Source of the DNA: Fomitopsis serialis
Lineage: Eukaryota > Basidiomycota > Agaricomycetes > Polyporales > Fomitopsidaceae
Assembly (NCBI RefSeq): GCF_022376445.1
Contig: NW_025955110.1
Location: forward strand, 37,285-101,284
Length of the DNA: 64,000 nucleotides
Direction: 5' to 3'
Both the position numbers and the translations under genes were made by a program. Below, piece by piece: positions 1 through 64,000 of this stretch. The first letter of the stretch is position 1. Every line of letters starts with the position of its first letter. Under the pieces are notes generated by a model that was not told the origin of the DNA, searched no databases, and was given only the letters and a program-made list of their open reading frames with translations.

Positions 1-401
1 GGATCAGGGGAAAGGGCGGACGGCCGAACCACAGTATCGGTTCCAGGCGAAGATCAACGAGGGAAAGGACCCTCGAGCGAAGGCCGAAGATCTGGCGCGG
101 CGGATGATGTACGAGAGCGATCAGAAGGCGAGCTGGGGGAGATTCTCGAGATCAGCCAGGAGTTTCGGAAGGTAGTTGACGAGCAGATCAAGACGCAACG
201 TGTGCAGGTCGCCGGCATGGCGGAGGAAGCGGTGTGGAACGTGGGGACCACCGAGCTGTCTAGCGGAGGGAACGTATTCGACAGCGGGTACTGGGACTCC
301 TTGACGCTGCGGGAGCTGCGGCCGCTGATCAATGGCGTCGGAAGGGCGGCGTGCATCCTGGACTCAGGGGCACAGATGGTCCTGATGCGGAAGGATATCT
401 G
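1..401 (+). pseudogene. Gypsy-1 left fragment: Gag C-terminal part and start of retroviral-type aspartic protease
   Basis: This is the interrupted 5' part of a Ty3/Gypsy polyprotein. One reading frame covers about 2-125 with a charged, Gag-like sequence (RAKAEDLARRMMYESD). A second frame continues from about 130 (GELGEILEISQEFRKVV), so one base appears to be missing near 127. The second frame reaches a classical aspartic protease active site, CILDSGAQMVLMRKDI (about 352-399), where DSGA carries the catalytic aspartate. The frame is cut at 401 by the inserted element. The next expected protease residues (WERVGGSLRPDEG) are found in frame at 43341, so this fragment and the one at 43343 belong to the same copy. 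The 5' end and LTR lie outside the window. Confidence 0.88.
400..401. repeat. Left copy of TG target-site duplication
   Basis: TG at 400-401 is repeated at 43341-43342, immediately outside the two CATCAGG termini. It falls in the protease tryptophan codon. The duplication is only 2 bp, so its weight comes from the exact frame restoration and the matching termini. Confidence 0.8.
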
Positions 402-414
402 CATCAGGGGAAAC
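402..414 (+). repeat. Left terminal inverted repeat of the giant element
   Basis: The 13 bases match the reverse complement of 43328-43340 at 11 positions. The first seven (CATCAGG) are identical, and the first six are shared with the termini of the small element at 44821. Confidence 0.85.
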
Positions 415-439
415 CGCCCATTCCCTTAAAGCCTTTAAG

Positions 440-457
440 ACACTTATAAACTACTTT
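440..457 (+). repeat. Subterminal direct repeat, left copy
   Basis: ACACTTATA followed by ACTACTTT matches 43268-43285 at 16 of 18 positions, in the same orientation. The copies lie 38 and 55 bp from their respective ends. CACTA-like elements usually have such subterminal transposase-binding repeats; binding here is inferred. Confidence 0.55.
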
Positions 458-1099
458 AAAAGCATTAAACCGGTCAAAGTGAACAGAAGAACACTCAAGA
501 CAAGTCCCCGGTTATGAGAAGGCCGAACACTTGGAAAATTGTCAAAGCATTATTGGATGCTTTTACACCAGCTCCCTCAGGCGGGTGATGATCCTCTTGC
601 CGTGCTTTTTGTTCCCTTTTGTCATGCTTTGGAGGTTCTGTTGTTCTGCTCTTGACCCTCTGTTTAACACTAAAAAGAGGCTGTCTGATGGCTTTCAAAT
701 CTACTCATTTTTGGTGGTTCTGGCGCTCCCCACGTTGCGGCGAAAAAAAGCATACATTGGACCACTATGCAATACCACTAATACAGAACTGGAACCCACG
801 AAAGCTATACAGTACTGACTTCCAGCCAATGTAGGAAGTTACATGATGACAGGTATACGGCTGGAAAATGGGACACGTACAGCTGGTACAGTGAAACATC
901 AAGAGGAGGCCAAGGCATAAGTATACGACAACATGGGCGATATTGAGACATACAGAACCAGGAGAAGAGATAGTCATAATCCGGGAGCACGGGTGGGCAG
1001 GGCTCGGATGCAGCGGGGAACCTAGGATCATTGTTGTAGATTAGTACGACCATAAATGAAAATGAATTGAAACCCTCTCTAAGAGGACTCACTCGCCGT
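458..1099. other. Left-end non-coding region of the giant element
   Basis: I see no supported gene here. The outermost part is A/T-rich with TTAAAG/CTTTAA words that recur near the right end (ACTTTG words at 43250-43300). The rest is unstructured sequence downstream of the DUF6532-like gene. Confidence 0.6.
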
Positions 1100-3875
1100 C
1101 TACTCGTCACTCTGTGAGAAGTTGCTCGGCCCAGCATCGTCACTGGTGGGGGCCCAGAGCTTGCTGATCAGGGAGACCGCGGTGGTAGGGCCTACTTTCT
1201 TCCTACCCTTCTCATCCACGGCCCCACGGTTGTCGTCAGGGGCCACTCCCGCAGTGACACTAATGCAGGTAGGAAGGTCAGGAACTCTGGTAGATAGTAC
1301 AGGACACTCACCGAATGTGCGTGGCAAGTGTCTGGTCCATGGACTTGCAGAACCTTGCGCAACCCTCGTTGTATACCGTCGTGTTCTTGGGATCCGCGCT
1401 CAACCGAAGCTCATCAATGCTGAGCTTGAAACCATCGTGCCTATGAGATACACTCCGTCAGCCAGTCAAGGCCGGCATGCTACTGGTATGAGACTCACAG
1501 GGGGGCATAGTTCTTCTCGTCGAAAGCCACCGTGACGTTCCCCTTCATGGCCTCGTCGAGAGACACAACAATCTGGCGCACATCATGTTATCCACAGACC
1601 GTACATGAAAGATGAATGTGCCTACAGCGCTGCACACTAGTGCGATCATATTGCTGGAGAGTGGGATCTTGTTGATGTCGAACCGGTCTTTATGCTCGGG
1701 GCGCAGAGCCTCCGGATTGGCTCCCATCCACCATTGACGTGCTATGATTTCTGCAATCGCCACGTTATGGAAGGGGGCTCGATGGTTAGCCACCCACAGC
1801 TAATTTTATTTCAGCATTCTCCAGCATGTAAATGTGAGTATACTACGTACCGATGGATCCACCCTGTAATCTGGCATCTGGAGGTCTCCGTGGTGAAAGG
1901 TGTCCTTGTCCTTGAGGAACCTCACACGATCCTCGGTAGCCTTCCGAAGCTTCTCTGCACTGGACCCGAAGTCCGACAGGTTGAACGTCAGGAAGGACTT
2001 CTCAACCACCCGCTTCGCCTTCTGTTTGACTTCCTGGCGGAACTGTGCAGCGACCTTGTAGACCTGGACAAATGGGTCTACCCCTAGCCCAGAGGATGAG
2101 ATAACGGAACATATACTCACCTTCCCCGACATGATGGCCCTCATTCCCATGTTCTCCCACATTCCCATGTTCTCCCACACGGGATCGTAGATGGCCTTGA
2201 ACTGCTTAGTTTGGTACATCGGGTACTTCTTCTGTGTTTGCTCGATGACCTCTAGCGGGGCTTGCTTCTTCTCCATGCTGCTGGCGTATTTGCGGGGCCA
2301 GGCGTTCACCACGGCGAGGTATACCCGAAACTCTTGGGTCGCACGGTGCAAGAAGCCTTTCAGAGGCTCCTCGTTGAGGAGTTCCTTGGACACCTCAATG
2401 GTATCGTCCCTAGACTCCTCGTCCTCCACCTTCACAGACTTGGACCGAGCTTGAGACTTCGTCTTCGCCTTCTGCTTGCCCTCCAGCTTCACGTCCATCT
2501 AAGAATGAAGTTCAAGTTAGCAGAGGGTCCCCGTGGCGATATAAGCATACCTCATCAGCGCCGCTGCGAGTGGGGGGATCACGTCCATCCGATCCGTTAC
2601 CCTCACTCCCCTCCAGCTGATCATCCTCATCCGAGACCTTGTAGGATTCTGTACCACTCCCCTCGGATTCGTCCACGGGTGATGCCTGTTTTGCCTTCCC
2701 CTTGCCTTTCCATCCAGCTTTCTTCGTGGGGGTCGTGTCGAACACTGTAACACGTGCAGCGGTGAATGACATATACAGCAGAGTGAACTCACCGACAGGC
2801 TCAGGAGTTCCTACATCCTCACCGCCATCCTCCTCGTCCCCGTTCTCGCTCCCATCACTGCCATCTGAGACCCCACCTTTGACCGTGCCCTTAGCCATAC
2901 TTCCTTTGACCTTGACCGCTTTCATCCCTGCGTATCTTCCATGTGTGCAATGATGGACGACTGGTTGTGAGTGGCTTACCAATGAGAGCGGAGAGCTGCT
3001 GCTGATCCTTCGACACCTTCGGGGCAGGCTTCTCGGGCAGACGAGTGATGACAACTTCGGGTTCTCTTGCCCTTTGGGGCGACCGGTCTTCAAGACATGA
3101 GTGCAGACTTGGTCCGGGAATATGCACATAGACAATGCAATGACACTTACTGGGGATGATCCTCGCATTGTCCTCCACGACAGTCAGCTCCGGGGATTCA
3201 ACTCGAGCTGACTTGCGCGAAGCTTGAGTTCTTGGCTTCTTCTTAGGCTGCTTCGTGCGTTCTTCTGTGTCGCTCGCCTCTTGGTCGGACGTCTGGAGGT
3301 GCTTCCTCTTGGTAGTGCTAGAGGCTTTCGTACGCGAGGGCGACGCCGGCGCTGAGACTATATCATAGTGTCAGTCCATGTGTTGGCAGGCGCATGTACT
3401 CACGTTGTTTCTTCTTTCCCCCTTGCCTGTTGACTTGGACGGCACCGTATCCTCATCCTCCTCATCCTCCTCATCCTCTCCAGCTTCAGCCTCGGCATCA
3501 TCTTCTCCCTCTTGGTCATCCTGCTCCATCGCGGCCGCGTTGTTATCCTGGATTGCTGCAACAAGATGTAGTATACTTCGATTGATCTGGCCACGGTAAA
3601 ATCTTACTTTGCCGCTTCTCTTTCGCCGCTGCTTCCTTCCTCTGTTTTGCGATGGAGCGAGCCATGGCGTTGATTTGCGATGCCGATGCACCGCTCATCT
3701 TTGTCTTCAAGAAGTCCTTGATCTCCTGTATGTCCCCGCTGCTGGCAACAGTGGAATCGGAAACCACATCGGACTGAGTCTTCTGGGAGCCATTCGCCTT
3801 TGACGGCGGTTTCGGAGCCTTCTTCGTGGTCTTCGCTGCTGCTGCAGCCTTGGAGCGTGTCTGCGGAGTAGACAT
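1100..3875 (-). CDS. DUF6532-like nuclear protein, multi-exon
   Basis: A minus-strand gene of about ten exons with clear GT-AG introns of about 45-60 bp. It starts at MSTPQTRSKAAAAAK (ATG at 3875) and stops at 1100-1102. The N-terminal half is basic and alanine/lysine-rich, then strongly acidic (Glu/Asp runs at about 3440-3500), as in intrinsically disordered nuclear proteins. The C-terminal half (exons at about 1500-2500) holds a helical region with EFRVYLAVVNAWP, FRQEVKQKAKRVVEKSF and RAPFHNVAIAEIIARQWW, followed by IPLSSNMIALVCSAV. This order resembles the basidiomycete DUF6532 family, which has no known function. An 18-bp in-frame tandem duplication sits at 2144-2179. Nearest neighbour is the TET/JBP-like gene, same strand. 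I recognised the family by motif memory, so the name is moderate in confidence; the gene itself is well supported. Confidence 0.68.
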
Positions 3876-4221
3876 GGTATGAGGCAACAACTAGATATGA
3901 GTTCGCAGAATGAGATCGGAGACAGACAAACTGCGAGGCGGGTCGACGACTCAAACCAGCGTTGAGCGTCCGCGCTGTCGATAACGGAAGAACCGAAGCC
4001 CCTTCGGAGATGCGGAGTGAAGCACTGACTGAGTCCGAAAGCTCCAAGTCCCAGAAGCTGCTCACCATCTGAGCAACGCTTGATGAAGAGTTTAGGGTAC
4101 TTACAACCTAGACCATGGACGAAGAGAGAGAGATGCAAGACGAACAGATTGGAGCGAGCATGACAGCCAGATCAATTGGTGGCAACCGAAGACGTACGTA
4201 CGTGTCGTAATATTAAAAACC
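3876..4221. other. Intergenic spacer between DUF6532-like and TET/JBP-like genes
   Basis: It would hold the promoter of the DUF6532-like gene and the 3' end of the TET/JBP-like gene. A short TACG repeat lies at about 4194-4203. I see no coding exon that I can support. Confidence 0.4.
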
Positions 4222-7147
4222 CTATTTAAAATATACATTGCCCTCCCACCCATTCCGGCTGCCCTTCGTCCACTTGTCTATTTCCTTGTCCGTGTGTAGT
4301 ACAATAGAAGCACGGCAGCCGGTGTAGTGGAGATTGAAGTGAGTTATACTGAAAGAAGGAAAGGCCACAGCATCGCCATTGCGAAGGGGAACCACGAAAC
4401 CGGGCTCGTACATACATAGGTCCCCGCCCTCGAAGTCACCAATGGGCAAAACAACGCACAATGTTTTGTCCATGGAATCCCTGTGAGCGGAAGTGGCAAC
4501 ATTCAGGTTAATGACGAGCGAGAGGAATGGGTGCACAATCGAGCCGGCGTTCCCTGGCAACACTTCCGCGTCAACGCTCATCTCCGCGTATTCTTGGGGA
4601 AACAAAATTTGGATCTGGTACACATTAGTTACGGATAGAACAGTGAGAAATGTCATTATCTGACGTACTTGCTCTCTGATCCATCCAAACACCTCGGCAA
4701 AAATGTGCTCAAGATTGTGGTAGACCCGTTCATGCTTGTGCATGTCAGCGGAGGGGTATGGCAGCATTTGACTGTAGTTGGTCCTGGAGCGGTCCGCCTT
4801 TCGAATGAGGTGCGGATGCGATTCACTGCAAACTTGGTAGCCCTATGGGATCACATAACACTCTCAGCTATAACGGAAAACAAACCAAGTGAGGCATGGG
4901 CGCACATACCCTTGTGCCATGCCTATTGTACCAGGCGAAATGCAGCGCCTCGAAAGAGTACTGCGGCCCCTGGGAGCATGAGCTCATGGTCTCAAGTCCA
5001 GAAGGTTCCTCATCGAAACAAGAGACGAGATCCGTGAACAGCCTGTGTCTCAACTTCTCTGGCATGTTCGGAAAGATACACATGATAAGCGAGCCCTTGC
5101 GGTCGCGGATCTCAACAGGGTCTCTGCAACAGTTGTACAAGAATTCAATATCATTGTTGAGAGTTGACGTGAAAAGCACTCACGTGGACATGGTGGGTGC
5201 AATCTTCACATACTTGTTATCATTGTTGATGCGCGAGCCTTCCTCATACATGGTTGAGAGCTGAACAAGCCAACGTAGTGTAGCATGTAAGTCAAAGAGT
5301 TAGATGGTGTTTGAACGAACTTACAATATATCGCAGCTCGTCGATGGTTCGAGGCTCCCGGGCGGCGTTCGCCCGGCCGCGCTCTCTCTCTGTCCACGAG
5401 AACGCCTCATCCGCAGTGGCTGGGACTGGAATTCTTCTATGGGCTTCGTGGAACAGGTCATAAGCTGCCGTAAGCGATATTCTTGCAGGGCGCTGTGCAG
5501 TAAACTGTGAGGCTGATGGTGCGGTAAACTGTGAGGCTGATGGCGCAGAGATGGGCGTAGCGGTTGGTCCTGGTTCCTCTCCCTCCAAGGGTTCGTCGCA
5601 AACCGTCAATGGAGAGGGAGGGGCTTCATTCTCTTGGTTATCTGAACCGTAGAGCCATCGTCCAGCCAACATGACTAGCTGGGTCTCCTTAGGGGCCTGT
5701 AGGGGCTGATAGAAGGCCAGCCACACATTCTTGTTGCGCGGCACCGGGCCGAAGTTACTGTGGGGAATAAAGATACATGACGTAGAGAGTCGACAACAAT
5801 GGACATGGCACTCACTTGAGCTTCAAAGAAGTGAAAACTAAATCACATCGATCCAGGTCGGAGCAGATGAGCGAATCGTGTAGCATGCCATAATCCGCAC
5901 ATATACGGGGTGATAAGAGGGTGTCGAACGTCAGTGGGAGTATTTGTCGCAGAGTTGATAACAGTGGAATGATTTTGTTGATCACAACCCCACCGACAGC
6001 CGTCTCTAGTGAAACGAAGTGGTCGGTGAGTGATGGAACCCGTCATACCAAGGAAACGGATGGCTAACCAGGATTTGGATTGCGAAGTACACTTGCAACC
6101 TGCCAGGCAAAATTGCCAACCGGATGAAGAAGACTGTGCTTCATATCCGCTATGGCGATGAGCATGAGAATGTATATGGAACCTACACAAGTTTATTGAC
6201 AGGAGCATTGAAGAATAAAATAGTGACGTACCTCCCCACGCCATGATGGCAAATTTACTCCCACATTCCACCCAACGACGGAAGGTACGATCGCACACGG
6301 GGTTGTCTAGATGCTTGACTTGCTTCTCGTAGACACCGTTAACGCTCAGCGAATGGAGATGTTGTAGACTAGATACAAGGAAATGTCAACTGGAACTCGG
6401 TGGCACAGTGGGGTTATGATAAAATAAAACACACCTAGAGCACTGAACACGAGCTGCAGGTACTGCACCATGAAGAGAAAGTCGGTGGCGGCACTGACGG
6501 CCGTCATACGCTTGCACCTTTGTATGATGGATGAGAGGGAATCGTCCAGGAACGCGGTTCTCTATCCCCATCTCGTTGCAATGCTTCCACAATGGCGTAC
6601 AGCGAATTGTTGTCACTGAGGGAAGCATCGAGGCCGTTGATGAAGCTCTTAACCGGCTCTGAAACTGTACCCTCCGGGGCATGTGTGTTCATCCATTGAG
6701 AGCCGGTGGCCCTGACTGCTTCTCCGCCGTTGCAGCGGTAGACTTACTCTTCTTTTTAGAGCAATTTTTGATGCTCTTGAAGGCCTGATCTGCACGTTTC
6801 CCAGATTTCTTGTTGCTCGAAGCTGCCAATTTTGAGGTATGCTTTTTCGTACTTTGGACGCGCTTGACGAGACTTCTGCAGTGCGTGATCTCTTGGGCTG
6901 TCAATTGATAACAATACTGCATACTGCGCACCTTCCAGACCCTCCCCATTGGCAAGTACATGCGGAGCCTGAGCCGCAGACGTCGACTGGATGCTGGCGT
7001 GATTGTGTCCCAAGAAGTCGCCTCAAGGGAAGATGGCTGGATGTTCGGGGACTGGGCAAGCCTCTCCCTAACGCCTTGTAGAGGTTGCGTCGAGACCGGC
7101 AAGTCGTCCAGAAGATTTAAAAGAGCCTCTGCTTCTGCTATCGTCAA
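4222..7147 (-). CDS. TET/JBP-like 2-oxoglutarate/Fe(II) dioxygenase A
   Basis: The enzyme probably oxidises 5-methylcytosine in DNA; TET/JBP enzymes use Fe(II), oxygen and 2-oxoglutarate. The gene is multi-exon. The catalytic core is near the C-terminus (4222-4600): a double-stranded beta-helix with the HxD iron-binding pair in NLNVATSAHRDS, the distal iron-binding histidine in ITHFNLHY, and the 2-oxoglutarate-binding arginine in GCRASIVLHTD. Conserved upstream exons include MLPYPSADMHKHERVYH and FEALHFAWYNRHGT, both typical of KDZ-linked fungal members. The N-terminal part is lysine-rich (about 6700-6900) and less certain; a Met at 7147 is the best visible start. A 24-bp tandem repeat encodes two SASQFTA units (about 5500-5550). 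All core residues are present, so the enzyme could be active. It belongs to the outer giant element. Confidence 0.8.
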
Positions 7148-7344
7148 GCTCAGGCATACTTGCCCGGTGTGTGGTCATGATCGGCGGTGAGTTGGACTTG
7201 GAGTTAGGCGCCAGTGGACATGGTGGATCGGGACATTGATATTGAACATTGGAACTGCGAAGAGAGCACGCTAGACCGTAATGCATACAAAAGGTTACAA
7301 ATCGGTGCGCAGTGTAATAGAATACCGGTGAATACATCCTTAAT

Positions 7345-10300
7345 CTACCCCAATGCGTCCATCAGTCTGCTGTCTGCCCACTGCATCGCCGCTCGAGAGA
7401 GTCGCTGGACCATGGAATCGTGAAACACCTTCAAGGCTTCCCCGGTCAGTTGACAGCTAACAAAACCACGACCTCCTCGAACACCTCGTCTTCCCGACGG
7501 ATGAACTCTCGAGTGGTGTAACCAGGGAGGTGCTGTGCCATCCATTGGCAAGCGGGGCGGAGCGATTGCGGTGGACGGTGTACAAGGGCCGAGGACCACT
7601 CAAGCCTCCCATGTTCAACGCCATCGCGTTAAACGTTCTCCGAGTGAGCACGCACATTCGCAACATCTCCCGCCAGAACTCCTGCTCGGGGGAGATAGAT
7701 CCAATCCACTCCGGAGAGGGATCCATCTTGAAGGACTAGGTCGGACCTCTTGTGAGGGGAACGGCACGAGAATGAAGGTAAGTCCACTCACCACGGTCGG
7801 GAAGCGATCTACGATCTTCTCCATGGTCGTCCCCCTGTCCACCTCCTCCAGTATCTCATCAAATCGGTCGCGGAGAACTATGACGGCGTCTAGCTTCATG
7901 GCTCATGCAGGAGGACGCCATGTAGGGCACGAGGCGGACATGCGAATGCCGACCAGTGCTCTTTGACCTCGATAGAGTGCGGCTGGTCCGGGTCTCCTGC
8001 GGGAAAGACGGGGCGAATGTTTTGGGGCGGTGGCTTCCCGGCCTTCGGCGGGACACCTGTGTCTTGTCCTGATGGGTCCACTCACCGAGGGCCTCCTCCC
8101 CTTCATCCCCAGTGGCACGCGCTTTCGTCCAGCTTTGACGCATGATACTCGGGTACCCTTCGAATTGCCCAGGGGCCCGTGATTCGTGGCGTTCCCGAAC
8201 AAACAGGAACATGAAAGCGAATAATGGCCCGACTGCCTGTCGAATGAGCTTGGCCACCTTTGGAATTGTTCATGTCACTTTGATCTTAGCACAGCGAGTA
8301 TGATAAGTATTTACTTACCTTCTTGAAGACGTGAGGGGCTGTTCCGAGACGCAAACCTCGATCATGATCAGATGGAAGTTCATGAACGAAAATGGAAAGG
8401 AGATGACGACGTCGGGAATGGTGTTTGGGTCGCCCTTGATAAGCATGGTAAGCTGTGCCAGGAGTTGGTGCTGCAGTGTGAATTGGGGGTGATGGCCGAT
8501 CTGGCGGAGCATGTTGCAGACGTAAGTAAAGATGATGTTTACCAGGGTCTCATGCACAGTGGAGGGCGGTTTATAAGGTGCCATGCTGAGCTTGGGGGCG
8601 AGGACAGAGCACAGAGGGAAAGGTCGCTCCTCATGGGCGCAATGCCCGCGCGTTTCCGGCGCTGGTTTTGAGCCGCCCACGGGAAGCTTCTCACAAGGAA
8701 GCTTTTGTGACAGGGAAGCGGATAATGGATCGATACACATACAATACGCTCGTACAAAGTTCGGAGGGTATACATAGATAGATGATGCGATAATCTACTC
8801 ATCTACGAGGACCAGACGGGGGTCGTCTCCAGCAGGGCTCCCCGCTCGAAACCTCTGAGTCCGCCGACGAACTCATGCGCTACATGCCCGACGGACTGGT
8901 CGAGGAAGAAGATGATGTCATTGAGGCATTCGTGGGCGAGGAGGTCCACCCGCTCCTTCCACTGGGGCTCCGTGGGGATGGCGCGCTTGAGGGCGCGATC
9001 AAGAGGCGTGATGCCCAGATGAGCATAGCTGTATGAGTGTATGATGGAATATAACCGATCCTTGAGGATCCGCGCCCATCCACTGGGCTGGTTTGCAGCT
9101 GCGACGCAGGAAGGTGAGGCTGCCAGGCAAGGAGCCTCTGTGCAAGGATGAGTACGGTGACCCATAGATGTGAACCCAATCTTACCAAGAAGTGCGATGT
9201 CTCCTTCTCCCAGTCCTCTAAGCCTCGCGCCTCCTCCACACATGTGCGGAAGTCGCCGAACTCAGCCCGCTCGTACGAAATGAGGCATGCCTGTAAGGCG
9301 GGCATATCCTCTTCCAGAGCTAGGAGGGGCGAGTGATACCCGGTACCCGTGCTGGTTGGGACAACCAGCGCGATAACGAAGCCTTGAAGGGTGGACATGA
9401 GGTCCAAAGCCCCGGCCATCTGTTCCTTTCATGAATCCTTGTTAACTGTAACAGCTTGGAGGCTTGGACATACCTTCTTCATCTCGTACTGGAGCTCCCC
9501 CACTGACTGCACCCCATGCAAAAGAAGAACTCAGTTCCGAGTTCATCCTTCTTCCTGATAGTCCTAACCACCCGCCCCTCATGCGGAACTGTACATCGAC
9601 GGTGAGAAGATCGCATTGAGAAGTCATGAACGTATCCTGCATCTCGACCCGAAATGCACTCCTATTGAGGAGACTCGCGAAACGCTGGGCCATGGCGATG
9701 GAGGAAGTCCATGAACGGTGGGTCCCAGAACCACTGCTTTCCGAGACTCCGGCCAGAAGTCAACGCTGTGTAACGCGTTAGCCGGAATAAGAGAAAAGGG
9801 TGTTCTTGGAACTCACCGCACGCGTTGAAGGAAAGCTAACCACATGCTGAGCCGAGGTTGGTAGGAATCATCGTCCGAATCAGTGTGGTGCATTGAAACG
9901 TCGTCGTCGTCATCCAAATTAGCGTGGAGCATTGATGTGTCTTCATTGTCCGACGCGTCGGGATAAGCGGGGTTCAGCTGCCAGAGTTTGGACAGTATGT
10001 CCTGCAGCACCCAGCAGCGACGTTCCTCAATGTGGGGTATGTCCTGAGGTTGAGTATTGACACCAACCATTCATGATATGTGAGACTGACATCTCACCTT
10101 CTGCACGAAGTGATCGGGGTTGGAGAGCTCCCAAATTTCCCGCAAGCTCCATATCTCCTCGAATACGTACACCATGAAATCGTGATCCACCGGATTCACT
10201 TCAAACTTCTTCAAAATGGCCCAGAACTCCGACGGTAACGGTTCCGAGACGATGGTCCGCTGAGAGCTTTCCGCACCGAGAGGTCGAGTGAGGCGATGCG

Positions 10301-10547
10301 CCTTGTTATCGAACGATTGCACGCTGACCGGGCTGGCCGGAGACCAGTCAGAGGCGACCTTGATAGGACGGTTGATCTGAGGAGGAGTTTGAGGCAGAGG
10401 GGTGGAGTCGATCTCGGAAGACGGCTGACTGCCGTCAATGTCAGAACCGAAGTCGGTTGCCCCGGCAGAGTCGGAGTCGATATCCGTATCAGAGCCAGAG
10501 AGATTCCTTGCGTGAGGAAAGCCAACAGAACGGCGAGGCGTCGCCAT
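7345..10547 (-). CDS. Uncharacterised multi-exon protein, giant-element cargo
   Basis: I do not recognise the family. The likely start is MATPRRSVGFPHARN (ATG at 10547) and the last exon ends at 7345. The N-terminus is Ser/Asp-rich (SDTDIDSDSAG, about 10480) and a second acidic patch follows (LDDDDDVSMHH, about 9900). The remaining exons are mostly helical, for example FWAILKKFEVNPVDHDFMVYVFEEIWSL (shortened: FEVNPVDHDFMVYVFEEIW, about 10130-10210), MKLDAVIVLRDRFDEILEEV (about 7840-7899) and a terminal stretch ending ALKVFHDSMVQRLSRAAMQW. Plausible introns of 45-60 bp link the exons. No transmembrane segment, signal peptide or catalytic motif is visible. It is divergently oriented to the Plavaka gene with about 0.9 kb between them. 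Exon borders in 7900-9800 are uncertain, and this could be two genes. Confidence 0.5.
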
Positions 10548-11439
10548 GTTGAGAGCGAGTGTATGTCGTGGCTGCAAGAGGAGTGAGGGAGTCACCGTTC
10601 AAGTTGTCGGCACTTGTCTCGTTCATGGGAAATTGAATCGGGACAACAGACCACAACTAGTGCGGTGTCAATCTGTGCGCTTTCATTTCAGTCAGTTCGC
10701 TTCTACCAACTGACGACATAGGGATACCTTGATGGGACCACATCAGAAGAAGGCAGCATGAACGTCATGAACGTACAATTTTTGCGACAGACCGTCCGGC
10801 ATATATAGCTCGAAATACACGGTGGGCTCTTGCGGTTTGTGGGGGCGCGGCAACTTCTTAGGGTCAGCCCAAAAAGGAAGGTGGACATGGAATGTCCAAG
10901 ACCCTTTCCCGGTAAGCCTTCACACCATTCAGAATGCAACGAGATATGCAACGGCACTCACGCAATGCAATCAATACCGAGAGACTGTGAAAAGTACGTA
11001 CAGGTGAGTAACTTCAATAGCTTAATAAAATGTCAGAGGTACGGAGGTATCAGTGCTCACAGAGACAACCAGTTAGAAGGCAAGGCGTCGTAATAAATCC
11101 TACAGTGATAAAGCACCCATGGATGCGGCAGATACGCTTGCCCAAGTTCTATAGCTGTAAGGATATTAATGACGGTGGCATAGATCATGGAGGTGGGTAC
11201 AAAAAAGCGGTGGTGGAGAAGCCCATATCCACGCCGTAACATGGGCGTTTACGTCCGTCTAAGCGACTGAATGAGTATGAGACGCTGAGCGGAGACCACG
11301 CGCCGTCGCTCATATTCTTCCCAAGGCTTTTCTTACGCTTTTCATCTCATCCAGAGCGTCATACTGTCCCGGTGAGATTTGTGTGAAATATCCTCTATCA
11401 GGGATCATGTACTGACCTCTACTGACTGGCCAGTGCAAG
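10548..11439. other. Divergent intergenic region upstream of Plavaka
   Basis: It separates the minus-strand unknown gene from the plus-strand Plavaka gene, so it probably contains both promoters. Short open frames are present on both strands, but none shows motifs or codon use that I can support. Confidence 0.45.
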
Positions 11440-14400
11440 ATGAACGTACCATTCCTCCGCCCAGGGGATTACGACGACAGGACCTGTCCGGCATGCGACA
11501 GACCATTCAGGACAGCACAGGGCATGATGGCTCATTTGAGCTCTGCAAAGTCCTGCAAATGGTACAGGAAGGGCAAGAACCCCGTTCCTCACGACCGCCT
11601 GGTACCTGAAGTTGTGGAACAGGTACACGCCGTTATCCAGGACTCGAGCGACGCGGACGAGGAACCACTGGATTTCCATGACATCATGGAGAACAGGGAT
11701 CTGTTCCGGTTCGTTCTGCCTACTTCTACTGTTGATGATGGGCCCAACGGAGACCAGGGTGAAGCGTCTTCGTCTTCATCCAGTTCTCGGCCTCCCCCGA
11801 CAGCTCGACTGCCAGCTCTGGATGACGACGAAGACACCCGGGTGGAGGATGAAGACCCCGAGCGGGGTGCGTAATCAGAATGGAGGAGACCGTTGTCGAC
11901 ACGTGGAAGGCTTATTTTGGAGAGGATGTTGAGCAAGAGGACCCTCCCGAGGACGCAATGGATGTGGATGGAGTGGGTGTGGATGAGCAAGCGGCTAAGG
12001 ATCCTAACCTCAAGTGGAAGCCCTTTGCATCCGAGCTAGATTGGCGGGTGGCAATGTGGGCTGTCAGAGAAGACGTCGGGCAGAACTCACTGAACAGGTT
12101 TCTTCTCATACCGGGGGTGAGTTGGCCACGCCTGTGTGGGTTTAATCACTCATTACGAGTCTTTGCGTAGGTTGTTGAGAAGCTGGAACTCAGTTTCAAA
12201 GACGTCCGACAGCTTTTCCAGAAGGTGGACAGCATCCCGGACCGAGCATCATGGCAGACTGCTACGCTCACCTTCCCTGATCGACCAGATGAGAAGCACA
12301 TGGTGCGGTACAGGGACATCATCGAAGCGATTAAGGCCTTGGTTGGCAATCCAGCGCATGCCAAACATATTGTATACCGGCCCAAACGAGTCTTTGCGGA
12401 CCAGTCGCGGTTGAGGCGCATATACACGGAGATGTGGACGGGCCTCTGGTGGGACACCGTACAGGTAAGTCAGACAGCTCATCAATGGTACAACCAGTAG
12501 AATGTTGCTAATGCTATGTTCCGTGCTAGGAACACTTACCTGAGGGCGCCGCCCTCGCGTCAGTCATATTGGCCACCGACAAGACTCAGCTGACACAGTT
12601 TTCCGGTAACAAGTCTGCTTACCCCGTCTACCTCACCCTCGGCAACATACCCCGCGCCATCCGCCGCAAACCGTCCGAGCACGCTTGTATCCTTCTTGGG
12701 TACCTGCCTGTCTCTAAGGTCAGCAAGAAGGGCCTCACCAATCGCGAAAGCAAGGCTCGAACGCAGAAGCTCTTCCACGCTTCCATGCGCCTCATTGTCG
12801 AGCCCCTCATCAAAGCTGGTGTCGAAGGTGTGGAGATGACCGGAGGTGATGGCTGCGTGCGCAGGATATATCCTATCCTCGCCGCATATGTCGCTGACTA
12901 CCCCGAGCAATGCCTCGTCACTTGCTCGAAGTACGGGACCTGCCCGAAGTGCCAATGTCCAGCGGACAAGCTCGGGGAGAAAGACCCGAGCAGCCCTCGC
13001 ACATCCGAGCTCACAGAGAGTATCATCGACGATGCATGGTCGGGTGGTCGCAGTGCGGCTGCGGCTGAAGTCGAATGCATGCTACGGGACGTGAACGGTG
13101 CGGCGCGGTCGCCGTTCTGGACCAATCTCCCTTACGCAGACATACATCTATCCATAACACCAGATGTTCTCCACCAGCTTTACCAGGGGGTGTTCAAACA
13201 CGTCGTCACTTGGTGTCAAGAGCTTCTCACCGCAGAGGAACTAGACAGCCGCCTCCGATGCCTGCCCCTGCGTACGGCATCCGTCATTTCCGTAACGGCA
13301 TCTCCTCTCTTTCTCAGATATCTGGGAAGAGAGGAAAGAAATGGCTCGAGTCCTCCTCGCATGTCTCGTTGGCAAGGTCTCAAAGTCAACAATGCTCACC
13401 TTCAGGTCTCTGTTGGATTTCATCTACTTAGCGCAGTACCCCACGCATGACGACACTACCTTGGAATACATGGAGGATGCACTCAAGACGTTCCATGCCA
13501 ACAAGCAAGTGTTGGTCGACCTCGGTATACGGGATGATTTCAACATACCTAAAATCCACTCCCTTCTGCACTATGTCCAGTCCATCCGGCTCTTCGGGAC
13601 GACGGATAACTACAACACGGAGATGTTCGAGCGACTTCACATCGACTTCGCGAAGGACGCTTGGCGAGCATCAAACCACCGCGACGAGTTCCCGCAAATG
13701 ATGCGGTGGATCACCCGCAACGAGAAGATGGCTCTCTATGAGATGTTCCAGAGGGAACGTCAAGCGGAGGAGGATGCTGAACACCCGGAGGACGAAGAAC
13801 ATGCCGAGACCGGTTCATCGGTACCAGAAGAACCTCCCCACTCTGTCACAACGGAAGGCGTGGACATAGCGGGGACATCTATCAAAATAGCGAAGTACGC
13901 ACCTGCTCCTCAACAAAACCTAGCTATGGTTCAAACCCGCCATCACGCACCCGGATTTACGACCGCACTCGTTCAGTTCATCAACGCTTTGCAGCCTGAC
14001 TCACTCCGACTCAACAGACAAGACCTCTCCAGAACGTGGCTGCCGTTCCAGCGCGTCGATGTCTTCCACAAATTCGCATTCACACCTTACGAGCTGGACG
14101 ACGGGAGGATTGACATTGATGTTGTGAAGGCCATACCGGCTTCGGTGCGATCAGGGCGGAAAGACCGCTTCGACACCGTCATCGTGTTGGAGAGCGGAGA
14201 TGCGGAGTCCACCGGCGTACGAGGTAAGTAATTGTTTCTATACCCACCTGCTGAACGGCTAATTATGTATACAGGGACAAGAGCGGGGAGAGTGAAGGTT
14301 ATCTTCGCTCTACCGCGCAAGCTCCCTGCGGTGCAAGGCGGAGGGTCTGCACCTCCATGGTGGCCACGGGGTCCGCTCGCGTATGTAGAGTGGTACACTC

Positions 14401-14657
14401 GCTTCGCGCCTGCGGCTGACTCCTCCCACTTGATGTATTCGGTCAAGAAACCGCCGTCCTCAAGCAATGGTCTGCCACAGGGGAAGATTATTCCCCTGTC
14501 GCAGATCCGGCAATCCTGTCAGCTTACACCCGTTTTCCCCGGCGGTCCTCGCGGCACTGTTCCCGACTCCTGGTCATCGGAAAACGTGTTAGAAACGGCT
14601 AGTACTTTCTACGTTAACAACTGGGGTGGATTGTATGCGTACCAAACACTTTGGTAG
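11440..14657 (+). pseudogene. Plavaka transposase (EnSpm/CACTA superfamily), frameshifted
   Basis: Likely transposase of a CACTA-like element. The N-terminus has a C2H2-like finger (TCPACDRPF...MMAHLSSAKSC, about 11480-11560). The core follows over several exons: WKPFASELDWRVAMWAV (about 12020), DEKHMVRYRDIIEAIKALVG (about 12290), ATDKTQLTQFSGNKSAYPVY (about 12570), the cluster CSKYGTCPKCQCPA (about 12930), then FNIPKIHSLLHYVQSI and ERLHIDFAKDAWRASNHRDE. The C-terminal exon ends SWSSENVLETASTFYVNNW. Three single-base losses break the frame, near 11859, 13269 (a C run) and 13329 (before KEMARVLLACLVG). As read, the gene is not translatable in one piece. Family X copy a begins about 0.2 kb downstream. 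The truncated homologue at 41450 retains only the last exon. Confidence 0.9.
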
Positions 14658-14863
14658 CCTCTAATAACAAGTACAGTTAATCCTGGTCTCCAGTGCAGCA
14701 TTCTACGCCTACAAAATTGGGAGCGCCAATGGGTCCCATGTTCGGCGCTAGTGGTAAATTAATCACTTCTCACGCCTCGTTCAACGCTTTGGCGTGGCTT
14801 TCGTACTCTCTGAAAACGCTTTTGCTCTCTCTTATCCTCTTCACCGTCCACCCGTCCACCATC

Positions 14864-15995
14864 ATGGCTTCTTTGGATCCTCGCGTTCAATTCCACATCT
14901 CTACCTTTATTCCTTCCTTCGGCGACGTTTGCAAGAAGGTCAAGCGGTGCCCCCATGTGCAGAAGGGTTCCCTCAACCACCTCACCGTGGTTGAGATATC
15001 GAGGACGGGTCTGGGGACCCTGTGGAGCCATGTGAGTTACAAGTTCCATGATGAGTCTTGTTGAGTACTGACAGAAGCATACATAGTGCCCGAGGACTGT
15101 CAAACCCTGCCGTACCTTGCCCAGCAAGTTGCAGCCGAACGACGATGAGGTTGCCGCGGCGCGCCCGTCCATCAACGCTGCACTGCCGGAGGAGGGCCCA
15201 AACCGATTCATTTTCGTCGGCGGCATCGAGGCGTGGCACAAGAGCCCCGAATTCCCGGAGTGCCTTCGAGGGACGGACGAGATAGGAATAGTGGAGGTAT
15301 TCTTTTATTACCGGGTGAGTTTGTCAGTCTCTGCGTGTATGTATACAGGGCTCAAAGTAACTGGGCAGGATCACGTTGCGCCCATCCAGCTGCCCCTCAT
15401 GTGCCGTGTACATGGGGACTGGGAGATAGAGCTGCCGTTCCGCCAGCCGGTCACTCAGGAGGTCATTCCATGCCTCAATGGCTGGAAGAGGGACCCTAAG
15501 GAGTACCCGGCACGCTTCGACATTTACGACGTCCAGCAAGCTAAGTTCATTCCCCTCGGGTCCGTCAACGAACCCATTCGCATCCCCCTACCCCTTCGGC
15601 ACGTCATCCTCGTTAAATACGAGAGTATCTACGACACCATGTGGCCCCTCTACTGGGCTAAAGGGATCCGCCCTTCAGGGGCTCTGGGCGGAATCCTGGC
15701 CAACATGTACCCCCGCCCGTCCATCTGGCCCGTGGGCTTCGATTTCCCCAGGACCCGCATCAACGCGTTGTCCGTGGTCCGGGTTGAAGGCAACCACCGG
15801 CCTCACGTCTTCACGCCAGCGGAGGGCGATCCGGACTGTACCGTGGAGAGAATGAACGTTCGAGAAGATGAGGTCTCAGCGGATGGGGACTCGGATGCGG
15901 ACACGGATGTCGACTCGGATGCCGACTCGGATGCGGACTCGGATGCGGCCTCGGATGCGGAGGATTGGGATGGTGAGACGGCCGTGGGGGACTGA
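14864..15995 (+). CDS. Family X protein, copy a
   Basis: Unrecognised protein of 340 residues. Exons are 14864-15031, 15087-15314 and 15369-15995, and both introns fall exactly between codons. Features shared with the other three copies: a first exon with STFIPSFGDVCKKVKRCP, a second exon beginning with Cys-Pro and carrying FIFVGGIEAWHKSPEFP, and a third with LPLMCRVHGDWEIELPFRQP, then VIPCLNGWKRD. Several conserved cysteines suggest metal binding, but no known zinc motif is matched. Only this copy ends in a tandem acidic tail of DSDAD units (about 15880-15960). It lies just downstream of the Plavaka gene on the same strand, as copy d lies downstream of a Plavaka remnant. That suggests a transposon accessory protein, perhaps like the second protein of CACTA elements; this is inference. 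Confidence 0.8.
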
Positions 15996-16238
15996 GGAGA
16001 TCTGAATACATGTACATCCCATCTTTGTAACCGTCTGTGTACTATTTTTTTGAAGACTGAATAACAATGTCCTAGTGTAAAAGTACGAGAATGCAAAAAA
16101 ATACACATGAGTGGGAAGCGCCTATGTCTTGGTGTGTCTCACGCGTCCCCGAACGCTTTGACTCGTCTTTCTATCACTCTCAAAAGGATTTCTACGCACC
16201 CTGCTTCCCCTTTGAGCTGCCGTCCATCGTCTTGCACC

Positions 16239-17221
16239 ATGGCTTGCCTAGACCCCCGCGTAGTTTTCCACATGTCGACGTTCCTGCCATCCTTTCGCGA
16301 TATCTGCAGAACCGACCTGACGTGCCCCAATACGACGACGCCGGGCTCTGCCAACCACCTCGTTGTGGTCCAAGTCTCGAGGACGATGGGAATTGGGACC
16401 TTGTGGGAATACGTGAGTGTCAGAACATTCGCTGGCTGTAGAGTACTGATGAAAAAGTGTCAGTGCCCCATGTCTGAACTCTGCAAGACGAGGAAGTGCG
16501 CCATTCAGCCTGACCGGGTGGATGTTGCCATCGCCCGTCCGTATATCTACACCCTGCTGCCGCAGAACTGGCAGGCGCGGTTCACATTCATCGGCGCGAT
16601 ATCGAGTTGGAACAGAAGCCCGGGAGTGCCGCTTTGTCTTAGAGCGGAGGGTAGGAAGGCGGTGGTGGAGGCGCTATTCTACTACGAGGTGCGTGTATTA
16701 CAATGATCTCAAAGCAACTAAGGAGGCTCACACAAGGCCCGTAGGAGGACGTGGAGCCCTTGATACTCCCGTTGCTGTGCAGGGTGCACAACAACGAGAT
16801 TGAGGTGCCGCTCCGCCAGGCCCTCACGGAACAGGTCATCCCTTGTCTCAACCGCTGGAAGCGGGTTCCCGGTGAATTGCCCAGGACCTTCCAGATCTAT
16901 AACGGCCGGACACGGCGGTTCCAGGACCTCACTTCCATTGATCATCCCATTCACGTTCCCCTTCGCCTTACCCGCATCATCATGTTCAAGTACGCGCACA
17001 TCATCGCGACTCCATACGCGCACATGTATGGTCCTGGCGACCGTCCGTTGCGTCCTCTGTGCAGCCTCCTGGCGGGGATGTACGACGTGCGGTTCATCTG
17101 GCCGGTCAACTTCCCTTATCGGCGCCGCCGCCTCAATGCCGTATCCCGCGTTCACGGCGGGGAGCTCGTCCACCCGGATGAAGACGACCCGGAGTGCACC
17201 GTGGAGATCGTAGAAGGTTAG
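16239..17221 (+). CDS. Family X protein, copy b
   Basis: A 291-residue paralogue of copy a, from three exons (16239-16412, 16464-16688, 16745-17221) with the same two phase-0 introns. Start: MACLDPRVVFHMSTFLPSF. It keeps the exon-2 Cys-Pro start, FTFIGAISSWNRSPGVPLCL, and LPLLCRVHNNEIEVPLRQAL followed by VIPCLNRWKR. It lacks the acidic tail. It is more diverged from copy a than copy d is. The reading frame is intact, which suggests selection or recent duplication. Function unknown. Confidence 0.8.
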
Positions 17222-17525
17222 GGGGACGTAGGCGAGGGCCATACACAGTGAGCGGGAGTGCGAGAGTGCCGGATTAGGGCGGTGGATGCACTGGCAAGGC
17301 TGCGCGTATATTCTCCGTACGTTGTAAGAATTGGAATGCATGTAGTGTACTTCTAGAGCGATTGGAATGTACTGGGAAAGCAGGTCTCTAATTGTGAAAG
17401 AGTTATAATATCATTCTCTTCTCTTTGCACCGGGCGCTACCCTCGGAAGTGTTGCTTCCGCCCTCCACCAAGCGTCTCTGAGTACATTCTCTCCACTTCA
17501 TCTGCCCCCTCCCCTGTCCACCGCC

Positions 17526-18678
17526 ATGCCGCTAAACGCCAACCTCAGATACTTGTACTCAACCTTTCTCCCGAGCTTCCGTAACGTTTGCGAGGATTCA
17601 CAGGCTTGTCCGTGGCAGGAAGCAATCAACCACATTACCGTGGTCTCCGTATCTAAGCAGGGGAAATGGGGCGCGCTATGGGAATACGTGAGTGGCCCAG
17701 ATTTCTTGGAAACTATCCTTCATTACTGATGAGCCCACTCGGGGTCAGTGTCCTGTCTACGATAGACAGAAGTGCCCGACAGTGGCGCGAAACGTCCAGC
17801 CACGCCCAAGTGACATGAAGGACGCTGGACCGTTCCTAACCGAATTGCCCTCGTCACAGTGCGAGGAGCGTTTCATCTTTCTTGGAGGAGTTCAGGAATG
17901 GCATCGCAGCGTCGGACTGCCGGCCTGCCTGCTCGAAAGCCAAGGGAGCAGAGGTGTTGTCGAAGTATATATATACTATGAGGTGCGTCGTACAAATCTT
18001 GGCTACACTCACACAATGCTTATTCCCTACACCTAGGATCGCTGTCCACCCATGTCGTTGCCCCTCATGTGTAGGGTGCACGATCATGAAATCGAGCTTC
18101 CTTTCCGCCAGCCAATCACTGAGCAAGCGCTGCCTGGACTCAATCCGTTCAAGAAGCGGAAATACGGAGACCCACCGCAATTTGAGGTCTACGATGTAGA
18201 CAGCGGAATGTTTCTTCCTCTCCGCCGGCTCACTCTAACCACCCCGCTCCACCTTCGTCTCCCCCTTTCCCACATACCCGTATTCAAGTACGCCCACGTC
18301 AACCACATCAGTAACCCGCGCGATATCGCCCTCGGCACTCGTAATCTGGGTGCCTTGTGCAGCATGAAGGTGGGCATGTATGACCTGCCCTTCGTATTGC
18401 CCACCGCCCTTCCTATACCCCGTCTGCACATGCGTGCGGAATGGGTCCTCAAACGCCGCAGCTTTCCCATGACCCTGGAACGTCCGTTAAAGGGAGAGCC
18501 TGGATACAGCGAGGAGGTGGTGGGGGGCGAGGTGCCAGTGGACGCTCCAGCGCACATGGCAGAGGATGTTGCGGATGATGAAGACGGGGTGGAAATTTGG
18601 GAGGTAATGTCCAATGGCAAAGAAGTAGCTTACGTTCCAAACCGCACCGGGGGCTACTCGTGGGTAGAATCCGCTTGA
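17526..18678 (+). CDS. Family X protein, copy c
   Basis: A 345-residue paralogue from three exons (17526-17687, 17749-17982, 18037-18678), again with both introns in phase 0. Start: MPLNANLRYLYSTFLPSFRN. Exon 2 starts CPVYDRQKCP and carries FIFLGGVQEWHRSVGLPACL. Exon 3 carries LPLMCRVHDHEIELPFRQPI. The C-terminus is longer and acidic (DVADDEDGVEIWEV) but not repetitive. It is the most diverged of the three tandem copies and the last gene before the low-complexity tract. Function unknown. Confidence 0.8.
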
Positions 18679-18969
18679 GTACCATTGAAGTTGACACCTT
18701 TTCATATTGAACCCATCTCTGTATGCCATGCACAAATCCTCAAACATGTATTCCTACGGTGAACGGTTCTCGGCTACCACTAGCTCAGAGGAGAACAACA
18801 TATTTAAGGTGAAGCTCACAGCGAAGTCTCAAATTAAGATTGCTCGGAGAGTTAACCAAGTGCTTTGAAGGGCTCCAAAGCCGGTTTGACTCACTTTAGA
18901 ATATGGGTTTTCTCTTTGACACCTCTCGACCCATGCGCGCTGTACGAGTCCCGCGGCTACAGAGTGGTT

Positions 18970-19770
18970 GGCCAACATCCCATTCCAGGTAAGCCCGAGG
19001 CAAGCCCTGGCGCGCCGCTCTCGACGACCGCCAGACTCGAGTCCAAGCCGCTACTTACTCGCACTACTTGCACGTCGATCCATCTGCTTGCTCGCACCCA
19101 TTTCAATGTATTCACGCACGCTTGCTCGCCCGTATCCACGCCCATTGCTCCTTCGTCTGCGGATGTTCCTTGTGCGTGTCCGCCCACACACTCGCTTGCT
19201 CATGTACTCATCTGTCCGCTCTCAGTCACTGCCAATCACCTACTTGCCCGCTCACACAGCCGCCTATCCGCCCGCATGTCAATGCATTCGCGCTATCCCC
19301 TGGACCTTCAAACACGAAAACAAACCTTGAAGGTGGAGGGTGGTTGGAATGGGAAGGGCGACTCGGGGAAGAAGGGAAACAGCGAGCGCGAAGGCTCCAA
19401 AAGTAAAGGTGCGCCCCAGCTCGATACATGTACCAAGCAATATAACTGTTGTCGCCAGTGTACGCCCGTGTAAGGGTACCGGTAGGTGGATCATTGTGCC
19501 ATGGGCATGTTTGCCCCCACACCTGCCCGCTCATATGCTTGTCTGCCCACTCTCCCATTGCCGTTCCCGTACCTGTACGCCTGCTCGCTCGTCCGCCCGC
19601 CAACTGACTCGCTCTTTCGACCACCCGTCCATCCTTTGGCTCGGTCGCCCACCTGCCTATTGACTGGATGGCATCCCCGCCTGTTGACTTCCCGCCTATC
19701 CGTTCGCTCGCCCGCACGCCCAGACACTCGCCCACATGCCCAATCACTGGGCCCCGAGCCTACTGAGTAA
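18970..19770. repeat. Degenerate CGCCCGCTCGC-type low-complexity tract, left part
   Basis: Imperfect repeats of Cys/Gly-coding-like words (ctcgcccgc, cccgcctat, ctcgctcg) cover about 800 bp in every frame without stops, giving spurious open frames. The same texture resumes at about 39390-39700 on the other side of the nested KDZ element, so the tract was probably continuous before that insertion. Confidence 0.65.
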
Positions 19771-19784
19771 GATTTGACGTTTCG

Positions 19785-19816
19785 AACGGTAGACCCGGAG
19801 TGAGATTCGGCCGTCT
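19785..19816 (+). repeat. Left inverted repeat of the KDZ element
   Basis: Begins AACGGTAGACCCGGAGTGAG and ends GGCCGTCT. It matches the reverse complement of 39320-39351 at 30 of 32 bases. An outer 12-15 bp shows weaker similarity (CGTT.C). Confidence 0.85.
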
Positions 19817-19859
19817 AAGACGGTGCGGCCGGCGCCGGCCGGAGGGGTCCGGGTCAACG

Positions 19860-20655
19860 TTGCAGACGGTAGCGTACCAACGTTCCGGCCGCAGGGCTGG
19901 CCGGCCGGATACCTCTCGTCTCCAACGTTCCGGCCGGCCTGCACCCTGCCCATGTGTCCCCCAGCGGTGCACCCGGAGCACCCCATCCCCCGTTCCAACG
20001 TTCCGGCCGGAGGACTGGCCGGCCGGACACCTCTCGTCCCCAACGCTCCGGCCGGCCCTCCACCCTGTCCCTGCGTCCCCCAGCGGTGCACCCGGAGCAT
20101 CCCATCGCCCGTTCCAACGTTGCGGCCGGAGGGCTGGCCGGCCGGATACGTCTCGTCCCCAACGTTCCGGCCGGCCTGCACCCTGTCCCTGCGTCCCCCA
20201 GCGGTGCACCCGGAGCATCCCATCGCCCGTTCCAGCGTTCCGGCCGGAGGGCTGGCCGGCCGGATACGTCTCGTCCCCAACGTTCCGGCCGGCCTGCACC
20301 CTGTCCCTGCGTCCCCCAGCGGTGCACCCGGAGCATCCCATCGCCCGTTCCAACGTTGCGGCCGGAGGGCTGGCCGGCCGGATACGTCTCGTCCCCAACG
20401 TTCCGGCCGGCCTGCACCCTGTCCCTGCGTCCCCCAGCGGTGCACCCGGAGCATCCCATCGCCCGTTCCAGCGTTCCGGCCGGAGGGCTGGCCGGCCGGG
20501 CACGTCTCGTCCCCAACGTTCCGGCCGGCCTGCACCCTGTCCCTGCGTCCCCCAGCGGTGCACCCGGAGCATCCCATCGCCCGTTCCAGCGTTCCGGCCG
20601 GAGGGCTGGCCGGCCGGGCACGTCTCGTCCCCAACGCTCCGGCCGGCCTTGTACA
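19860..20655 (+). repeat. 118-bp minisatellite, left arm of the KDZ element
   Basis: About 6.5 copies. The word CCCGTTCC recurs at 19989, 20107, 20226, 20344, 20462 and 20580, a spacing of 118-119 bp. Each unit has two ACGTTCCGGCCGG-type boxes and a GGCTGGCCGGCCGG box. Because 118 is not a multiple of 3, all frames stay open, so the long open frames here are not genes. The boxes are the inverse of those in the right-hand array (38325-38965), as expected for transposase-binding sites at both ends. Confidence 0.9.
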
Positions 20656-20947
20656 GCACCAGCTTACCGCTAGAATTGAGCCCTGGATCAGGCAAGCCAA
20701 AGGAACGTCGGCTGGTTGGACGATGCGTCAACAAATGGATGGCAGATGATAATATTATCTCCCATCAATGTTGATAAGTAGTGATCATGCTGCGGGTCAG
20801 CCATCCTTTCGAGTCCTTATCTCGGCCATGAGGAAGCCACATGCTATACACAAGGTAACCATGAGGCCGCTTTTTTTCAGGGACGTGCATCCGGCGTTGT
20901 CTGGGGACTTGCGACGTCGCTCGTACGACTCTGCATCAATCCCCACC

Positions 20948-22150
20948 ATGGTCACAGTATCCCAAGTGCACAACCAGTACTGCTCGTATCTGGAGGCATT
21001 GTACCTCTACTTCCTCTCGGTGCCGGCATCGCGCCCCGGCGCCGCTCCGCTTCCCGGACTACTCCTCGACGTCTATCTGGTTCGCCAGGCCAGGCGTGCA
21101 GCGCAGATGCTGGCCGACGCGTACAGGAATCGCCGTGAGCCCTCATCAATCGTTCGCCTACATGCTCATCCACTGATTCACCAGGCAGGGACTGTACAGT
21201 GGGATGCGTCAACTCATCCATGCACTGTACCGGACGATGATGAATTGGCCGGAGTGCAATACGAAGACTGCCAGGATCCGCTTACCATTGCTGACAATCA
21301 GGGCCGGGTGCTGATGTGGCACCTTCCCGGCGTGATCACGGAGGTCTTCCAGGTACGCCAGAATACATATGTCCACCACCAACTGTCTATGACCGACTAC
21401 AAGAGAGCGATATGGCAAGCCACGATCGGTCTCAATCCACTTCTCTCCCAGAATCGCCCCAAGGCGAGTGCAAGCTGGAGGGAAAATATCGAGAATTTCC
21501 GGGAGCCGCAGGAGGGGGACGACCTTAAGCCGGCGTGTGTCGCGTTTTCGCCGGGGTGGTTCTGGCTCGGACACGCTGTACGTCTCCGGATAGACTTCCC
21601 GAATTGTTCGCTCAAAGTTTAGCAGGGCGCCAACGACGTCCCACTGGTCTCTCGATTGCTCACCGATCCGAACACCGGCCCCGCCGGTCGCATGTGGTTA
21701 GACCAGATGGCCCATCCGCATATCATCATATCCGGCATGCTGCGCATCATGCACCCGGATTTGTATGACGCCGGTCGTGCCTCTATTGAAGCTCTGCGAA
21801 GCGACCCGGACCGGGCCAGCATTGTAGATTTGTGGCACAACCCTTTCAATGCCCTTTCGGTAATCACGAACCGAGCGAGCCCGGTTCATCGGGACATGCT
21901 GTCTCCGAAGGAATGGTACGACATCCTGATGACGATTGGTGGCGATCACGACCAGGTCATCAAGTTCCCGACGTTGGGTCTCCGACTTCCTTACAAAACC
22001 GGAACGGTCACCGCATTCTCGGGCACTCGGCTCCCCCATGATGTTCCACATGCGTCGGCGGAGCGATTATGTGTGGCATACTTTATGCGACGGAATGTAC
22101 ATCGCTGGGCTGGGATGCCGGACGTGAATTGGCGGAACACTTGGGAGTGA
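20948..22150 (+). CDS. TET/JBP-like 2-oxoglutarate/Fe(II) dioxygenase B
   Basis: A predicted 368-residue DNA-modifying dioxygenase of the KDZ-linked TET/JBP group. Three exons (20948-21352, 21404-21577, 21623-22150) join in frame. The ATG at 20948 gives an uninterrupted first exon; an upstream ATG at 20826 is less likely. The catalytic core is at the C-terminus: iron-binding HxD in NRASPVHRDM, a conserved EWYDILMTIGG helix region, distal iron-binding His in GTRLPHDVPH, and the 2-oxoglutarate Arg in AERLCVAYFMRR. The N-terminal half is helical, with FSPGWFWLGHA before the core. All expected metal and cosubstrate residues are present, unlike many degenerate copies. It is clearly distinct from enzyme A at 4222-7147. 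Probable role: oxidation of 5-methylcytosine, inferred from family. Confidence 0.83.
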
Positions 22151-22432
22151 AGGTACTTCGAAAGCGGGATATGTGTTGGGCTGGGGGGGAAATGGTTCGT
22201 TTGGGCACTCGTAGTGTTTAGGGTTACGAGACCAGTGCTCAACCCCGCGGCTATTTTACACATGTGTGCACTTCACTAGCCCCCGACTACACATCGTTGA
22301 CCGGCCGAGATTGAGTTTCCTCGGGCCGGGAACACCGCGTGTCATCTCGGTGAAATGTGCATGTCTTCATTGTAAGCAAGCAGTGGGAGAAACACATGGA
22401 TGGAACATGGGTGGAATGACACAAATTCTACA
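22151..22432. other. Convergent spacer after TET/JBP B
   Basis: It separates converging genes and shows no supported coding exon. It presumably holds both 3' ends. Confidence 0.4.
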
Positions 22433-23627
22433 CTACTCATCACCAGCCTGAGTGACCCGGAAATGAGACGCCACTGCCGGGGCCCTTGGAGTCATCCCGC
22501 GCTGCCAGGCTTCCCACTCTGCCGCATTCGCTCGGGCGGCAGCGTGCCAGAAGTTGAGCTCCGCCTGGATATAGATATCCATTGTCTGCATGGCCCCTCC
22601 AAGTTGCTTGAACCACTTGAATAGATCGTTCGACATGCCTCCCGGCATCATTTCCGGGCTGAGGGGCGGGGGGTTCGGGAAGCGGGGGAGATATGCCCGG
22701 CTGATTTGCTCGGCGCGAACAGTAACTCCGTCCTACGACACAAATGTGCATAAGCAGAGAACGCAAATGGTGGTTAAATTGTCGTACACGCAACTTCTCT
22801 AACTCCAGTTGCTGCTCGAGACGGCGGTATTGTTCTCTCGACGCTCCGAGCTGCTCGGCGATGATCTGATCCATGTTGCGCTGGTTTTCACGCAGCTCCT
22901 GCAGAACTGCTTCCGGAGTGTTGCTTTCCGGCAGGGCGGGGACGGTTTGCGGCAGTTGATCTTCCGGTGCCTGGGATTAGCATCGCTGGAAACTTGTGCT
23001 TAGACCGAAACACTTTACCGTTGTGCTCGCCGGAAGGAGTGTCGCTGGTTCCGGTGGGAGCGGGCGTCGCACTTTGCCCTGGTGCGATGCCGGATACAGC
23101 CTCGATCACATTCGTGACAATGGCCAAGTCGTTGCTTCCCCGGGGTGCCACAATCTCACAGTAAGCGGTCATTGCTTCGGTAAGACCATACGTAGCGGCC
23201 ACCTCTGGCTTCAACAGCTCCTGGAGGCCGATCATGAGGGCAGAGACCGACTGCATTGGTCGTATGTTAGCTGCACGACAAGCAAACGATACCGGGGCAG
23301 CTTACGATGCCCACGAGAAAATTGTTAAGCGCGCCGGGCATTGCAGGATTCTGCTTGGCCTCGGCGAGATTTTTGAGGGCCTTCGGAATCATGATGTGAC
23401 TTTGGCTGTCCGCGAGGAGTTCGGCGAGCATGGTGTTCATTGTTGTTGAGCAGCTCGGTCCAGACAACGCGGATAGTGTACGATACAGGAGTAGGTGTGG
23501 ACAACATGCGAGTGCGAAGCGTTATCATCAACTGATCGCCGATGCTGAGCACGTGATTACATTCGGGGAGACATGCCTTCTTGGGTATAGTCTGCTCGGC
23601 ACGTGTGGCACGTTGCCGACAGGCCAT
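22433..23627 (-). CDS. Unknown coiled-coil protein of the KDZ element
   Basis: Probable multi-exon gene of roughly 300 residues. The proposed start is MACRQRATRAEQTIP (ATG at 23627). Exons contain TMLAELLADSQSHIMIPKAL, SVSALMIGLQELLKPEVAAT and a strong coiled coil, SREQYRRLEQQLELEKLR (about 22795-22850). The C-terminal exon carries FKWFKQLGGAMQTMDIYIQA and ends at 22433. No enzymatic motif, membrane segment or zinc cluster is visible. It is convergent with TET/JBP B and co-oriented with the KDZ transposase. The small frame at 23904-24236 could be its true first exon. Confidence 0.55.
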
Positions 23628-23903
23628 TTTGCAGCCCGCCTTCTGTAATGGTAACTGTGATATTTTACCCCCATCACCTTCCTCAATCACACCAAGCTCT
23701 TACTTGTGTTGACTTGCCATATGGACATGGTGCGTTCTCATTGGTCCGCACCTATCCCACCGCGCGCATTGACTGGCATTGGCAGTCTTTCCGGCTCGAA
23801 GCCTTTCCTTTCCTCAGCTGGGAATTGCTTCCATTCGCATTGTCCACCCCGTGAGTGCTTCCCACGGTTCAATGTACATCAAGATTGTGACATTAATATT
23901 TAG

Positions 23904-24236
23904 TTATGCCGAAGTGGTGCCCGAGCGGCCACACACATATTCGATCAGGCGATATCTGTGTGGACAGATCGTCATGTCGGTGACGTACGAGAGCAGCGAA
24001 ATGTCCCTTGACATTTCCGGGATTGATGCCAGGCTGGAAAGGATTATGTTGCTGTTTGATGTGGTGGAGGCGCGGGATGGAATGTTGATGGATTGAGTCC
24101 TTTGTTCCAAATGCTTACACATGTACTCCTGCTGTCGTGCTTTCAATTGCTCCAAATGAGCCAGGATGATCACCGAACTCCCATTACTTGGCATGCGACA
24201 TTGCAGGATGCCATCCCGGGCAAAAGTACATTTCAT
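23904..24236 (-). CDS. Small unknown protein or first exon of the coiled-coil gene
   Basis: A 110-codon open frame starting MKCTFARDGILQCRMPSNGS, followed by a helix, LAHLEQLKARQQEYMCKHLE. It lies on the same strand as, and just upstream of, the coiled-coil gene, so it may be that gene's first exon. No recognised family. Confidence 0.4.
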   Translation of the reverse strand: MKCTFARDGILQCRMPSNGSSVIILAHLEQLKARQQEYMCKHLEQRTQSINIPSRASTTSNSNIILSSLASIPEMSRDISLLSYVTDMTICPHRYRLIEYVCGRSGTTSA

Positions 24237-24359
24237 GTCCTCGTATGAATTACCAGAGCACCGACAGTCCCTCTAAGATACGACTTTCCTCTGCCAAGGC
24301 CACGCGGGCACTATGTATACAGGCATACGGCATTCCGGCCAACACCTCGTTCACCTAAC

Positions 24360-24790
24360 CCGGGCCGAGTATTTGCCTGGTCGCTCGGCCCGAGCTTTTG
24401 AAAGAGTGCTCGGACCAAGGGTTTGGGAAGTGCTCGGGCCGAGAGTTGGGCACACAACTGAGGCCTTGAGTTCTCAACATTGCTCGGGCTAAGAGCATGC
24501 CTGATACCTCGCGCCGAGAGTTTGGACTGGTGCGCGGGCCGAGTGGTTGGTCACATTCTCGGGCCGAGGGTTTGGACTGGTGCGCGGGCCGAGTGTTTGG
24601 TCATATTCTCGGGCCGGGAGTCTCGAGTGGTGCGCGGGCCGAGTGTTTGGTCATGTTCTCGGGCCGGGAGTCTCGACTGGTGCGCCGGCCGAGAGTTTCG
24701 TCATATTCTCGGGCCGGGAGTGCGGACTGGTCCGCGGGCCGACTGTTTGGTCACACTCTCGGGCCGGGACTTCGGGCAAGCATTCGGACT
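24360..24790 (+). repeat. 50-bp CTCGGGCCGAG tandem repeat
   Basis: A degenerate left part is followed by units with GCGCGGGCCGAG at 24541, 24591 and 24641, a 50-bp period. The core palindrome CTCGGGCCGAG or CGGGCCGGGAG recurs every 25 bp or so. It sits 0.1 kb beyond the 3' end of the KDZ gene. A related 24-bp array lies at 32545-32660. Confidence 0.8.
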
Positions 24791-24895
24791 CGGAGCTGGG
24801 ACCATGGGGCCAGACAGCTCGTCACAACCCTCGGAATATGTAAACTGTGTAGCCGGGTAGGTGGTACGATCACAAACTAAATTTCTATACTGCCA

Positions 24896-27800
24896 CTACA
24901 TCACGACATTTGGCTCCAGGTACAGATCCCGCCATGCCACCTTCGCATCTTCACGCAGGCGATCAAACAGTGCGCCTTGTGCTCGGCAGTGCTGGGAAAA
25001 TCCTGGGTACTCGGTATCGGAGTTAGTGGTCGCTAGTTCCCGCCACCGGCATGCTTCATGATGAAAGTATCGGCACACGGAGTCAAGCTCCCTGCGCAAT
25101 ATGGCGGCTTCTTCCTCCAATCTGTCACCTTTGAACGGGCATGGAACCACTGTACCCTGTGAACTATGCGCGATGTCAGCAGTTATTCAATGTCCCACCG
25201 CCGTCTCACGTACTGATTCCCAATCGTCATTGCTCCGTATGTCGCCACCGACGTTAACATTCCATATCCACGAGGGGGACTTGTGCCGTTGGCCGGCCTT
25301 GTTGGGCTCAGCAATGGCGGTTACTGTCTTTAGATCGTCTGGGGTGAGCTGCTGATATTTAGCTTGATCCTCTGCAGACAGGCCGAGCACTTGCATGGCC
25401 GCTCGGGCCCGGCGATAGATTGCGGCTTGAAGCTGTACAGCTCGGTCGAGTTTACCCAACTTGGTGAAGGATCGGGTGCGCTTCTTGTTGCCATCTTTCC
25501 TCCCGTGCCGAATGGTTGTCTGGAACTCAAACGATTTCTTGCCGATGAGAATCCGAAGCTGCTGCAAGGCATCATTTGCTTGTCCGCGCCGCAGAGTGAG
25601 CTCGTGCGCGGCCAACCGTTGCAATCCATTGGCGGTAAGAGCATTCCGAGTGAAATTCGAAGGTAGCCCGAGTTTGGTATGTTCCGCCGCCTTCACTGGG
25701 TATGGTGCGGGCGGTTTACTGGGAAAGATCGACCATGGATTGTCGGCATGTGCTGGGGGATCGTTGGGATCGTCTTCCCACTCCGCAGCCGAGTCGTCAT
25801 CCACTGCTTCCTCCTCTGCCACGCCCCAGTCATGCCTTCGGTGAATTGCAGCCGCTCGCCGGTGGAACCGCCGGATCTGACTCTCGAGAGGCTTCCTCCG
25901 TTTGGCCAGCTTTAACTCTTGAGCCCCCGTCACAATGGCCCCCATTTGCTTTATGTCTTTCTGGATTGCGAGTCTGCGGGGTGATCAGAAGTAACCCGGA
26001 AAAGGCGGTCAAAGCACTGACTGTTGCTCTTCAAGCTTAAGGCCATCGGCAATCCAGTCCGCTGTGCCAACGCGGTCCCCGCCGTCACCCTCTTCTTCTG
26101 CCAGCTTAATCTGAAGTTCGAGCCGCGAAGGCACTGTCACCAAATCAGCCCTGAGCTCGGCATGGAGAGCAGAGTGTACCAACTAATTTGTTTCTTCGCT
26201 TGATACCTGTCCATTACCTTCACATCCCGAAGCCTTCGTCGTTGTACTATCCTGAGTTCCCTTCTCCACTCTCCCAAAATCTCGGCATCGACACTGGCCT
26301 CCTTCGCGGTGAGGTCGGCCTTCATGTCGGCCAGCAGTGGCCGATTGGCTTTGATTTTTCTTCTCAGCGAAGCCACTGTCCTCCGTCAGCCCAATGTGTG
26401 ATGCCACAATCAGCTAGACCATACCCATGGTGATCATCTTCTTCCAATTCCAATTGTTCATGTGCCGGTCGAGGGTTTCCTGCCGGTGGGATGTTGACAT
26501 TGAGCGGGTACTACCCGACACGGGATTGATCCCCGACCATTGGGTTTCGATGATCTCGCCGTCAGCTCCCCGGCCCCCTCGGTGAAGGTGAGAGAGTGCC
26601 GGAGCTCGCACTCCGCCTTGTGACCGTGAATGTGAAAGAGGCCAATGCACTTGTATAGGACGAGGCCCCCCGGCATTTGAAGATAAGGATTGTCGTCAAA
26701 TCGGTCATGGAGATGGACGTGGTACTGGCACATGATGTCGTATGATACATAGACGTGCCCAATACCTCTCGAGCGGTAGCCGAGAGCATTGGACAGGGAG
26801 TAGTCCATGTTCATCTGACGTTCGCCCTTCTGATAGTTCACTACCGAGTGCGGAAGGAAGCACCCGTGCCTCAAACAAGATGTTGCGCCGATCCCGGTGA
26901 CAGCGAGCTTATGCCGGTCGGCGTTGGCCTGGGAGACCGCCTTGTGGTCGTTGCAGCTTGAGTGCTGTGGACGTGTTAGCCACACGTTCGTATGCCGGCT
27001 GTATACACCCTCACCATCTTCACGTCCTTCGCTACTCTCAGGTGCTCCTCGTATGGGCCGGGATGAACCATGAACATTTTCCCCGGCATCAACGGTACGT
27101 CGTTCTCGGGCTTGCGCATTTTCATTTGCTCGGCGTGGAAGTTCCCATCCATGACATATCCTCGGGCATATAGGTACCTCCAGAACAGTTCAGCTGGCGT
27201 ATACCGGCGAACAGAGTAACTACTTACTTCCTATCATCCACCTCCCAGTCCTCGGGTATGTTCACTCCGGGCTGCGGACATGCCGGGCAAAAGTGAGCAA
27301 GGTCTCCGTTGCCCGGGGCCTCTCGCCACTGTGGCCCGTATCCAAACTGTTTCTTCGCCTGGAGCAACGCCCATTCGCGGCTCACTCTAAGCACTCAAGG
27401 TATCGATCCTACTTCCATTTCAATCATGTGCTTTGCTGGTATTCTGGACGCTCACTCACCGGTACTTCATGGGGAAAAGCCGGATTGGTGGCCCGTCGAA
27501 TCCGTGCGTAGTAATTCATGGCGGTAGTCTTACACTCCAGATTGTCCAGCAGGAAACCGTCAAGTGCCCCAAAGGTGAAGCACGTACGAGCCTTCGCTGG
27601 CTCGCCGGATACAACCCGGCATCGAGAAGCTGCGATGTGTGGTCACCGGCGTCGGGACAGCCGCACCACGTCACCGGGAGGAAATGCACCCCGGTGGTGT
27701 CAACAATAGTCATCATTGCGGGCGGGGGTCGCGGAGGTGAGTCGGCGTGGTGAAGAGGGTCCGCTGGTACATCGCCATCATCGTCGGCCGCGCGATCGGT

Positions 27801-28471
27801 CGCCCGGTCCATCTCCACTTCCTCGTCATCCTCCACGACAACCGCCGGCTGGGGGCATTCTCTGCCCCGGTGGCCGAGAGTGATTGAAACTCCAACTTGA
27901 CGGAGCCATGAGGGCTCCCAGTATCCTCCGAGGTTCCACTGCTCAACCCGGTGGAATGGTGTTCGCCGGTGCTCGGCGAGACAGCAGGTCGGGCAGAAGA
28001 TTGGATAACCAATGCACGACATGCACTTCCATACCCCGCCGCCACTGTTGCAGCTCGAGCACATATAGCTCCCCTCGGCACTGAGCGCGGGAGGCTTGTA
28101 GTGGGCGTACAACGATCGCAGATAGTTGTGCTGGAGGGGAATCCACTCTCTAAGCATCTCAGGTTGTGTCTGATTGAATTGGTGAGGCTCTGTCTACGAT
28201 ACAACATGGGCACTTGGTATACCTGCGGGGCACTCTGTCGAACTGTGGGGAACTCGCAGAAAGTCGTGTTGGCAACATCATCGGTTGGTGGCGTCCAGCT
28301 GGACTGTCTTGTTGTCGACCGAGCGGTTCGATGGGGTGTAGCCGGCGGAGTCTGCAACCCGCTATTCTGCACCTCGACAAGCCGTGACCTCACTCCCCTT
28401 GCAGTCCTTCTTTTCGTCAGTGTGAGTTCTACCACTGCAGGAGAGGTTGCCGTTGGCCGCAGTCGACCCAT
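24896..28471 (-). pseudogene. KDZ transposase with CxC2-type cysteine cluster, frameshifted
   Basis: Likely transposase of the nested element. Start MGRLRPTATSPAVVELTLTK (28471), stop at 24896. The second exon holds a CxC2-type zinc cluster (CSSCNSGGGVWKCMSC...CPTCCLAEH, about 27980-28070) followed by FHRVEQW. Next come MTIVDTTGVHFLPVTWCGC, CPACPQPGINIP-like residues, and the RNase H-fold core: ATSCLRHGCFLPHSVVNYQK, GERQMNMDYSLSNAL and VYVSYDIMCQYHVHLHDRF. The last catalytic segment reads GEIIETQWSGINP. The C-terminal region is a long helical domain (LKLEEQQ, KRRKPLESQIRRFHRRAA). Two single-base losses break the frame: near 27605, after GLYPA, and near 26564, immediately before the catalytic Glu segment. 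About ten introns of 45-65 bp. Confidence 0.9.
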
Positions 28472-29372
28472 GGTGTTACCAGAGCAATCAACAGCTCAGC
28501 AGTTTGATAAGGGCAGAGTTCAGCTCTGTATTGCCATTGCTCACGTCAAAACTCCTGCAACCATTGCGATTGCCACTAGTGCAGCAGTATGCAGCGGGCC
28601 GGCCGCCCGTGTTCCGGGTATGGTGCGGCCGGGGCCGGGATCACCGACGTGGAGTCGCTAAGTGTTGCAGTTCGTCTAAATCAGACAGCATTTAGGATTC
28701 CATGATGGTTCGCATGAGAACGGGGCGCATAATGGCCCGGCCGGACATTAGTCAGTTGCGTATATAATGATGCGGCCGGCAAGATGTCGATCACAACGGT
28801 CCGGCCCGCCCGCCCGGTCACGTGTCCGGCGCAGTGAGTTTCATCCAGTCAGACGAGGTGCCAGAAGCATTTGCTGGATGCTATGTTGGAGCCAGATCAG
28901 TTTGAGCCTTCCTTGGCTTGCCGGTCGGGACGGCCGGTGATGGGTCTTGTCTTAACCTGGTAACCGGAGTCAGTGACCGGACCCGGCGGCGAGCGGGATC
29001 TGCGGTACGGCGAGTACCATGGAACTGGAGAGCTACAAGTCACACCTTGGTGACTCGCTGGAATCCAATGTGGGTTCGTCCGTGATGCTCCGGCCGGAAC
29101 CCTCCCATTCTGGGCGGCCGGCGTGCCAGCACATCAGAGTTATGGTGATAAGTAAACAATGAAACGAATGTCGTGTAATGGTTGCAGGTAGAATTTGTGT
29201 AAGCCCGAGTACAGCGTGTTAGCTAAGCTCAGAATCGAAAGGTTGTGGCGAACAAGGCTTGGGGTGTCACCGAATCCGTCACCCCGAGGCTACCGAACTC
29301 TTGCCACCACCATCTTCGTCGACAAATCACACCTTGCTCACCTAGCATTCTCACTTCACCAGACAACTCGCA
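28472..29372. promoter_or_regulatory. Divergent promoter region between KDZ transposase and unknown gene K4
   Basis: A 0.9-kb gap separates two divergent starts. It is rich in GGCCGG words like those in the terminal arrays. TATATAAT at 28761-28768 is the best TATA-like site, about 290 bp upstream of the KDZ start. The repeated boxes could let transposase bind its own promoter; this is a guess from sequence likeness. Confidence 0.4.
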
Positions 29373-32300
29373 ATGGGCAAAGTCACCTGGCAAGAACCGG
29401 ACCTAGTGATCCTGAACAGCAACCTGGAGGATTATCAACAGGCTTCCGAGGATCCACAGCGACGTCAGGAGCTCGTGGAGAACAGCATTCAACGGCTGGA
29501 AGAGCGGAAGAAAATCAAGTTTGATGCTCAGTTGCGAAAGGTATGCATTCGACGACGATGATAGAACATTGGTGGCTCATCTCCGGCAGCGCGTCGATAA
29601 GTGGTACTCTAACCGACGGGGGTCGAAGGAGCAGGTCAAGAAGGAGATGTTTAAGCTCGGCAAGGACATAACGTGGAGGACGGTCGCGGCCCGCGACCGG
29701 GAGGATGAGCTGGGGGAGATCATGGCGAGGATTGCCCGGGAGAGGGGGAAGGATGGGTTGGATGACGACGACGACGAGGAGGAGGAGGGGGATGAGAGGG
29801 AGACAAGGAAGGCCAGGCGATGCCGAGCCGCCAGATCCCGGCCATCTACCAAACCGCCTTGAAGGAGCTCTGCGACAATCTCTCGCCGGAGGACCAGGCC
29901 GACTACATGCAGGTCGCCAAGGATTGGAACACGCAGGTATGGCCGGCCGACCTTCAACGGAAGCAGCTCGAGAAGTACGGCACCACCATGATCCGGGACT
30001 TCATGAAGATCATGTGGAGGAAATGCGGGGCAAGGTGCTTTCTCCTCGTCGGGATCCCGATGGCGGACGGGAAGAACGGTGTGTTAGAGTACGTGTGCCC
30101 ACCGTAGTGCTAGGCTTCGAATCGTTGAATACATTGTCAGGTTTGACTTCAACGACGAGATGATACTTGAAGAAGATTCCCCGAAGGTACCGAAGTTTAC
30201 TGCCACCCATGCCGAGTGGAAAACCGGCCTGCTGTATGACATGTGGAAGGCATACATCAAGACCGTGTTCGGTATGTGAGAGCTTTCGGCGGCGCGAGCG
30301 AGACCTAAATCCGGAGCAAACAGATGGGAATGGATTCGAAGAGGAAGGAGACCACGGACCGGCATCGGTCATCGAAAACATGGACTGGGAGGAGGACGAG
30401 GACGGGTATCCGCTCATGCCGCCGGCGGACCACGACTGTTTCAAAAAGACGAAATTGAAGCGTATGTTTTTGGCGACGTTCGTTCGGAAGACGTATGGTA
30501 CGCGTGTCCGGGATTGATACGCATTCCATTGTTGACATATTATCAACAGTTAATTTCACCGGACGATCAACAGTCAAAGTGCCGTGGCAATCACTGTCAG
30601 AACTCTCGGTTCGTTCATCGACCCTGAGTACCTCCCCGCCGGCACCGTGCTGAGCGACCCGAATAAGATGCGCACCGGGGACCTCGACGCAATCCTCACT
30701 CATTGGCGGGAGAGGCAAGACGACCATCCGCAGGGTCCGGTGCTGCGGTTTAGGGCCTGGAAGAATTCCAAGCTGGAGATCGTCGTCCCGGAGCCAGTAA
30801 AGCCTAAACCTTCGGCGAGGCGACCTAAGCCACAGCGTAGGCAAGCCACGCCCGGACCGTCTCGCGCGCGCCGGCAAGAACCTGCCGGCGATATTGCTAG
30901 CGATGAGGCGTCCGCAGAGGAGAGCGAAGCGGAGGAGACTTTCAGTGACCTATTCAAAGCCGACTTGAGTACCGATGAGGAGGAGCAGCCAGCCAAACCG
31001 TCGCCGAAGCGGAAAGACAAGGGAAAGAAGAAGGCGCAGTCGCCCGAGTTGACGGACGATGAAGCACCTCCCCCACCCCGTAAGGACAAGGGCAAGGCTG
31101 CCGATCGAGGTGCTCCACCCTCGAAGGCCCGGCCCACTCGGGAAGTATCCCTGACGACAACCCGGTGCCGGCAGGGAAATCGGGCCCACCGAGGGGATTG
31201 CAGCGCCCGCAATGACGGCTCTGGACGGTGGGAAAAGGCGGTGGTCATATCCAAGGCCCACCGAGCAAACCCCGGCCCAAGAAGAAGGCCGCGAATCCCA
31301 GCAGTCCTCGGCCCGAGGTAGTCCCGGAGGGCCCGGTCCCCAAGAAGGCTGCAAAGCCCATACCCGGCGACGGTGGGACCAAAGGGAAAGCAGAGCAGAA
31401 GGCCCGTAAACCGTCGCTCACCTCCAAAGCGAAGGCGGGCCCCAGCGGAAAGAAAAGGGCTCCGGTGGAATCCAATGCCGAGGACGACGACGAGGTGATC
31501 ATCCTACCAAGTCCGGGTGAGTATAAACCTGCTTCGGCTTGGGTGTATTCTTATTCCCGTCCACTTCACAGTGAAGCCGAAGAAGGCCAAAGACACGCCG
31601 GCCGTCCGCACCGGTCGTCCTGGACCACAGCCGCATGAGGAGAGCCCGGCCACCGCTGGGAAGAGTTGGGAGGAACGGCTCCAGTGGCTCCGGGAGCTCA
31701 CAGCCGATGACGGGGTGCAAAACCTGGTCAACAAACTGCCCTACCTAGTGAGCTCCACCTTGACGTGCTCGCCATTGATGTTCTGACGAACCACATCTAG
31801 TCCGAGACCGGCGCATGGCAGTCCAAGACTAAGTGGGACTGGGCAGTTGGAACTACCGCCGAGCCCGATGCACGCCGGACATTCACAATGACAAGGACGT
31901 CCTAGCACGGTTCCGTGCGTGGCTCACAAGGATAGGTACCAGTCTTGCGGACACCCCGATGAGCCGAGAGAACGGACTTATGGTTACCTTGGCGATTGCC
32001 ATGGTTGTGAAGGACATCGAGAGGAAGATCGATCACCGGAGCGACGAGGAAGACGAGATCCCACAGTACGTGCACGGATCACAACTTGGTTGGAGCTTCG
32101 TCGAGGAGCTCGGCGAACACTGCGAGACGATAGGCAAACTGTGGGAAGACATGGCACATAGGATGCAGAAGAAGCGGAAAGCTGGAGATGTGCCCGAGAA
32201 GTCGTCAGCGATCGGCGCCCGGATCAAACGGTCGAAGCCAAACCCATCTGAATCGCCCGCCAATGGTCAATCGTCAGCCCGGACGTCAAACACGAAGAAG

Positions 32301-32375
32301 TCTGCGTCGCCGGCCAAGATTAAGTCTCAAAGCAAGACCACGACGGCGACGCGAAGGTCAACCCGCCGGCGTTAG
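29373..32375 (+). CDS. KDZ-associated unknown protein K4, basic and acidic low-complexity tail
   Basis: Multi-exon gene starting MGKVTWQEPDLVILNSNLED (29373). Order of parts: a helical N-terminus, an acidic run (about 29760-29800), IPAIYQTALKELCDNLSPED and RQLEKYGTTMIRDFM-like helices, CFLLVGIPMADGKNG, then VNFTGRSTVKVPWQSLSELS and SFIDPEYLPAGTV (about 30540-30650). A long Lys/Ser/Pro-rich tail follows, and the last exon ends TATRRSTRRR. This arrangement is common beside fungal KDZ genes; no function is known to me. One base seems missing near 30608, and another shift may exist near 29815. The tail after about 31150 may belong to a second gene, because exon joins there are uncertain. Probably nuclear, from composition. 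Confidence 0.6.
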
Positions 32376-32544
32376 CTGTCCGTAGTCCCCTCACATATGA
32401 GTTATCGTACTTTACATTATGTCGCCGAATCAATGTCAGTCTCATACAGCTGGATTGAATGCCGGCGTGGTATCCCGATAGCATTGCCTCTGTACAGTTG
32501 CCCACTGTGTAATGACATGCCGGCCCCGATATTCGAAGACCATC

Positions 32545-32660
32545 CCGGGCCGAGACTTGACAAAACTCCCGGGCCGAGACCTTCCCAAACTCCCGGGCCG
32601 AGACTTTCCCAAACTCCCGGCCCCGAGACTTTCCAAAACTCCCGGGCCGGGAATTGGACG
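32545..32660 (+). repeat. 24-bp CGGGCCGAGACTT tandem repeat
   Basis: Four clear units of CGGGCCGAGAC followed by TTTCCCAAACTCC, then degenerate copies to about 32900. The core matches the 50-bp array at 24360-24790 (GGGCCGAGAGTTT). The two arrays bracket the KDZ transposase and gene K4. Confidence 0.8.
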
Positions 32661-33036
32661 AGTCTCGGGCCGCGACTTGGGTGCCTGCTCGGGGCGAGAC
32701 GTTGGCGTCCCGGAGGGCTTAGGGCATTTGACATGCCTGAGAGGTAGCAGAGTCAGGGTTGTGATATGCCCGCAATAGCCGGTGCCACTGCGGGGTGCAA
32801 GTCCCGGCCGAGAGTTTCCTGTGATGCTCGGCGCCGGTGGAACGCTTAGAGCCCCGGGCCGAGATATCGGGAGTGAGCTCGGGCCGGGGGTGACTATGTC
32901 CTTGGGGATATCCAGTCGACATTCAGAGGGTGTGCTCAAACCATATATTGTGTACATAATTCCGCGCTATGGTACATTGATTCGATACAAGTCCTTCGGT
33001 GCCGCCGGCGCATGTCACAACCCCGGGCCCTCTCCC

Positions 33037-35944
33037 TCAGCGACGTCGCCATTCCCCATCTCCTGCGACTGACCTTCCTTTTGCGGCCCAGGGCCCCCAT
33101 GGGGCGAGCCACATCCACGCTCTCCGGTAAAGTGGGGGGAGAGGTGGGGGGTTGCGCAGGGGGAGGTGGCACCCCAGTGATTCCACCGGAAGTCGTTGGG
33201 AGAGCCAGCGACGTGCTCGGGGGGGTGACTCCATCTCGGGGACGGTGGGCTGCGACGGGGCCCTTCCATCTGCGTTCGTCTCCGATGGACCGACGGAGGA
33301 CTCGGCCTGTGGCGCCGGGAGCTCCGGACGGGTCACCTCGTTGGCCGGCGTCACTGGACCTGCTGTGGTGGGCGACGGCTCGGGAGCCACAACCGGGGAG
33401 CGGCCGGCACGCTCTGGGTGCATTGGCCGCGGCGGCGAGGAGCTGGGGGACCTGGCTGAACATTGGCCTTGGGACGAATGCACCGAGTCCGCCGGCTCCC
33501 GTACCGAATTCGCGACTTGCCCACAGGAGACGAGGGGGCAGTGGTGGGGGACCGGGGCGTCCTGGGTCAATGGTCCGGGGCCGGGAGATGCGGACGTGGC
33601 CATCACGGGCACCGGGGCTTCCTGAGTGGATGATCCGGGGCCGGGAGATGCAGAGGCGGCCATCGCCGGCAGCTGTTGCACATGAATGTTAGGCTGCAGT
33701 CGAGCAATAGTGAGATGTATGAGAAAGGACATACCTCGGTGGGCGCAGGGGGGACGACCGGTGCGTGCCGTGGCCCCATCCTCAACCGGAGGCCTTGGGG
33801 AGGTGGGTGCGTCTTCAACGACCGGTGCCGGGACGGGTGTTGGTGACCGGGACATGGCACCCGCGTTCATCTGCGGCCCCGCTTCTTCTTCATCGGCCTG
33901 CAGCGCCTCGCGGAGGATGTCCATGTACTCCTCCCGGTTAGCGTCGCCGGTCAATGCATAGCCTGACCGGAATGTTAGCCGGAGCATGCCAGTGTCATGG
34001 CACCACTCACCGAGGAGACGCTGATTCTCCAGCAGTGTGCTGTTCATTGCCTCAAGGGCAGCCACGCGTTCGTTCAGCTGCGCGACATTATTCTCCAGCT
34101 CCAGGATACGGAGCTCGGTCCTCTCTCCCAGCTCGGCCTGGCGTTGCAACACCACAACGGGTGCGCCGAGCGAGCCACCGTCGCCGCCGGGGACCACTGG
34201 ATACATGCGCCCTACTACGTGAGCTAGATGCATTCTCACCAGTGCAGACAGCACTTACTGATGTCCGTGGGATCGGCTGGTGGGTCCAACGCAGTCTTCG
34301 CCCGCTTTCGCGGGGGCTCTTTGCCGGCCGGTGCCTTCGACGATCCCTCGCCGCGATCCGCTTTACCTTTCCCCTTCGACGGGGGTGCGCTACCCTTTCG
34401 CTTCGAGGGTTGTTTGGTGACGGGTGTCGGGCGGCGGGACGGCGTATTACTGCGTCTCGTGCTCCGCCGAGACGCCGTCGTTGCGACCGAGCCCTCGTCG
34501 CTTTCGGTGCCCGACTCGCCGTTTGTCGTCGGGGGCCCGTCGGCAACACTCAGGGAGCGGTCGGAGACCACGCTGCTCGCGCGGGAGCTGCCCGCTGACG
34601 ACTTCTTGGACGACTTCCCCCTCCCAGACTTCTGCGGCTTGAACGTCCCCTCGGTGTCGATGTCCTCGCACTTCGTCTTCTTTACGTGGCAGAAGTCGCA
34701 CGCGGCCTGCTTTCTTTTCTTCGGCTTGCCGTCTTTCCGGAATGCCGACACCTTCGGGACGGAGATGTAGCAGGGGAATCCCTTGCACGCAATGCAGGGA
34801 GGATCCTGCCGACGAGGTGAGCGGCACATTTAAATGTGATCGGGAATACTCACCCGCAGCTCCTTGTCCCCCTCCTTCCGGGTCTCCTTCTCGGCGCGGT
34901 AGTCCATCCTGAAGGCCGCTCGGTCCTTCTTAGCCGCTTTCGCCTTCTTCGCATCCACCGTAGCGTCCGGGGTGTCCAGCTTCAGGATCCCTTTGCGCCC
35001 GGCTTTGCCTACAATCTCTATGTCAGTCAGGGGACACATTGAGACGGTGGGCAACTCACGCTTGCCCTTTGACTTCGCCGAGACCCTTTCTTCCTCTTCC
35101 TCCTCCTCCTCCTCCTCCTCCTCTTCGAGCTCCTCCTCGTCGGTCGAATCATCAAACTGGGGGCGGGCACGATCCTTGCCTTTCTTGGACCGTGGCGGAG
35201 TCGCTGCGCGTTTGCGCTTCTTGGATGCAGCCGTGCTTCCAGTCGACCTCTCGCCACCGGTCTTCTTCCCCGTGTCCCGGGATCGCCTGGGCTCCTCTTC
35301 ATCGATCTCCATGCGATCCTCCTCCATCGGTATCTCCTCTTCTCCATCCGAGCCGTCTCCCGCAAGCTCTTGGAAGCGCACCGCGGGGCCCTGGCGAGAA
35401 GGACCGGGTGTTGCATGCGTTGGGCCGGGTGCCACATGAAAGCCGGCCGGCGCGTCGGGATTGTACCAATCGCAATCCGGCAGGCGCTCATCGTCCGGAC
35501 TGATGTTGGACAAGCGAACCGGGACGCCGATGGCATCGACGACGTTGATCTCTACAATGGCAGAGAGCAGCAGCAAGGGAACCAGAGGAGGTTCCCCCAC
35601 CGAGTCGCAGAGCGTGATCTGCTCCATGACATCGCGCTAATACACCCGGTAAGCATCCTCCGTTTGATGAGCTGCATGCATTACTTACCAGGAGTGCCTG
35701 CAGCTCGTCGAGCTGCCGACTTGATGTCAATAACCCGGAGAAGTGAGATGGCGCGAACACTCACTATTTCCTCCAGTTTTTTCTCCTCCTCATCCTCATA
35801 CACCAAGCGCCCTCCGAGCATCTCGAGCAGGCGGTTGTTTGCATCGTGGAGGTAGGCGGCTATTTGCTCCGGCGACATTGCGGTCCTCGGAGGAACGTCG
35901 TTGTTGGCCGGTGGGGCGGCGGCGGTGGCAGCGTCGGTCGACAT
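33037..35944 (-). CDS. KDZ-associated unknown protein K5 with cysteine cluster and coiled coil
   Basis: Multi-exon gene starting MSTDAATAAAPPANN (35944). Order: a helix (MSPEQIAAYLHDANNRLLEM), a hydrophobic exon (PLVPLLLLSAIVEINVVDAI), LPDCDWYNPDAP, a long disordered acidic/basic stretch with about a dozen consecutive Glu residues (35090-35130), then a cysteine cluster, CIACKGFPC and, after a 25-residue basic loop, CDFCHVKKTKC (34660-34800). This resembles a Zn2Cys6 DNA-binding cluster with an enlarged loop. A leucine-rich coiled coil follows (ELRILELENNVAQLNERVAA, about 34070-34150), then a Pro/Ser-rich tail to 33037. The cluster plus coiled coil suggests a DNA-binding dimer, perhaps a regulator of the element. 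It is divergent from K6 with only 255 bp between starts. Confidence 0.62.
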
Positions 35945-36199
35945 GGCTTGGTAGGGCAAATGCGAAGCAGAGTTACGGAAGCGAGGGGGGAGGGCGTGCT
36001 GAGAGCTTGCAGGCGAGGTGATGAGAGCAGGAGACAAGCGACGCGAAGCCACACCGATCGCGAAGTCCAACGTGGCTGGTCACGTGCACCCGGCGGGCCG
36101 CGGGATGTTTAGCCGAACATGAACATCGTGATGGCGCGTCGCGCCGTTCTTCCCATCCGTCCTCTATCATCTTTCTTCACATTTCTTCGCGCTACACTC
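35945..36199. promoter_or_regulatory. Compact bidirectional promoter between K5 and K6
   Basis: The two start codons are 255 bp apart on opposite strands, so both promoters must lie here or overlap the 5' ends. No clear TATA box is visible. Confidence 0.4.
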
Positions 36200-38186
36200 A
36201 TGTCTGCTCAAGGTAGGTCTCAGCACGCATCTCCGGATCATCGCTGACTTCTCCGGCCAGATTCTACCACTCCACTCGCATCCGGCGAGCCACATGTGGC
36301 CGCGGCGAAGCGACCGGCGTCTCAGGAGCGGGTGGCTGTCGAGCCTCAGGTAAGCCAATATTACCTACGAGGATTTGGTTCCTAACACTACTATTCCATG
36401 TCTGCATGCAGGCTCCAATTGTCGGTGCCGGGGATGCGAAGGTCGGAAAGTACCTGGTGCGGCCGGGAGGCTTCAATGTGCCGATGAAGCGTAAGGGCTC
36501 GCATGCCCCGCAAGAGAAGGTACGTGCATTCTTTGTCTTACTGTTACACCATAACGCTGAGCGTCGAGTACGCAGGAGCGATCTCCATCGGTCCGGCGCA
36601 ACACGCATCCTGCGGATGCCGACGAATCATCTGAGGCCCCGGTGAAGCGTCTCAAAGCTTCGGTAAGTGCTCAGACTACGTTCCGTGTGCACATAACGCG
36701 TGTTGACCACGACGATGGACAAGTTGACCACCACACAAGCGGGCCCCACGCATGCAGATAAGATTGGTGCGGGCATCTCGGAGGCACTGCCGGGTCCGGA
36801 CACCATAAATGCGGCAAGGGAGGTAAGTACTGTTCACACTCCCATTGCCCATGTTTGCGGTTTTCGCTCTAATCACTTCGATGTACCACCCTGTAGGAAA
36901 ATCAGCAACCGGCACAAGTGGCTCCCGGGACCACGATCAAGCTCGGAACATTTGGTGTTCCCTTCAAAAGAATGCCGAAGGTATGTCTTGCACACTGCGT
37001 GGGCTGTTCGACGCTTACGAGACTTTGTATTCGCGTTCAAAAAGATGCCAGGGATATCGGCCATACTGGGCAGGTTAAGCCAGCTGCCCTTGTAGCACAT
37101 CCGGCCGCATCCGGCGATCCCGAGGTAGCAACGCCTGAGCCGGAGGTTGCTATCGTAAGCCACACCAAGCCGGCCGGGAGAAGCACACGCAAGAACACTG
37201 ACGTGGAGGTCGTGGACGAGGGGAGCCAAAATATTGCAGAGAGTGCCAACCGCAAGTCCGCGCCCCCTGTCCCCGTGGCTACTAAGCCTCGCCCACGCCC
37301 GCGCATATTGAAGGACCCTCGGCCCGATCCGTTTGGCCCAGCCATGGTGGGTCAGGACAAAGCCGCTAAGCCCGTCGGCCTGGCGGTGCGATTCCGGTCT
37401 CAGGGTGAGGGATCAGGCCACCACGTCGGGGCTGATGCCACGGTTGAGGATGACCGGGTGTCGCACCACAATGCAGCTGAGTATGGCGGGGCTCCGGATC
37501 AGAGCCATCTTGAGGGCAACAAGGTCATGGCTTCTGTAGGTGCTCATGCCATCCTGTCCCATATATACTCATCGTTAGCCTCAGCCTTCGGAGATTACGC
37601 AGGTCGTGCTGAACAGGACTGAGCACGGTGAGTGTTGTTTGTAGTTACAGTTCCACACTGCCTGGTTCTCGGCACTGCCCCGAGTGTCATGTGCGTGACT
37701 CCAGCCGACGCTCGTATACACGCCTGCTCAGCGGCGTCGGCTCGGGCATGCATCCGGACTGTATGACCACCAGGTGTCAAGTCTGATGACGCCGTGTTTA
37801 TAGCGTACCGAGTACACGACGAGACCATGTTGCTCGGCAGGGAAGAAGACCCGTTTTTCACGTTTTCGGTGACAATGACTGATCGTCACGATCCCGAAAA
37901 TCATTTGTGGGAGGCAGACAGTCACCCTGATGTGGACTGGCCGCCAAATTGTATTGTCATGTTTTCCAAGGCTTGATTACCTGATTCGCTGACATATCCG
38001 TACTCAGTTCCCGGACCAGCCTTCACTGGTGCCACACCGACACGAGTCGCCGAGCTCCAGGCGGAGAAGGCAATCATCATGGCTCGCATTGACGCGCTTA
38101 CCGCGCTTCAAGCAGCCAACAATCGTAATCACCGCGCCGTTGACTGGGTAACGGAGTACTATCAGGCGCGGGGTCGGTCGGGGTAA
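36200..38186 (+). CDS. KDZ-associated unknown protein K6, many small exons
   Basis: Starts ATG at 36200 (MSAQ, then an intron) and ends with a TAA at 38184-38186. It has at least eight small exons with good GT-AG borders, for example GDAKVGKYLVRPGGFNVPMK and APGTTIKLGTFGVPFKRMPK. The latter two share a 'GxFxVPxKR' pattern, which hints at an internal repeat. The middle is Pro/Ala/Lys-rich. A conserved-looking part follows (VDWPPNCIVMF-like residues near 37940), and the C-terminus is a coiled coil, RVAELQAEKAIIMARIDAL. The family is not recognised. Exon joins in 37560-38010 are uncertain. Confidence 0.5.
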
Positions 38187-38324
38187 CGGGCATAGTTATA
38201 ATGTGTGTAGTAAATCGTTGGAATGATCTGAATGCTATACTGGTCCCTCACACTGAAGTCGCCGAATGATATTTATCACGGATGGGCACTGAATATAAAT
38301 GGTAAAACGGTCGGTGAGTCACAG

Positions 38325-38965
38325 GCCGGACCGTCGAAACGTCGGGCCGAGCCTACCCAGGCAGCCCTGGGGTAGGTACTGCAGGCCGTATGCAACGCCG
38401 GCCGGACCGTCAAAACGTCGGGCCGAGCCTACCCAGGCAGCCCTGGGTAGGTACTGCAGGCCATATGCAACGCCGGCCGGACCGTCGAAACGTCGGGCCG
38501 AGCCTACCCAGGCAGCCCTGGGTAGGTACTGCAGGCCGTATGCAACGCCGGCCGGACCGTCGAAACGTCGGGCCGAGCCTACCCAGGCAGCCCTGGGGTA
38601 GGTACTGCAGGCCGTATGCAACGCCGGCCGGACCGTCAAAACGTCGGGCCGAGCCTACCCAGGCAGCCCTGGGTAGGTACTGCAGGCCATATGCAACGCC
38701 GGCCGGACCGTCGAAACGTCGGGCCGAGCCTACCCAGGCAGCCCTGGGTAGGTACTGCAGGCCATATGCAACGCCGGCCGGACCGTCGAAACGTCGGGCC
38801 GAGCCTACCCAGGCAGCCCTGGGTAGGTACTGCAGGCCGTATGCAACGCCGGCCGGACCGTCGAAACGTCGGGCCGAGCCTACCCAGGCAGCCCTGGGTA
38901 GGTACTGCAGGCCGTATGCAACGCCGGCCGGACCGTCGAAACGTCGGGCCGAGCCCACCTACCGA
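38325..38965 (+). repeat. 75-bp minisatellite, right arm of the KDZ element
   Basis: About 8.5 copies with spacing 75-76 bp (GTCGAAAC words at 38333, 38409, 38484 and on). Each has CGCCGGCCGGACCGTC and a GGCAGCCCTGGG palindrome. Further single GCCGGCCGGA boxes continue to about 39270. The period is a multiple of three, so continuous frames arise in all phases; these are not genes. Box orientation is inverse to the left array. Confidence 0.9.
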
Positions 38966-39319
38966 GCCCCGGGTACGGCCGACAGGTTACATCAATCGCC
39001 GGCCGGAACGTCTCAGCAGTACTGGAACTGGCATTCTGAGATACCGGCCACCACGTCTGGTAGGCATTCATGGTTGACAGGCCGTCACGCTTTGAGTGGT
39101 TGTGCTCACTCGCCGGCCGGAGCGTCTCAGTCGAACAATGTTAATGGACGGCCGAGCCTACCCAGACGTGTGGGGGAAACCCATGCATCCTGGCCACCAC
39201 ACCGCCCATGGCATCCGTTCAGCGTCGGCCGCCACGTTCCCAGCATTCCACGGTGCCACCGGCCGGAACGCTTGCATCGACCGACTGCTCGCTCCGGTCG
39301 GCCTCCGGGCCAACGTTCC

Positions 39320-39351
39320 AGACGGCCAAATCTCACTCCGGGTTTACCGTT
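39320..39351 (-). repeat. Right inverted repeat of the KDZ element
   Basis: Reverse complement begins AACGGTAAACCCGGAGTGAG. It differs from the left copy at two positions of 32. Confidence 0.85.
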
Positions 39352-39389
39352 GGTAACGGGTTAGACACACTAAATAATGTGGGGCCCCC

Positions 39390-39700
39390 ACCTATTCACC
39401 AGCTCTCCCGGACGGCCATTTGCACGCCCGTTTCACCGCTGATCACCCGCCCATCCGTTCGTTGACTAGCGCACCTGTTCATCCGTTCGCTCGCCCGCCG
39501 ACCCATGGACCACCATCACTAGCTCAACTGCCCGCACCCATCAACTTGCCGCCTATTCACTCATTCACCTGGAGACACATTCACTCGCGTGCCCACACAC
39601 CTATTCGCCGCTTTCCCGCATGTTCATTTGCGTGCCCGTTCCACCGCTGATCCCCTACGCCCGCCGCCGTTCTCCGTGCACGTTCATAATCTCCCTCCGA
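39390..39700. repeat. Degenerate low-complexity tract, right part
   Basis: It resumes the tract that ends at 19770 (cacccgcccatccgttcg, ctcgcccgccg). This supports one original tract in the outer element, split by the KDZ element. Confidence 0.6.
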
Positions 39701-40179
39701 GTAGGCCGCATTCCCTGCGCACGTCGGGTCCTGTAGCCTGCAGACCCCGATTTAACACGCTCGTTCAGTGTGACGGTGAGTTCGTCATCATCTTGCACTG
39801 GACAGTTGGATTGACATTGGGCGGAAGGCTACGGTGTGCACCTGCATGAACCTTAGGTGAGGCAATATGTATATCTGTGCTACGAGCGGGACCTCTAATC
39901 ACTGCGTATCGATAGCGATCGCGAAGCTGAGCGACTACAAGTCGCGCGCACGAATTCTCCTCGACCCAGAGAGAGCAGTCCGGAGACGTGGGTGGATGAG
40001 GTCGAGGATGTGAGGTCGGATGAGAGTCCACGAAGGAACGGGTCATGTTTGGTATGGATGGGATCGAGAAGGACAGGTGGAATGTGGTGCGTGGTAACCT
40101 TGTCCAATTGGAATGACGGTTGACTGACTTGCGAGCAACAGGAATGCTCTCCATGCACTAATGACGCCATACAAGGGTC
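39701..40179. other. Non-coding gap in the giant element
   Basis: No supported gene. Short frames on both strands have no recognisable motif. Confidence 0.4.
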
Positions 40180-40931
40180 ATGGTGCCCCGACTCAATGCA
40201 CCGAGTCCTGCAGAGGCTCTGCGCCGGATGGCGAATTCAGAGTGCAGAGAGGGTGTGCCCTCTGCCCTGCTGACGGCTGTCGCCCGACTGGCCTTCACCG
40301 CATCACAGCCCCATCGTCGCCGACTCTTCCCCCGCCTCTTCTTCCTCTCACTCACCGTCACCCTCTGCAATCAGTACACTGCCTGGTGGGCCGTGCCCGC
40401 GGCGAAGGCTACAGAGGTCGTCATTGTCGAGGCGAACAGCGGAGGCAAGGGCGCGAAACCGAAAACCACCTCGCGTCAGGCCCGACTGGCGCTAAACCAA
40501 AGACCTTCAAGGCTATACAAGGCCCCCCCGTCTCCCGCCCAGCCGCCGCTGCGCACCGTCCACCTCAATAACCCCTCGGAGGTCCCGAAGACTATGAGGG
40601 CGACAATGCAGCCCTCGACCACAGCCAGCGTCGCTTACACGCCCTACTTCCGCGAACACCACAGGAGTGACGAGAGCAACAGTGAGGGCAACGATGAAGG
40701 GGTAGGCAACAAGCTCCAGAAGAAGGGGAGAAAGGTGCGTCCACAACCTCGCTGTGTTGCGCGTACGCTCATTGCTCTATGCAACAGAACCGTGCCTCCG
40801 AGTAATACCACACGGCCGACCCTTTCATCGACGACTCTGCGCTCGCGCAAGACGAGCGAACCTTCTTCGCGCATGGGCAGCCCAAGGGGTTCTACGTGTC
40901 AAGTGGACAGGTGGTGTTAGTGGATAGTTAG
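40180..40931 (+). pseudogene. HPC2/ubinuclein-like gene fragment with in-frame stop
   Basis: HPC2 is a subunit of the HIR histone H3-H4 chaperone complex. Its conserved domain in fungi contains a DPFIDDSE motif. Here an exon at about 40788-40931 reads YHTADPFIDDSALAQDERTF and ends GFYVSSGQVVLV. It is preceded by a likely intron (40735 to about 40787) and an acidic/basic exon with KLQKKGRK. A TAA stop at 40803-40805 lies in the same frame just before the domain, so the fragment cannot make the full domain as read. The upstream part has PKTFKAIQGPPVSRPA in another frame. It is probably a captured piece of a host gene. The domain assignment is from motif recognition. Confidence 0.6.
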
Positions 40932-41449
40932 TGAATACGTGCGTGTTTCCCTTCGTCATGTGCTCTTGCGTATGTGGGACGGGTGGCTCGAGAACTTTCA
41001 TCATTGGTCCTAACCTACTTCATTCAAGTTCCTCCAGTATCGAAGAAACCAACGCGAAAGGTTTTCGTTGCGCCTTCTGTGTCCGTCGTCACCGCGCTGG
41101 CCTCCGCTGTATCCCTGGCTACCTGCGCAGAACATGGCAGGGAGCACACACGGACCAGCCCACGTTCGTCACGGCGAGCATGTCCGCGCCAGAGGGTGTC
41201 CGCACGCGGTGGTGGCCCGCCGACCTCAGCCGGCCGACGCTGTACAATCTCGCGGTCACGCTTGCGCTGGGCGACAACCTTGGTACCAAATCGTCACGGC
41301 GTCGTACACGGTGCGTTCGGTTTTCCGGTGGATCAAGTTGCTCCAGACGCCGTATAGCGACCAGTACGGATGACGTCGCGAACACGGGGATTGGGTGGGG
41401 GGATCAGTGGCATCTCGCGGTCAATGGACAGGAGTTCTACGGGCAGGGG

Positions 41450-41572
41450 ACGAACATCCACCCGTTCGTTCCGGACTCATGGGCATCTGAGAACGTGCTG
41501 GATAAGGCGAGTACCTTCTATGTTGACAATTGGGGTGATTTGTACGTGTATCAAACTCTGGTAGTCTACTGA
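41450..41572 (+). pseudogene. Plavaka transposase C-terminal remnant
   Basis: Reads FVPDSWASENVLDKASTFYV then DNWGDLYVYQTL, closely matching the last exon of the Plavaka gene (DSWSSENVLETASTFYVNNW). No other transposase domain is visible upstream, where 40932-41449 has only decayed sequence. Together with copy d of family X it forms a partial duplicate of 14520-15995. Confidence 0.85.
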
Positions 41573-41757
41573 GCTATGTAATAGATTGAACTTCCATCTT
41601 ACAGGCTCATTGAGCCAGAAGCGCGCGTGTCTCTGTGTTCGGCGCTAATATTTCAAAACTTCTCACGCCTTGTTCAACGCTTGCGCGTCGCTCTCGCACT
41701 CTTTGCGAAGACTTTGTTTTTACTCTCACTCACTTCACCATCCACCCGTCTACTGCC

Positions 41758-42817
41758 ATGTCTTCTTTGAACTCGCGCCTCCAGTTCGACATATCGACCT
41801 TCCTTCCTCCCTTCCGCGAGGTCTGCAAGAACGCCAAGCCGTGTCCCGTACTGCAGAACGGTTGCCTTAACCACCTAACGGTGGTTGAGATATCCAGGAC
41901 GGGATTAGGGACGTTGTGGAGCCACGTGAGTCCCTAGTAATGCGGTGCTGTCTTGTTGAATGCTGACAGAATCTACTCAGTGCCCAATCCCTCACCAATC
42001 CTGCTGTACGTCACTGAGCACGTTGCAGCCGAACGACCGCGACATCGCCGTGGTGCGCCCGTACATCAACAACATACTGCCGGAGGACGCACCGCACCGC
42101 TTCTTCTTCGTCGGAGGCATCCAGGCGTGGCACCGGAGTGTTGGATTCCCGCATTGTCTTTACCAGAAGGACAAGCTAGCTGTGGTTGAGGTTTTCTTTT
42201 ACTTCGAGGTGCGTTTGTTGGTCTCTGCGTGTATTGTTGAAGGGCTCAAAGGGACCGGGCAGAATTTCTATGTCCCGATGATGTTGCCCCTTATGTGCCG
42301 CGTGCACGGCGACTCGGAGATAGAGCTTCCGTTCCGCCAGCCCGTCACCGAGCAAGTCATTCCATGCCTGAACCGCTGGAAGCGGGATCCCAACGAGTTC
42401 CCGGTACGCTTCGAAATCTACGACGTCGACGAAGAGAGGTTCGTTCCCCTCGCGTCCGTCGACGAACCGATTCGCATCGCCCTACCCCTTCGCCACCTAA
42501 TCGTCATCAAGTACGAGCATATCCACGGCACTCTCTGGCACCCATCCTGGGCTAAAGGAATGCGGCCTGCAAGTCCTCTGGGCGGCATCCTGGCGGACAT
42601 GTACCCCTACCGGTTCATCTGGCCGGTGGACCTCCCATATCCTCGCAGCCGCATCAACGCCTTGTCCGTGGTCAGGTTCGATCGGCTCCGCGGAGCTCAC
42701 GTCTTCACGCCCGCCCAAGGCCATCGGAGGTGCGCGGTGGAGACGATGAATGGTCCGGAGGATGTGGACGAGGAGGCTCAGAGTTCCGATGGTAGGATGG
42801 CGACTGACGAGAACTAG
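41758..42817 (+). CDS. Family X protein, copy d
   Basis: A 316-residue paralogue from exons 41758-41925, 41981-42208 and 42263-42817. Exons 1 and 2 have exactly the lengths of copy a (168 and 228 bp), with phase-0 introns. Start MSSLNSRLQFDISTFLPPF. It keeps FFFVGGIQAWHRSVGFPHCL, LPLMCRVHGDSEIELPFRQP and VIPCLNRWKRD. It is the copy closest to a, and the 5' flank is also homologous (GTTCGGCGCTA and CTTCTCACGCCT words before both starts). The frame is intact, but the acidic tail of copy a is absent. Function unknown. Confidence 0.8.
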
Positions 42818-43327
42818 GTAGACGTATCGACTAGTTCCCGTTACCATGGCCCTTTTCTGTACCGTCTTTTTGTATTTTTTGGAGAGGGAGCTGGGGATGA
42901 AATTTCTGGTCTGTGCTGACAACAAGGACATGGACTCGGACGCGACTTTCTGTGGCAGAAGGAGTTCAGTACCACCCAGTTTGACGTTGCCAGTATAAGT
43001 TCTGTCACGCCTGTAACACATGGTACAGTTCATACGGAATAGAAATGGATTTACGGGCCCACAATAGCGAGCCTCAAGCTAAAAAATGTATCCGTAATCC
43101 CGCCAGTGGTTGGCCCTCTAAGATGATAATTAAATCAAATGGATGCTATGCCTACCAGAGAAATCAAGTCAAGAGCAAGTGAAGAGACTAACATAATTCC
43201 AAATTGACTGCGATTACGGTATACAAAGCGTTGAAATATATCTCAGGTACTTCCAAAGTGTTTGGTCACACTTATACATTACTTTGGGTTACTTTGAAAA
43301 TCAGGCGCTCTCTTGGGCACATAAAGT
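42818..43327. other. Right-end non-coding region of the giant element
   Basis: A/T-rich, no gene seen. It contains repeated ACTTTG/CAAAGT words and the subterminal repeat copy at 43268-43285. Confidence 0.6.
43268..43285 (+). repeat. Subterminal direct repeat, right copy
   Basis: Matches 440-457 at 16 of 18 bases in the same orientation. Confidence 0.55.
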
Positions 43328-43340
43328 GTTTTTCCTGATG
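43328..43340 (-). repeat. Right terminal inverted repeat of the giant element
   Basis: Reads GTTTTTCCTGATG, the inverse of the left terminus with two differences. TG (43341-43342) follows as the target duplication. Confidence 0.85.
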
Positions 43341-43702
43341 TGGGAGCGCGTCGGAGGGAGTCTTCGCCCCGACGAAGGATGCGTAATGGAAAGCGCGAAC
43401 AAGATGACCACTCGGACGATAGGGAAGGCCATCGGGATGGAGTTCGTGTTCGATGACGAGGTAAAGATCGTCATGAATGTCCAGGTGGTAAGGGACGCTC
43501 CTTTCGAGGTGCTCCTGGGCCGGCCCTTCTTCGCCGCGAGCTGTTGCGAGACCCGGGACTTCAAGGACGGAAGCCAGACGGTCGTCCTTACCGATCCGCA
43601 GAGCAACCGCCGCGTGATGGTACCGTCCTTCGAGCGCCGCGCGGGGTCGAAGAAGAAGAGTGAGGGACGCCCGGCCGAAGATCCTCCCGCGGAGGATTTT
43701 TA
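43341..43702 (+). pseudogene. Gypsy-1 protease, C-terminal part
   Basis: Continues the protease cut at 401: WERVGGSLRPDEGCVMESAN, then the second conserved protease segment APFEVLLGRPFFAA. It ends with a Lys/Pro linker (KKKSEGRPAEDPPAEDF) and a stop at 43701. The following reverse transcriptase frame lies one base off and reads through a VDDASNASGDD linker, so one T is probably missing in the T run at about 43697-43701. Confidence 0.88.
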
Positions 43703-43741
43703 GAAGTCGATGATGCAAGCAACGCGAGCGGAGACGATCTT

Positions 43742-44820
43742 ATGGGCCACTATTCAGTATATGTCTGGGACGGAGAGGGTGCGGAAGGAACGGGAGCGCC
43801 TACCGACAGGCTTAGCGACTATGGATCGTCGATGGACTCTGCAGATACCCATTTCCCGAGTTGTAACGAATCCTTGGAATTTAGCGACACAATACACGAG
43901 ACCGTTGCTCAGTATGGGGATGTGGGAGGCAGAGAGACTATCGACGAGACTGAAGGATGTCGAGACAAGCCGGCGGGAGGAGCGCGTGGGGATGGAGAAC
44001 GATATGATGAGTCAGCGGAGGAGGACTACGAGTCGGCGGAAGAAGACTACGAATCGGCGGATGAGGGACTCGAGTCTGCGGAAGGAGGATATGGTTCAGC
44101 GGAGGAGGACTACGAGCCGGCGGAAGAAGACTACGAATCGGCGGGGGAGGATTTCGAGCGGGCGGAGGGAGATCGCAACGCAACGGAAGGAGAGTATGAG
44201 TCTGGAGATGGGGCGGAGGAGGAAGACGGATGGGAGGAGGAGGAGGTGTTCAAAGTAGAAACACGGATGGGAATCGAGGTGCTGGCCTACAAGAAGGTGG
44301 CTCGGAAGGTACGACCAGTGGCCGCAACGCTCCCCGAGGAGTTTAGGGTGGTGCGAAGGGCGCCGACCGATCCGCTAGCGGGCATGCCCGTTATGCCGAT
44401 CGTCGCGCCGGAGTTCATTCCGCGCGGAAGGTACACGCAGGAACGGAGGGACGCACTAGACGTAGGACGAAGCGGATTCCTATGGCCGGAGGAGGCGAAG
44501 CTGGTGGACTGGCTCGTAGGGATGCACGACAAAGTCTTTGCGTGGGACGAGACGGAGAAGGGGCGGCTGAGGGAAGAGTATTTCGATCCTGTGGTAATCC
44601 CAACGGTCGAGCACATTCCGTGGGTACTGAAGAACATCCCGATTCCTCCCGGTATTTACGACGAGGTCGTCCGCATCATCAAGGACAAAATCGCGTCCGG
44701 AGTGTACGAGCCATCAAGCTCGTCGTATCGCTCGCGATGGTTCTGCGTGGTCAAGAAGGATGGAAAGTCTCTCCGACTGGTACACGACCTGCAGCCACTA
44801 AACACTGTTACGATCAAGGA
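43742..44820 (+). pseudogene. Gypsy-1 reverse transcriptase, N-terminal part, with acidic repeat linker
   Basis: The first 170 codons are an acidic linker with a tandem YESAEED motif repeated about eight times (44010-44160). The start of the RT domain follows: VEHIPWVLKNIPIPPGIYDE, then YRSRWFCVVKKDGKSLRLVH and LQPLNTVTIK. At 44819-44820 the frame is cut inside an Asp codon by the small element. It resumes in frame at 47757-47758. The Met at 43742 is only the first in frame, not a proven start. Confidence 0.88.
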
Positions 44821-44840
44821 CATCAGCAAATGTGCACGTT
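44821..44840 (+). repeat. Left terminal inverted repeat of the small element
   Basis: Twenty bases identical to the reverse complement of 47737-47756. Confidence 0.95.
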
Positions 44841-45179
44841 GCTTATTCTGGGCTTAAACACCTTAATAAGTCGATCAAGGGCATTCAGTGAATAAGTGAT
44901 CGTGCTTAATTAACGAGGTACCATTTCTTATTAAGGGGCGTGCTACTTGAACCGTCTTAATCAAGCTCGACTAAGTTGTGTGCTAAGCTGACATTAAGAC
45001 TTGTAATCGTGGATCAAGTGGCCTTCAAGAACATCGATCTATTCATTCAAATCGTTCCATGGGACACAAATATATTCCGGAAATATGCCAATTCATTCTA
45101 CAGTGTACGTATGGAATTACAATATACTACTGTATTCGCTGGCGTACACGAGCTGGGCATGGGCACCATACACAGAGCC

Positions 45180-45540
45180 GATCCGCGAGCAAGTAGGTAG
45201 GTCCATGGGCAATCACGTGGGCAGTCGCGTGCGCGAGTGGGCGGCTGGCTGGCCGAACGGGTGCACGGGAGCGCGGGCGAGAGGCGGTGCATGCTAAAGG
45301 GGTTGTGGGCGAGAGTGAGTGCAAGTATGTGGACAGGCAAACGGGCGGGTAGGCAGGCGGAAAAGCGGGCAGGCGGGTAAGAGGGCGATGACGAGAGCAT
45401 GAGGGAGAGCGGGCGAGAAGGCGACGGCAGTGGGCCATTGAGTGCGTGGGCGAGCGAGCTAAGCAAACGAGAAAGCAAGGGTGAGTTGCGGCGCGGGCGA
45501 CATAGCAAGGAGGGCGAGGGCGAGTGGAGGGCAAGCGAGT
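45180..45540. repeat. Degenerate GGGCGAGCGGGC low-complexity tract
   Basis: Imperfect gcgggcgag, gcaggcgg and gcgggtag words. The same texture appears at 45830-45990, weakly at 47190-47330, and in the outer element and at 55640-56110. Confidence 0.6.
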
Positions 45541-45819
45541 GAGCTGTCGACCCTGCAGGACGCCGAGAAAGTGGACAAGCGGACGGACAAAGAGAAGCAG
45601 GCGAGCGCGGATGTCGACGTCTCCCCCGTCGACGCTGCGAACCCGGATGCGGTGGGCGTCGTGACGAGCAGCGTGGACGTCGCGGTGAACCAGCCGGTGA
45701 CGATGGCGGTCGTGAAGGAGACGACGCTCAGCCCGCTGACGTGGCTCCCGAGCCTCGCGTACTTGACGACGTTCGGGTTCGAGCTCGCGGTGGACGCGAA
45801 CCTCTCGAACGTGCTCTAG
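45541..45819 (+). pseudogene. Probable captured host exon, membrane-transporter-like
   Basis: An open frame with C/G-ending codons, unlike its low-complexity surroundings. It reads VSPVDAANPDAVGVVTSSVD, then a segment ending TWLPSLAYLTTFGFELAVDA and a stop. The end resembles the start of a transmembrane helix pair in MFS nitrate-type transporters, but this is a weak memory match. It carries no start of its own and is flanked by tract sequence, so a captured fragment is likely. Confidence 0.35.
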
Positions 45820-45990
45820 CAATTGAGCGAAGGTGGGCAGGCAAGGCAGGCGGGCGGGTGCGAGCTGATGAGAGAGCGAGCTGACGAGAAGGCGAGGGCA
45901 GAGAGCTATCGAGAAGGCGAGCGCGGCGAGCTAGTGAGAAGGCGAGCGTGAGCGCGCGAATAGGCAAGAATGGGCAGATGTACAAGAGGG

Positions 45991-47736
45991 CGAACGGGTA
46001 GGCAAGCACAGGCTCCTCCGAGTCAGGCGTTGTGCGTGCGCGCTGTATCATCTAGTGTTCGGTGTTCTCTAGTGACAGGCTCGGCAGGAGACTTGAAGCT
46101 TGAAGCTTGAAGCTTTGAAGGGCCATACTCACCTTTGCATCCGTGCAATGACTCGAGCCTGCGGCGCCGCTGCACGCCATGCCGCTCCGTATCTGTGCAT
46201 TTCACCCTTCTTGCAAGGAGAAATCATGACGTGGTATGCATATGCCGTGCACCAGAATGTTGGACGTTGCGATTGGACTTGCGCGTTGGACGGTCAAACG
46301 TTGGGTTGGAGAACGTTGAGCGCTTGAGCATTGCGGGCGACGTGTCATGTCGGAGTCCGATTGGATTTCCGTTTAGGGCAAGCAGCTGTGGCACTTGGGA
46401 CGGAAACAACTGCGCCATTTTTTAAATTTCATCATCAAGCGTCGTTCAGCTTTGTCCATGAACTGCTCGGAAACATAACTACGAGGCCACCAAGTACTAG
46501 ACCTCGCTCCTGCCCAGACTCTTGGCGCTCTCACCCGTTACGCCGCACACCCACTCGCGACTTCTCACCTCTTCTCACATCTCGCGGCTGTGGCGACCCG
46601 CACTCTGGCCGCGCCGACTCGCACGACGGGGAACAAAGGAGAGGACTGACAAGTAAGGGTGTAGCGAGCACAGAGAGCGAGCAGAAGGCTGGAGATTTGC
46701 AGGTATGTATTGAAATGCTCATCTCGTCTCCGAGTCTGCTTCCAGACCCCAGATTCCAGTACCCGAGCTGCCAGCGACGTAACGAATGAGAAAAATGCTG
46801 TGCACGCTGCTGGCAGTGAACATGGGGCATCCATTCTACGGCCAAGACGATACGTGCGATACAGCCGTGTAGCTGCGCGTACGACACTCATCTACAGCCG
46901 CATGTCACGCAGCGGATACGCTAAGCTGGTTTCCAGGTGAGCATGTTGCCGACGAGTGTCCCTGGTGCGTCTAACATCGTCACAACTTGCGGATGATGAG
47001 ACCGCGATGCGGTCTACGGGGCACAAGGCAGCACAACGAGCCGAGTCATTGTGCTCGTCATGCGCTCTTCGAACAGTTATAGCGGGGCATCGCGCCTAGG
47101 TCGCGGCCCACCTTTTCTACCTGCGACTGCTACCCTGCGTGACGAAATATACAGCGCGCGCCATGAACTGAATTAGATCAGTACCTGCTTGCTCGCCGTT
47201 CGCTCACACTCGCCCGCCCACCTGCTCGCTCATTCACGCAAGATCGCCCGTGTACTTGTCCCATACGTTCGCGAATCGCACGTTCAGTGGCTCGCCCATC
47301 AACTCGCTCGCTCTCCTCGGGTGAAGATGACTCTACAACAATCAGTACTGGCAGAGAATGCGTGCGCGCTCACAAGATGGGCTTCTCATATTATATGACG
47401 TCGACGAGAGACAATGGTAGCATACTACATAGCATAGGGAGTGGCCAGATGTAATGTACCCTCCTTGATGATTCTATATACTATCCGCGGAACTTCGGTG
47501 GTCTGTCTCAGCTGCGTCAATAATCATTATCACGGTATGCAGACTTCAAGGATTGCATTTGCCAGAATGTACTTACATACTTAATTGTACGTTGTTCCTT
47601 ACTCGTGCTTGATATCTGCTTATGTCTATCCTCACTGTTTCGCGCTTGTCTGATCAAGTACGCAAGGAGAGTAAGTGATTATCAAGCAAGAATCTAAGAC
47701 ATGAAGACTCGTAAGGTCCGTCAAGACGTGCTAAGT
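45991..47736. other. Remaining interior and right end of the small element
   Basis: Several open frames of 60-150 codons occur on both strands (for example around 46331-46891), but none has a motif that I can support. An AAGCTTGA triplet repeat lies at about 46094-46117. The last 300 bp are A/T-rich with ATCAAG words like those at the left end. Confidence 0.45.
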
Positions 47737-47756
47737 AACGTGCACATTTGCTGATG
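47737..47756 (-). repeat. Right terminal inverted repeat of the small element
   Basis: AACGTGCACATTTGCTGATG, the exact inverse of 44821-44840. GA follows at 47757. Confidence 0.95.
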
Positions 47757-50491
47757 GATGCGGCGGTCCCTCCGTTCATCGAGCAGCTGGCGGAATCGTT
47801 TGGCGGAAGGGCATGTTACGGGGCCCTGGATTTGTTCGTAGCATTCGATCAGCGGGGGCTGGCGATCCGGTCGAGGGACCTCACAACGTTCCAGTCACCA
47901 CTGGGGGCCCTGCGATTGACGGCAGTACCGATGGGATATACGAACGCGATGCAGATCGTACACGGGGACGTAACGTTCATCATGCAAGACGAGATTCCAG
48001 ACGTCACGATACCATTCGCTGATGACGTGAACGCAAAAGGGCCGAAAACTAGGTACGAGCTTCCCGGCGGAGGGTACGAGACCATCGGAGGGAATCCAGG
48101 CATAAGGCGATTCGTGTGGGAACACCTGGAGAACATGAACCGCATCCTCCAAAGGATGGGTGCCGTCGGAGGGACGTTCTCGGGAAAGAAGGCACATCTG
48201 TGCGTACCGGACGTGGTAGTCCTGGGACATAAGTGCACATACAGCGGAAGGGAGCCTGACGACGCTAGGGTGCAGAAGATCCGGGACTGGCCAGCGTGCA
48301 AGACGGTGACGGACGTGCGGGCCTTCCTTGGGACGATGGGGCTGGTTCGGATCTTCATCAAGGACTTCTCAAAGATCGCGAGACCACTCACTAGGTTGAC
48401 GCGGAGGGAGGTTGACTTCGGATGGGGGGCAGAAGAAGAGCTGGCGATGGAAACACTGAAAGAAGCACTTGTGAACTGCCCTGCGCTCCTTCCGATCGAC
48501 TATACTACCGACCGAGTAGTGATTCTGGCCGTGGACTCTTCGGTCATCGGCGTCGGGTTTGTCCTACTGCAGCGGGACGTGAAGGGGAGGAAGTGCCCGA
48601 GCAGGTTTGGGTCAATAACGTGGAATGAACGGGAGTCGCGCTACTCACAAGCAAAGGTAGAACTATATGGGCTCTTCCGGGCGCTGCGAGCGTCGAGGAT
48701 ACACATTATCGGCGTGCGGAGGCTGGAAGTCGAGGTAGATGCGAAGTACATCAAGGGCATGCTCAACAACCCGGACATTCAGCCGAATGCGGCGATGAAC
48801 CGGTGGATAGCGGCGATCCTACTCTTCGACTTCAAGCTGGTGCATATTCCCGGAGTGCTTCATTCCGGGGCGGACGGGCTGTCGCGGAGGGAACGAGCGG
48901 AAGAAGACCCGGAGGAGGAGGGAGATCCCGAGGAGTGGATCGACGAAGCATGCGCGTTTACGATTGAAACCTGGAACTCTAGCGAGCCGAGCTACCGGCG
49001 GAAGGGGCTCCGAGCACGGGAGGAGGCGCGGATCCTCTGCTTAGTGATTGGGGTCGCAGGCCTAGACGCGGAAGAAGTGGAGATTCCGCGGCATGACAAG
49101 GCGGATGCGGCGGAAGAGGATCTGGTACGCATTGAGGAGTTCCTGAGGACCGCCGAGAGACCGGAGGAAATGGTGGACGAGGCGGCGTTCAGGAAATTCG
49201 TGCGAAAGGCAGGACGGTTCTTCTTACGCGGAGGGAGACTCTGGCGACGGGACCCAGACGGAAAGCATAAGCGAGTGATTCGGAGGGAGCGAAGGTTAGA
49301 GCTATTGAGGCAGGCGCACGACGACCTCGGACATAAGGGAGTACTTACGGTGCGGACGAGGCTGCTGGAGCGTTTCTGGTGGCCGTTCCTGGACCAGGAC
49401 GTACGGTGGTACGTGAGTACTTGCCATGCGTGCCAACTTAGGAGCACGCAACGGCTGAAGATCCCTCCGACGGTGGCGACTCCGCAGGGACTATTCCACA
49501 AGGTGTACATGGACACGATGCACATGCCCGCCGCCGGAGGATACAAGATGGTGGTTCAGGGGAGGTGCTCGCTAGGATCGTACCCAGAGTTCCGGAAGCT
49601 GCGGAGGGAGACTGGCCCGATACTTGGGGCATGGATATACGAGGATATTCTCTGTCGGTGGGGGCGGTGGCGGAGATAGTAACAGACAATGGTCCTGCGT
49701 TCCTTGCGGCGATGGAGTACCTGGCGAAGAAATACGGGATTCGGCATATCAAGATCTCGCCGTATAACTCTAGAGCGAACGGGATCGTCGAGCGGAGGCA
49801 CTTTGACGTGCGTGAAGCAACGATGAAGCTATGCGGAGGAAACGAGTCGAAGTGGCCGTCAGTAATTGACGCGGTGTTCTGGGCGGAACGGGTATCGATA
49901 CAGAAAAGTACGGGGATGTCACCTTACAGAATCATGCACGGGGTGGAGCCAATTTTCCCGTTCGACCTAGCGGAGGCAACGTACCTGGTCCCGGCACCGG
50001 AGGAGATGCTGACGCAAGAGGAGTTTATCGCGCATCGAGCCCGACAGTTGCTGAAGCGGAGGGAGGATCTCAACGATATACATCGGAAGGTACTTAAGGC
50101 GAGGTATAGGTCGGTCAAGGAGTTCATTAAGCGGAACGAACATACTATCAAGGACTACAAGTTCGAACCTGGAGAACTAGTGCTAGTACGGAACTCCCAG
50201 ATCGAGACGGAACATAGTCGGAAGGCAAAGCAACGGTATCTGGGCCCAATGATCATGGTACGGCGGACGGAGGGAGGATCATACATCCTCGCGGAACTGG
50301 ACGGGAGTGTGTCTAGGCATAGATACGCTGCATTCCGGGTGATACCCTATCGCGGAAGGGACAAGGCGCGGGTTGAGATTGCGGACTTAGAAGAATGGGA
50401 GGAGTACCTACCAGATGAGAACGAAGAGCTTGAAGAGCGGTTTGCCGTGGACGACGAAGAGGAGGAGTCGGACACGGAGGAAGGGGATTGA
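47757..50491 (+). pseudogene. Gypsy-1 reverse transcriptase (rest), RNase H and integrase
   Basis: RT continues with FGGRACYGALDLFVAFDQR, the palm motif GAL...VPMGYTNAM and the catalytic FADDV box (about 48010). RNase H follows (VILAVDSSVIGVGFVLLQRD, about 48520; then the tether ending HIPGVLHSGADGLSRR). The integrase has an HHCC zinc domain (AHDDLGHKG...CHACQLRS, about 49315-49445) and a DDE core: D in YMDTMHM, D in TDNGPAF, E in NGIVERRH. One G is probably missing in the G run at about 49660, so integrase shifts frame between the first and second catalytic Asp. The C-terminus (RKAKQRYLGPMIMVRR) lacks a chromodomain and ends acidic at 50491. With two insertions and three frame breaks this copy is dead as read. 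Confidence 0.93.
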
Positions 50492-51196
50492 CGGAGAGAA
50501 GGGGAGGCGGGGAGTCAAGCGGAGGGGGGAAAGGTGGGGGTGTCGCGCCGGAGGGAGAGCGTGACTGCGGAGGGGCGGAGAGGCATGGGCGGACGAACTG
50601 GATGGGGTGGAGCGGATATGCTCAAGGACGTATGAGAGCTGGGTCTCGATGACGTCGAGGGCGGCCTGGACGGAGGAATCGTTTTGGATAGTGTCGAGAC
50701 GGGAACGGACGTAACCCCGGAAGCCCTCCAGGGCACGAACCTTCTCAGCAAGAGTATCGAGGCGACGATCGACGGTCCCGCGGTCGAAGCCGGCACGGAT
50801 TTCGAGGCGGCGCTGGGTGTTAAGGTAGGACTCGTAGTTCCGGCGGTGCTCCAGGAACAGGTCGAGGAGCCCGTTGACCTGGATCGCGATGCGGGTGTCT
50901 CCGCGATCGATATCCCGAGCATGGGCCTCGAGCATCGTGTTGACGGTGCGGCGGAACTCGACAAATTCGTTCCAGATTCGTTCCTGCTGGCGGGTTTGCC
51001 AGGCGGAAGAGGCCTCTAGACGAGCGAGGCGCTCCTCGATAGGGATGGCTGAGAGCGGAACCGGAGCGGAAGGATTGACCGGTATAGGCGACGGAGGGAA
51101 CGGAAGGGGAATCTCGTCGGGATTGAAGAAGGGACGACGCTCGACGCTGGAGAGGCGGCGAGCGGTGGAGGGGACGCGAGTCTGAAGGCCGCTCAT
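50408..51196 (-). CDS. Antisense accessory gene 1 of Gypsy-1, coiled coil
   Basis: A 262-codon frame starting MSGLQTRVPSTARRLSSVER, overlapping the 3' end of pol by 84 bp on the opposite strand. The middle is a long helical region (IEERLARLEASSAWQTRQQE, then RTVNTMLEAHARDIDR and LDTLAEKVRALEGF), predicted by eye as coiled coil. The C-terminal third is Pro/Ser-rich and its hydrophobic end probably just reads through pol antisense. No known family. Location downstream of pol suggests an element-encoded accessory gene. Confidence 0.5.
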   Translation of the reverse strand: MSGLQTRVPSTARRLSSVERRPFFNPDEIPLPFPPSPIPVNPSAPVPLSAIPIEERLARLEASSAWQTRQQERIWNEFVEFRRTVNTMLEAHARDIDRGDTRIAIQVNGLLDLFLEHRRNYESYLNTQRRLEIRAGFDRGTVDRRLDTLAEKVRALEGFRGYVRSRLDTIQNDSSVQAALDVIETQLSYVLEHIRSTPSSSSAHASPPLRSHALPPARHPHLSPLRLTPRLPFSPSIPFLRVRLLLFVVHGKPLFKLFVLIW

Positions 51197-51677
51197 GCGG
51201 AAGAAAGAGGGGTAGGGAGAAAGCGATGTGCAGGGCGGGATAGTTGCTCGGGGCGCGGTTTAAGAACGAAGCGGGAGGTGGAACGGACGGACAACCCGCA
51301 TACCCGAGGCAAGGACGGATTGATGGCGATAATGAGGGTAGGAGTGGACTGTGGAAGGGGAAGGAGGAGGATCAGTAGCCTTGAGGCGTCGGCACAGCTC
51401 GAAATCAAAGGGATCAACGAGCTAGGCGCACAGGATGGAAGCCTCGAGGTGATTGCGCAGGGCGGAAGCCTCGAGGCGATTGGGGATCAACGGGCAGCCC
51501 ATCCGGTGACAAGTGGGGGAAACGAATGCGCGGGCTCGGGGAGCCTATCACACGGGCGGACGAACATGGCGCGGTCGGCGGGGCTCGTGGAGTAAGCAGA
51601 GATACATTGTACAATGGCGGGACTCGACATGGAGGGATGTACATCGGGGGAGAAGACTACTGCGCAATTACGACTAC

Positions 51678-53840
51678 CTACTGGCCCTCCTCCGACTCAA
51701 ACTCACGCTCAGGCCTCTCCGGACCTTCCATTTCCACGTCTTCCTCCAGCTCGTCGTGCTCATCTTCTGGGTCGGGGATTTCAGGGGCGCCGAGCAGACC
51801 GGGGCGGCGGAAGAACTGCCGGACTTCGCCAGACCGGCTGGCCATCCAATCGAGGCGATCCTGAACGGTTCGGAGGCGAGGAGGAGCGGCGGGCGCGGTC
51901 GAGGGGGCGGGTGGAGGCTGCGAGGGGCCAGCGATCGGCTCGGAGGATGCGGAAGGGGCGGGAGGCTGAGGAGGCGGCACAGGAGCACCGCGGAAGGGGA
52001 AGTCGGCTCGGATATCCGAAGGGCGGGGACCGACGAGGGTGCCTCCCGGGGTAGTCACCCAGTCGTAGAAGTCGAGGGCGGACTGAGGGAGGTCGGGATG
52101 GTGGCCTATGTAGAAGAAGCTTGGGGCCCCCTCCTCTGGAAAACGAGGAGATAAGTCAGCAAGGACGGCAGGCGGGAAAAGGAGGGGCGAAGACGGGACT
52201 CACTGAAGGCGCTGAACGCGCACCTCTTCTTCCGGGAACTACACGCGGCGCAAGCGTGGCCCGGAAGGGCGTCGATGCGGCACCGGAAGCGGTTGCGACG
52301 GCACTCAGGGCAAGGAGTGGTCGGGGAGTAGACGTAGGGCCCATACCGCGGGCGCTCGGCATTGGAAGTGCGCTGCGGCACCGGAGGGAACTTGTCGGGG
52401 AGAGCGGGGGACGGAAGGACGATTGTCGGCGAAGGGGGAACGGCCGGGACGCCTCCGCGGTTGGGAAGCTTGAGGTGGACGCGGCGCGGCATCGGGCGAG
52501 ACGGGCGAGGAGCGGGAGGAGGGGACGGTTGGGTCGGGCGGTAGAGCCGGGTCCCGATGTCGCTGGCGAAAATCGCCTCTTCCAGCGCGCGAGGCGACAT
52601 GGACCGCTCCAGCGCGTCATCCTCGATGGTGTCAATCGGAGGTGGGGTCGGTGGCGCGCGAGACAGGGCGGTGCCGCGCGGAGGACCGGGGGGAGGAGAC
52701 GGTATGGAAGGGGCGATGGGAGGCGAGGGCGACGGCGCGAACAGAGGAAGGGGGGGGCGGGTGTGCCTCTCTCAGTAAACAGAGGCGAAGAGGCGGGCGG
52801 CGGCGAACGAGCCGACGGCACGGGAGGAGGGACGGAAGGGCCCCGCTCGGTGAACGCGAGCGAGGACGCGCGGGCATAGCGGCCGGAGGCGGAGGGAGCC
52901 GGCTCAGGGAAAGGGAACCCGAACGGCCCAGCCACGGAAAGGGTGGGCTCGGGCGCCGGAACGTCCTCAAGGGCCACGAGATGCACGGTGGGCGGGGGAA
53001 CGGGACTGTTCCAGGCCGCGGGCTCAGGCATCGGCTCGTCATACTCGAGGGAGGACGGAAGTTGAGGTTCGTGGGCCGGCGACCGGGGAGGCTCGGAGAC
53101 GGGAGACTGACGCACCATCGGCTCGTCGTACTCGAGAGGGGACAGAGGTCGAGGTTCGGGGGCGGCGACCGGGGAGGCTCGGGGAGGGGAGACAGGTGTG
53201 CGGCGGTGGCGGGGAGAGGGGACGGATGAGGGACTGGTGACGGGGATGGAGCACGAGAGGCGGGGCGGCGCGAAGGGGCGAGGACAGCCGGGGAAATCTC
53301 GAACGTGGTGCCGGCCCAGTAGCCGGTTGACCCATACCGGCGGCCACGCAGCTGGGCCTCGCGCTGGAGGGTCTGGAGGGGGCCCTGGTACCGGGATGGT
53401 TGGCTGGCAAAGCCTTCCAGTCGCTCCCAGAACTCGTCCAGGGCGGCCTCGGTTTCGGGACGCAACCGCGTCTCGAACAGCCCGTGCGTGAGGACGTAGT
53501 CGAGGTGCACGTCGTACACGGCCTATGACATCCGTTAGGTGCGGAGGAGGGAAGGAGGGGACGGGGCGCTTACCCAGGCGTAACACAACTGACGACCCCA
53601 GACCAACCACGCACCCGCTTGCGCGTGCGATGGGTGGCGACCCATGGTCGGTTGGCGAGCGGCGACAATGCTGATTCGCGCCTCAAGGGCGACCAGTTCG
53701 GCGGAGGCGGCGAGGCGGGTCGGATAGTCCTCGTCAGGGAGCCCGGCGGTGAAGTCCAAGGTAGCGGAGGGAGACGGGAAGGGCGAGACATAGCTGGTGA
53801 GGGGAAGAAGGAGCGAGACGAAAGACGGAAGGGAGAGCAC
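51678..53840 (-). CDS. Antisense accessory gene 2 of Gypsy-1, Zn2Cys6-type cluster
   Basis: Likely start MLSLPSFVSLLLPLTSYVSP (53840), hydrophobic and possibly a signal-like stretch by chance. Exon 1 continues AASAELVALEARISIVAARQ and joins, over an intron at about 53520-53570, to AVYDVHLDYVLTHGLFETRL and LDEFWERLEGFASQP. A long Pro/Ser linker with a repeated LEYDEPM motif follows. Then comes CPECRRNRFRCRIDALPGHA followed by CAACSSRKKRC (about 52210-52310), with spacing C-x2-C-x6-C-x8-C-x2-C-x6-C, as in Gal4-type zinc clusters. The last exon has VQDRLDWMASRSGEVRQFFR and an acidic end at 51678. The linker frame is unclear (possible indel near 53250). DNA binding is inferred from the cluster. 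Confidence 0.5.
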
Positions 53841-54078
53841 AAGCCGCAGCAGGTCTTATACGCGGAAGAGGGGAGGCCTAGCCACACTGATCGGAAGGAG
53901 ATTGCCCGATCAGGCTGCGATCCCAGCCAATCAACGCGTCGGGCGGAGCGCTGGAGAAGCGAGATGGGCGGAGGCGCGCGGCCGATCACCGATCACTTAG
54001 GACTTAGGACAATCCTAAGGGCAGCGGAGGCGCGCTGGATTAGGAAGGGGAGGAGTCTGACCGAGGACGGTCAGAATT

Positions 54079-55172
54079 TCAAGGTGGGGGTAGATGTGGG
54101 GTGGGCCCACATGGGAGCACCAGTACGAGCTCGGAACGACGCACTCTCAGGTGTAGGACAACGCGGAACGAAGCAACGTCGATTGGAGGAAAACGCCTCG
54201 GCGAAGGACGACCAAGTAAAACTGCGGATTGAAGACAGCTACTGTACATGAACACTAGGTCCTCCGGCACCTCATCCTCGACCTCTCCCTCCTCCATCGC
54301 CTCGAAGTCCTGAGGGTGCGCGAACCGCAGGCGACGCGGTATCCCGGAGTAGCCGTCGGGAACGTACACTCCCTCCGATAAGCGAACGTGCAAGTCGCGG
54401 ACGCTGGCCTCAACAGAATTTAGGCCTCGGGCGATATGGACAGCCTCGGAACGAGCGTCACGGTTAGCGGTGCGGCACTCATCAAGGAGGCCTGAAACCG
54501 ACTAAGGAGCCGTCGAGGCTGTCGGAAGAAGCACGATAGGACGAGAGCTGTAAGGGACGCTCTAAGTAGCGAACCGGAAGGAGGGGACGGCCAATCTCTG
54601 CGTCGGCTTGCTCGGCGGTGACTCGGTTCGGGGCCCAGGCAATCAGAGGAAAGGCTCGCCGACATAGCTATGCTGCGACGGAAGAGTGAGGAAGACCTGG
54701 TCGAGATACTCGATCAGCTCCTGCACGTCAGGGTAGCGGCGGACGAGCGGAAGGGAAGCATCGCCGTGGGCCACTGCACGGGAACGAGAGTCGAAGAGCA
54801 TTCGCTGCGCGGGGAGAACGGCCGCTTAGAAGGACGATCGGGAATCAGGACGGAGGAAAAAGGACGCACGATTAACCATCGAGCTCCATGGGCCCAGGCA
54901 AGCCATTCGCGGTCACTATCGGGTTCAGGCGAGGCTCTACTACACGCTCGTCGCGGAGAAGATCGATGAGGCGGTAGAACCGGGTGGTGAAGACGATGGT
55001 GGACGGGTTTGGGGGAGCATCGACGGGCATCGGAGACGGTGGGGAGCACTGAGGGCCTGGCGGAGGAAGCGGAAGAAGCTGGAGGAGGGTACGGGGAGGT
55101 GTCGGAAGGAGACGAGGCGGGTGCGGAAGGAACGGGAAAGGAGAGAAACGGATGCCAGCGAGGGTGGGACAT
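54079..55172 (-). pseudogene. Antisense accessory gene 3 of Gypsy-1, broken frame
   Basis: Starts MSHPRWHPFLSFPVPSAPAS (55172). The plausible protein switches frame at least twice: a segment with VFTTRFYRLIDLLRDERVVE is in a different frame from REWLAWAHGARWLIVRPF, and a last segment reads YVPDGYSGIPRRLRFAHPQD then EGEVEDEVPEDLVF. Hydrophobic and acidic patches look protein-like in each, so indels rather than introns are the simplest explanation. Family not recognised. Confidence 0.38.
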
Positions 55173-55259
55173 GGGAAACAGCGGCGGAGGGAGACTTAGA
55201 GGGGGAGACGGAGGAAAAGGGGAGTTAGTTACCTACCACCACCTCTCAGGACTCAGTAT

Positions 55260-55640
55260 CTAGGTTGCACCGGGCATCTCAGGCTTCAGGTCTCGTCTCA
55301 GGCTCGCGTTCAGGCTAAGGAAGGTCGCAGAAGTTAGGCTCAGGCTCAGGATCGAGGAGAGCTCAGGTTAGGAACGTCGGAGGGAAGGCTATCGAGTATA
55401 CCAGGCTCAGGAAAGGCAGTCTTCACTAAAAGACATCGCGAACGAAGCGTGCGGCGCACCACCCCATCTCCCCTTTCCCTTCCGCGAGGTACCACAGACC
55501 TCGCTCGCTTCCTCCGCCAACCGTCAACTTGTACCAACGACCCCCGCCCATCGTTTTCACCGATACCAAGAATTCCCTTCCGCGTCGTCCACGCACCGGG
55601 GACTCGCCATCACCACAACGAGCAGACAGGCAAGTGGACA
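55260..55640. other. CTCAGG-rich spacer
   Basis: Repeated CTCAGG/TTCAGG words (55275-55420) lie beyond the accessory genes. This could be part of the Gypsy-1 3' region or LTR, but with only one copy in the window an LTR cannot be shown. Confidence 0.35.
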
Positions 55641-56110
55641 GGCGACAGCACACGCCCACTGCGAGTGTGCTGGGCGAATGCCCAGCACGCAGACACAGCC
55701 GACGGATACACACGCAGGCACGCAAATGGGCGCGCAGGCAGGTGAGCAAATGGACGAGCGGAGGGTAGGCGGACGAGCGGGCGGGCGGACGGGCGAGCGG
55801 GCGGACGGGCGAGCGGGCGGACGGGCGAGCGGGCGAACGGGCAGACGGACGGGCAGGCGGGTGGGCAGACAAGCGGACGAGCAGGTAAGTAGGTGAGTGA
55901 GCAAGCAGGCGAGCAAGCGGGCAAGCGGAAAAGCGGGTGAGCAGGACAGCGGGTGGTTGGGCAAGAGGGCAAGCGGGTGAGAGGGAAGCAGGCGAGAGGG
56001 CAAGCAGGCGGGCACAGAGCACGGACCAGCACCACACGCACGGTGACTGCGAGCGTGCAGGGTGAATGCCCAGCAGGCAAGCACGGCCAACGACCGTAAG
56101 GTGGGCGCGT
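55640..56110. repeat. Degenerate GGACGAGCGGGC low-complexity tract
   Basis: Units such as gcgggcggacgggcga run in near-tandem from 55770 to 55870, then degenerate. Open in all frames. Same texture as the tracts in the giant and small elements. Confidence 0.65.
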
Positions 56111-56825
56111 GAGCGAAAAGCGGGTGACCGCGACGGTGGGCAGGGCTGGGGCGCGCAACACGCCAATTGCGAACACAGAGGGCGACTGCCCTGGTGCCCC
56201 TACATGCAGATACAGCAGACGTCCTCGTAGATAGAGTTCTTGTAATGGTAGTATGAATATACCCTATAAAACTGAGACTGATATATTCACACCACAACAC
56301 CCCTTACGACTCGAGACTAAGAGAACCAGTACAGAAGTAGTGTAGATAGACACCCCTACTGTACACGACTCACGAGAACCCTGGCCTTTTATGCTGTACT
56401 CATCTATTGAAGTAGATGCCACTAAACATGAATTAGATCCCTTAGACATACCTTAGACATGCGGACATAGTGTAATAACGTCCAGAAAGCGAATCGTAGG
56501 TATGTTGCAGCTCTAGGGGGGACCGTTATTCGCGTCCTGATTGGCCAGAAACAGTCCGAGCACATCGGGTTTGCCCAATTTGGTTAGGAAACAAATAGAC
56601 ACAAATGTTCGATTCACGGGGGCGCCCGCAAAACTCACCTCTTGCGCGTGCAATCTACAAGGTGCTACATCCGTCCTTCTACCCTCTACCCAGGCGCACC
56701 CTCTTGCCTCTTATCCTGTTCCCCGTGTCCCTTCCTTGCCACTCGCCGAATCACACATCAAGACTCAACAAGTACGTCCGATGGCACGTCAATGAGCACA
56801 TGCGAATGGCGCGTCGGCATGGCCA

Positions 56826-57326
56826 ATGCCCAGCTACTTACATCGAGACATCTCGCAGCATAGTAAGCATGGACTGCATCCGTGTAAGGAGGAAGCTAAC
56901 CGACTCGACTTGAAGGGCTGCAGCGTGCACGTTGAGGTAGAACTGCACAGCGAGAACAGCCCCGATCAGGAGACACTTCACAACGGGCGCAACATCGGGA
57001 AGACCCTCCCTGCGGACTACACACGCAGCATCATGCACACCGTCGTCATCGATGGCATCGACCGCAGCCCGTACGCCCCTCCTCCTCTTCTCAAAGACCG
57101 CCACCAAACTATCCGCCATCCCAGCTGCTGCGGTACGCACATGCCCACCATCCACGACCTCTTCGTTGTCCCGCACATGGAGTTGCTCGCCACGCGCGCG
57201 AGCTCGACCTCCGTGCGGCTCAGCTGTGGGATGCTGCAAGTCCCTGAACACGTTGTGGAGGGCGTGGAGGAGCGCAACTGCAGGACGAAACATGCGGAGG
57301 ACGTCGAGGCTGAGCTTGCGGGGTAA
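56826..57326 (+). CDS. Doubtful hypothetical gene or exon
   Basis: A 166-codon frame whose second half has strong C-ending codon use (for example TLPADYTRSIMHTVVIDGID). The opposite strand is also open here, so the call is weak. Any upstream exons (56541-56795) are uncertain. No motif recognised. Confidence 0.28.
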   Translation: MPSYLHRDISQHSKHGLHPCKEEANRLDLKGCSVHVEVELHSENSPDQETLHNGRNIGKTLPADYTRSIMHTVVIDGIDRSPYAPPPLLKDRHQTIRHPSCCGTHMPTIHDLFVVPHMELLATRASSTSVRLSCGMLQVPEHVVEGVEERNCRTKHAEDVEAELAG

Positions 57327-58300
57327 CGAACAGGCAGGTGAAGGACAGGGAATGACAGTGATCTTGTCTGCCTATTACATAGTGCTTAGTATACTCCCCA
57401 ATGTCGATATTATGCACGAATAATGAAGCACTATAAGACCACCGCATTTGTCACAGCGGGATAATTTGTCGCGGCCTCAAACATACCAAATCGGGAAGGC
57501 TGCCGCTTGATCCCTTGGCCCTTTACTTACAGTGTCCACGAACTGCATCAAGGCTTGAAGTTGAAGCAGTAAGTCACAATTGGCATTGCAATGAATGTAT
57601 TCCTACTAGGTGTATGTCGTGGCGCACGACATACATGCTGTCCATCTGCTGGATCTCGATACAGGGTATCTAGGCACGGTGCATAAATCACTATAAACGG
57701 CAGTGTATCTAGGCCCAGAAACCGTCAGATCACAAATCACGATTGCATTACCCGATCCGGGCCCGCAGCGGTGTTAGGGCTCGGCGGTTCGAGTCCTGGA
57801 CACAGGGGGCGGGCTACCTGACGAAACTAACAGTGGTGGTCGCTCGGCGACCAGAGCGGATGGAAAGATAAGTCGTGAGGTCGTTAAGGAGGCGTATAGC
57901 CCGTAGAGGTCGTACGAGGACTGTTGAGTCCTCGTTAAGGTCGTTCACGCAGCTGTTGAGCTCGCGCTGGCAGTCGGCGACGAGCCTGACCGTGAAGGAG
58001 TCGGCGACGAGCCTATCCTAGGTGCAGCGACGAGCTAACACCTTCGAAACGAGAGCGCGACGAGCACTCTCGTTAATGGCCAATCCCGCAGTTGTACGGC
58101 GTGAAGAGTTCGCGCGCGGACGATGTGGTTGGGAGTAAAAGGCTGCTTTCCATTCTAGTAAAGCGCGCGTCTTCGGCGAGACGCGCGCCTAAGTATACAA
58201 GACATGAACAAGTAAGTGAATACAGTACGCGTCGTAAGTATCTAGGCTCGGGCGGTAAATACATGCGGGTCGCGGTTATTATACGTAGCACGGAAGAGAT
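57327..58300. other. Spacer, possible Gypsy-2 3' LTR region
   Basis: No gene seen. 57800-58080 has repeated GACGAGC and GGTCGTTAAGG words. As Gypsy-2 is read on the minus strand, its 3' LTR should lie about here, but the matching 5' LTR is outside the window, so borders cannot be set. Confidence 0.35.
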
Positions 58301-61300
58301 TTATGTACACAGTCTTAATCCTGTCCGTAGCGTCCGTAACAGAGCCCCCACCGCGGCTCGCAAGTCTTGAGCGATGTCTGACCGTGGCTCCAACTCTAAG
58401 AGAATCCTTCCCAACGCGTACCAGTGTTTGAGGCGAATCACGTCGTCGTCGCTATCGAGGCAGCGCGGCTCGGAGAAGTTAGGGTAGTACGATGAGTTCG
58501 CCCCCCAGGCTCGTCGTAGACGGTCGCGCACTTCCGCCCATAGGACTCCGCGAGCTTCACTCGAGGTCGCGTTCCTCAATGCTGGGAGTCGGCCGACCAC
58601 CAACCGTTCCACGTTGAGTCGGAAGTGATAGGTCCCCAACTCCCATACTTCCCGGTCGACTTCCCCCGGCGTTGGATTGCGCAGAGGGTGGACCTCTTTG
58701 TCCGAGAGCGGACGTACGTTGGACCTCTCAAGTGCCGCCTGCAGATGTTGAGGGGCCTTGAGACGATTCTTCCAGCCCTTGTGCTTGGTGGGGACCCAAG
58801 TTCCCGGGAGCTTGTGCAGGGCGTCGACATGAGTTTGACGCGTCTTCAACCACCGAAGAATCGCAATGTACCCGTCGTCACCCTCCATCCGCAAGACAGA
58901 AGGGAACGGCATGAGATGCGCATTCTCCGGAGGGAGCTGCGGTTCCGGACCCCGGTCGTGTTCCCAAGCTAGACGTCCCACGGAGATGCTCGTATCGTCC
59001 TCGAAGGGGCGTCGAAGGAAGTCGTCGACCTCGTTAGCCGTGAAGAGAGGCAACTTGGTCCTGACCGGTACTCCCGAAGAGAGCGTGATGACGTGGAAGT
59101 CGTCCGGGGGAGTGGGATCTCTGGGGATCTGCTCCCTAGTCGAGCTGAACGCCGTCCGAGAGTTGGTCAACCTTTCTCCAAGAGGGACGCCTACACGCGC
59201 GAAGAGCGAGCGCGGCTCTTCGAATCTGTCGAGAAGGGGACGAGCGGACTGTCGTTCCGCAGGGGGAGCTTCGGGGAAGGCGATCCCCGGTAGGCTGCTC
59301 TCTAGACGGTCCGCAAGCGAACACGTAGGCTTGACCGGCGAGGGTTGCTCTATTCGGTTAATCAAGGAAGGGGCCGGCGGAGCGATAGGCGGGGCGAACG
59401 TGGGCGAATGACGGCGACCGGACTCTGTCCTCGCAAGGCTTCGTCCTCTATCCTCTCGCTCTGCTGTCCTTCGGCCGGGGAATCGTCGAGGCATGAGGCG
59501 GGGAGGAGAGCGAGGACGTCTTGAGCTGGCGTCCGGTCGGTAGGAGTCGCCGGCTCTCCAGTCACGTCGAGGCGAACGGTCGCGGTAGGAGTGGCGAGGA
59601 GGGGAGCGGCGAGGAGTGTTATCGTACGGGCGCGAACCACCGTATTCTCGCGCTGGACGAGGAGGGGAACGGCGACGTCGAGGAGACCGAGAACGAGATG
59701 GTCGACGTTGTCGTCCCCTGGGAGAGGGTGAGCGACCTCGGAGAACAGGAGGATTGCCAGTTCGAGGTACCATCGGCGAGGGGTCGGGATCCCTCTGCTT
59801 GCCCTTATCAAAGCTCGTCAGGCGAGGCGGCGAGGGACTTCTTCTTTGCTCGGGCTCCTGGGTTGGAGCCGGCTCGGGCGAAGGAGGCAGGGAGAACGCC
59901 ATAGGCGAGTCTCTTCGGAGGGGCGAAGAGTTCGCACCGCTCCGAGGAGGTGTGGCCGGGCAGTCCTCTGTGAAGATTCTCATCGGCGAGTCACCTCGGA
60001 GGGGCGAAGAGTTCGCGCCGCTCCGAGGGGGGGTAACCGGACGATCCTCCGCGATGGCCTCGGGCGCTGATTGATTGTTCCAGGCGTCTTCGTCCCCGGG
60101 AAAATCGTCGAAGAAGGAGCCGCCGGTAGAGTTGACTCGATTCCCGAGGCAGAGGCGGGAGCAAGGGGAGAGGCGGGATTCCACGCTGGTACCGGAAACT
60201 TTACGTAGTTAAAATCCGGGTCTTCATCGGCACTGTCCAATTCATCTTCTTCTTCTCTCAACCTCTTCCTGCTTTTCTTGTTCGAGGGGGCCTTGGGCGC
60301 GTGATCCTCGTCGTCCCAATACTCCAGTAACAGTCGGAGGTCGAGGCGGGCGAGGGACTCTTGGACTACGGTGGATGGGGGAGGCTTGCGAGTTACGCAC
60401 CACACGGGGACTCCGAACCAAACCAACCGTTTCAGCACTTCCGCCTCGTTCTCGTCGACCCAGCTTCCGATTCCGATGATATTGGTAGCGGGCGCGCTCA
60501 TGTATCCCTCGTCGAATACTAGTTGCAGATATCTCTTATACGAATATCCTCGCAGTTCGAGGAGATGACGCTGGATGAGGGCTACATCCTTCCGGAAGGG
60601 GAATAGTTCTTGAGAGAAGCTGCGGAAGCGGTATAGCGCGTCCTGGACATCCGCAGGACGTAGACGTAGACCTCGAGGGGGTGAAGGGTCGGCGAGGAAG
60701 TAGTCGTTCGCCCTTGTGAGTTCGGCCTCGTAGAGGTTCTGGAGCGCGCGAGAGAATTCGGGGGTGGGTACTCCCCTCATGTTCTGGAAGCTCTTAACGG
60801 AGAACGTTCCCTTCCTCCTACCGCGCGCGACGTCGAGGGTTACGTAGGCGGGGTCGACGCCTTCTTCAGTAGGAGGGACTTCGTAGATGAAAGCGCGGTG
60901 CCCTTGCGCACTGGCCCAGTATTGGGGGTGGAAGCCCGGCTCGAAGAGACCCGTACGTCCGTCCGCGAAGATCTCCTCCAATGCGTCCTGTTGAGGAGGG
61001 AGCGAGGGCACGTACGGAGCATTAGGCGAGACCGCCCATACGCCAGGACTCAAGACGACCGCCGAACGGACCCGGAGATGCGCTTGGAAGTAAGTCCAAG
61101 CCGAGTCGCGGGCGTGGGTCCGGGCAGGCGCGACGCGATAGTCTTGAGGGAGGAAAAGAGACTCGCGGAATCGAAGGAAATTGGACGAGGAGGGGCCGGC
61201 CATACTTGTATCGAGCTGCGTACTCGGGAAGGAAGGAGACGATGAGGATTCGACGATCGAAGAAACGGATGAAGTTCGGACAGTCCAAACGTTCACTCGT

Positions 61301-61530
61301 TCGACGGGGCGGCAAGGAGCGAAGAGTTCACTCGCTTGCGTAGGGGGAGCGACGGAAGAGTAGCAAGGAGCGAAGAGTTCACTCGCTTGCGTAGGTGAGG
61401 CGATGGAAGAGTAGCAAGGAGCGAAGAGTTCACTCGCTTGCGTGGAAAGGGTTATGTAGAGAGAGGGAGAGAGAGAGCGCGGCGGGCGCTCAAAGTGAAC
61501 TTGTGGCTGCACTCGCCGCGTCGCGGTCAC
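58301..61530 (-). CDS. Gypsy-2 accessory protein, very long, SR-rich, one frame break
   Basis: Two overlapping frames (61530-59980 and 60184-58301) look like one protein of about 1,050 residues interrupted by a single-base loss in the overlap. Start MTATRRVQPQVHFERPPRSL. Three tandem 17-residue units with TQASELFAPC come from a 51-bp repeat (61311-61440). A folded region follows (GLFEPGFHPQYWASAQGHRA, then YKRYLQLVFDEGYMSAPATN). Next is a disordered middle with two ANSSPLR units, an SR-rich block (PSRSRSPRRRRSPP), and a C-terminal domain with DDGYIAILRWLKTRQTHV and VRDRLRRAWGANSSYYPNFS. No retrotransposon Gag zinc knuckle is visible. It lies 3' of integrase on the same strand. SR-type repeats often bind RNA, so a Gag-like or RNA-binding role is possible. 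Confidence 0.55.
61311..61440 (+). repeat. 51-bp coding tandem repeat (TQASELFAPC)
   Basis: GAAGAGTTC recurs at 61321, 61372 and 61423, each followed by ACTCGCTTGCG. The period is 17 codons, so the frame is kept. Confidence 0.85.
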
Positions 61531-61690
61531 GTGTTCAGCGTGGGTGGTAGAAGCGCTGACGCGTAGGAGAGGAAGATTAGAGGAAAGTAAAGTAGGTATT
61601 TCTTAAGGAAGAGAGAGAGAACTATCTACGGTTGTTTTACTACAGGAGTCGTTCTTGTATTTACTACTACTAATCTTAGTACATGTATTC

Positions 61691-63955
61691 TCAGCGAGTG
61701 AGGCCTTGAGAAGTCTTATAATCTCGAAGAATTTCGTGCGCGTTCCGAAGGTGAGCTGCTGGCTCCCAAGTATCGTGTACGGGTCCGTAGTGTTTCCATC
61801 GTACTAGGAACTCTAGTCGGTTTCTCTTTGACCGGTTTCTCCTCCAAGCTACTATGCGTTCCACTTCGTACTCTTCGGAAGCGAGCAGGTCGGATTGGCG
61901 AGGATCCGGCAGCGTAGGCCGGTCTACCCCTTCGTAAGAAGCGTCAGGTTCCCGGTACTTCCGTAGATGTTCGATGCTGATGACAGGGTTCATAGGGTAA
62001 GTGTCGGGAATAGCGAGTCGGTAGACCAGAGGGTTGACTTGTTCTTGGACCGGGAAGGGTCCGAGCATACGTTGTACCAGCTTTTTGCCAGTACCCTTTA
62101 CGTCTACTAGTTCAAGCGAGTGCGGATTCACCAGAACTCGGGAGCCGACCGGAAAAGTTTCGGGTCTTCGTCCCTTGTTGTAGCTTCGAGCTGCCTGTTC
62201 TTGAGCTATGGCTAGGGCGTCACGAGCTCGTTGGCGGTGGAGCTCCATTTCGATGGCAAAGTCGGTGGCGCGCTCGCTGGCGAGTTGAGGACGTTCTACG
62301 TATCGTTCGTCTTTGATCAGGAAATCCAAGGAACCCTTGGGATGGAACCCGTAGAGCAAGAAGTACGGGGTTTGACCCGTAGCGGAGTGAACGGATGAGT
62401 TGTAAGCGTGCGCGAGAGCCGGCAACCATTGCGACCACGTATTCCGGTCTCCTTGGATGTAGGCTCTCAGCATGGTCTCGATGCGTTGATTCACGATTTC
62501 GGTTTGTCCGTCGTGCTGCGGGTGATGCGAGGAGGACAAGCACAGGTGAATTCCCAACTCAGCGGCCACCGCTCTCCAAAACTCGGACGTCCATCGACCG
62601 TCCCGGTCGCAGATGATATGTTCCGGGATGCCGAACCGATAGACGACGTGTTGTACGAACAAGTGAGCGAACTCCACGGTGTTCAGAGTGCCTTCGCAAG
62701 GTATGAACAGTCCATGCTTCGTGCAGCGGTCTACTACCACTAGCACTGCGTCGTAACCGTCTGACCGCGGCAGACCAGTGATGAGATCGAAAGAGATCCA
62801 TTCGAAGGGACGGTTAGGGATAGGATTAGGTCGCAGCAATCCCGCTTTGGCTCTTCGGTCGGTCTTGATTTCTGACAAACGTCGCAGGACATGGCGTAGT
62901 CGCGCACGTCTCTCCGGAGGGAAGGCCAAAAGAATCGTTCGTTGATTCTCCAGGCCAGTTTCCTAGGACCTTCGTGAGCCGACTCATAAGGAGAGTCGTG
63001 TAACCGAGCGATTAAGGGGACAACCTCAGTTCTGGGTACGCATAATCTGACGGGGTCGGAGCCGGTACGGATGTACAGCAGTTTCGAGTCGTCTGTGAAG
63101 AAGCACTGTCCGGAGAACCTCTGCAGGCCCGGTTCATTGGCTTTCTTCCATTTGTCTCGGAAGAAAGGGTCCTTCTCGTAGCCCTTAACGAAGTTGGCCT
63201 TGTACTCTGGACTCAACTCTATGAGTAGAGTCGGCAGTGAGACGTCTTTGTCGGGTGAGTACAGGTAACTGGGATCTTCTGACGCTTCCGTACTTGTCAG
63301 ACTTGTTACCGGTTGATCTTGAGTCGTGGCGGGGTGAGCTAGACGATTTATGCTTGGACGGGGAGGTGTTCCTCCCGCGGCTTCGCTATCGTCGTTTGGA
63401 AGGGGAGGTGTTCCTCCCGCTTCCTTGCTCGTTCGGCTCTCTGCGTAAACGTAGTCTTGATAGTGGTTGTCTTCGCTGGCAAGGGGAGGTGTTCCTCCCG
63501 CTTCCCAGCTGGTTCTGCTTCCCGCGTGATCGTCCTCTTGTTCGTAGTTGCCCTCGCCTGGAAGGGAAGGTGTTCCTCCCGCTTCCACGCTATTTTGGCT
63601 CTCGGCGTCCGGGAGTTCTTGATCGTTATCTCCTGTGTAGTTACTCCCGCTCCCCGCCCCCCACGCTGAAGCCTAAAGTGTCGTGGTGAGCGGTGGAAAA
63701 TCCGGTCGACGGTGGGGTAGCTTCAAGCACTGTTTCCCATGAGGCGTGGACCGACGCAGCGGCCGTCAGTCTTGTAGCGGGAGTACGGTCGGCTGCAGCT
63801 TCCGCGGCTTCCGGGGTAGCTTGGTCCGGAATGATGGGGACTGAGCGATCCTCCTGTGGTGATTGGTGGTCCGGTGGTAGACGGGGTAGCCGAGATAGTG
63901 GGTCCACGTTGGAATGAACGCGTCCGGCGCGGTGTACGATGTCTAGGTATGGCAT
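61691..63955 (-). mobile_element. Gypsy-2 pol: RNase H end and chromodomain integrase (partial)
   Basis: The element runs leftwards; RT and Gag lie beyond 64000. From the right: the RNase H tether end (YLDIVHRAGRVHSNVDPLSR), a repeat-bearing linker (63360-63580), then the integrase zinc domain (LHDSPYESAHEG...CDVCQKSR). The DDE core has D in FDLITGLPRSDGYDAVLVVV, D in ICDRDGRWTSEFW and E in HPQHDGQTEIVNQRIETML. The C-terminal chromodomain reads YEVERIVAWRRNR...LVRWKHYGPVHDTWEP (about 61740-61870), which classes it as a chromovirus. Frames are split near 62930 and 63640, so indels are likely. All three integrase catalytic residues are visible. Confidence 0.92.
63360..63590 (-). repeat. Coding repeat of AGGTPP units between RNase H and integrase
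   Basis: The motif GGAGGTGTTCCTCCCGC (or near) occurs at 63362, 63404, 63485 and 63566, spaced 42, 81 and 81 bp. Each encodes EAGGTPxLP on the minus strand and lengthens the linker by 27-residue steps. Confidence 0.8.
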
Positions 63956-64000
63956 GAACGCCGCGAAGACCGCCCCCAGGCCGCTAGTCGTCTGTTGGTG

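Follow-up and report, generated by a model that had tools for sequence, protein, structure and literature searches.

The window, a 64,000-nucleotide stretch of the Fomitopsis serialis genome, very probably contains a 23.3-kb PlavakaB element of the autonomous type that sits in a Gypsy protease gene, follows the fixed gene plan of a giant lineage and carries a nested 19.6-kb KDZ element, the two forming a 42.9-kb composite. The element has exact ends and a target duplication, occurs in three near-identical copies, encloses a KDZ element with bounds of its own, and repeats a gene order found at other Plavaka loci. An earlier note on this DNA regarded all 42.9 kb as one transposon. This does not agree with the two other copies, which lack 19756-39381; the mobile unit is 23.3 kb.

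Target site, ends and copies

In the window the PlavakaB-type element occupies 402..43340 on the + strand, a length of 42,939 bp with the nested KDZ element counted in. Its left terminus, CATCAGGGGAAAC (402..414, + strand), starts at 402. Its right terminus (43328..43340, - strand; reverse complement CATCAGGAAAAAC) ends at 43340, and the two termini are alike at 11 of 13 bases. On either side lies one copy of the duplicated dinucleotide TG (400..401 and 43341..43342). When the flanks are joined with a single TG, the frame of a Gypsy aspartyl protease is restored. The earlier note had described the split protease with its restored frame, the base-exact ends, the 11 of 13 matching terminal bases and the TG duplication, and all of these are confirmed on re-reading of the sequence. 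An intact copy of the protease elsewhere in the genome gives weak Pfam matches to gag-asp_proteas, where E 2.2e-5 falls short of the cut-off, and to Asp_protease_2, where E 3.8e-5 lies just above it.

Empty sites, which the note had proposed to look for, were surveyed in 11 other Gypsy copies of the genome, picked by their match to the right flank in the window. Ten of the 11 are uninterrupted at the site and have a single TG. Nine of these align with 116-118 bases of the left flank, and the tenth (L052) has just 12 bases of left flank, its contig beginning there; L058, the eleventh match, ends short of the insertion site. Unrelated sequence at this point, named in the note as evidence against an insertion, is seen in none of the ten copies that reach the site. 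A candidate for the LTRs of the disrupted Gypsy element, a 1.5-kb upstream/downstream match of 84.5%, is a repeat that also exists at C458:1-1485, and the Gypsy boundaries are therefore left undefined.

Each end of the element has three matches in the genome. The window copy lies in contig C58, and the other near-identical copies lie in C126 and in C458 continued in C404. Both share their end points with the window copy to the base, and both run straight from window position 19755 to 39389. Therefore, 19756-39381 is a separate insertion. The Plavaka core consists of 402-19755 plus 39389-43340 (+ strand, 23,306 bp), with the same boundaries in C126 and C458/C404; two separate contigs contain the complete core, C58 and C126, the insert in C126 being a different one. 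In alignments of about 23.3 kb each, the window copy shows 9 substitutions against C458/C404 and 32 against C126, and the element appears to have jumped recently. The copies show many single-base indels and few substitutions, a pattern that we read as assembly error. Because of these indels, reading frames cannot be assessed at the level of single bases.

The right flanks of the three copies, which are Gypsy in the window, a KDZ element in C126 and the C404 locus, have no mutual similarity (blastn, E<=1e-8). A homologous empty site for the C458/C404 copy is found at C745. The earlier note had also proposed a search for other copies with 2-bp duplications, and here the result is mixed: GC is duplicated at C458/C404, but with two extra bases on the left, in a copy split over two contigs. 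Among the three copies, a clean two-sided 2-bp duplication is found in the window copy only. On the left, C126 has 208 bp of flank at the contig end that are identical to the flank of C458, although their right flanks differ; the C126 copy is therefore an assembly chimera or a recombination product. The flanks of C458 and C404 share a 625-bp inverted repeat, and a 1.5-kb repeat is common to the far C458 flank and window positions 54.1-55.6 kb. A plausible candidate for a second Plavaka right end, CATCAGGAAAACC, exists at C404:14497. In a count of six-letter words, the terminal 300 bases show a weak excess only (AAGTGT occurs 5 times there and 9 times in the remaining core), too little to propose subterminal binding-site arrays.

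Genes of the Plavaka core and the nested KDZ element

The predicted Plavaka transposase (11440..14625, + strand) contains the full PF18759 domain (profile positions 1-325 of 325, E 1.5e-112), the only transposase recognised among the scanned core proteins. No tyrosine-recombinase match was found among the predicted core proteins covered by a general Pfam scan. The intron predicted within the transposase gene near 13.3 kb may not be real and could stem from a one-base assembly difference among the copies. PlavakaB is described as having CATCA..TGATG termini and target duplications of 2-3 bp (PMC12730594). Each of the three copies has these termini on both sides, and the window copy has the TG duplication. 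Judged by its domain, termini and 2-bp duplication, the 23.3-kb unit would be of PlavakaB type. It would have inserted at the TG dinucleotide in the Gypsy protease, most likely by cut-and-paste through a DDE transposase, and the Plavaka transposase presumably acts on the ends at 402 and 43340.

The transposase is followed by an array of predicted paralogous orphan genes on the + strand: A1 (14864..15983), A2 (16239..17221), A3 (17526..18678) and, past the KDZ element, A4 (41758..42817), which is a duplicate of the A1 segment with an offset of 26,894 bp in the window. The dN/dS ratio between A1 and A4 is 0.38. The ratios for A2 (exon model out of frame) and for A3 against A1 and A4 (dS saturated) are unusable. 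Three genes lie on the - strand. Gene X (7446..10547) has no assigned function, and its model is uncertain given the many single-base indels between copies. A divergent TET/JBP-like 2-oxoglutarate/Fe(II) dioxygenase (4222..6561) was located by tblastn with P0001-P0003, and its 5' part is approximate. The last is a predicted DUF6532-domain protein of nine exons (1100..3875; Pfam PF20149, E 1e-14). The plan of the lineage would place DUF6532, the TET-like dioxygenase and X on one strand, and the transposase and the tandem A array on the other.

The window dioxygenase carries HRD...THFN...GCR. Among its 18 aligned relatives HxD is reached and kept in 13 (13 of 13 that reach the motif), THFN is kept in 10, and GxR also in 8; the remaining relatives end earlier or depart in the last part. 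The HxD...H residues and the Arg presumably bind iron and 2-oxoglutarate, as in the known family. The Pfam Tet_JBP match of the window protein (E 0.0066, 16.1 bits) falls below the cut-off of 34.9 bits. P0001 scores 18.0 bits; of the 18 family members aligned, 11 match Tet_JBP with E<=0.05, the best of them with E 2.4e-6. Compared by profile with the KDZ-borne TET, the Plavaka-borne dioxygenase aligns at HRD, H and R, but with 2% probability and E 0.025. PDB sequence searches with the family gave no TET match, and none of the 11 pattern matches in viral contigs scanned with the dioxygenase alignment encodes a relative. HxE, the mark of the PE type, is absent, HRD standing in its place. Going by its residues, which have neither the PE nor the AG marks, the Plavaka-borne dioxygenase may be a further type, the comparison being with those two types only.

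The nested KDZ element occupies 19756..39381 (19,626 bp) and is missing from the two other copies. It is flanked by the 7-bp target duplication GGGCCCC (19749..19755 and 39382..39388). These boundaries were taken from the re-read sequence; the BLAST alignment ends (19762/39382) overran by a few bases. Its left terminus, GAGCCTACTGAG, is shared with a second KDZ element at C126:25971. The KDZ transposase with a CxC2 cysteine cluster (24896..28157, - strand) matches PF18758 (E 2.8e-29) and PF18803 (E 9.9e-12). The AG-type TET/JBP gene (19501..22150, + strand; PF12851, E 4.9e-13) has its domain near 20.8-22.15 kb, and its model erroneously starts outside the KDZ element. This TET matches the CcTET structure chain 8jkk_A with E 8.8e-29. 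The Pfam matches among the scanned proteins of the region are TET/JBP, KDZ, CxC2 and a sub-cut-off VATC. A repetitive frame at 38390-39364 matches SH3_16 just above its cut-off, and the models 29373-32375 and 33037-35944 (first 666 residues) have no Pfam match. The earlier note had counted an HPC2-like fragment and the KDZ element as cargo. The fragment was not recovered in a Pfam scan covering part of the predicted KDZ-region proteins, and the KDZ element is a nested one with its own bounds.

As in the TET+ Kyakuja elements described in PMC12730594, there is a KDZ transposase, a 7-bp duplication and an AG-type TET (Ser at H+5, Asp at H+11, a CcTET relative). The 5'-CA..TG-3' termini given there for two Laccaria Kyakuja families are not found; the nested element ends in GAG...GTG. 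It is best called Kyakuja-like, on the basis of the 7-bp duplication and the AG-type TET rather than a tree. Its insertion into the window copy, with its own 7-bp duplication, would have produced the 42.9-kb composite.

A recurring gene plan at Plavaka loci

For the co-location tables, one row per locus was entered by eye, and further exon rows of the same gene were omitted. In this way 139 Plavaka rows give 122 merged loci, 124 dioxygenase rows 70 loci, 108 KDZ rows 74 loci, 117 A rows 88 entries (49 merged for the proximity count), 123 DUF6532 rows 49 loci, and 48 X rows 14 loci. The best 123 of 323 Plavaka, 90 of 218 dioxygenase and 115 of 166 DUF6532 candidates were scored, and the counts are lower bounds. 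The dioxygenase is found in the expected place and strand at at least 35 of the 122 Plavaka loci, A genes at at least 23, DUF6532 at at least 21 and X at at least 12. Among the matches listed, 87 of the 122 loci are without a dioxygenase in the expected place, and 9 of the 122 have one no more than 13 kb away whose side or strand is not the expected one. The downstream side of Plavaka has, among the matches listed, a dioxygenase at 3 of the 122 loci, DUF6532 at 2 and X at 0, and A genes lie on the upstream side at 4.

At least three of the four companions are in place at at least 15 of the 122 loci, and all four at at least six, two of which are copies of the window element itself. The 15 loci include the three copies of the window family and the apparent near-duplicate pairs C121/C779, C124/C345 and C72/C794. 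They represent roughly ten independent lineages, grouped by equal or similar scores and not by a tree. Relative to the transposase, spacing in the 15 is near-constant: DUF6532 at about -10.7 kb, the dioxygenase at about -8.3 kb, X at about -3.6 kb and the first A gene at +2.4 to +3.7 kb. DUF6532, dioxygenase, X, transposase and A array are a recurring plan, the other members of the lineage being known by gene order alone. The earlier note had the element gathering cargo. It does carry several non-transposase genes, but they were not gathered at random, because their order, strand and spacing are fixed at a number of other Plavaka loci. The dioxygenase-DUF6532 pair is also seen in Suillus and Serpula proteins, which suggests that the plan is old.

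Alternatives, known elements and meaning

The outer ends and the TG duplication enclose the whole stretch, which could also be taken as one 42.9-kb cargo transposon with which the KDZ element moves along. Either insertion may have come first, and a KDZ-loaded Plavaka could in principle have jumped in one piece. We give this reading little probability, since the KDZ element is missing from the two other copies and has its own termini and duplication, and a second 42.9-kb copy was not found among the three matches for each end. Spread of the block by segmental duplication or ectopic recombination is hardly probable. Recombination could give the 208-bp left flank common to C126 and C458 with differing right flanks, but apart from this flank and the 625-bp and 1.5-kb repeats the flanks share nothing (E<=1e-8), every junction lies at the same terminal bases, and the insertion in the window is backed by empty sites and a clean duplication of TG.

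The companions might instead be ordinary host genes or co-clustered repeats that lie near Plavaka by chance in transposon-rich regions. The dioxygenase family is large (at least 70 merged loci), and among the matches listed 29 of the 70 have no Plavaka match within 12 kb; some of these 29 may be relics or contig ends. Such chance is very improbable given the near-constant order, strand and spacing in the 15 loci where at least three companions are in place and, among the matches listed, the nearly empty opposite side of the transposase. KDZ proximity is also far lower: within 12 kb of the dioxygenase, a Plavaka match is found at 41 of 70 loci and a KDZ match at 5 of 70, again among the matches listed.

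The reading as a PlavakaB element with a nested KDZ element can be compared with known systems. Giant Plavaka repeats and dioxygenase-bearing PlavakaB are already published, each separately; our literature search found no description of this gene plan, or of an HxD-type dioxygenase on Plavaka. In the account of Kojima 2025 (PMC12730594), TET+ Plavaka are reported only from Agaricus bisporus and Gymnopus confluens and carry a PE-type TET with the hallmark HxE; that account did not find them in species such as Fomitopsis pinicola and Serpula lacrymans, for which Iyer et al. 2014 had earlier implied an association. As these TET+ PlavakaB are described there, the present element is alike in termini, 2-3 bp duplication, Plavaka transposase and TET/JBP-like dioxygenase. 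It differs in its polypore host, in the motif HxD combined with the lack of an AG-type Asp at H+11, and in a plan that includes DUF6532, X and the A array. In the Amoebidium giant Plavaka repeats (PMC11244446), genes are intron-poor and many encode tyrosine recombinases, and the description of these repeats mentions no dioxygenase or DUF6532 plan. Starships are likewise large fungal elements with many genes; as generally described, they use a tyrosine recombinase and come from Pezizomycotina, whereas this element has inverted termini, a duplication of 2 bp and a transposase of the Plavaka kind.

We lean towards the view that mushroom-forming fungi have a lineage of giant PlavakaB elements, roughly 20-25 kb long, whose stable genome has five parts (DUF6532, a fourth transposon-borne type of TET-like dioxygenase with HxD, gene X, transposase and an expanding orphan-gene array). 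In this view the plan is old, the lineage has diversified inside one genome and is still jumping, and here PlavakaB and KDZ giants, both equipped with a TET-type enzyme of their own, insert into each other. A single odd insertion becomes a class that can be tested: giant DNA transposons of basidiomycetes whose ends are exact, whose gene plan is conserved and which have undergone a recent burst. The dioxygenase would presumably help the element evade silencing by cytosine methylation, which opens the question of whether a transposon bringing its own TET-like enzyme escapes silencing. PlavakaB and KDZ giants nested in or beside each other could also be a route by which TET-like enzymes pass between transposon superfamilies.

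Ends and size of the mobile unit

In the F. serialis genome (66.2 Mb in 806 contigs), the window lies at C58:37285-101284, and a Gypsy protease in it is interrupted by an element at window 402-43340. The left terminus starts at 402 with CATCAGGGGAAAC and its inverted counterpart, CATCAGGAAAAAC, ends at 43340; 11 of 13 bases are alike. TG is found on both sides, and joining the flanks in silico with one TG gives a single open aspartyl-protease frame. Rereading the sequence thus confirms the CATCAGG-type ends, TG duplication and restored frame described in an earlier note. An intact copy of this protease elsewhere in the genome weakly matches Pfam aspartyl-protease models. The empty sites that the note proposed to look for also exist. 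A right-flank search finds 11 other Gypsy copies, 10 of which (one with just 12 bases left of the site) are uninterrupted at the insertion point and have a single TG there; the eleventh match stops short of this point. The disrupted Gypsy is itself flanked by a 1.5-kb repeat (C58:33548-35051 and window 54095-55619, 84.5% alike), and C458:1-1485 is 99% like the latter.

The 321-base left and right ends each have three matches in the genome (three candidates per search, all scored). One further copy, with both ends, is on the reverse strand of contig C126 (36214-65604). On C458 the left end is present and the match halts at window 14530, close to the contig end, while C404 starts at window 14536 and carries the right end; these look like one copy split by a contig break. 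Both copies continue directly from window position 19755 to 39389; the stretch between, 19756-39388 with the duplication counted in, is additional in the window copy. The earlier reading of 42.9 kb as a single transposon does not hold, since the two other copies lack 19756-39381 and the Plavaka core in the window (402-19755 plus 39389-43340) is 23,306 bp. Over ~23.3 kb aligned, the window copy differs by 9 substitutions from C458/C404 and by 32 from C126; the remaining differences listed within gene models are mostly single-base indels.

Nested elements and insertion sites

The block within the window copy is a nested element (19756-39381) with target duplication GGGCCCC, encoding a KDZ transposase that bears a CxC2 cluster (Pfam). 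It is Kyakuja-like, although it lacks CA..TG ends. It also carries a TET-type enzyme that matches CcTET structures at E 8.8e-29 and 9.7e-29. The H+5 residue of this enzyme is Ser and the H+11 residue Asp, both given as AG-type marks in PMC12730594. Tandem arrays are found near its left end (118-bp, window 19820-20764) and right end (75-bp, 38295-39048), and 24-25-bp repeats based on CGGGCCGAG exist at 24361-24819 and 32519-32709. Its left terminus is found again at C126:25971 with a different flank.

Pairwise comparison of the three right flanks detects no similarity at E<=1e-8. C745:52220 is a homologous, element-free counterpart of the C458/C404 site; its left side is 91% alike over 1.5 kb and its right side 90% over 0.5 kb. 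Relative to this empty site, the C458/C404 copy has a GC duplication and two additional bases at the left end. The note also suggested a search for other copies with 2-bp duplications; two other copies with both ends are found, and the duplication of C458/C404 is imperfect. The third copy's right flank (C404:14497-28820) contains a second Plavaka transposase and, ~7.2 kb away and oppositely oriented, a dioxygenase fragment, together with a possible CATCAGGAAAACC end.

The right flank of the C126 copy is a KDZ element, and the four close relatives examined stay alike beyond the junction, which would fit a Plavaka insertion into this KDZ element in a reciprocal nesting. This adjoining element (C126:25971-36213) is ~67-82% alike to the window KDZ over the longer matches. 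The left junction is treated as an assembly chimera or recombinant because the 208 bases of left flank, which lie at the contig end, are 99% equal to those of C458. Gene A2 of this copy contains a nested LTR element (C126:43126-49228, an extra 6.1 kb); its 205-bp repeats are 99.5% alike, its open frame spans 1791 residues and its 5-bp duplication is GAGAT.

Gene plan of the core

By approximate models (our own splice-aware predictor plus Pfam), the core encodes a DUF6532 protein (predictor and Pfam), a dioxygenase (HRD...H...R) and gene X (predictor) on the minus strand, and a Plavaka transposase (full domain, E 1.5e-112) and A1-A4 (predictor) on the plus strand. The window dioxygenase scores below the Pfam Tet_JBP cut-off; 11 of 18 relatives match this model at E up to 0.05. 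The 19 proteins found in a protein search are chiefly from polypores, Boletales and Mycena-like agarics. In one Suillus ampliporus and one Serpula lacrymans protein, dioxygenase sequence is followed by DUF6532, the same order as on the window minus strand. The A proteins have five matches in the protein collection, four from F. serialis; dN/dS between A1 and A4 is 0.38.

Companions were scored for side and strand at 122 merged Plavaka loci. Among these listed loci, the expected arrangement is found for the dioxygenase at at least 35, A genes at at least 23, DUF6532 at at least 21 and X at at least 12. Two or more companions occur together at at least 23, three or more at at least 15 and all four at at least 6; copies of the window element account for three of the fifteen and two of the six. 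Among the matches listed, opposite-side placements number 3 (dioxygenase), 4 (A), 2 (DUF6532) and 0 (X); a dioxygenase lies elsewhere or on the other strand within 13 kb at 9 loci, and a KDZ match is nearby at 7. Spacings from the transposase recur at ~-10.7 kb (DUF6532), ~-8.3 (dioxygenase) and ~-3.6 (X), those on contig C72 being longer (-12.6, -10.5 and -5.7 kb). The first A gene is at +2.4 to +3.7 kb, others following every ~1.1-1.8 kb, up to five. Conversely, Plavaka lies within 12 kb of 41 of 70 listed dioxygenase loci, in opposite orientation at 34 of the 41, and KDZ lies that close to 5 of 70; uniform placement predicts ~4.4% and ~2.7%. Dioxygenases at other loci are ~41-74% identical over the aligned stretch (better matches), a divergence indicating that the gene plan is older than a recent burst.

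Proposed mechanism and known relatives

From this anatomy, the Plavaka transposase most likely transposes the 23.3 kb: it would cut the CATCA..TGATG ends and paste the whole unit, duplicating 2 bp of target. By analogy with other transposon TET genes, for which PMC12730594 proposes this role, the dioxygenase may keep the element expressible by oxidising its methylated bases. DUF6532, X and A may, as a guess, serve accessory functions in DNA binding or regulation.

PlavakaB ends and TET+ PlavakaB are already described in PMC12730594, and PMC11244446 describes giant Plavaka repeats in Amoebidium that reach up to 50 kb. Elements up to ~42 kb, type unnamed, appear in a Marasmius library (excerpt of PMC9674265), and KDZ, Plavaka, CxC2 and DUF6532 are jointly among domains extra in two Ganoderma species (excerpt of PMC8955403). 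A limited literature survey found neither a published account of this gene plan nor one of an HxD-type dioxygenase on Plavaka. Since the ends, TET genes and giant size are known while the plan and HxD type were not found described, the element is a variation on known elements.
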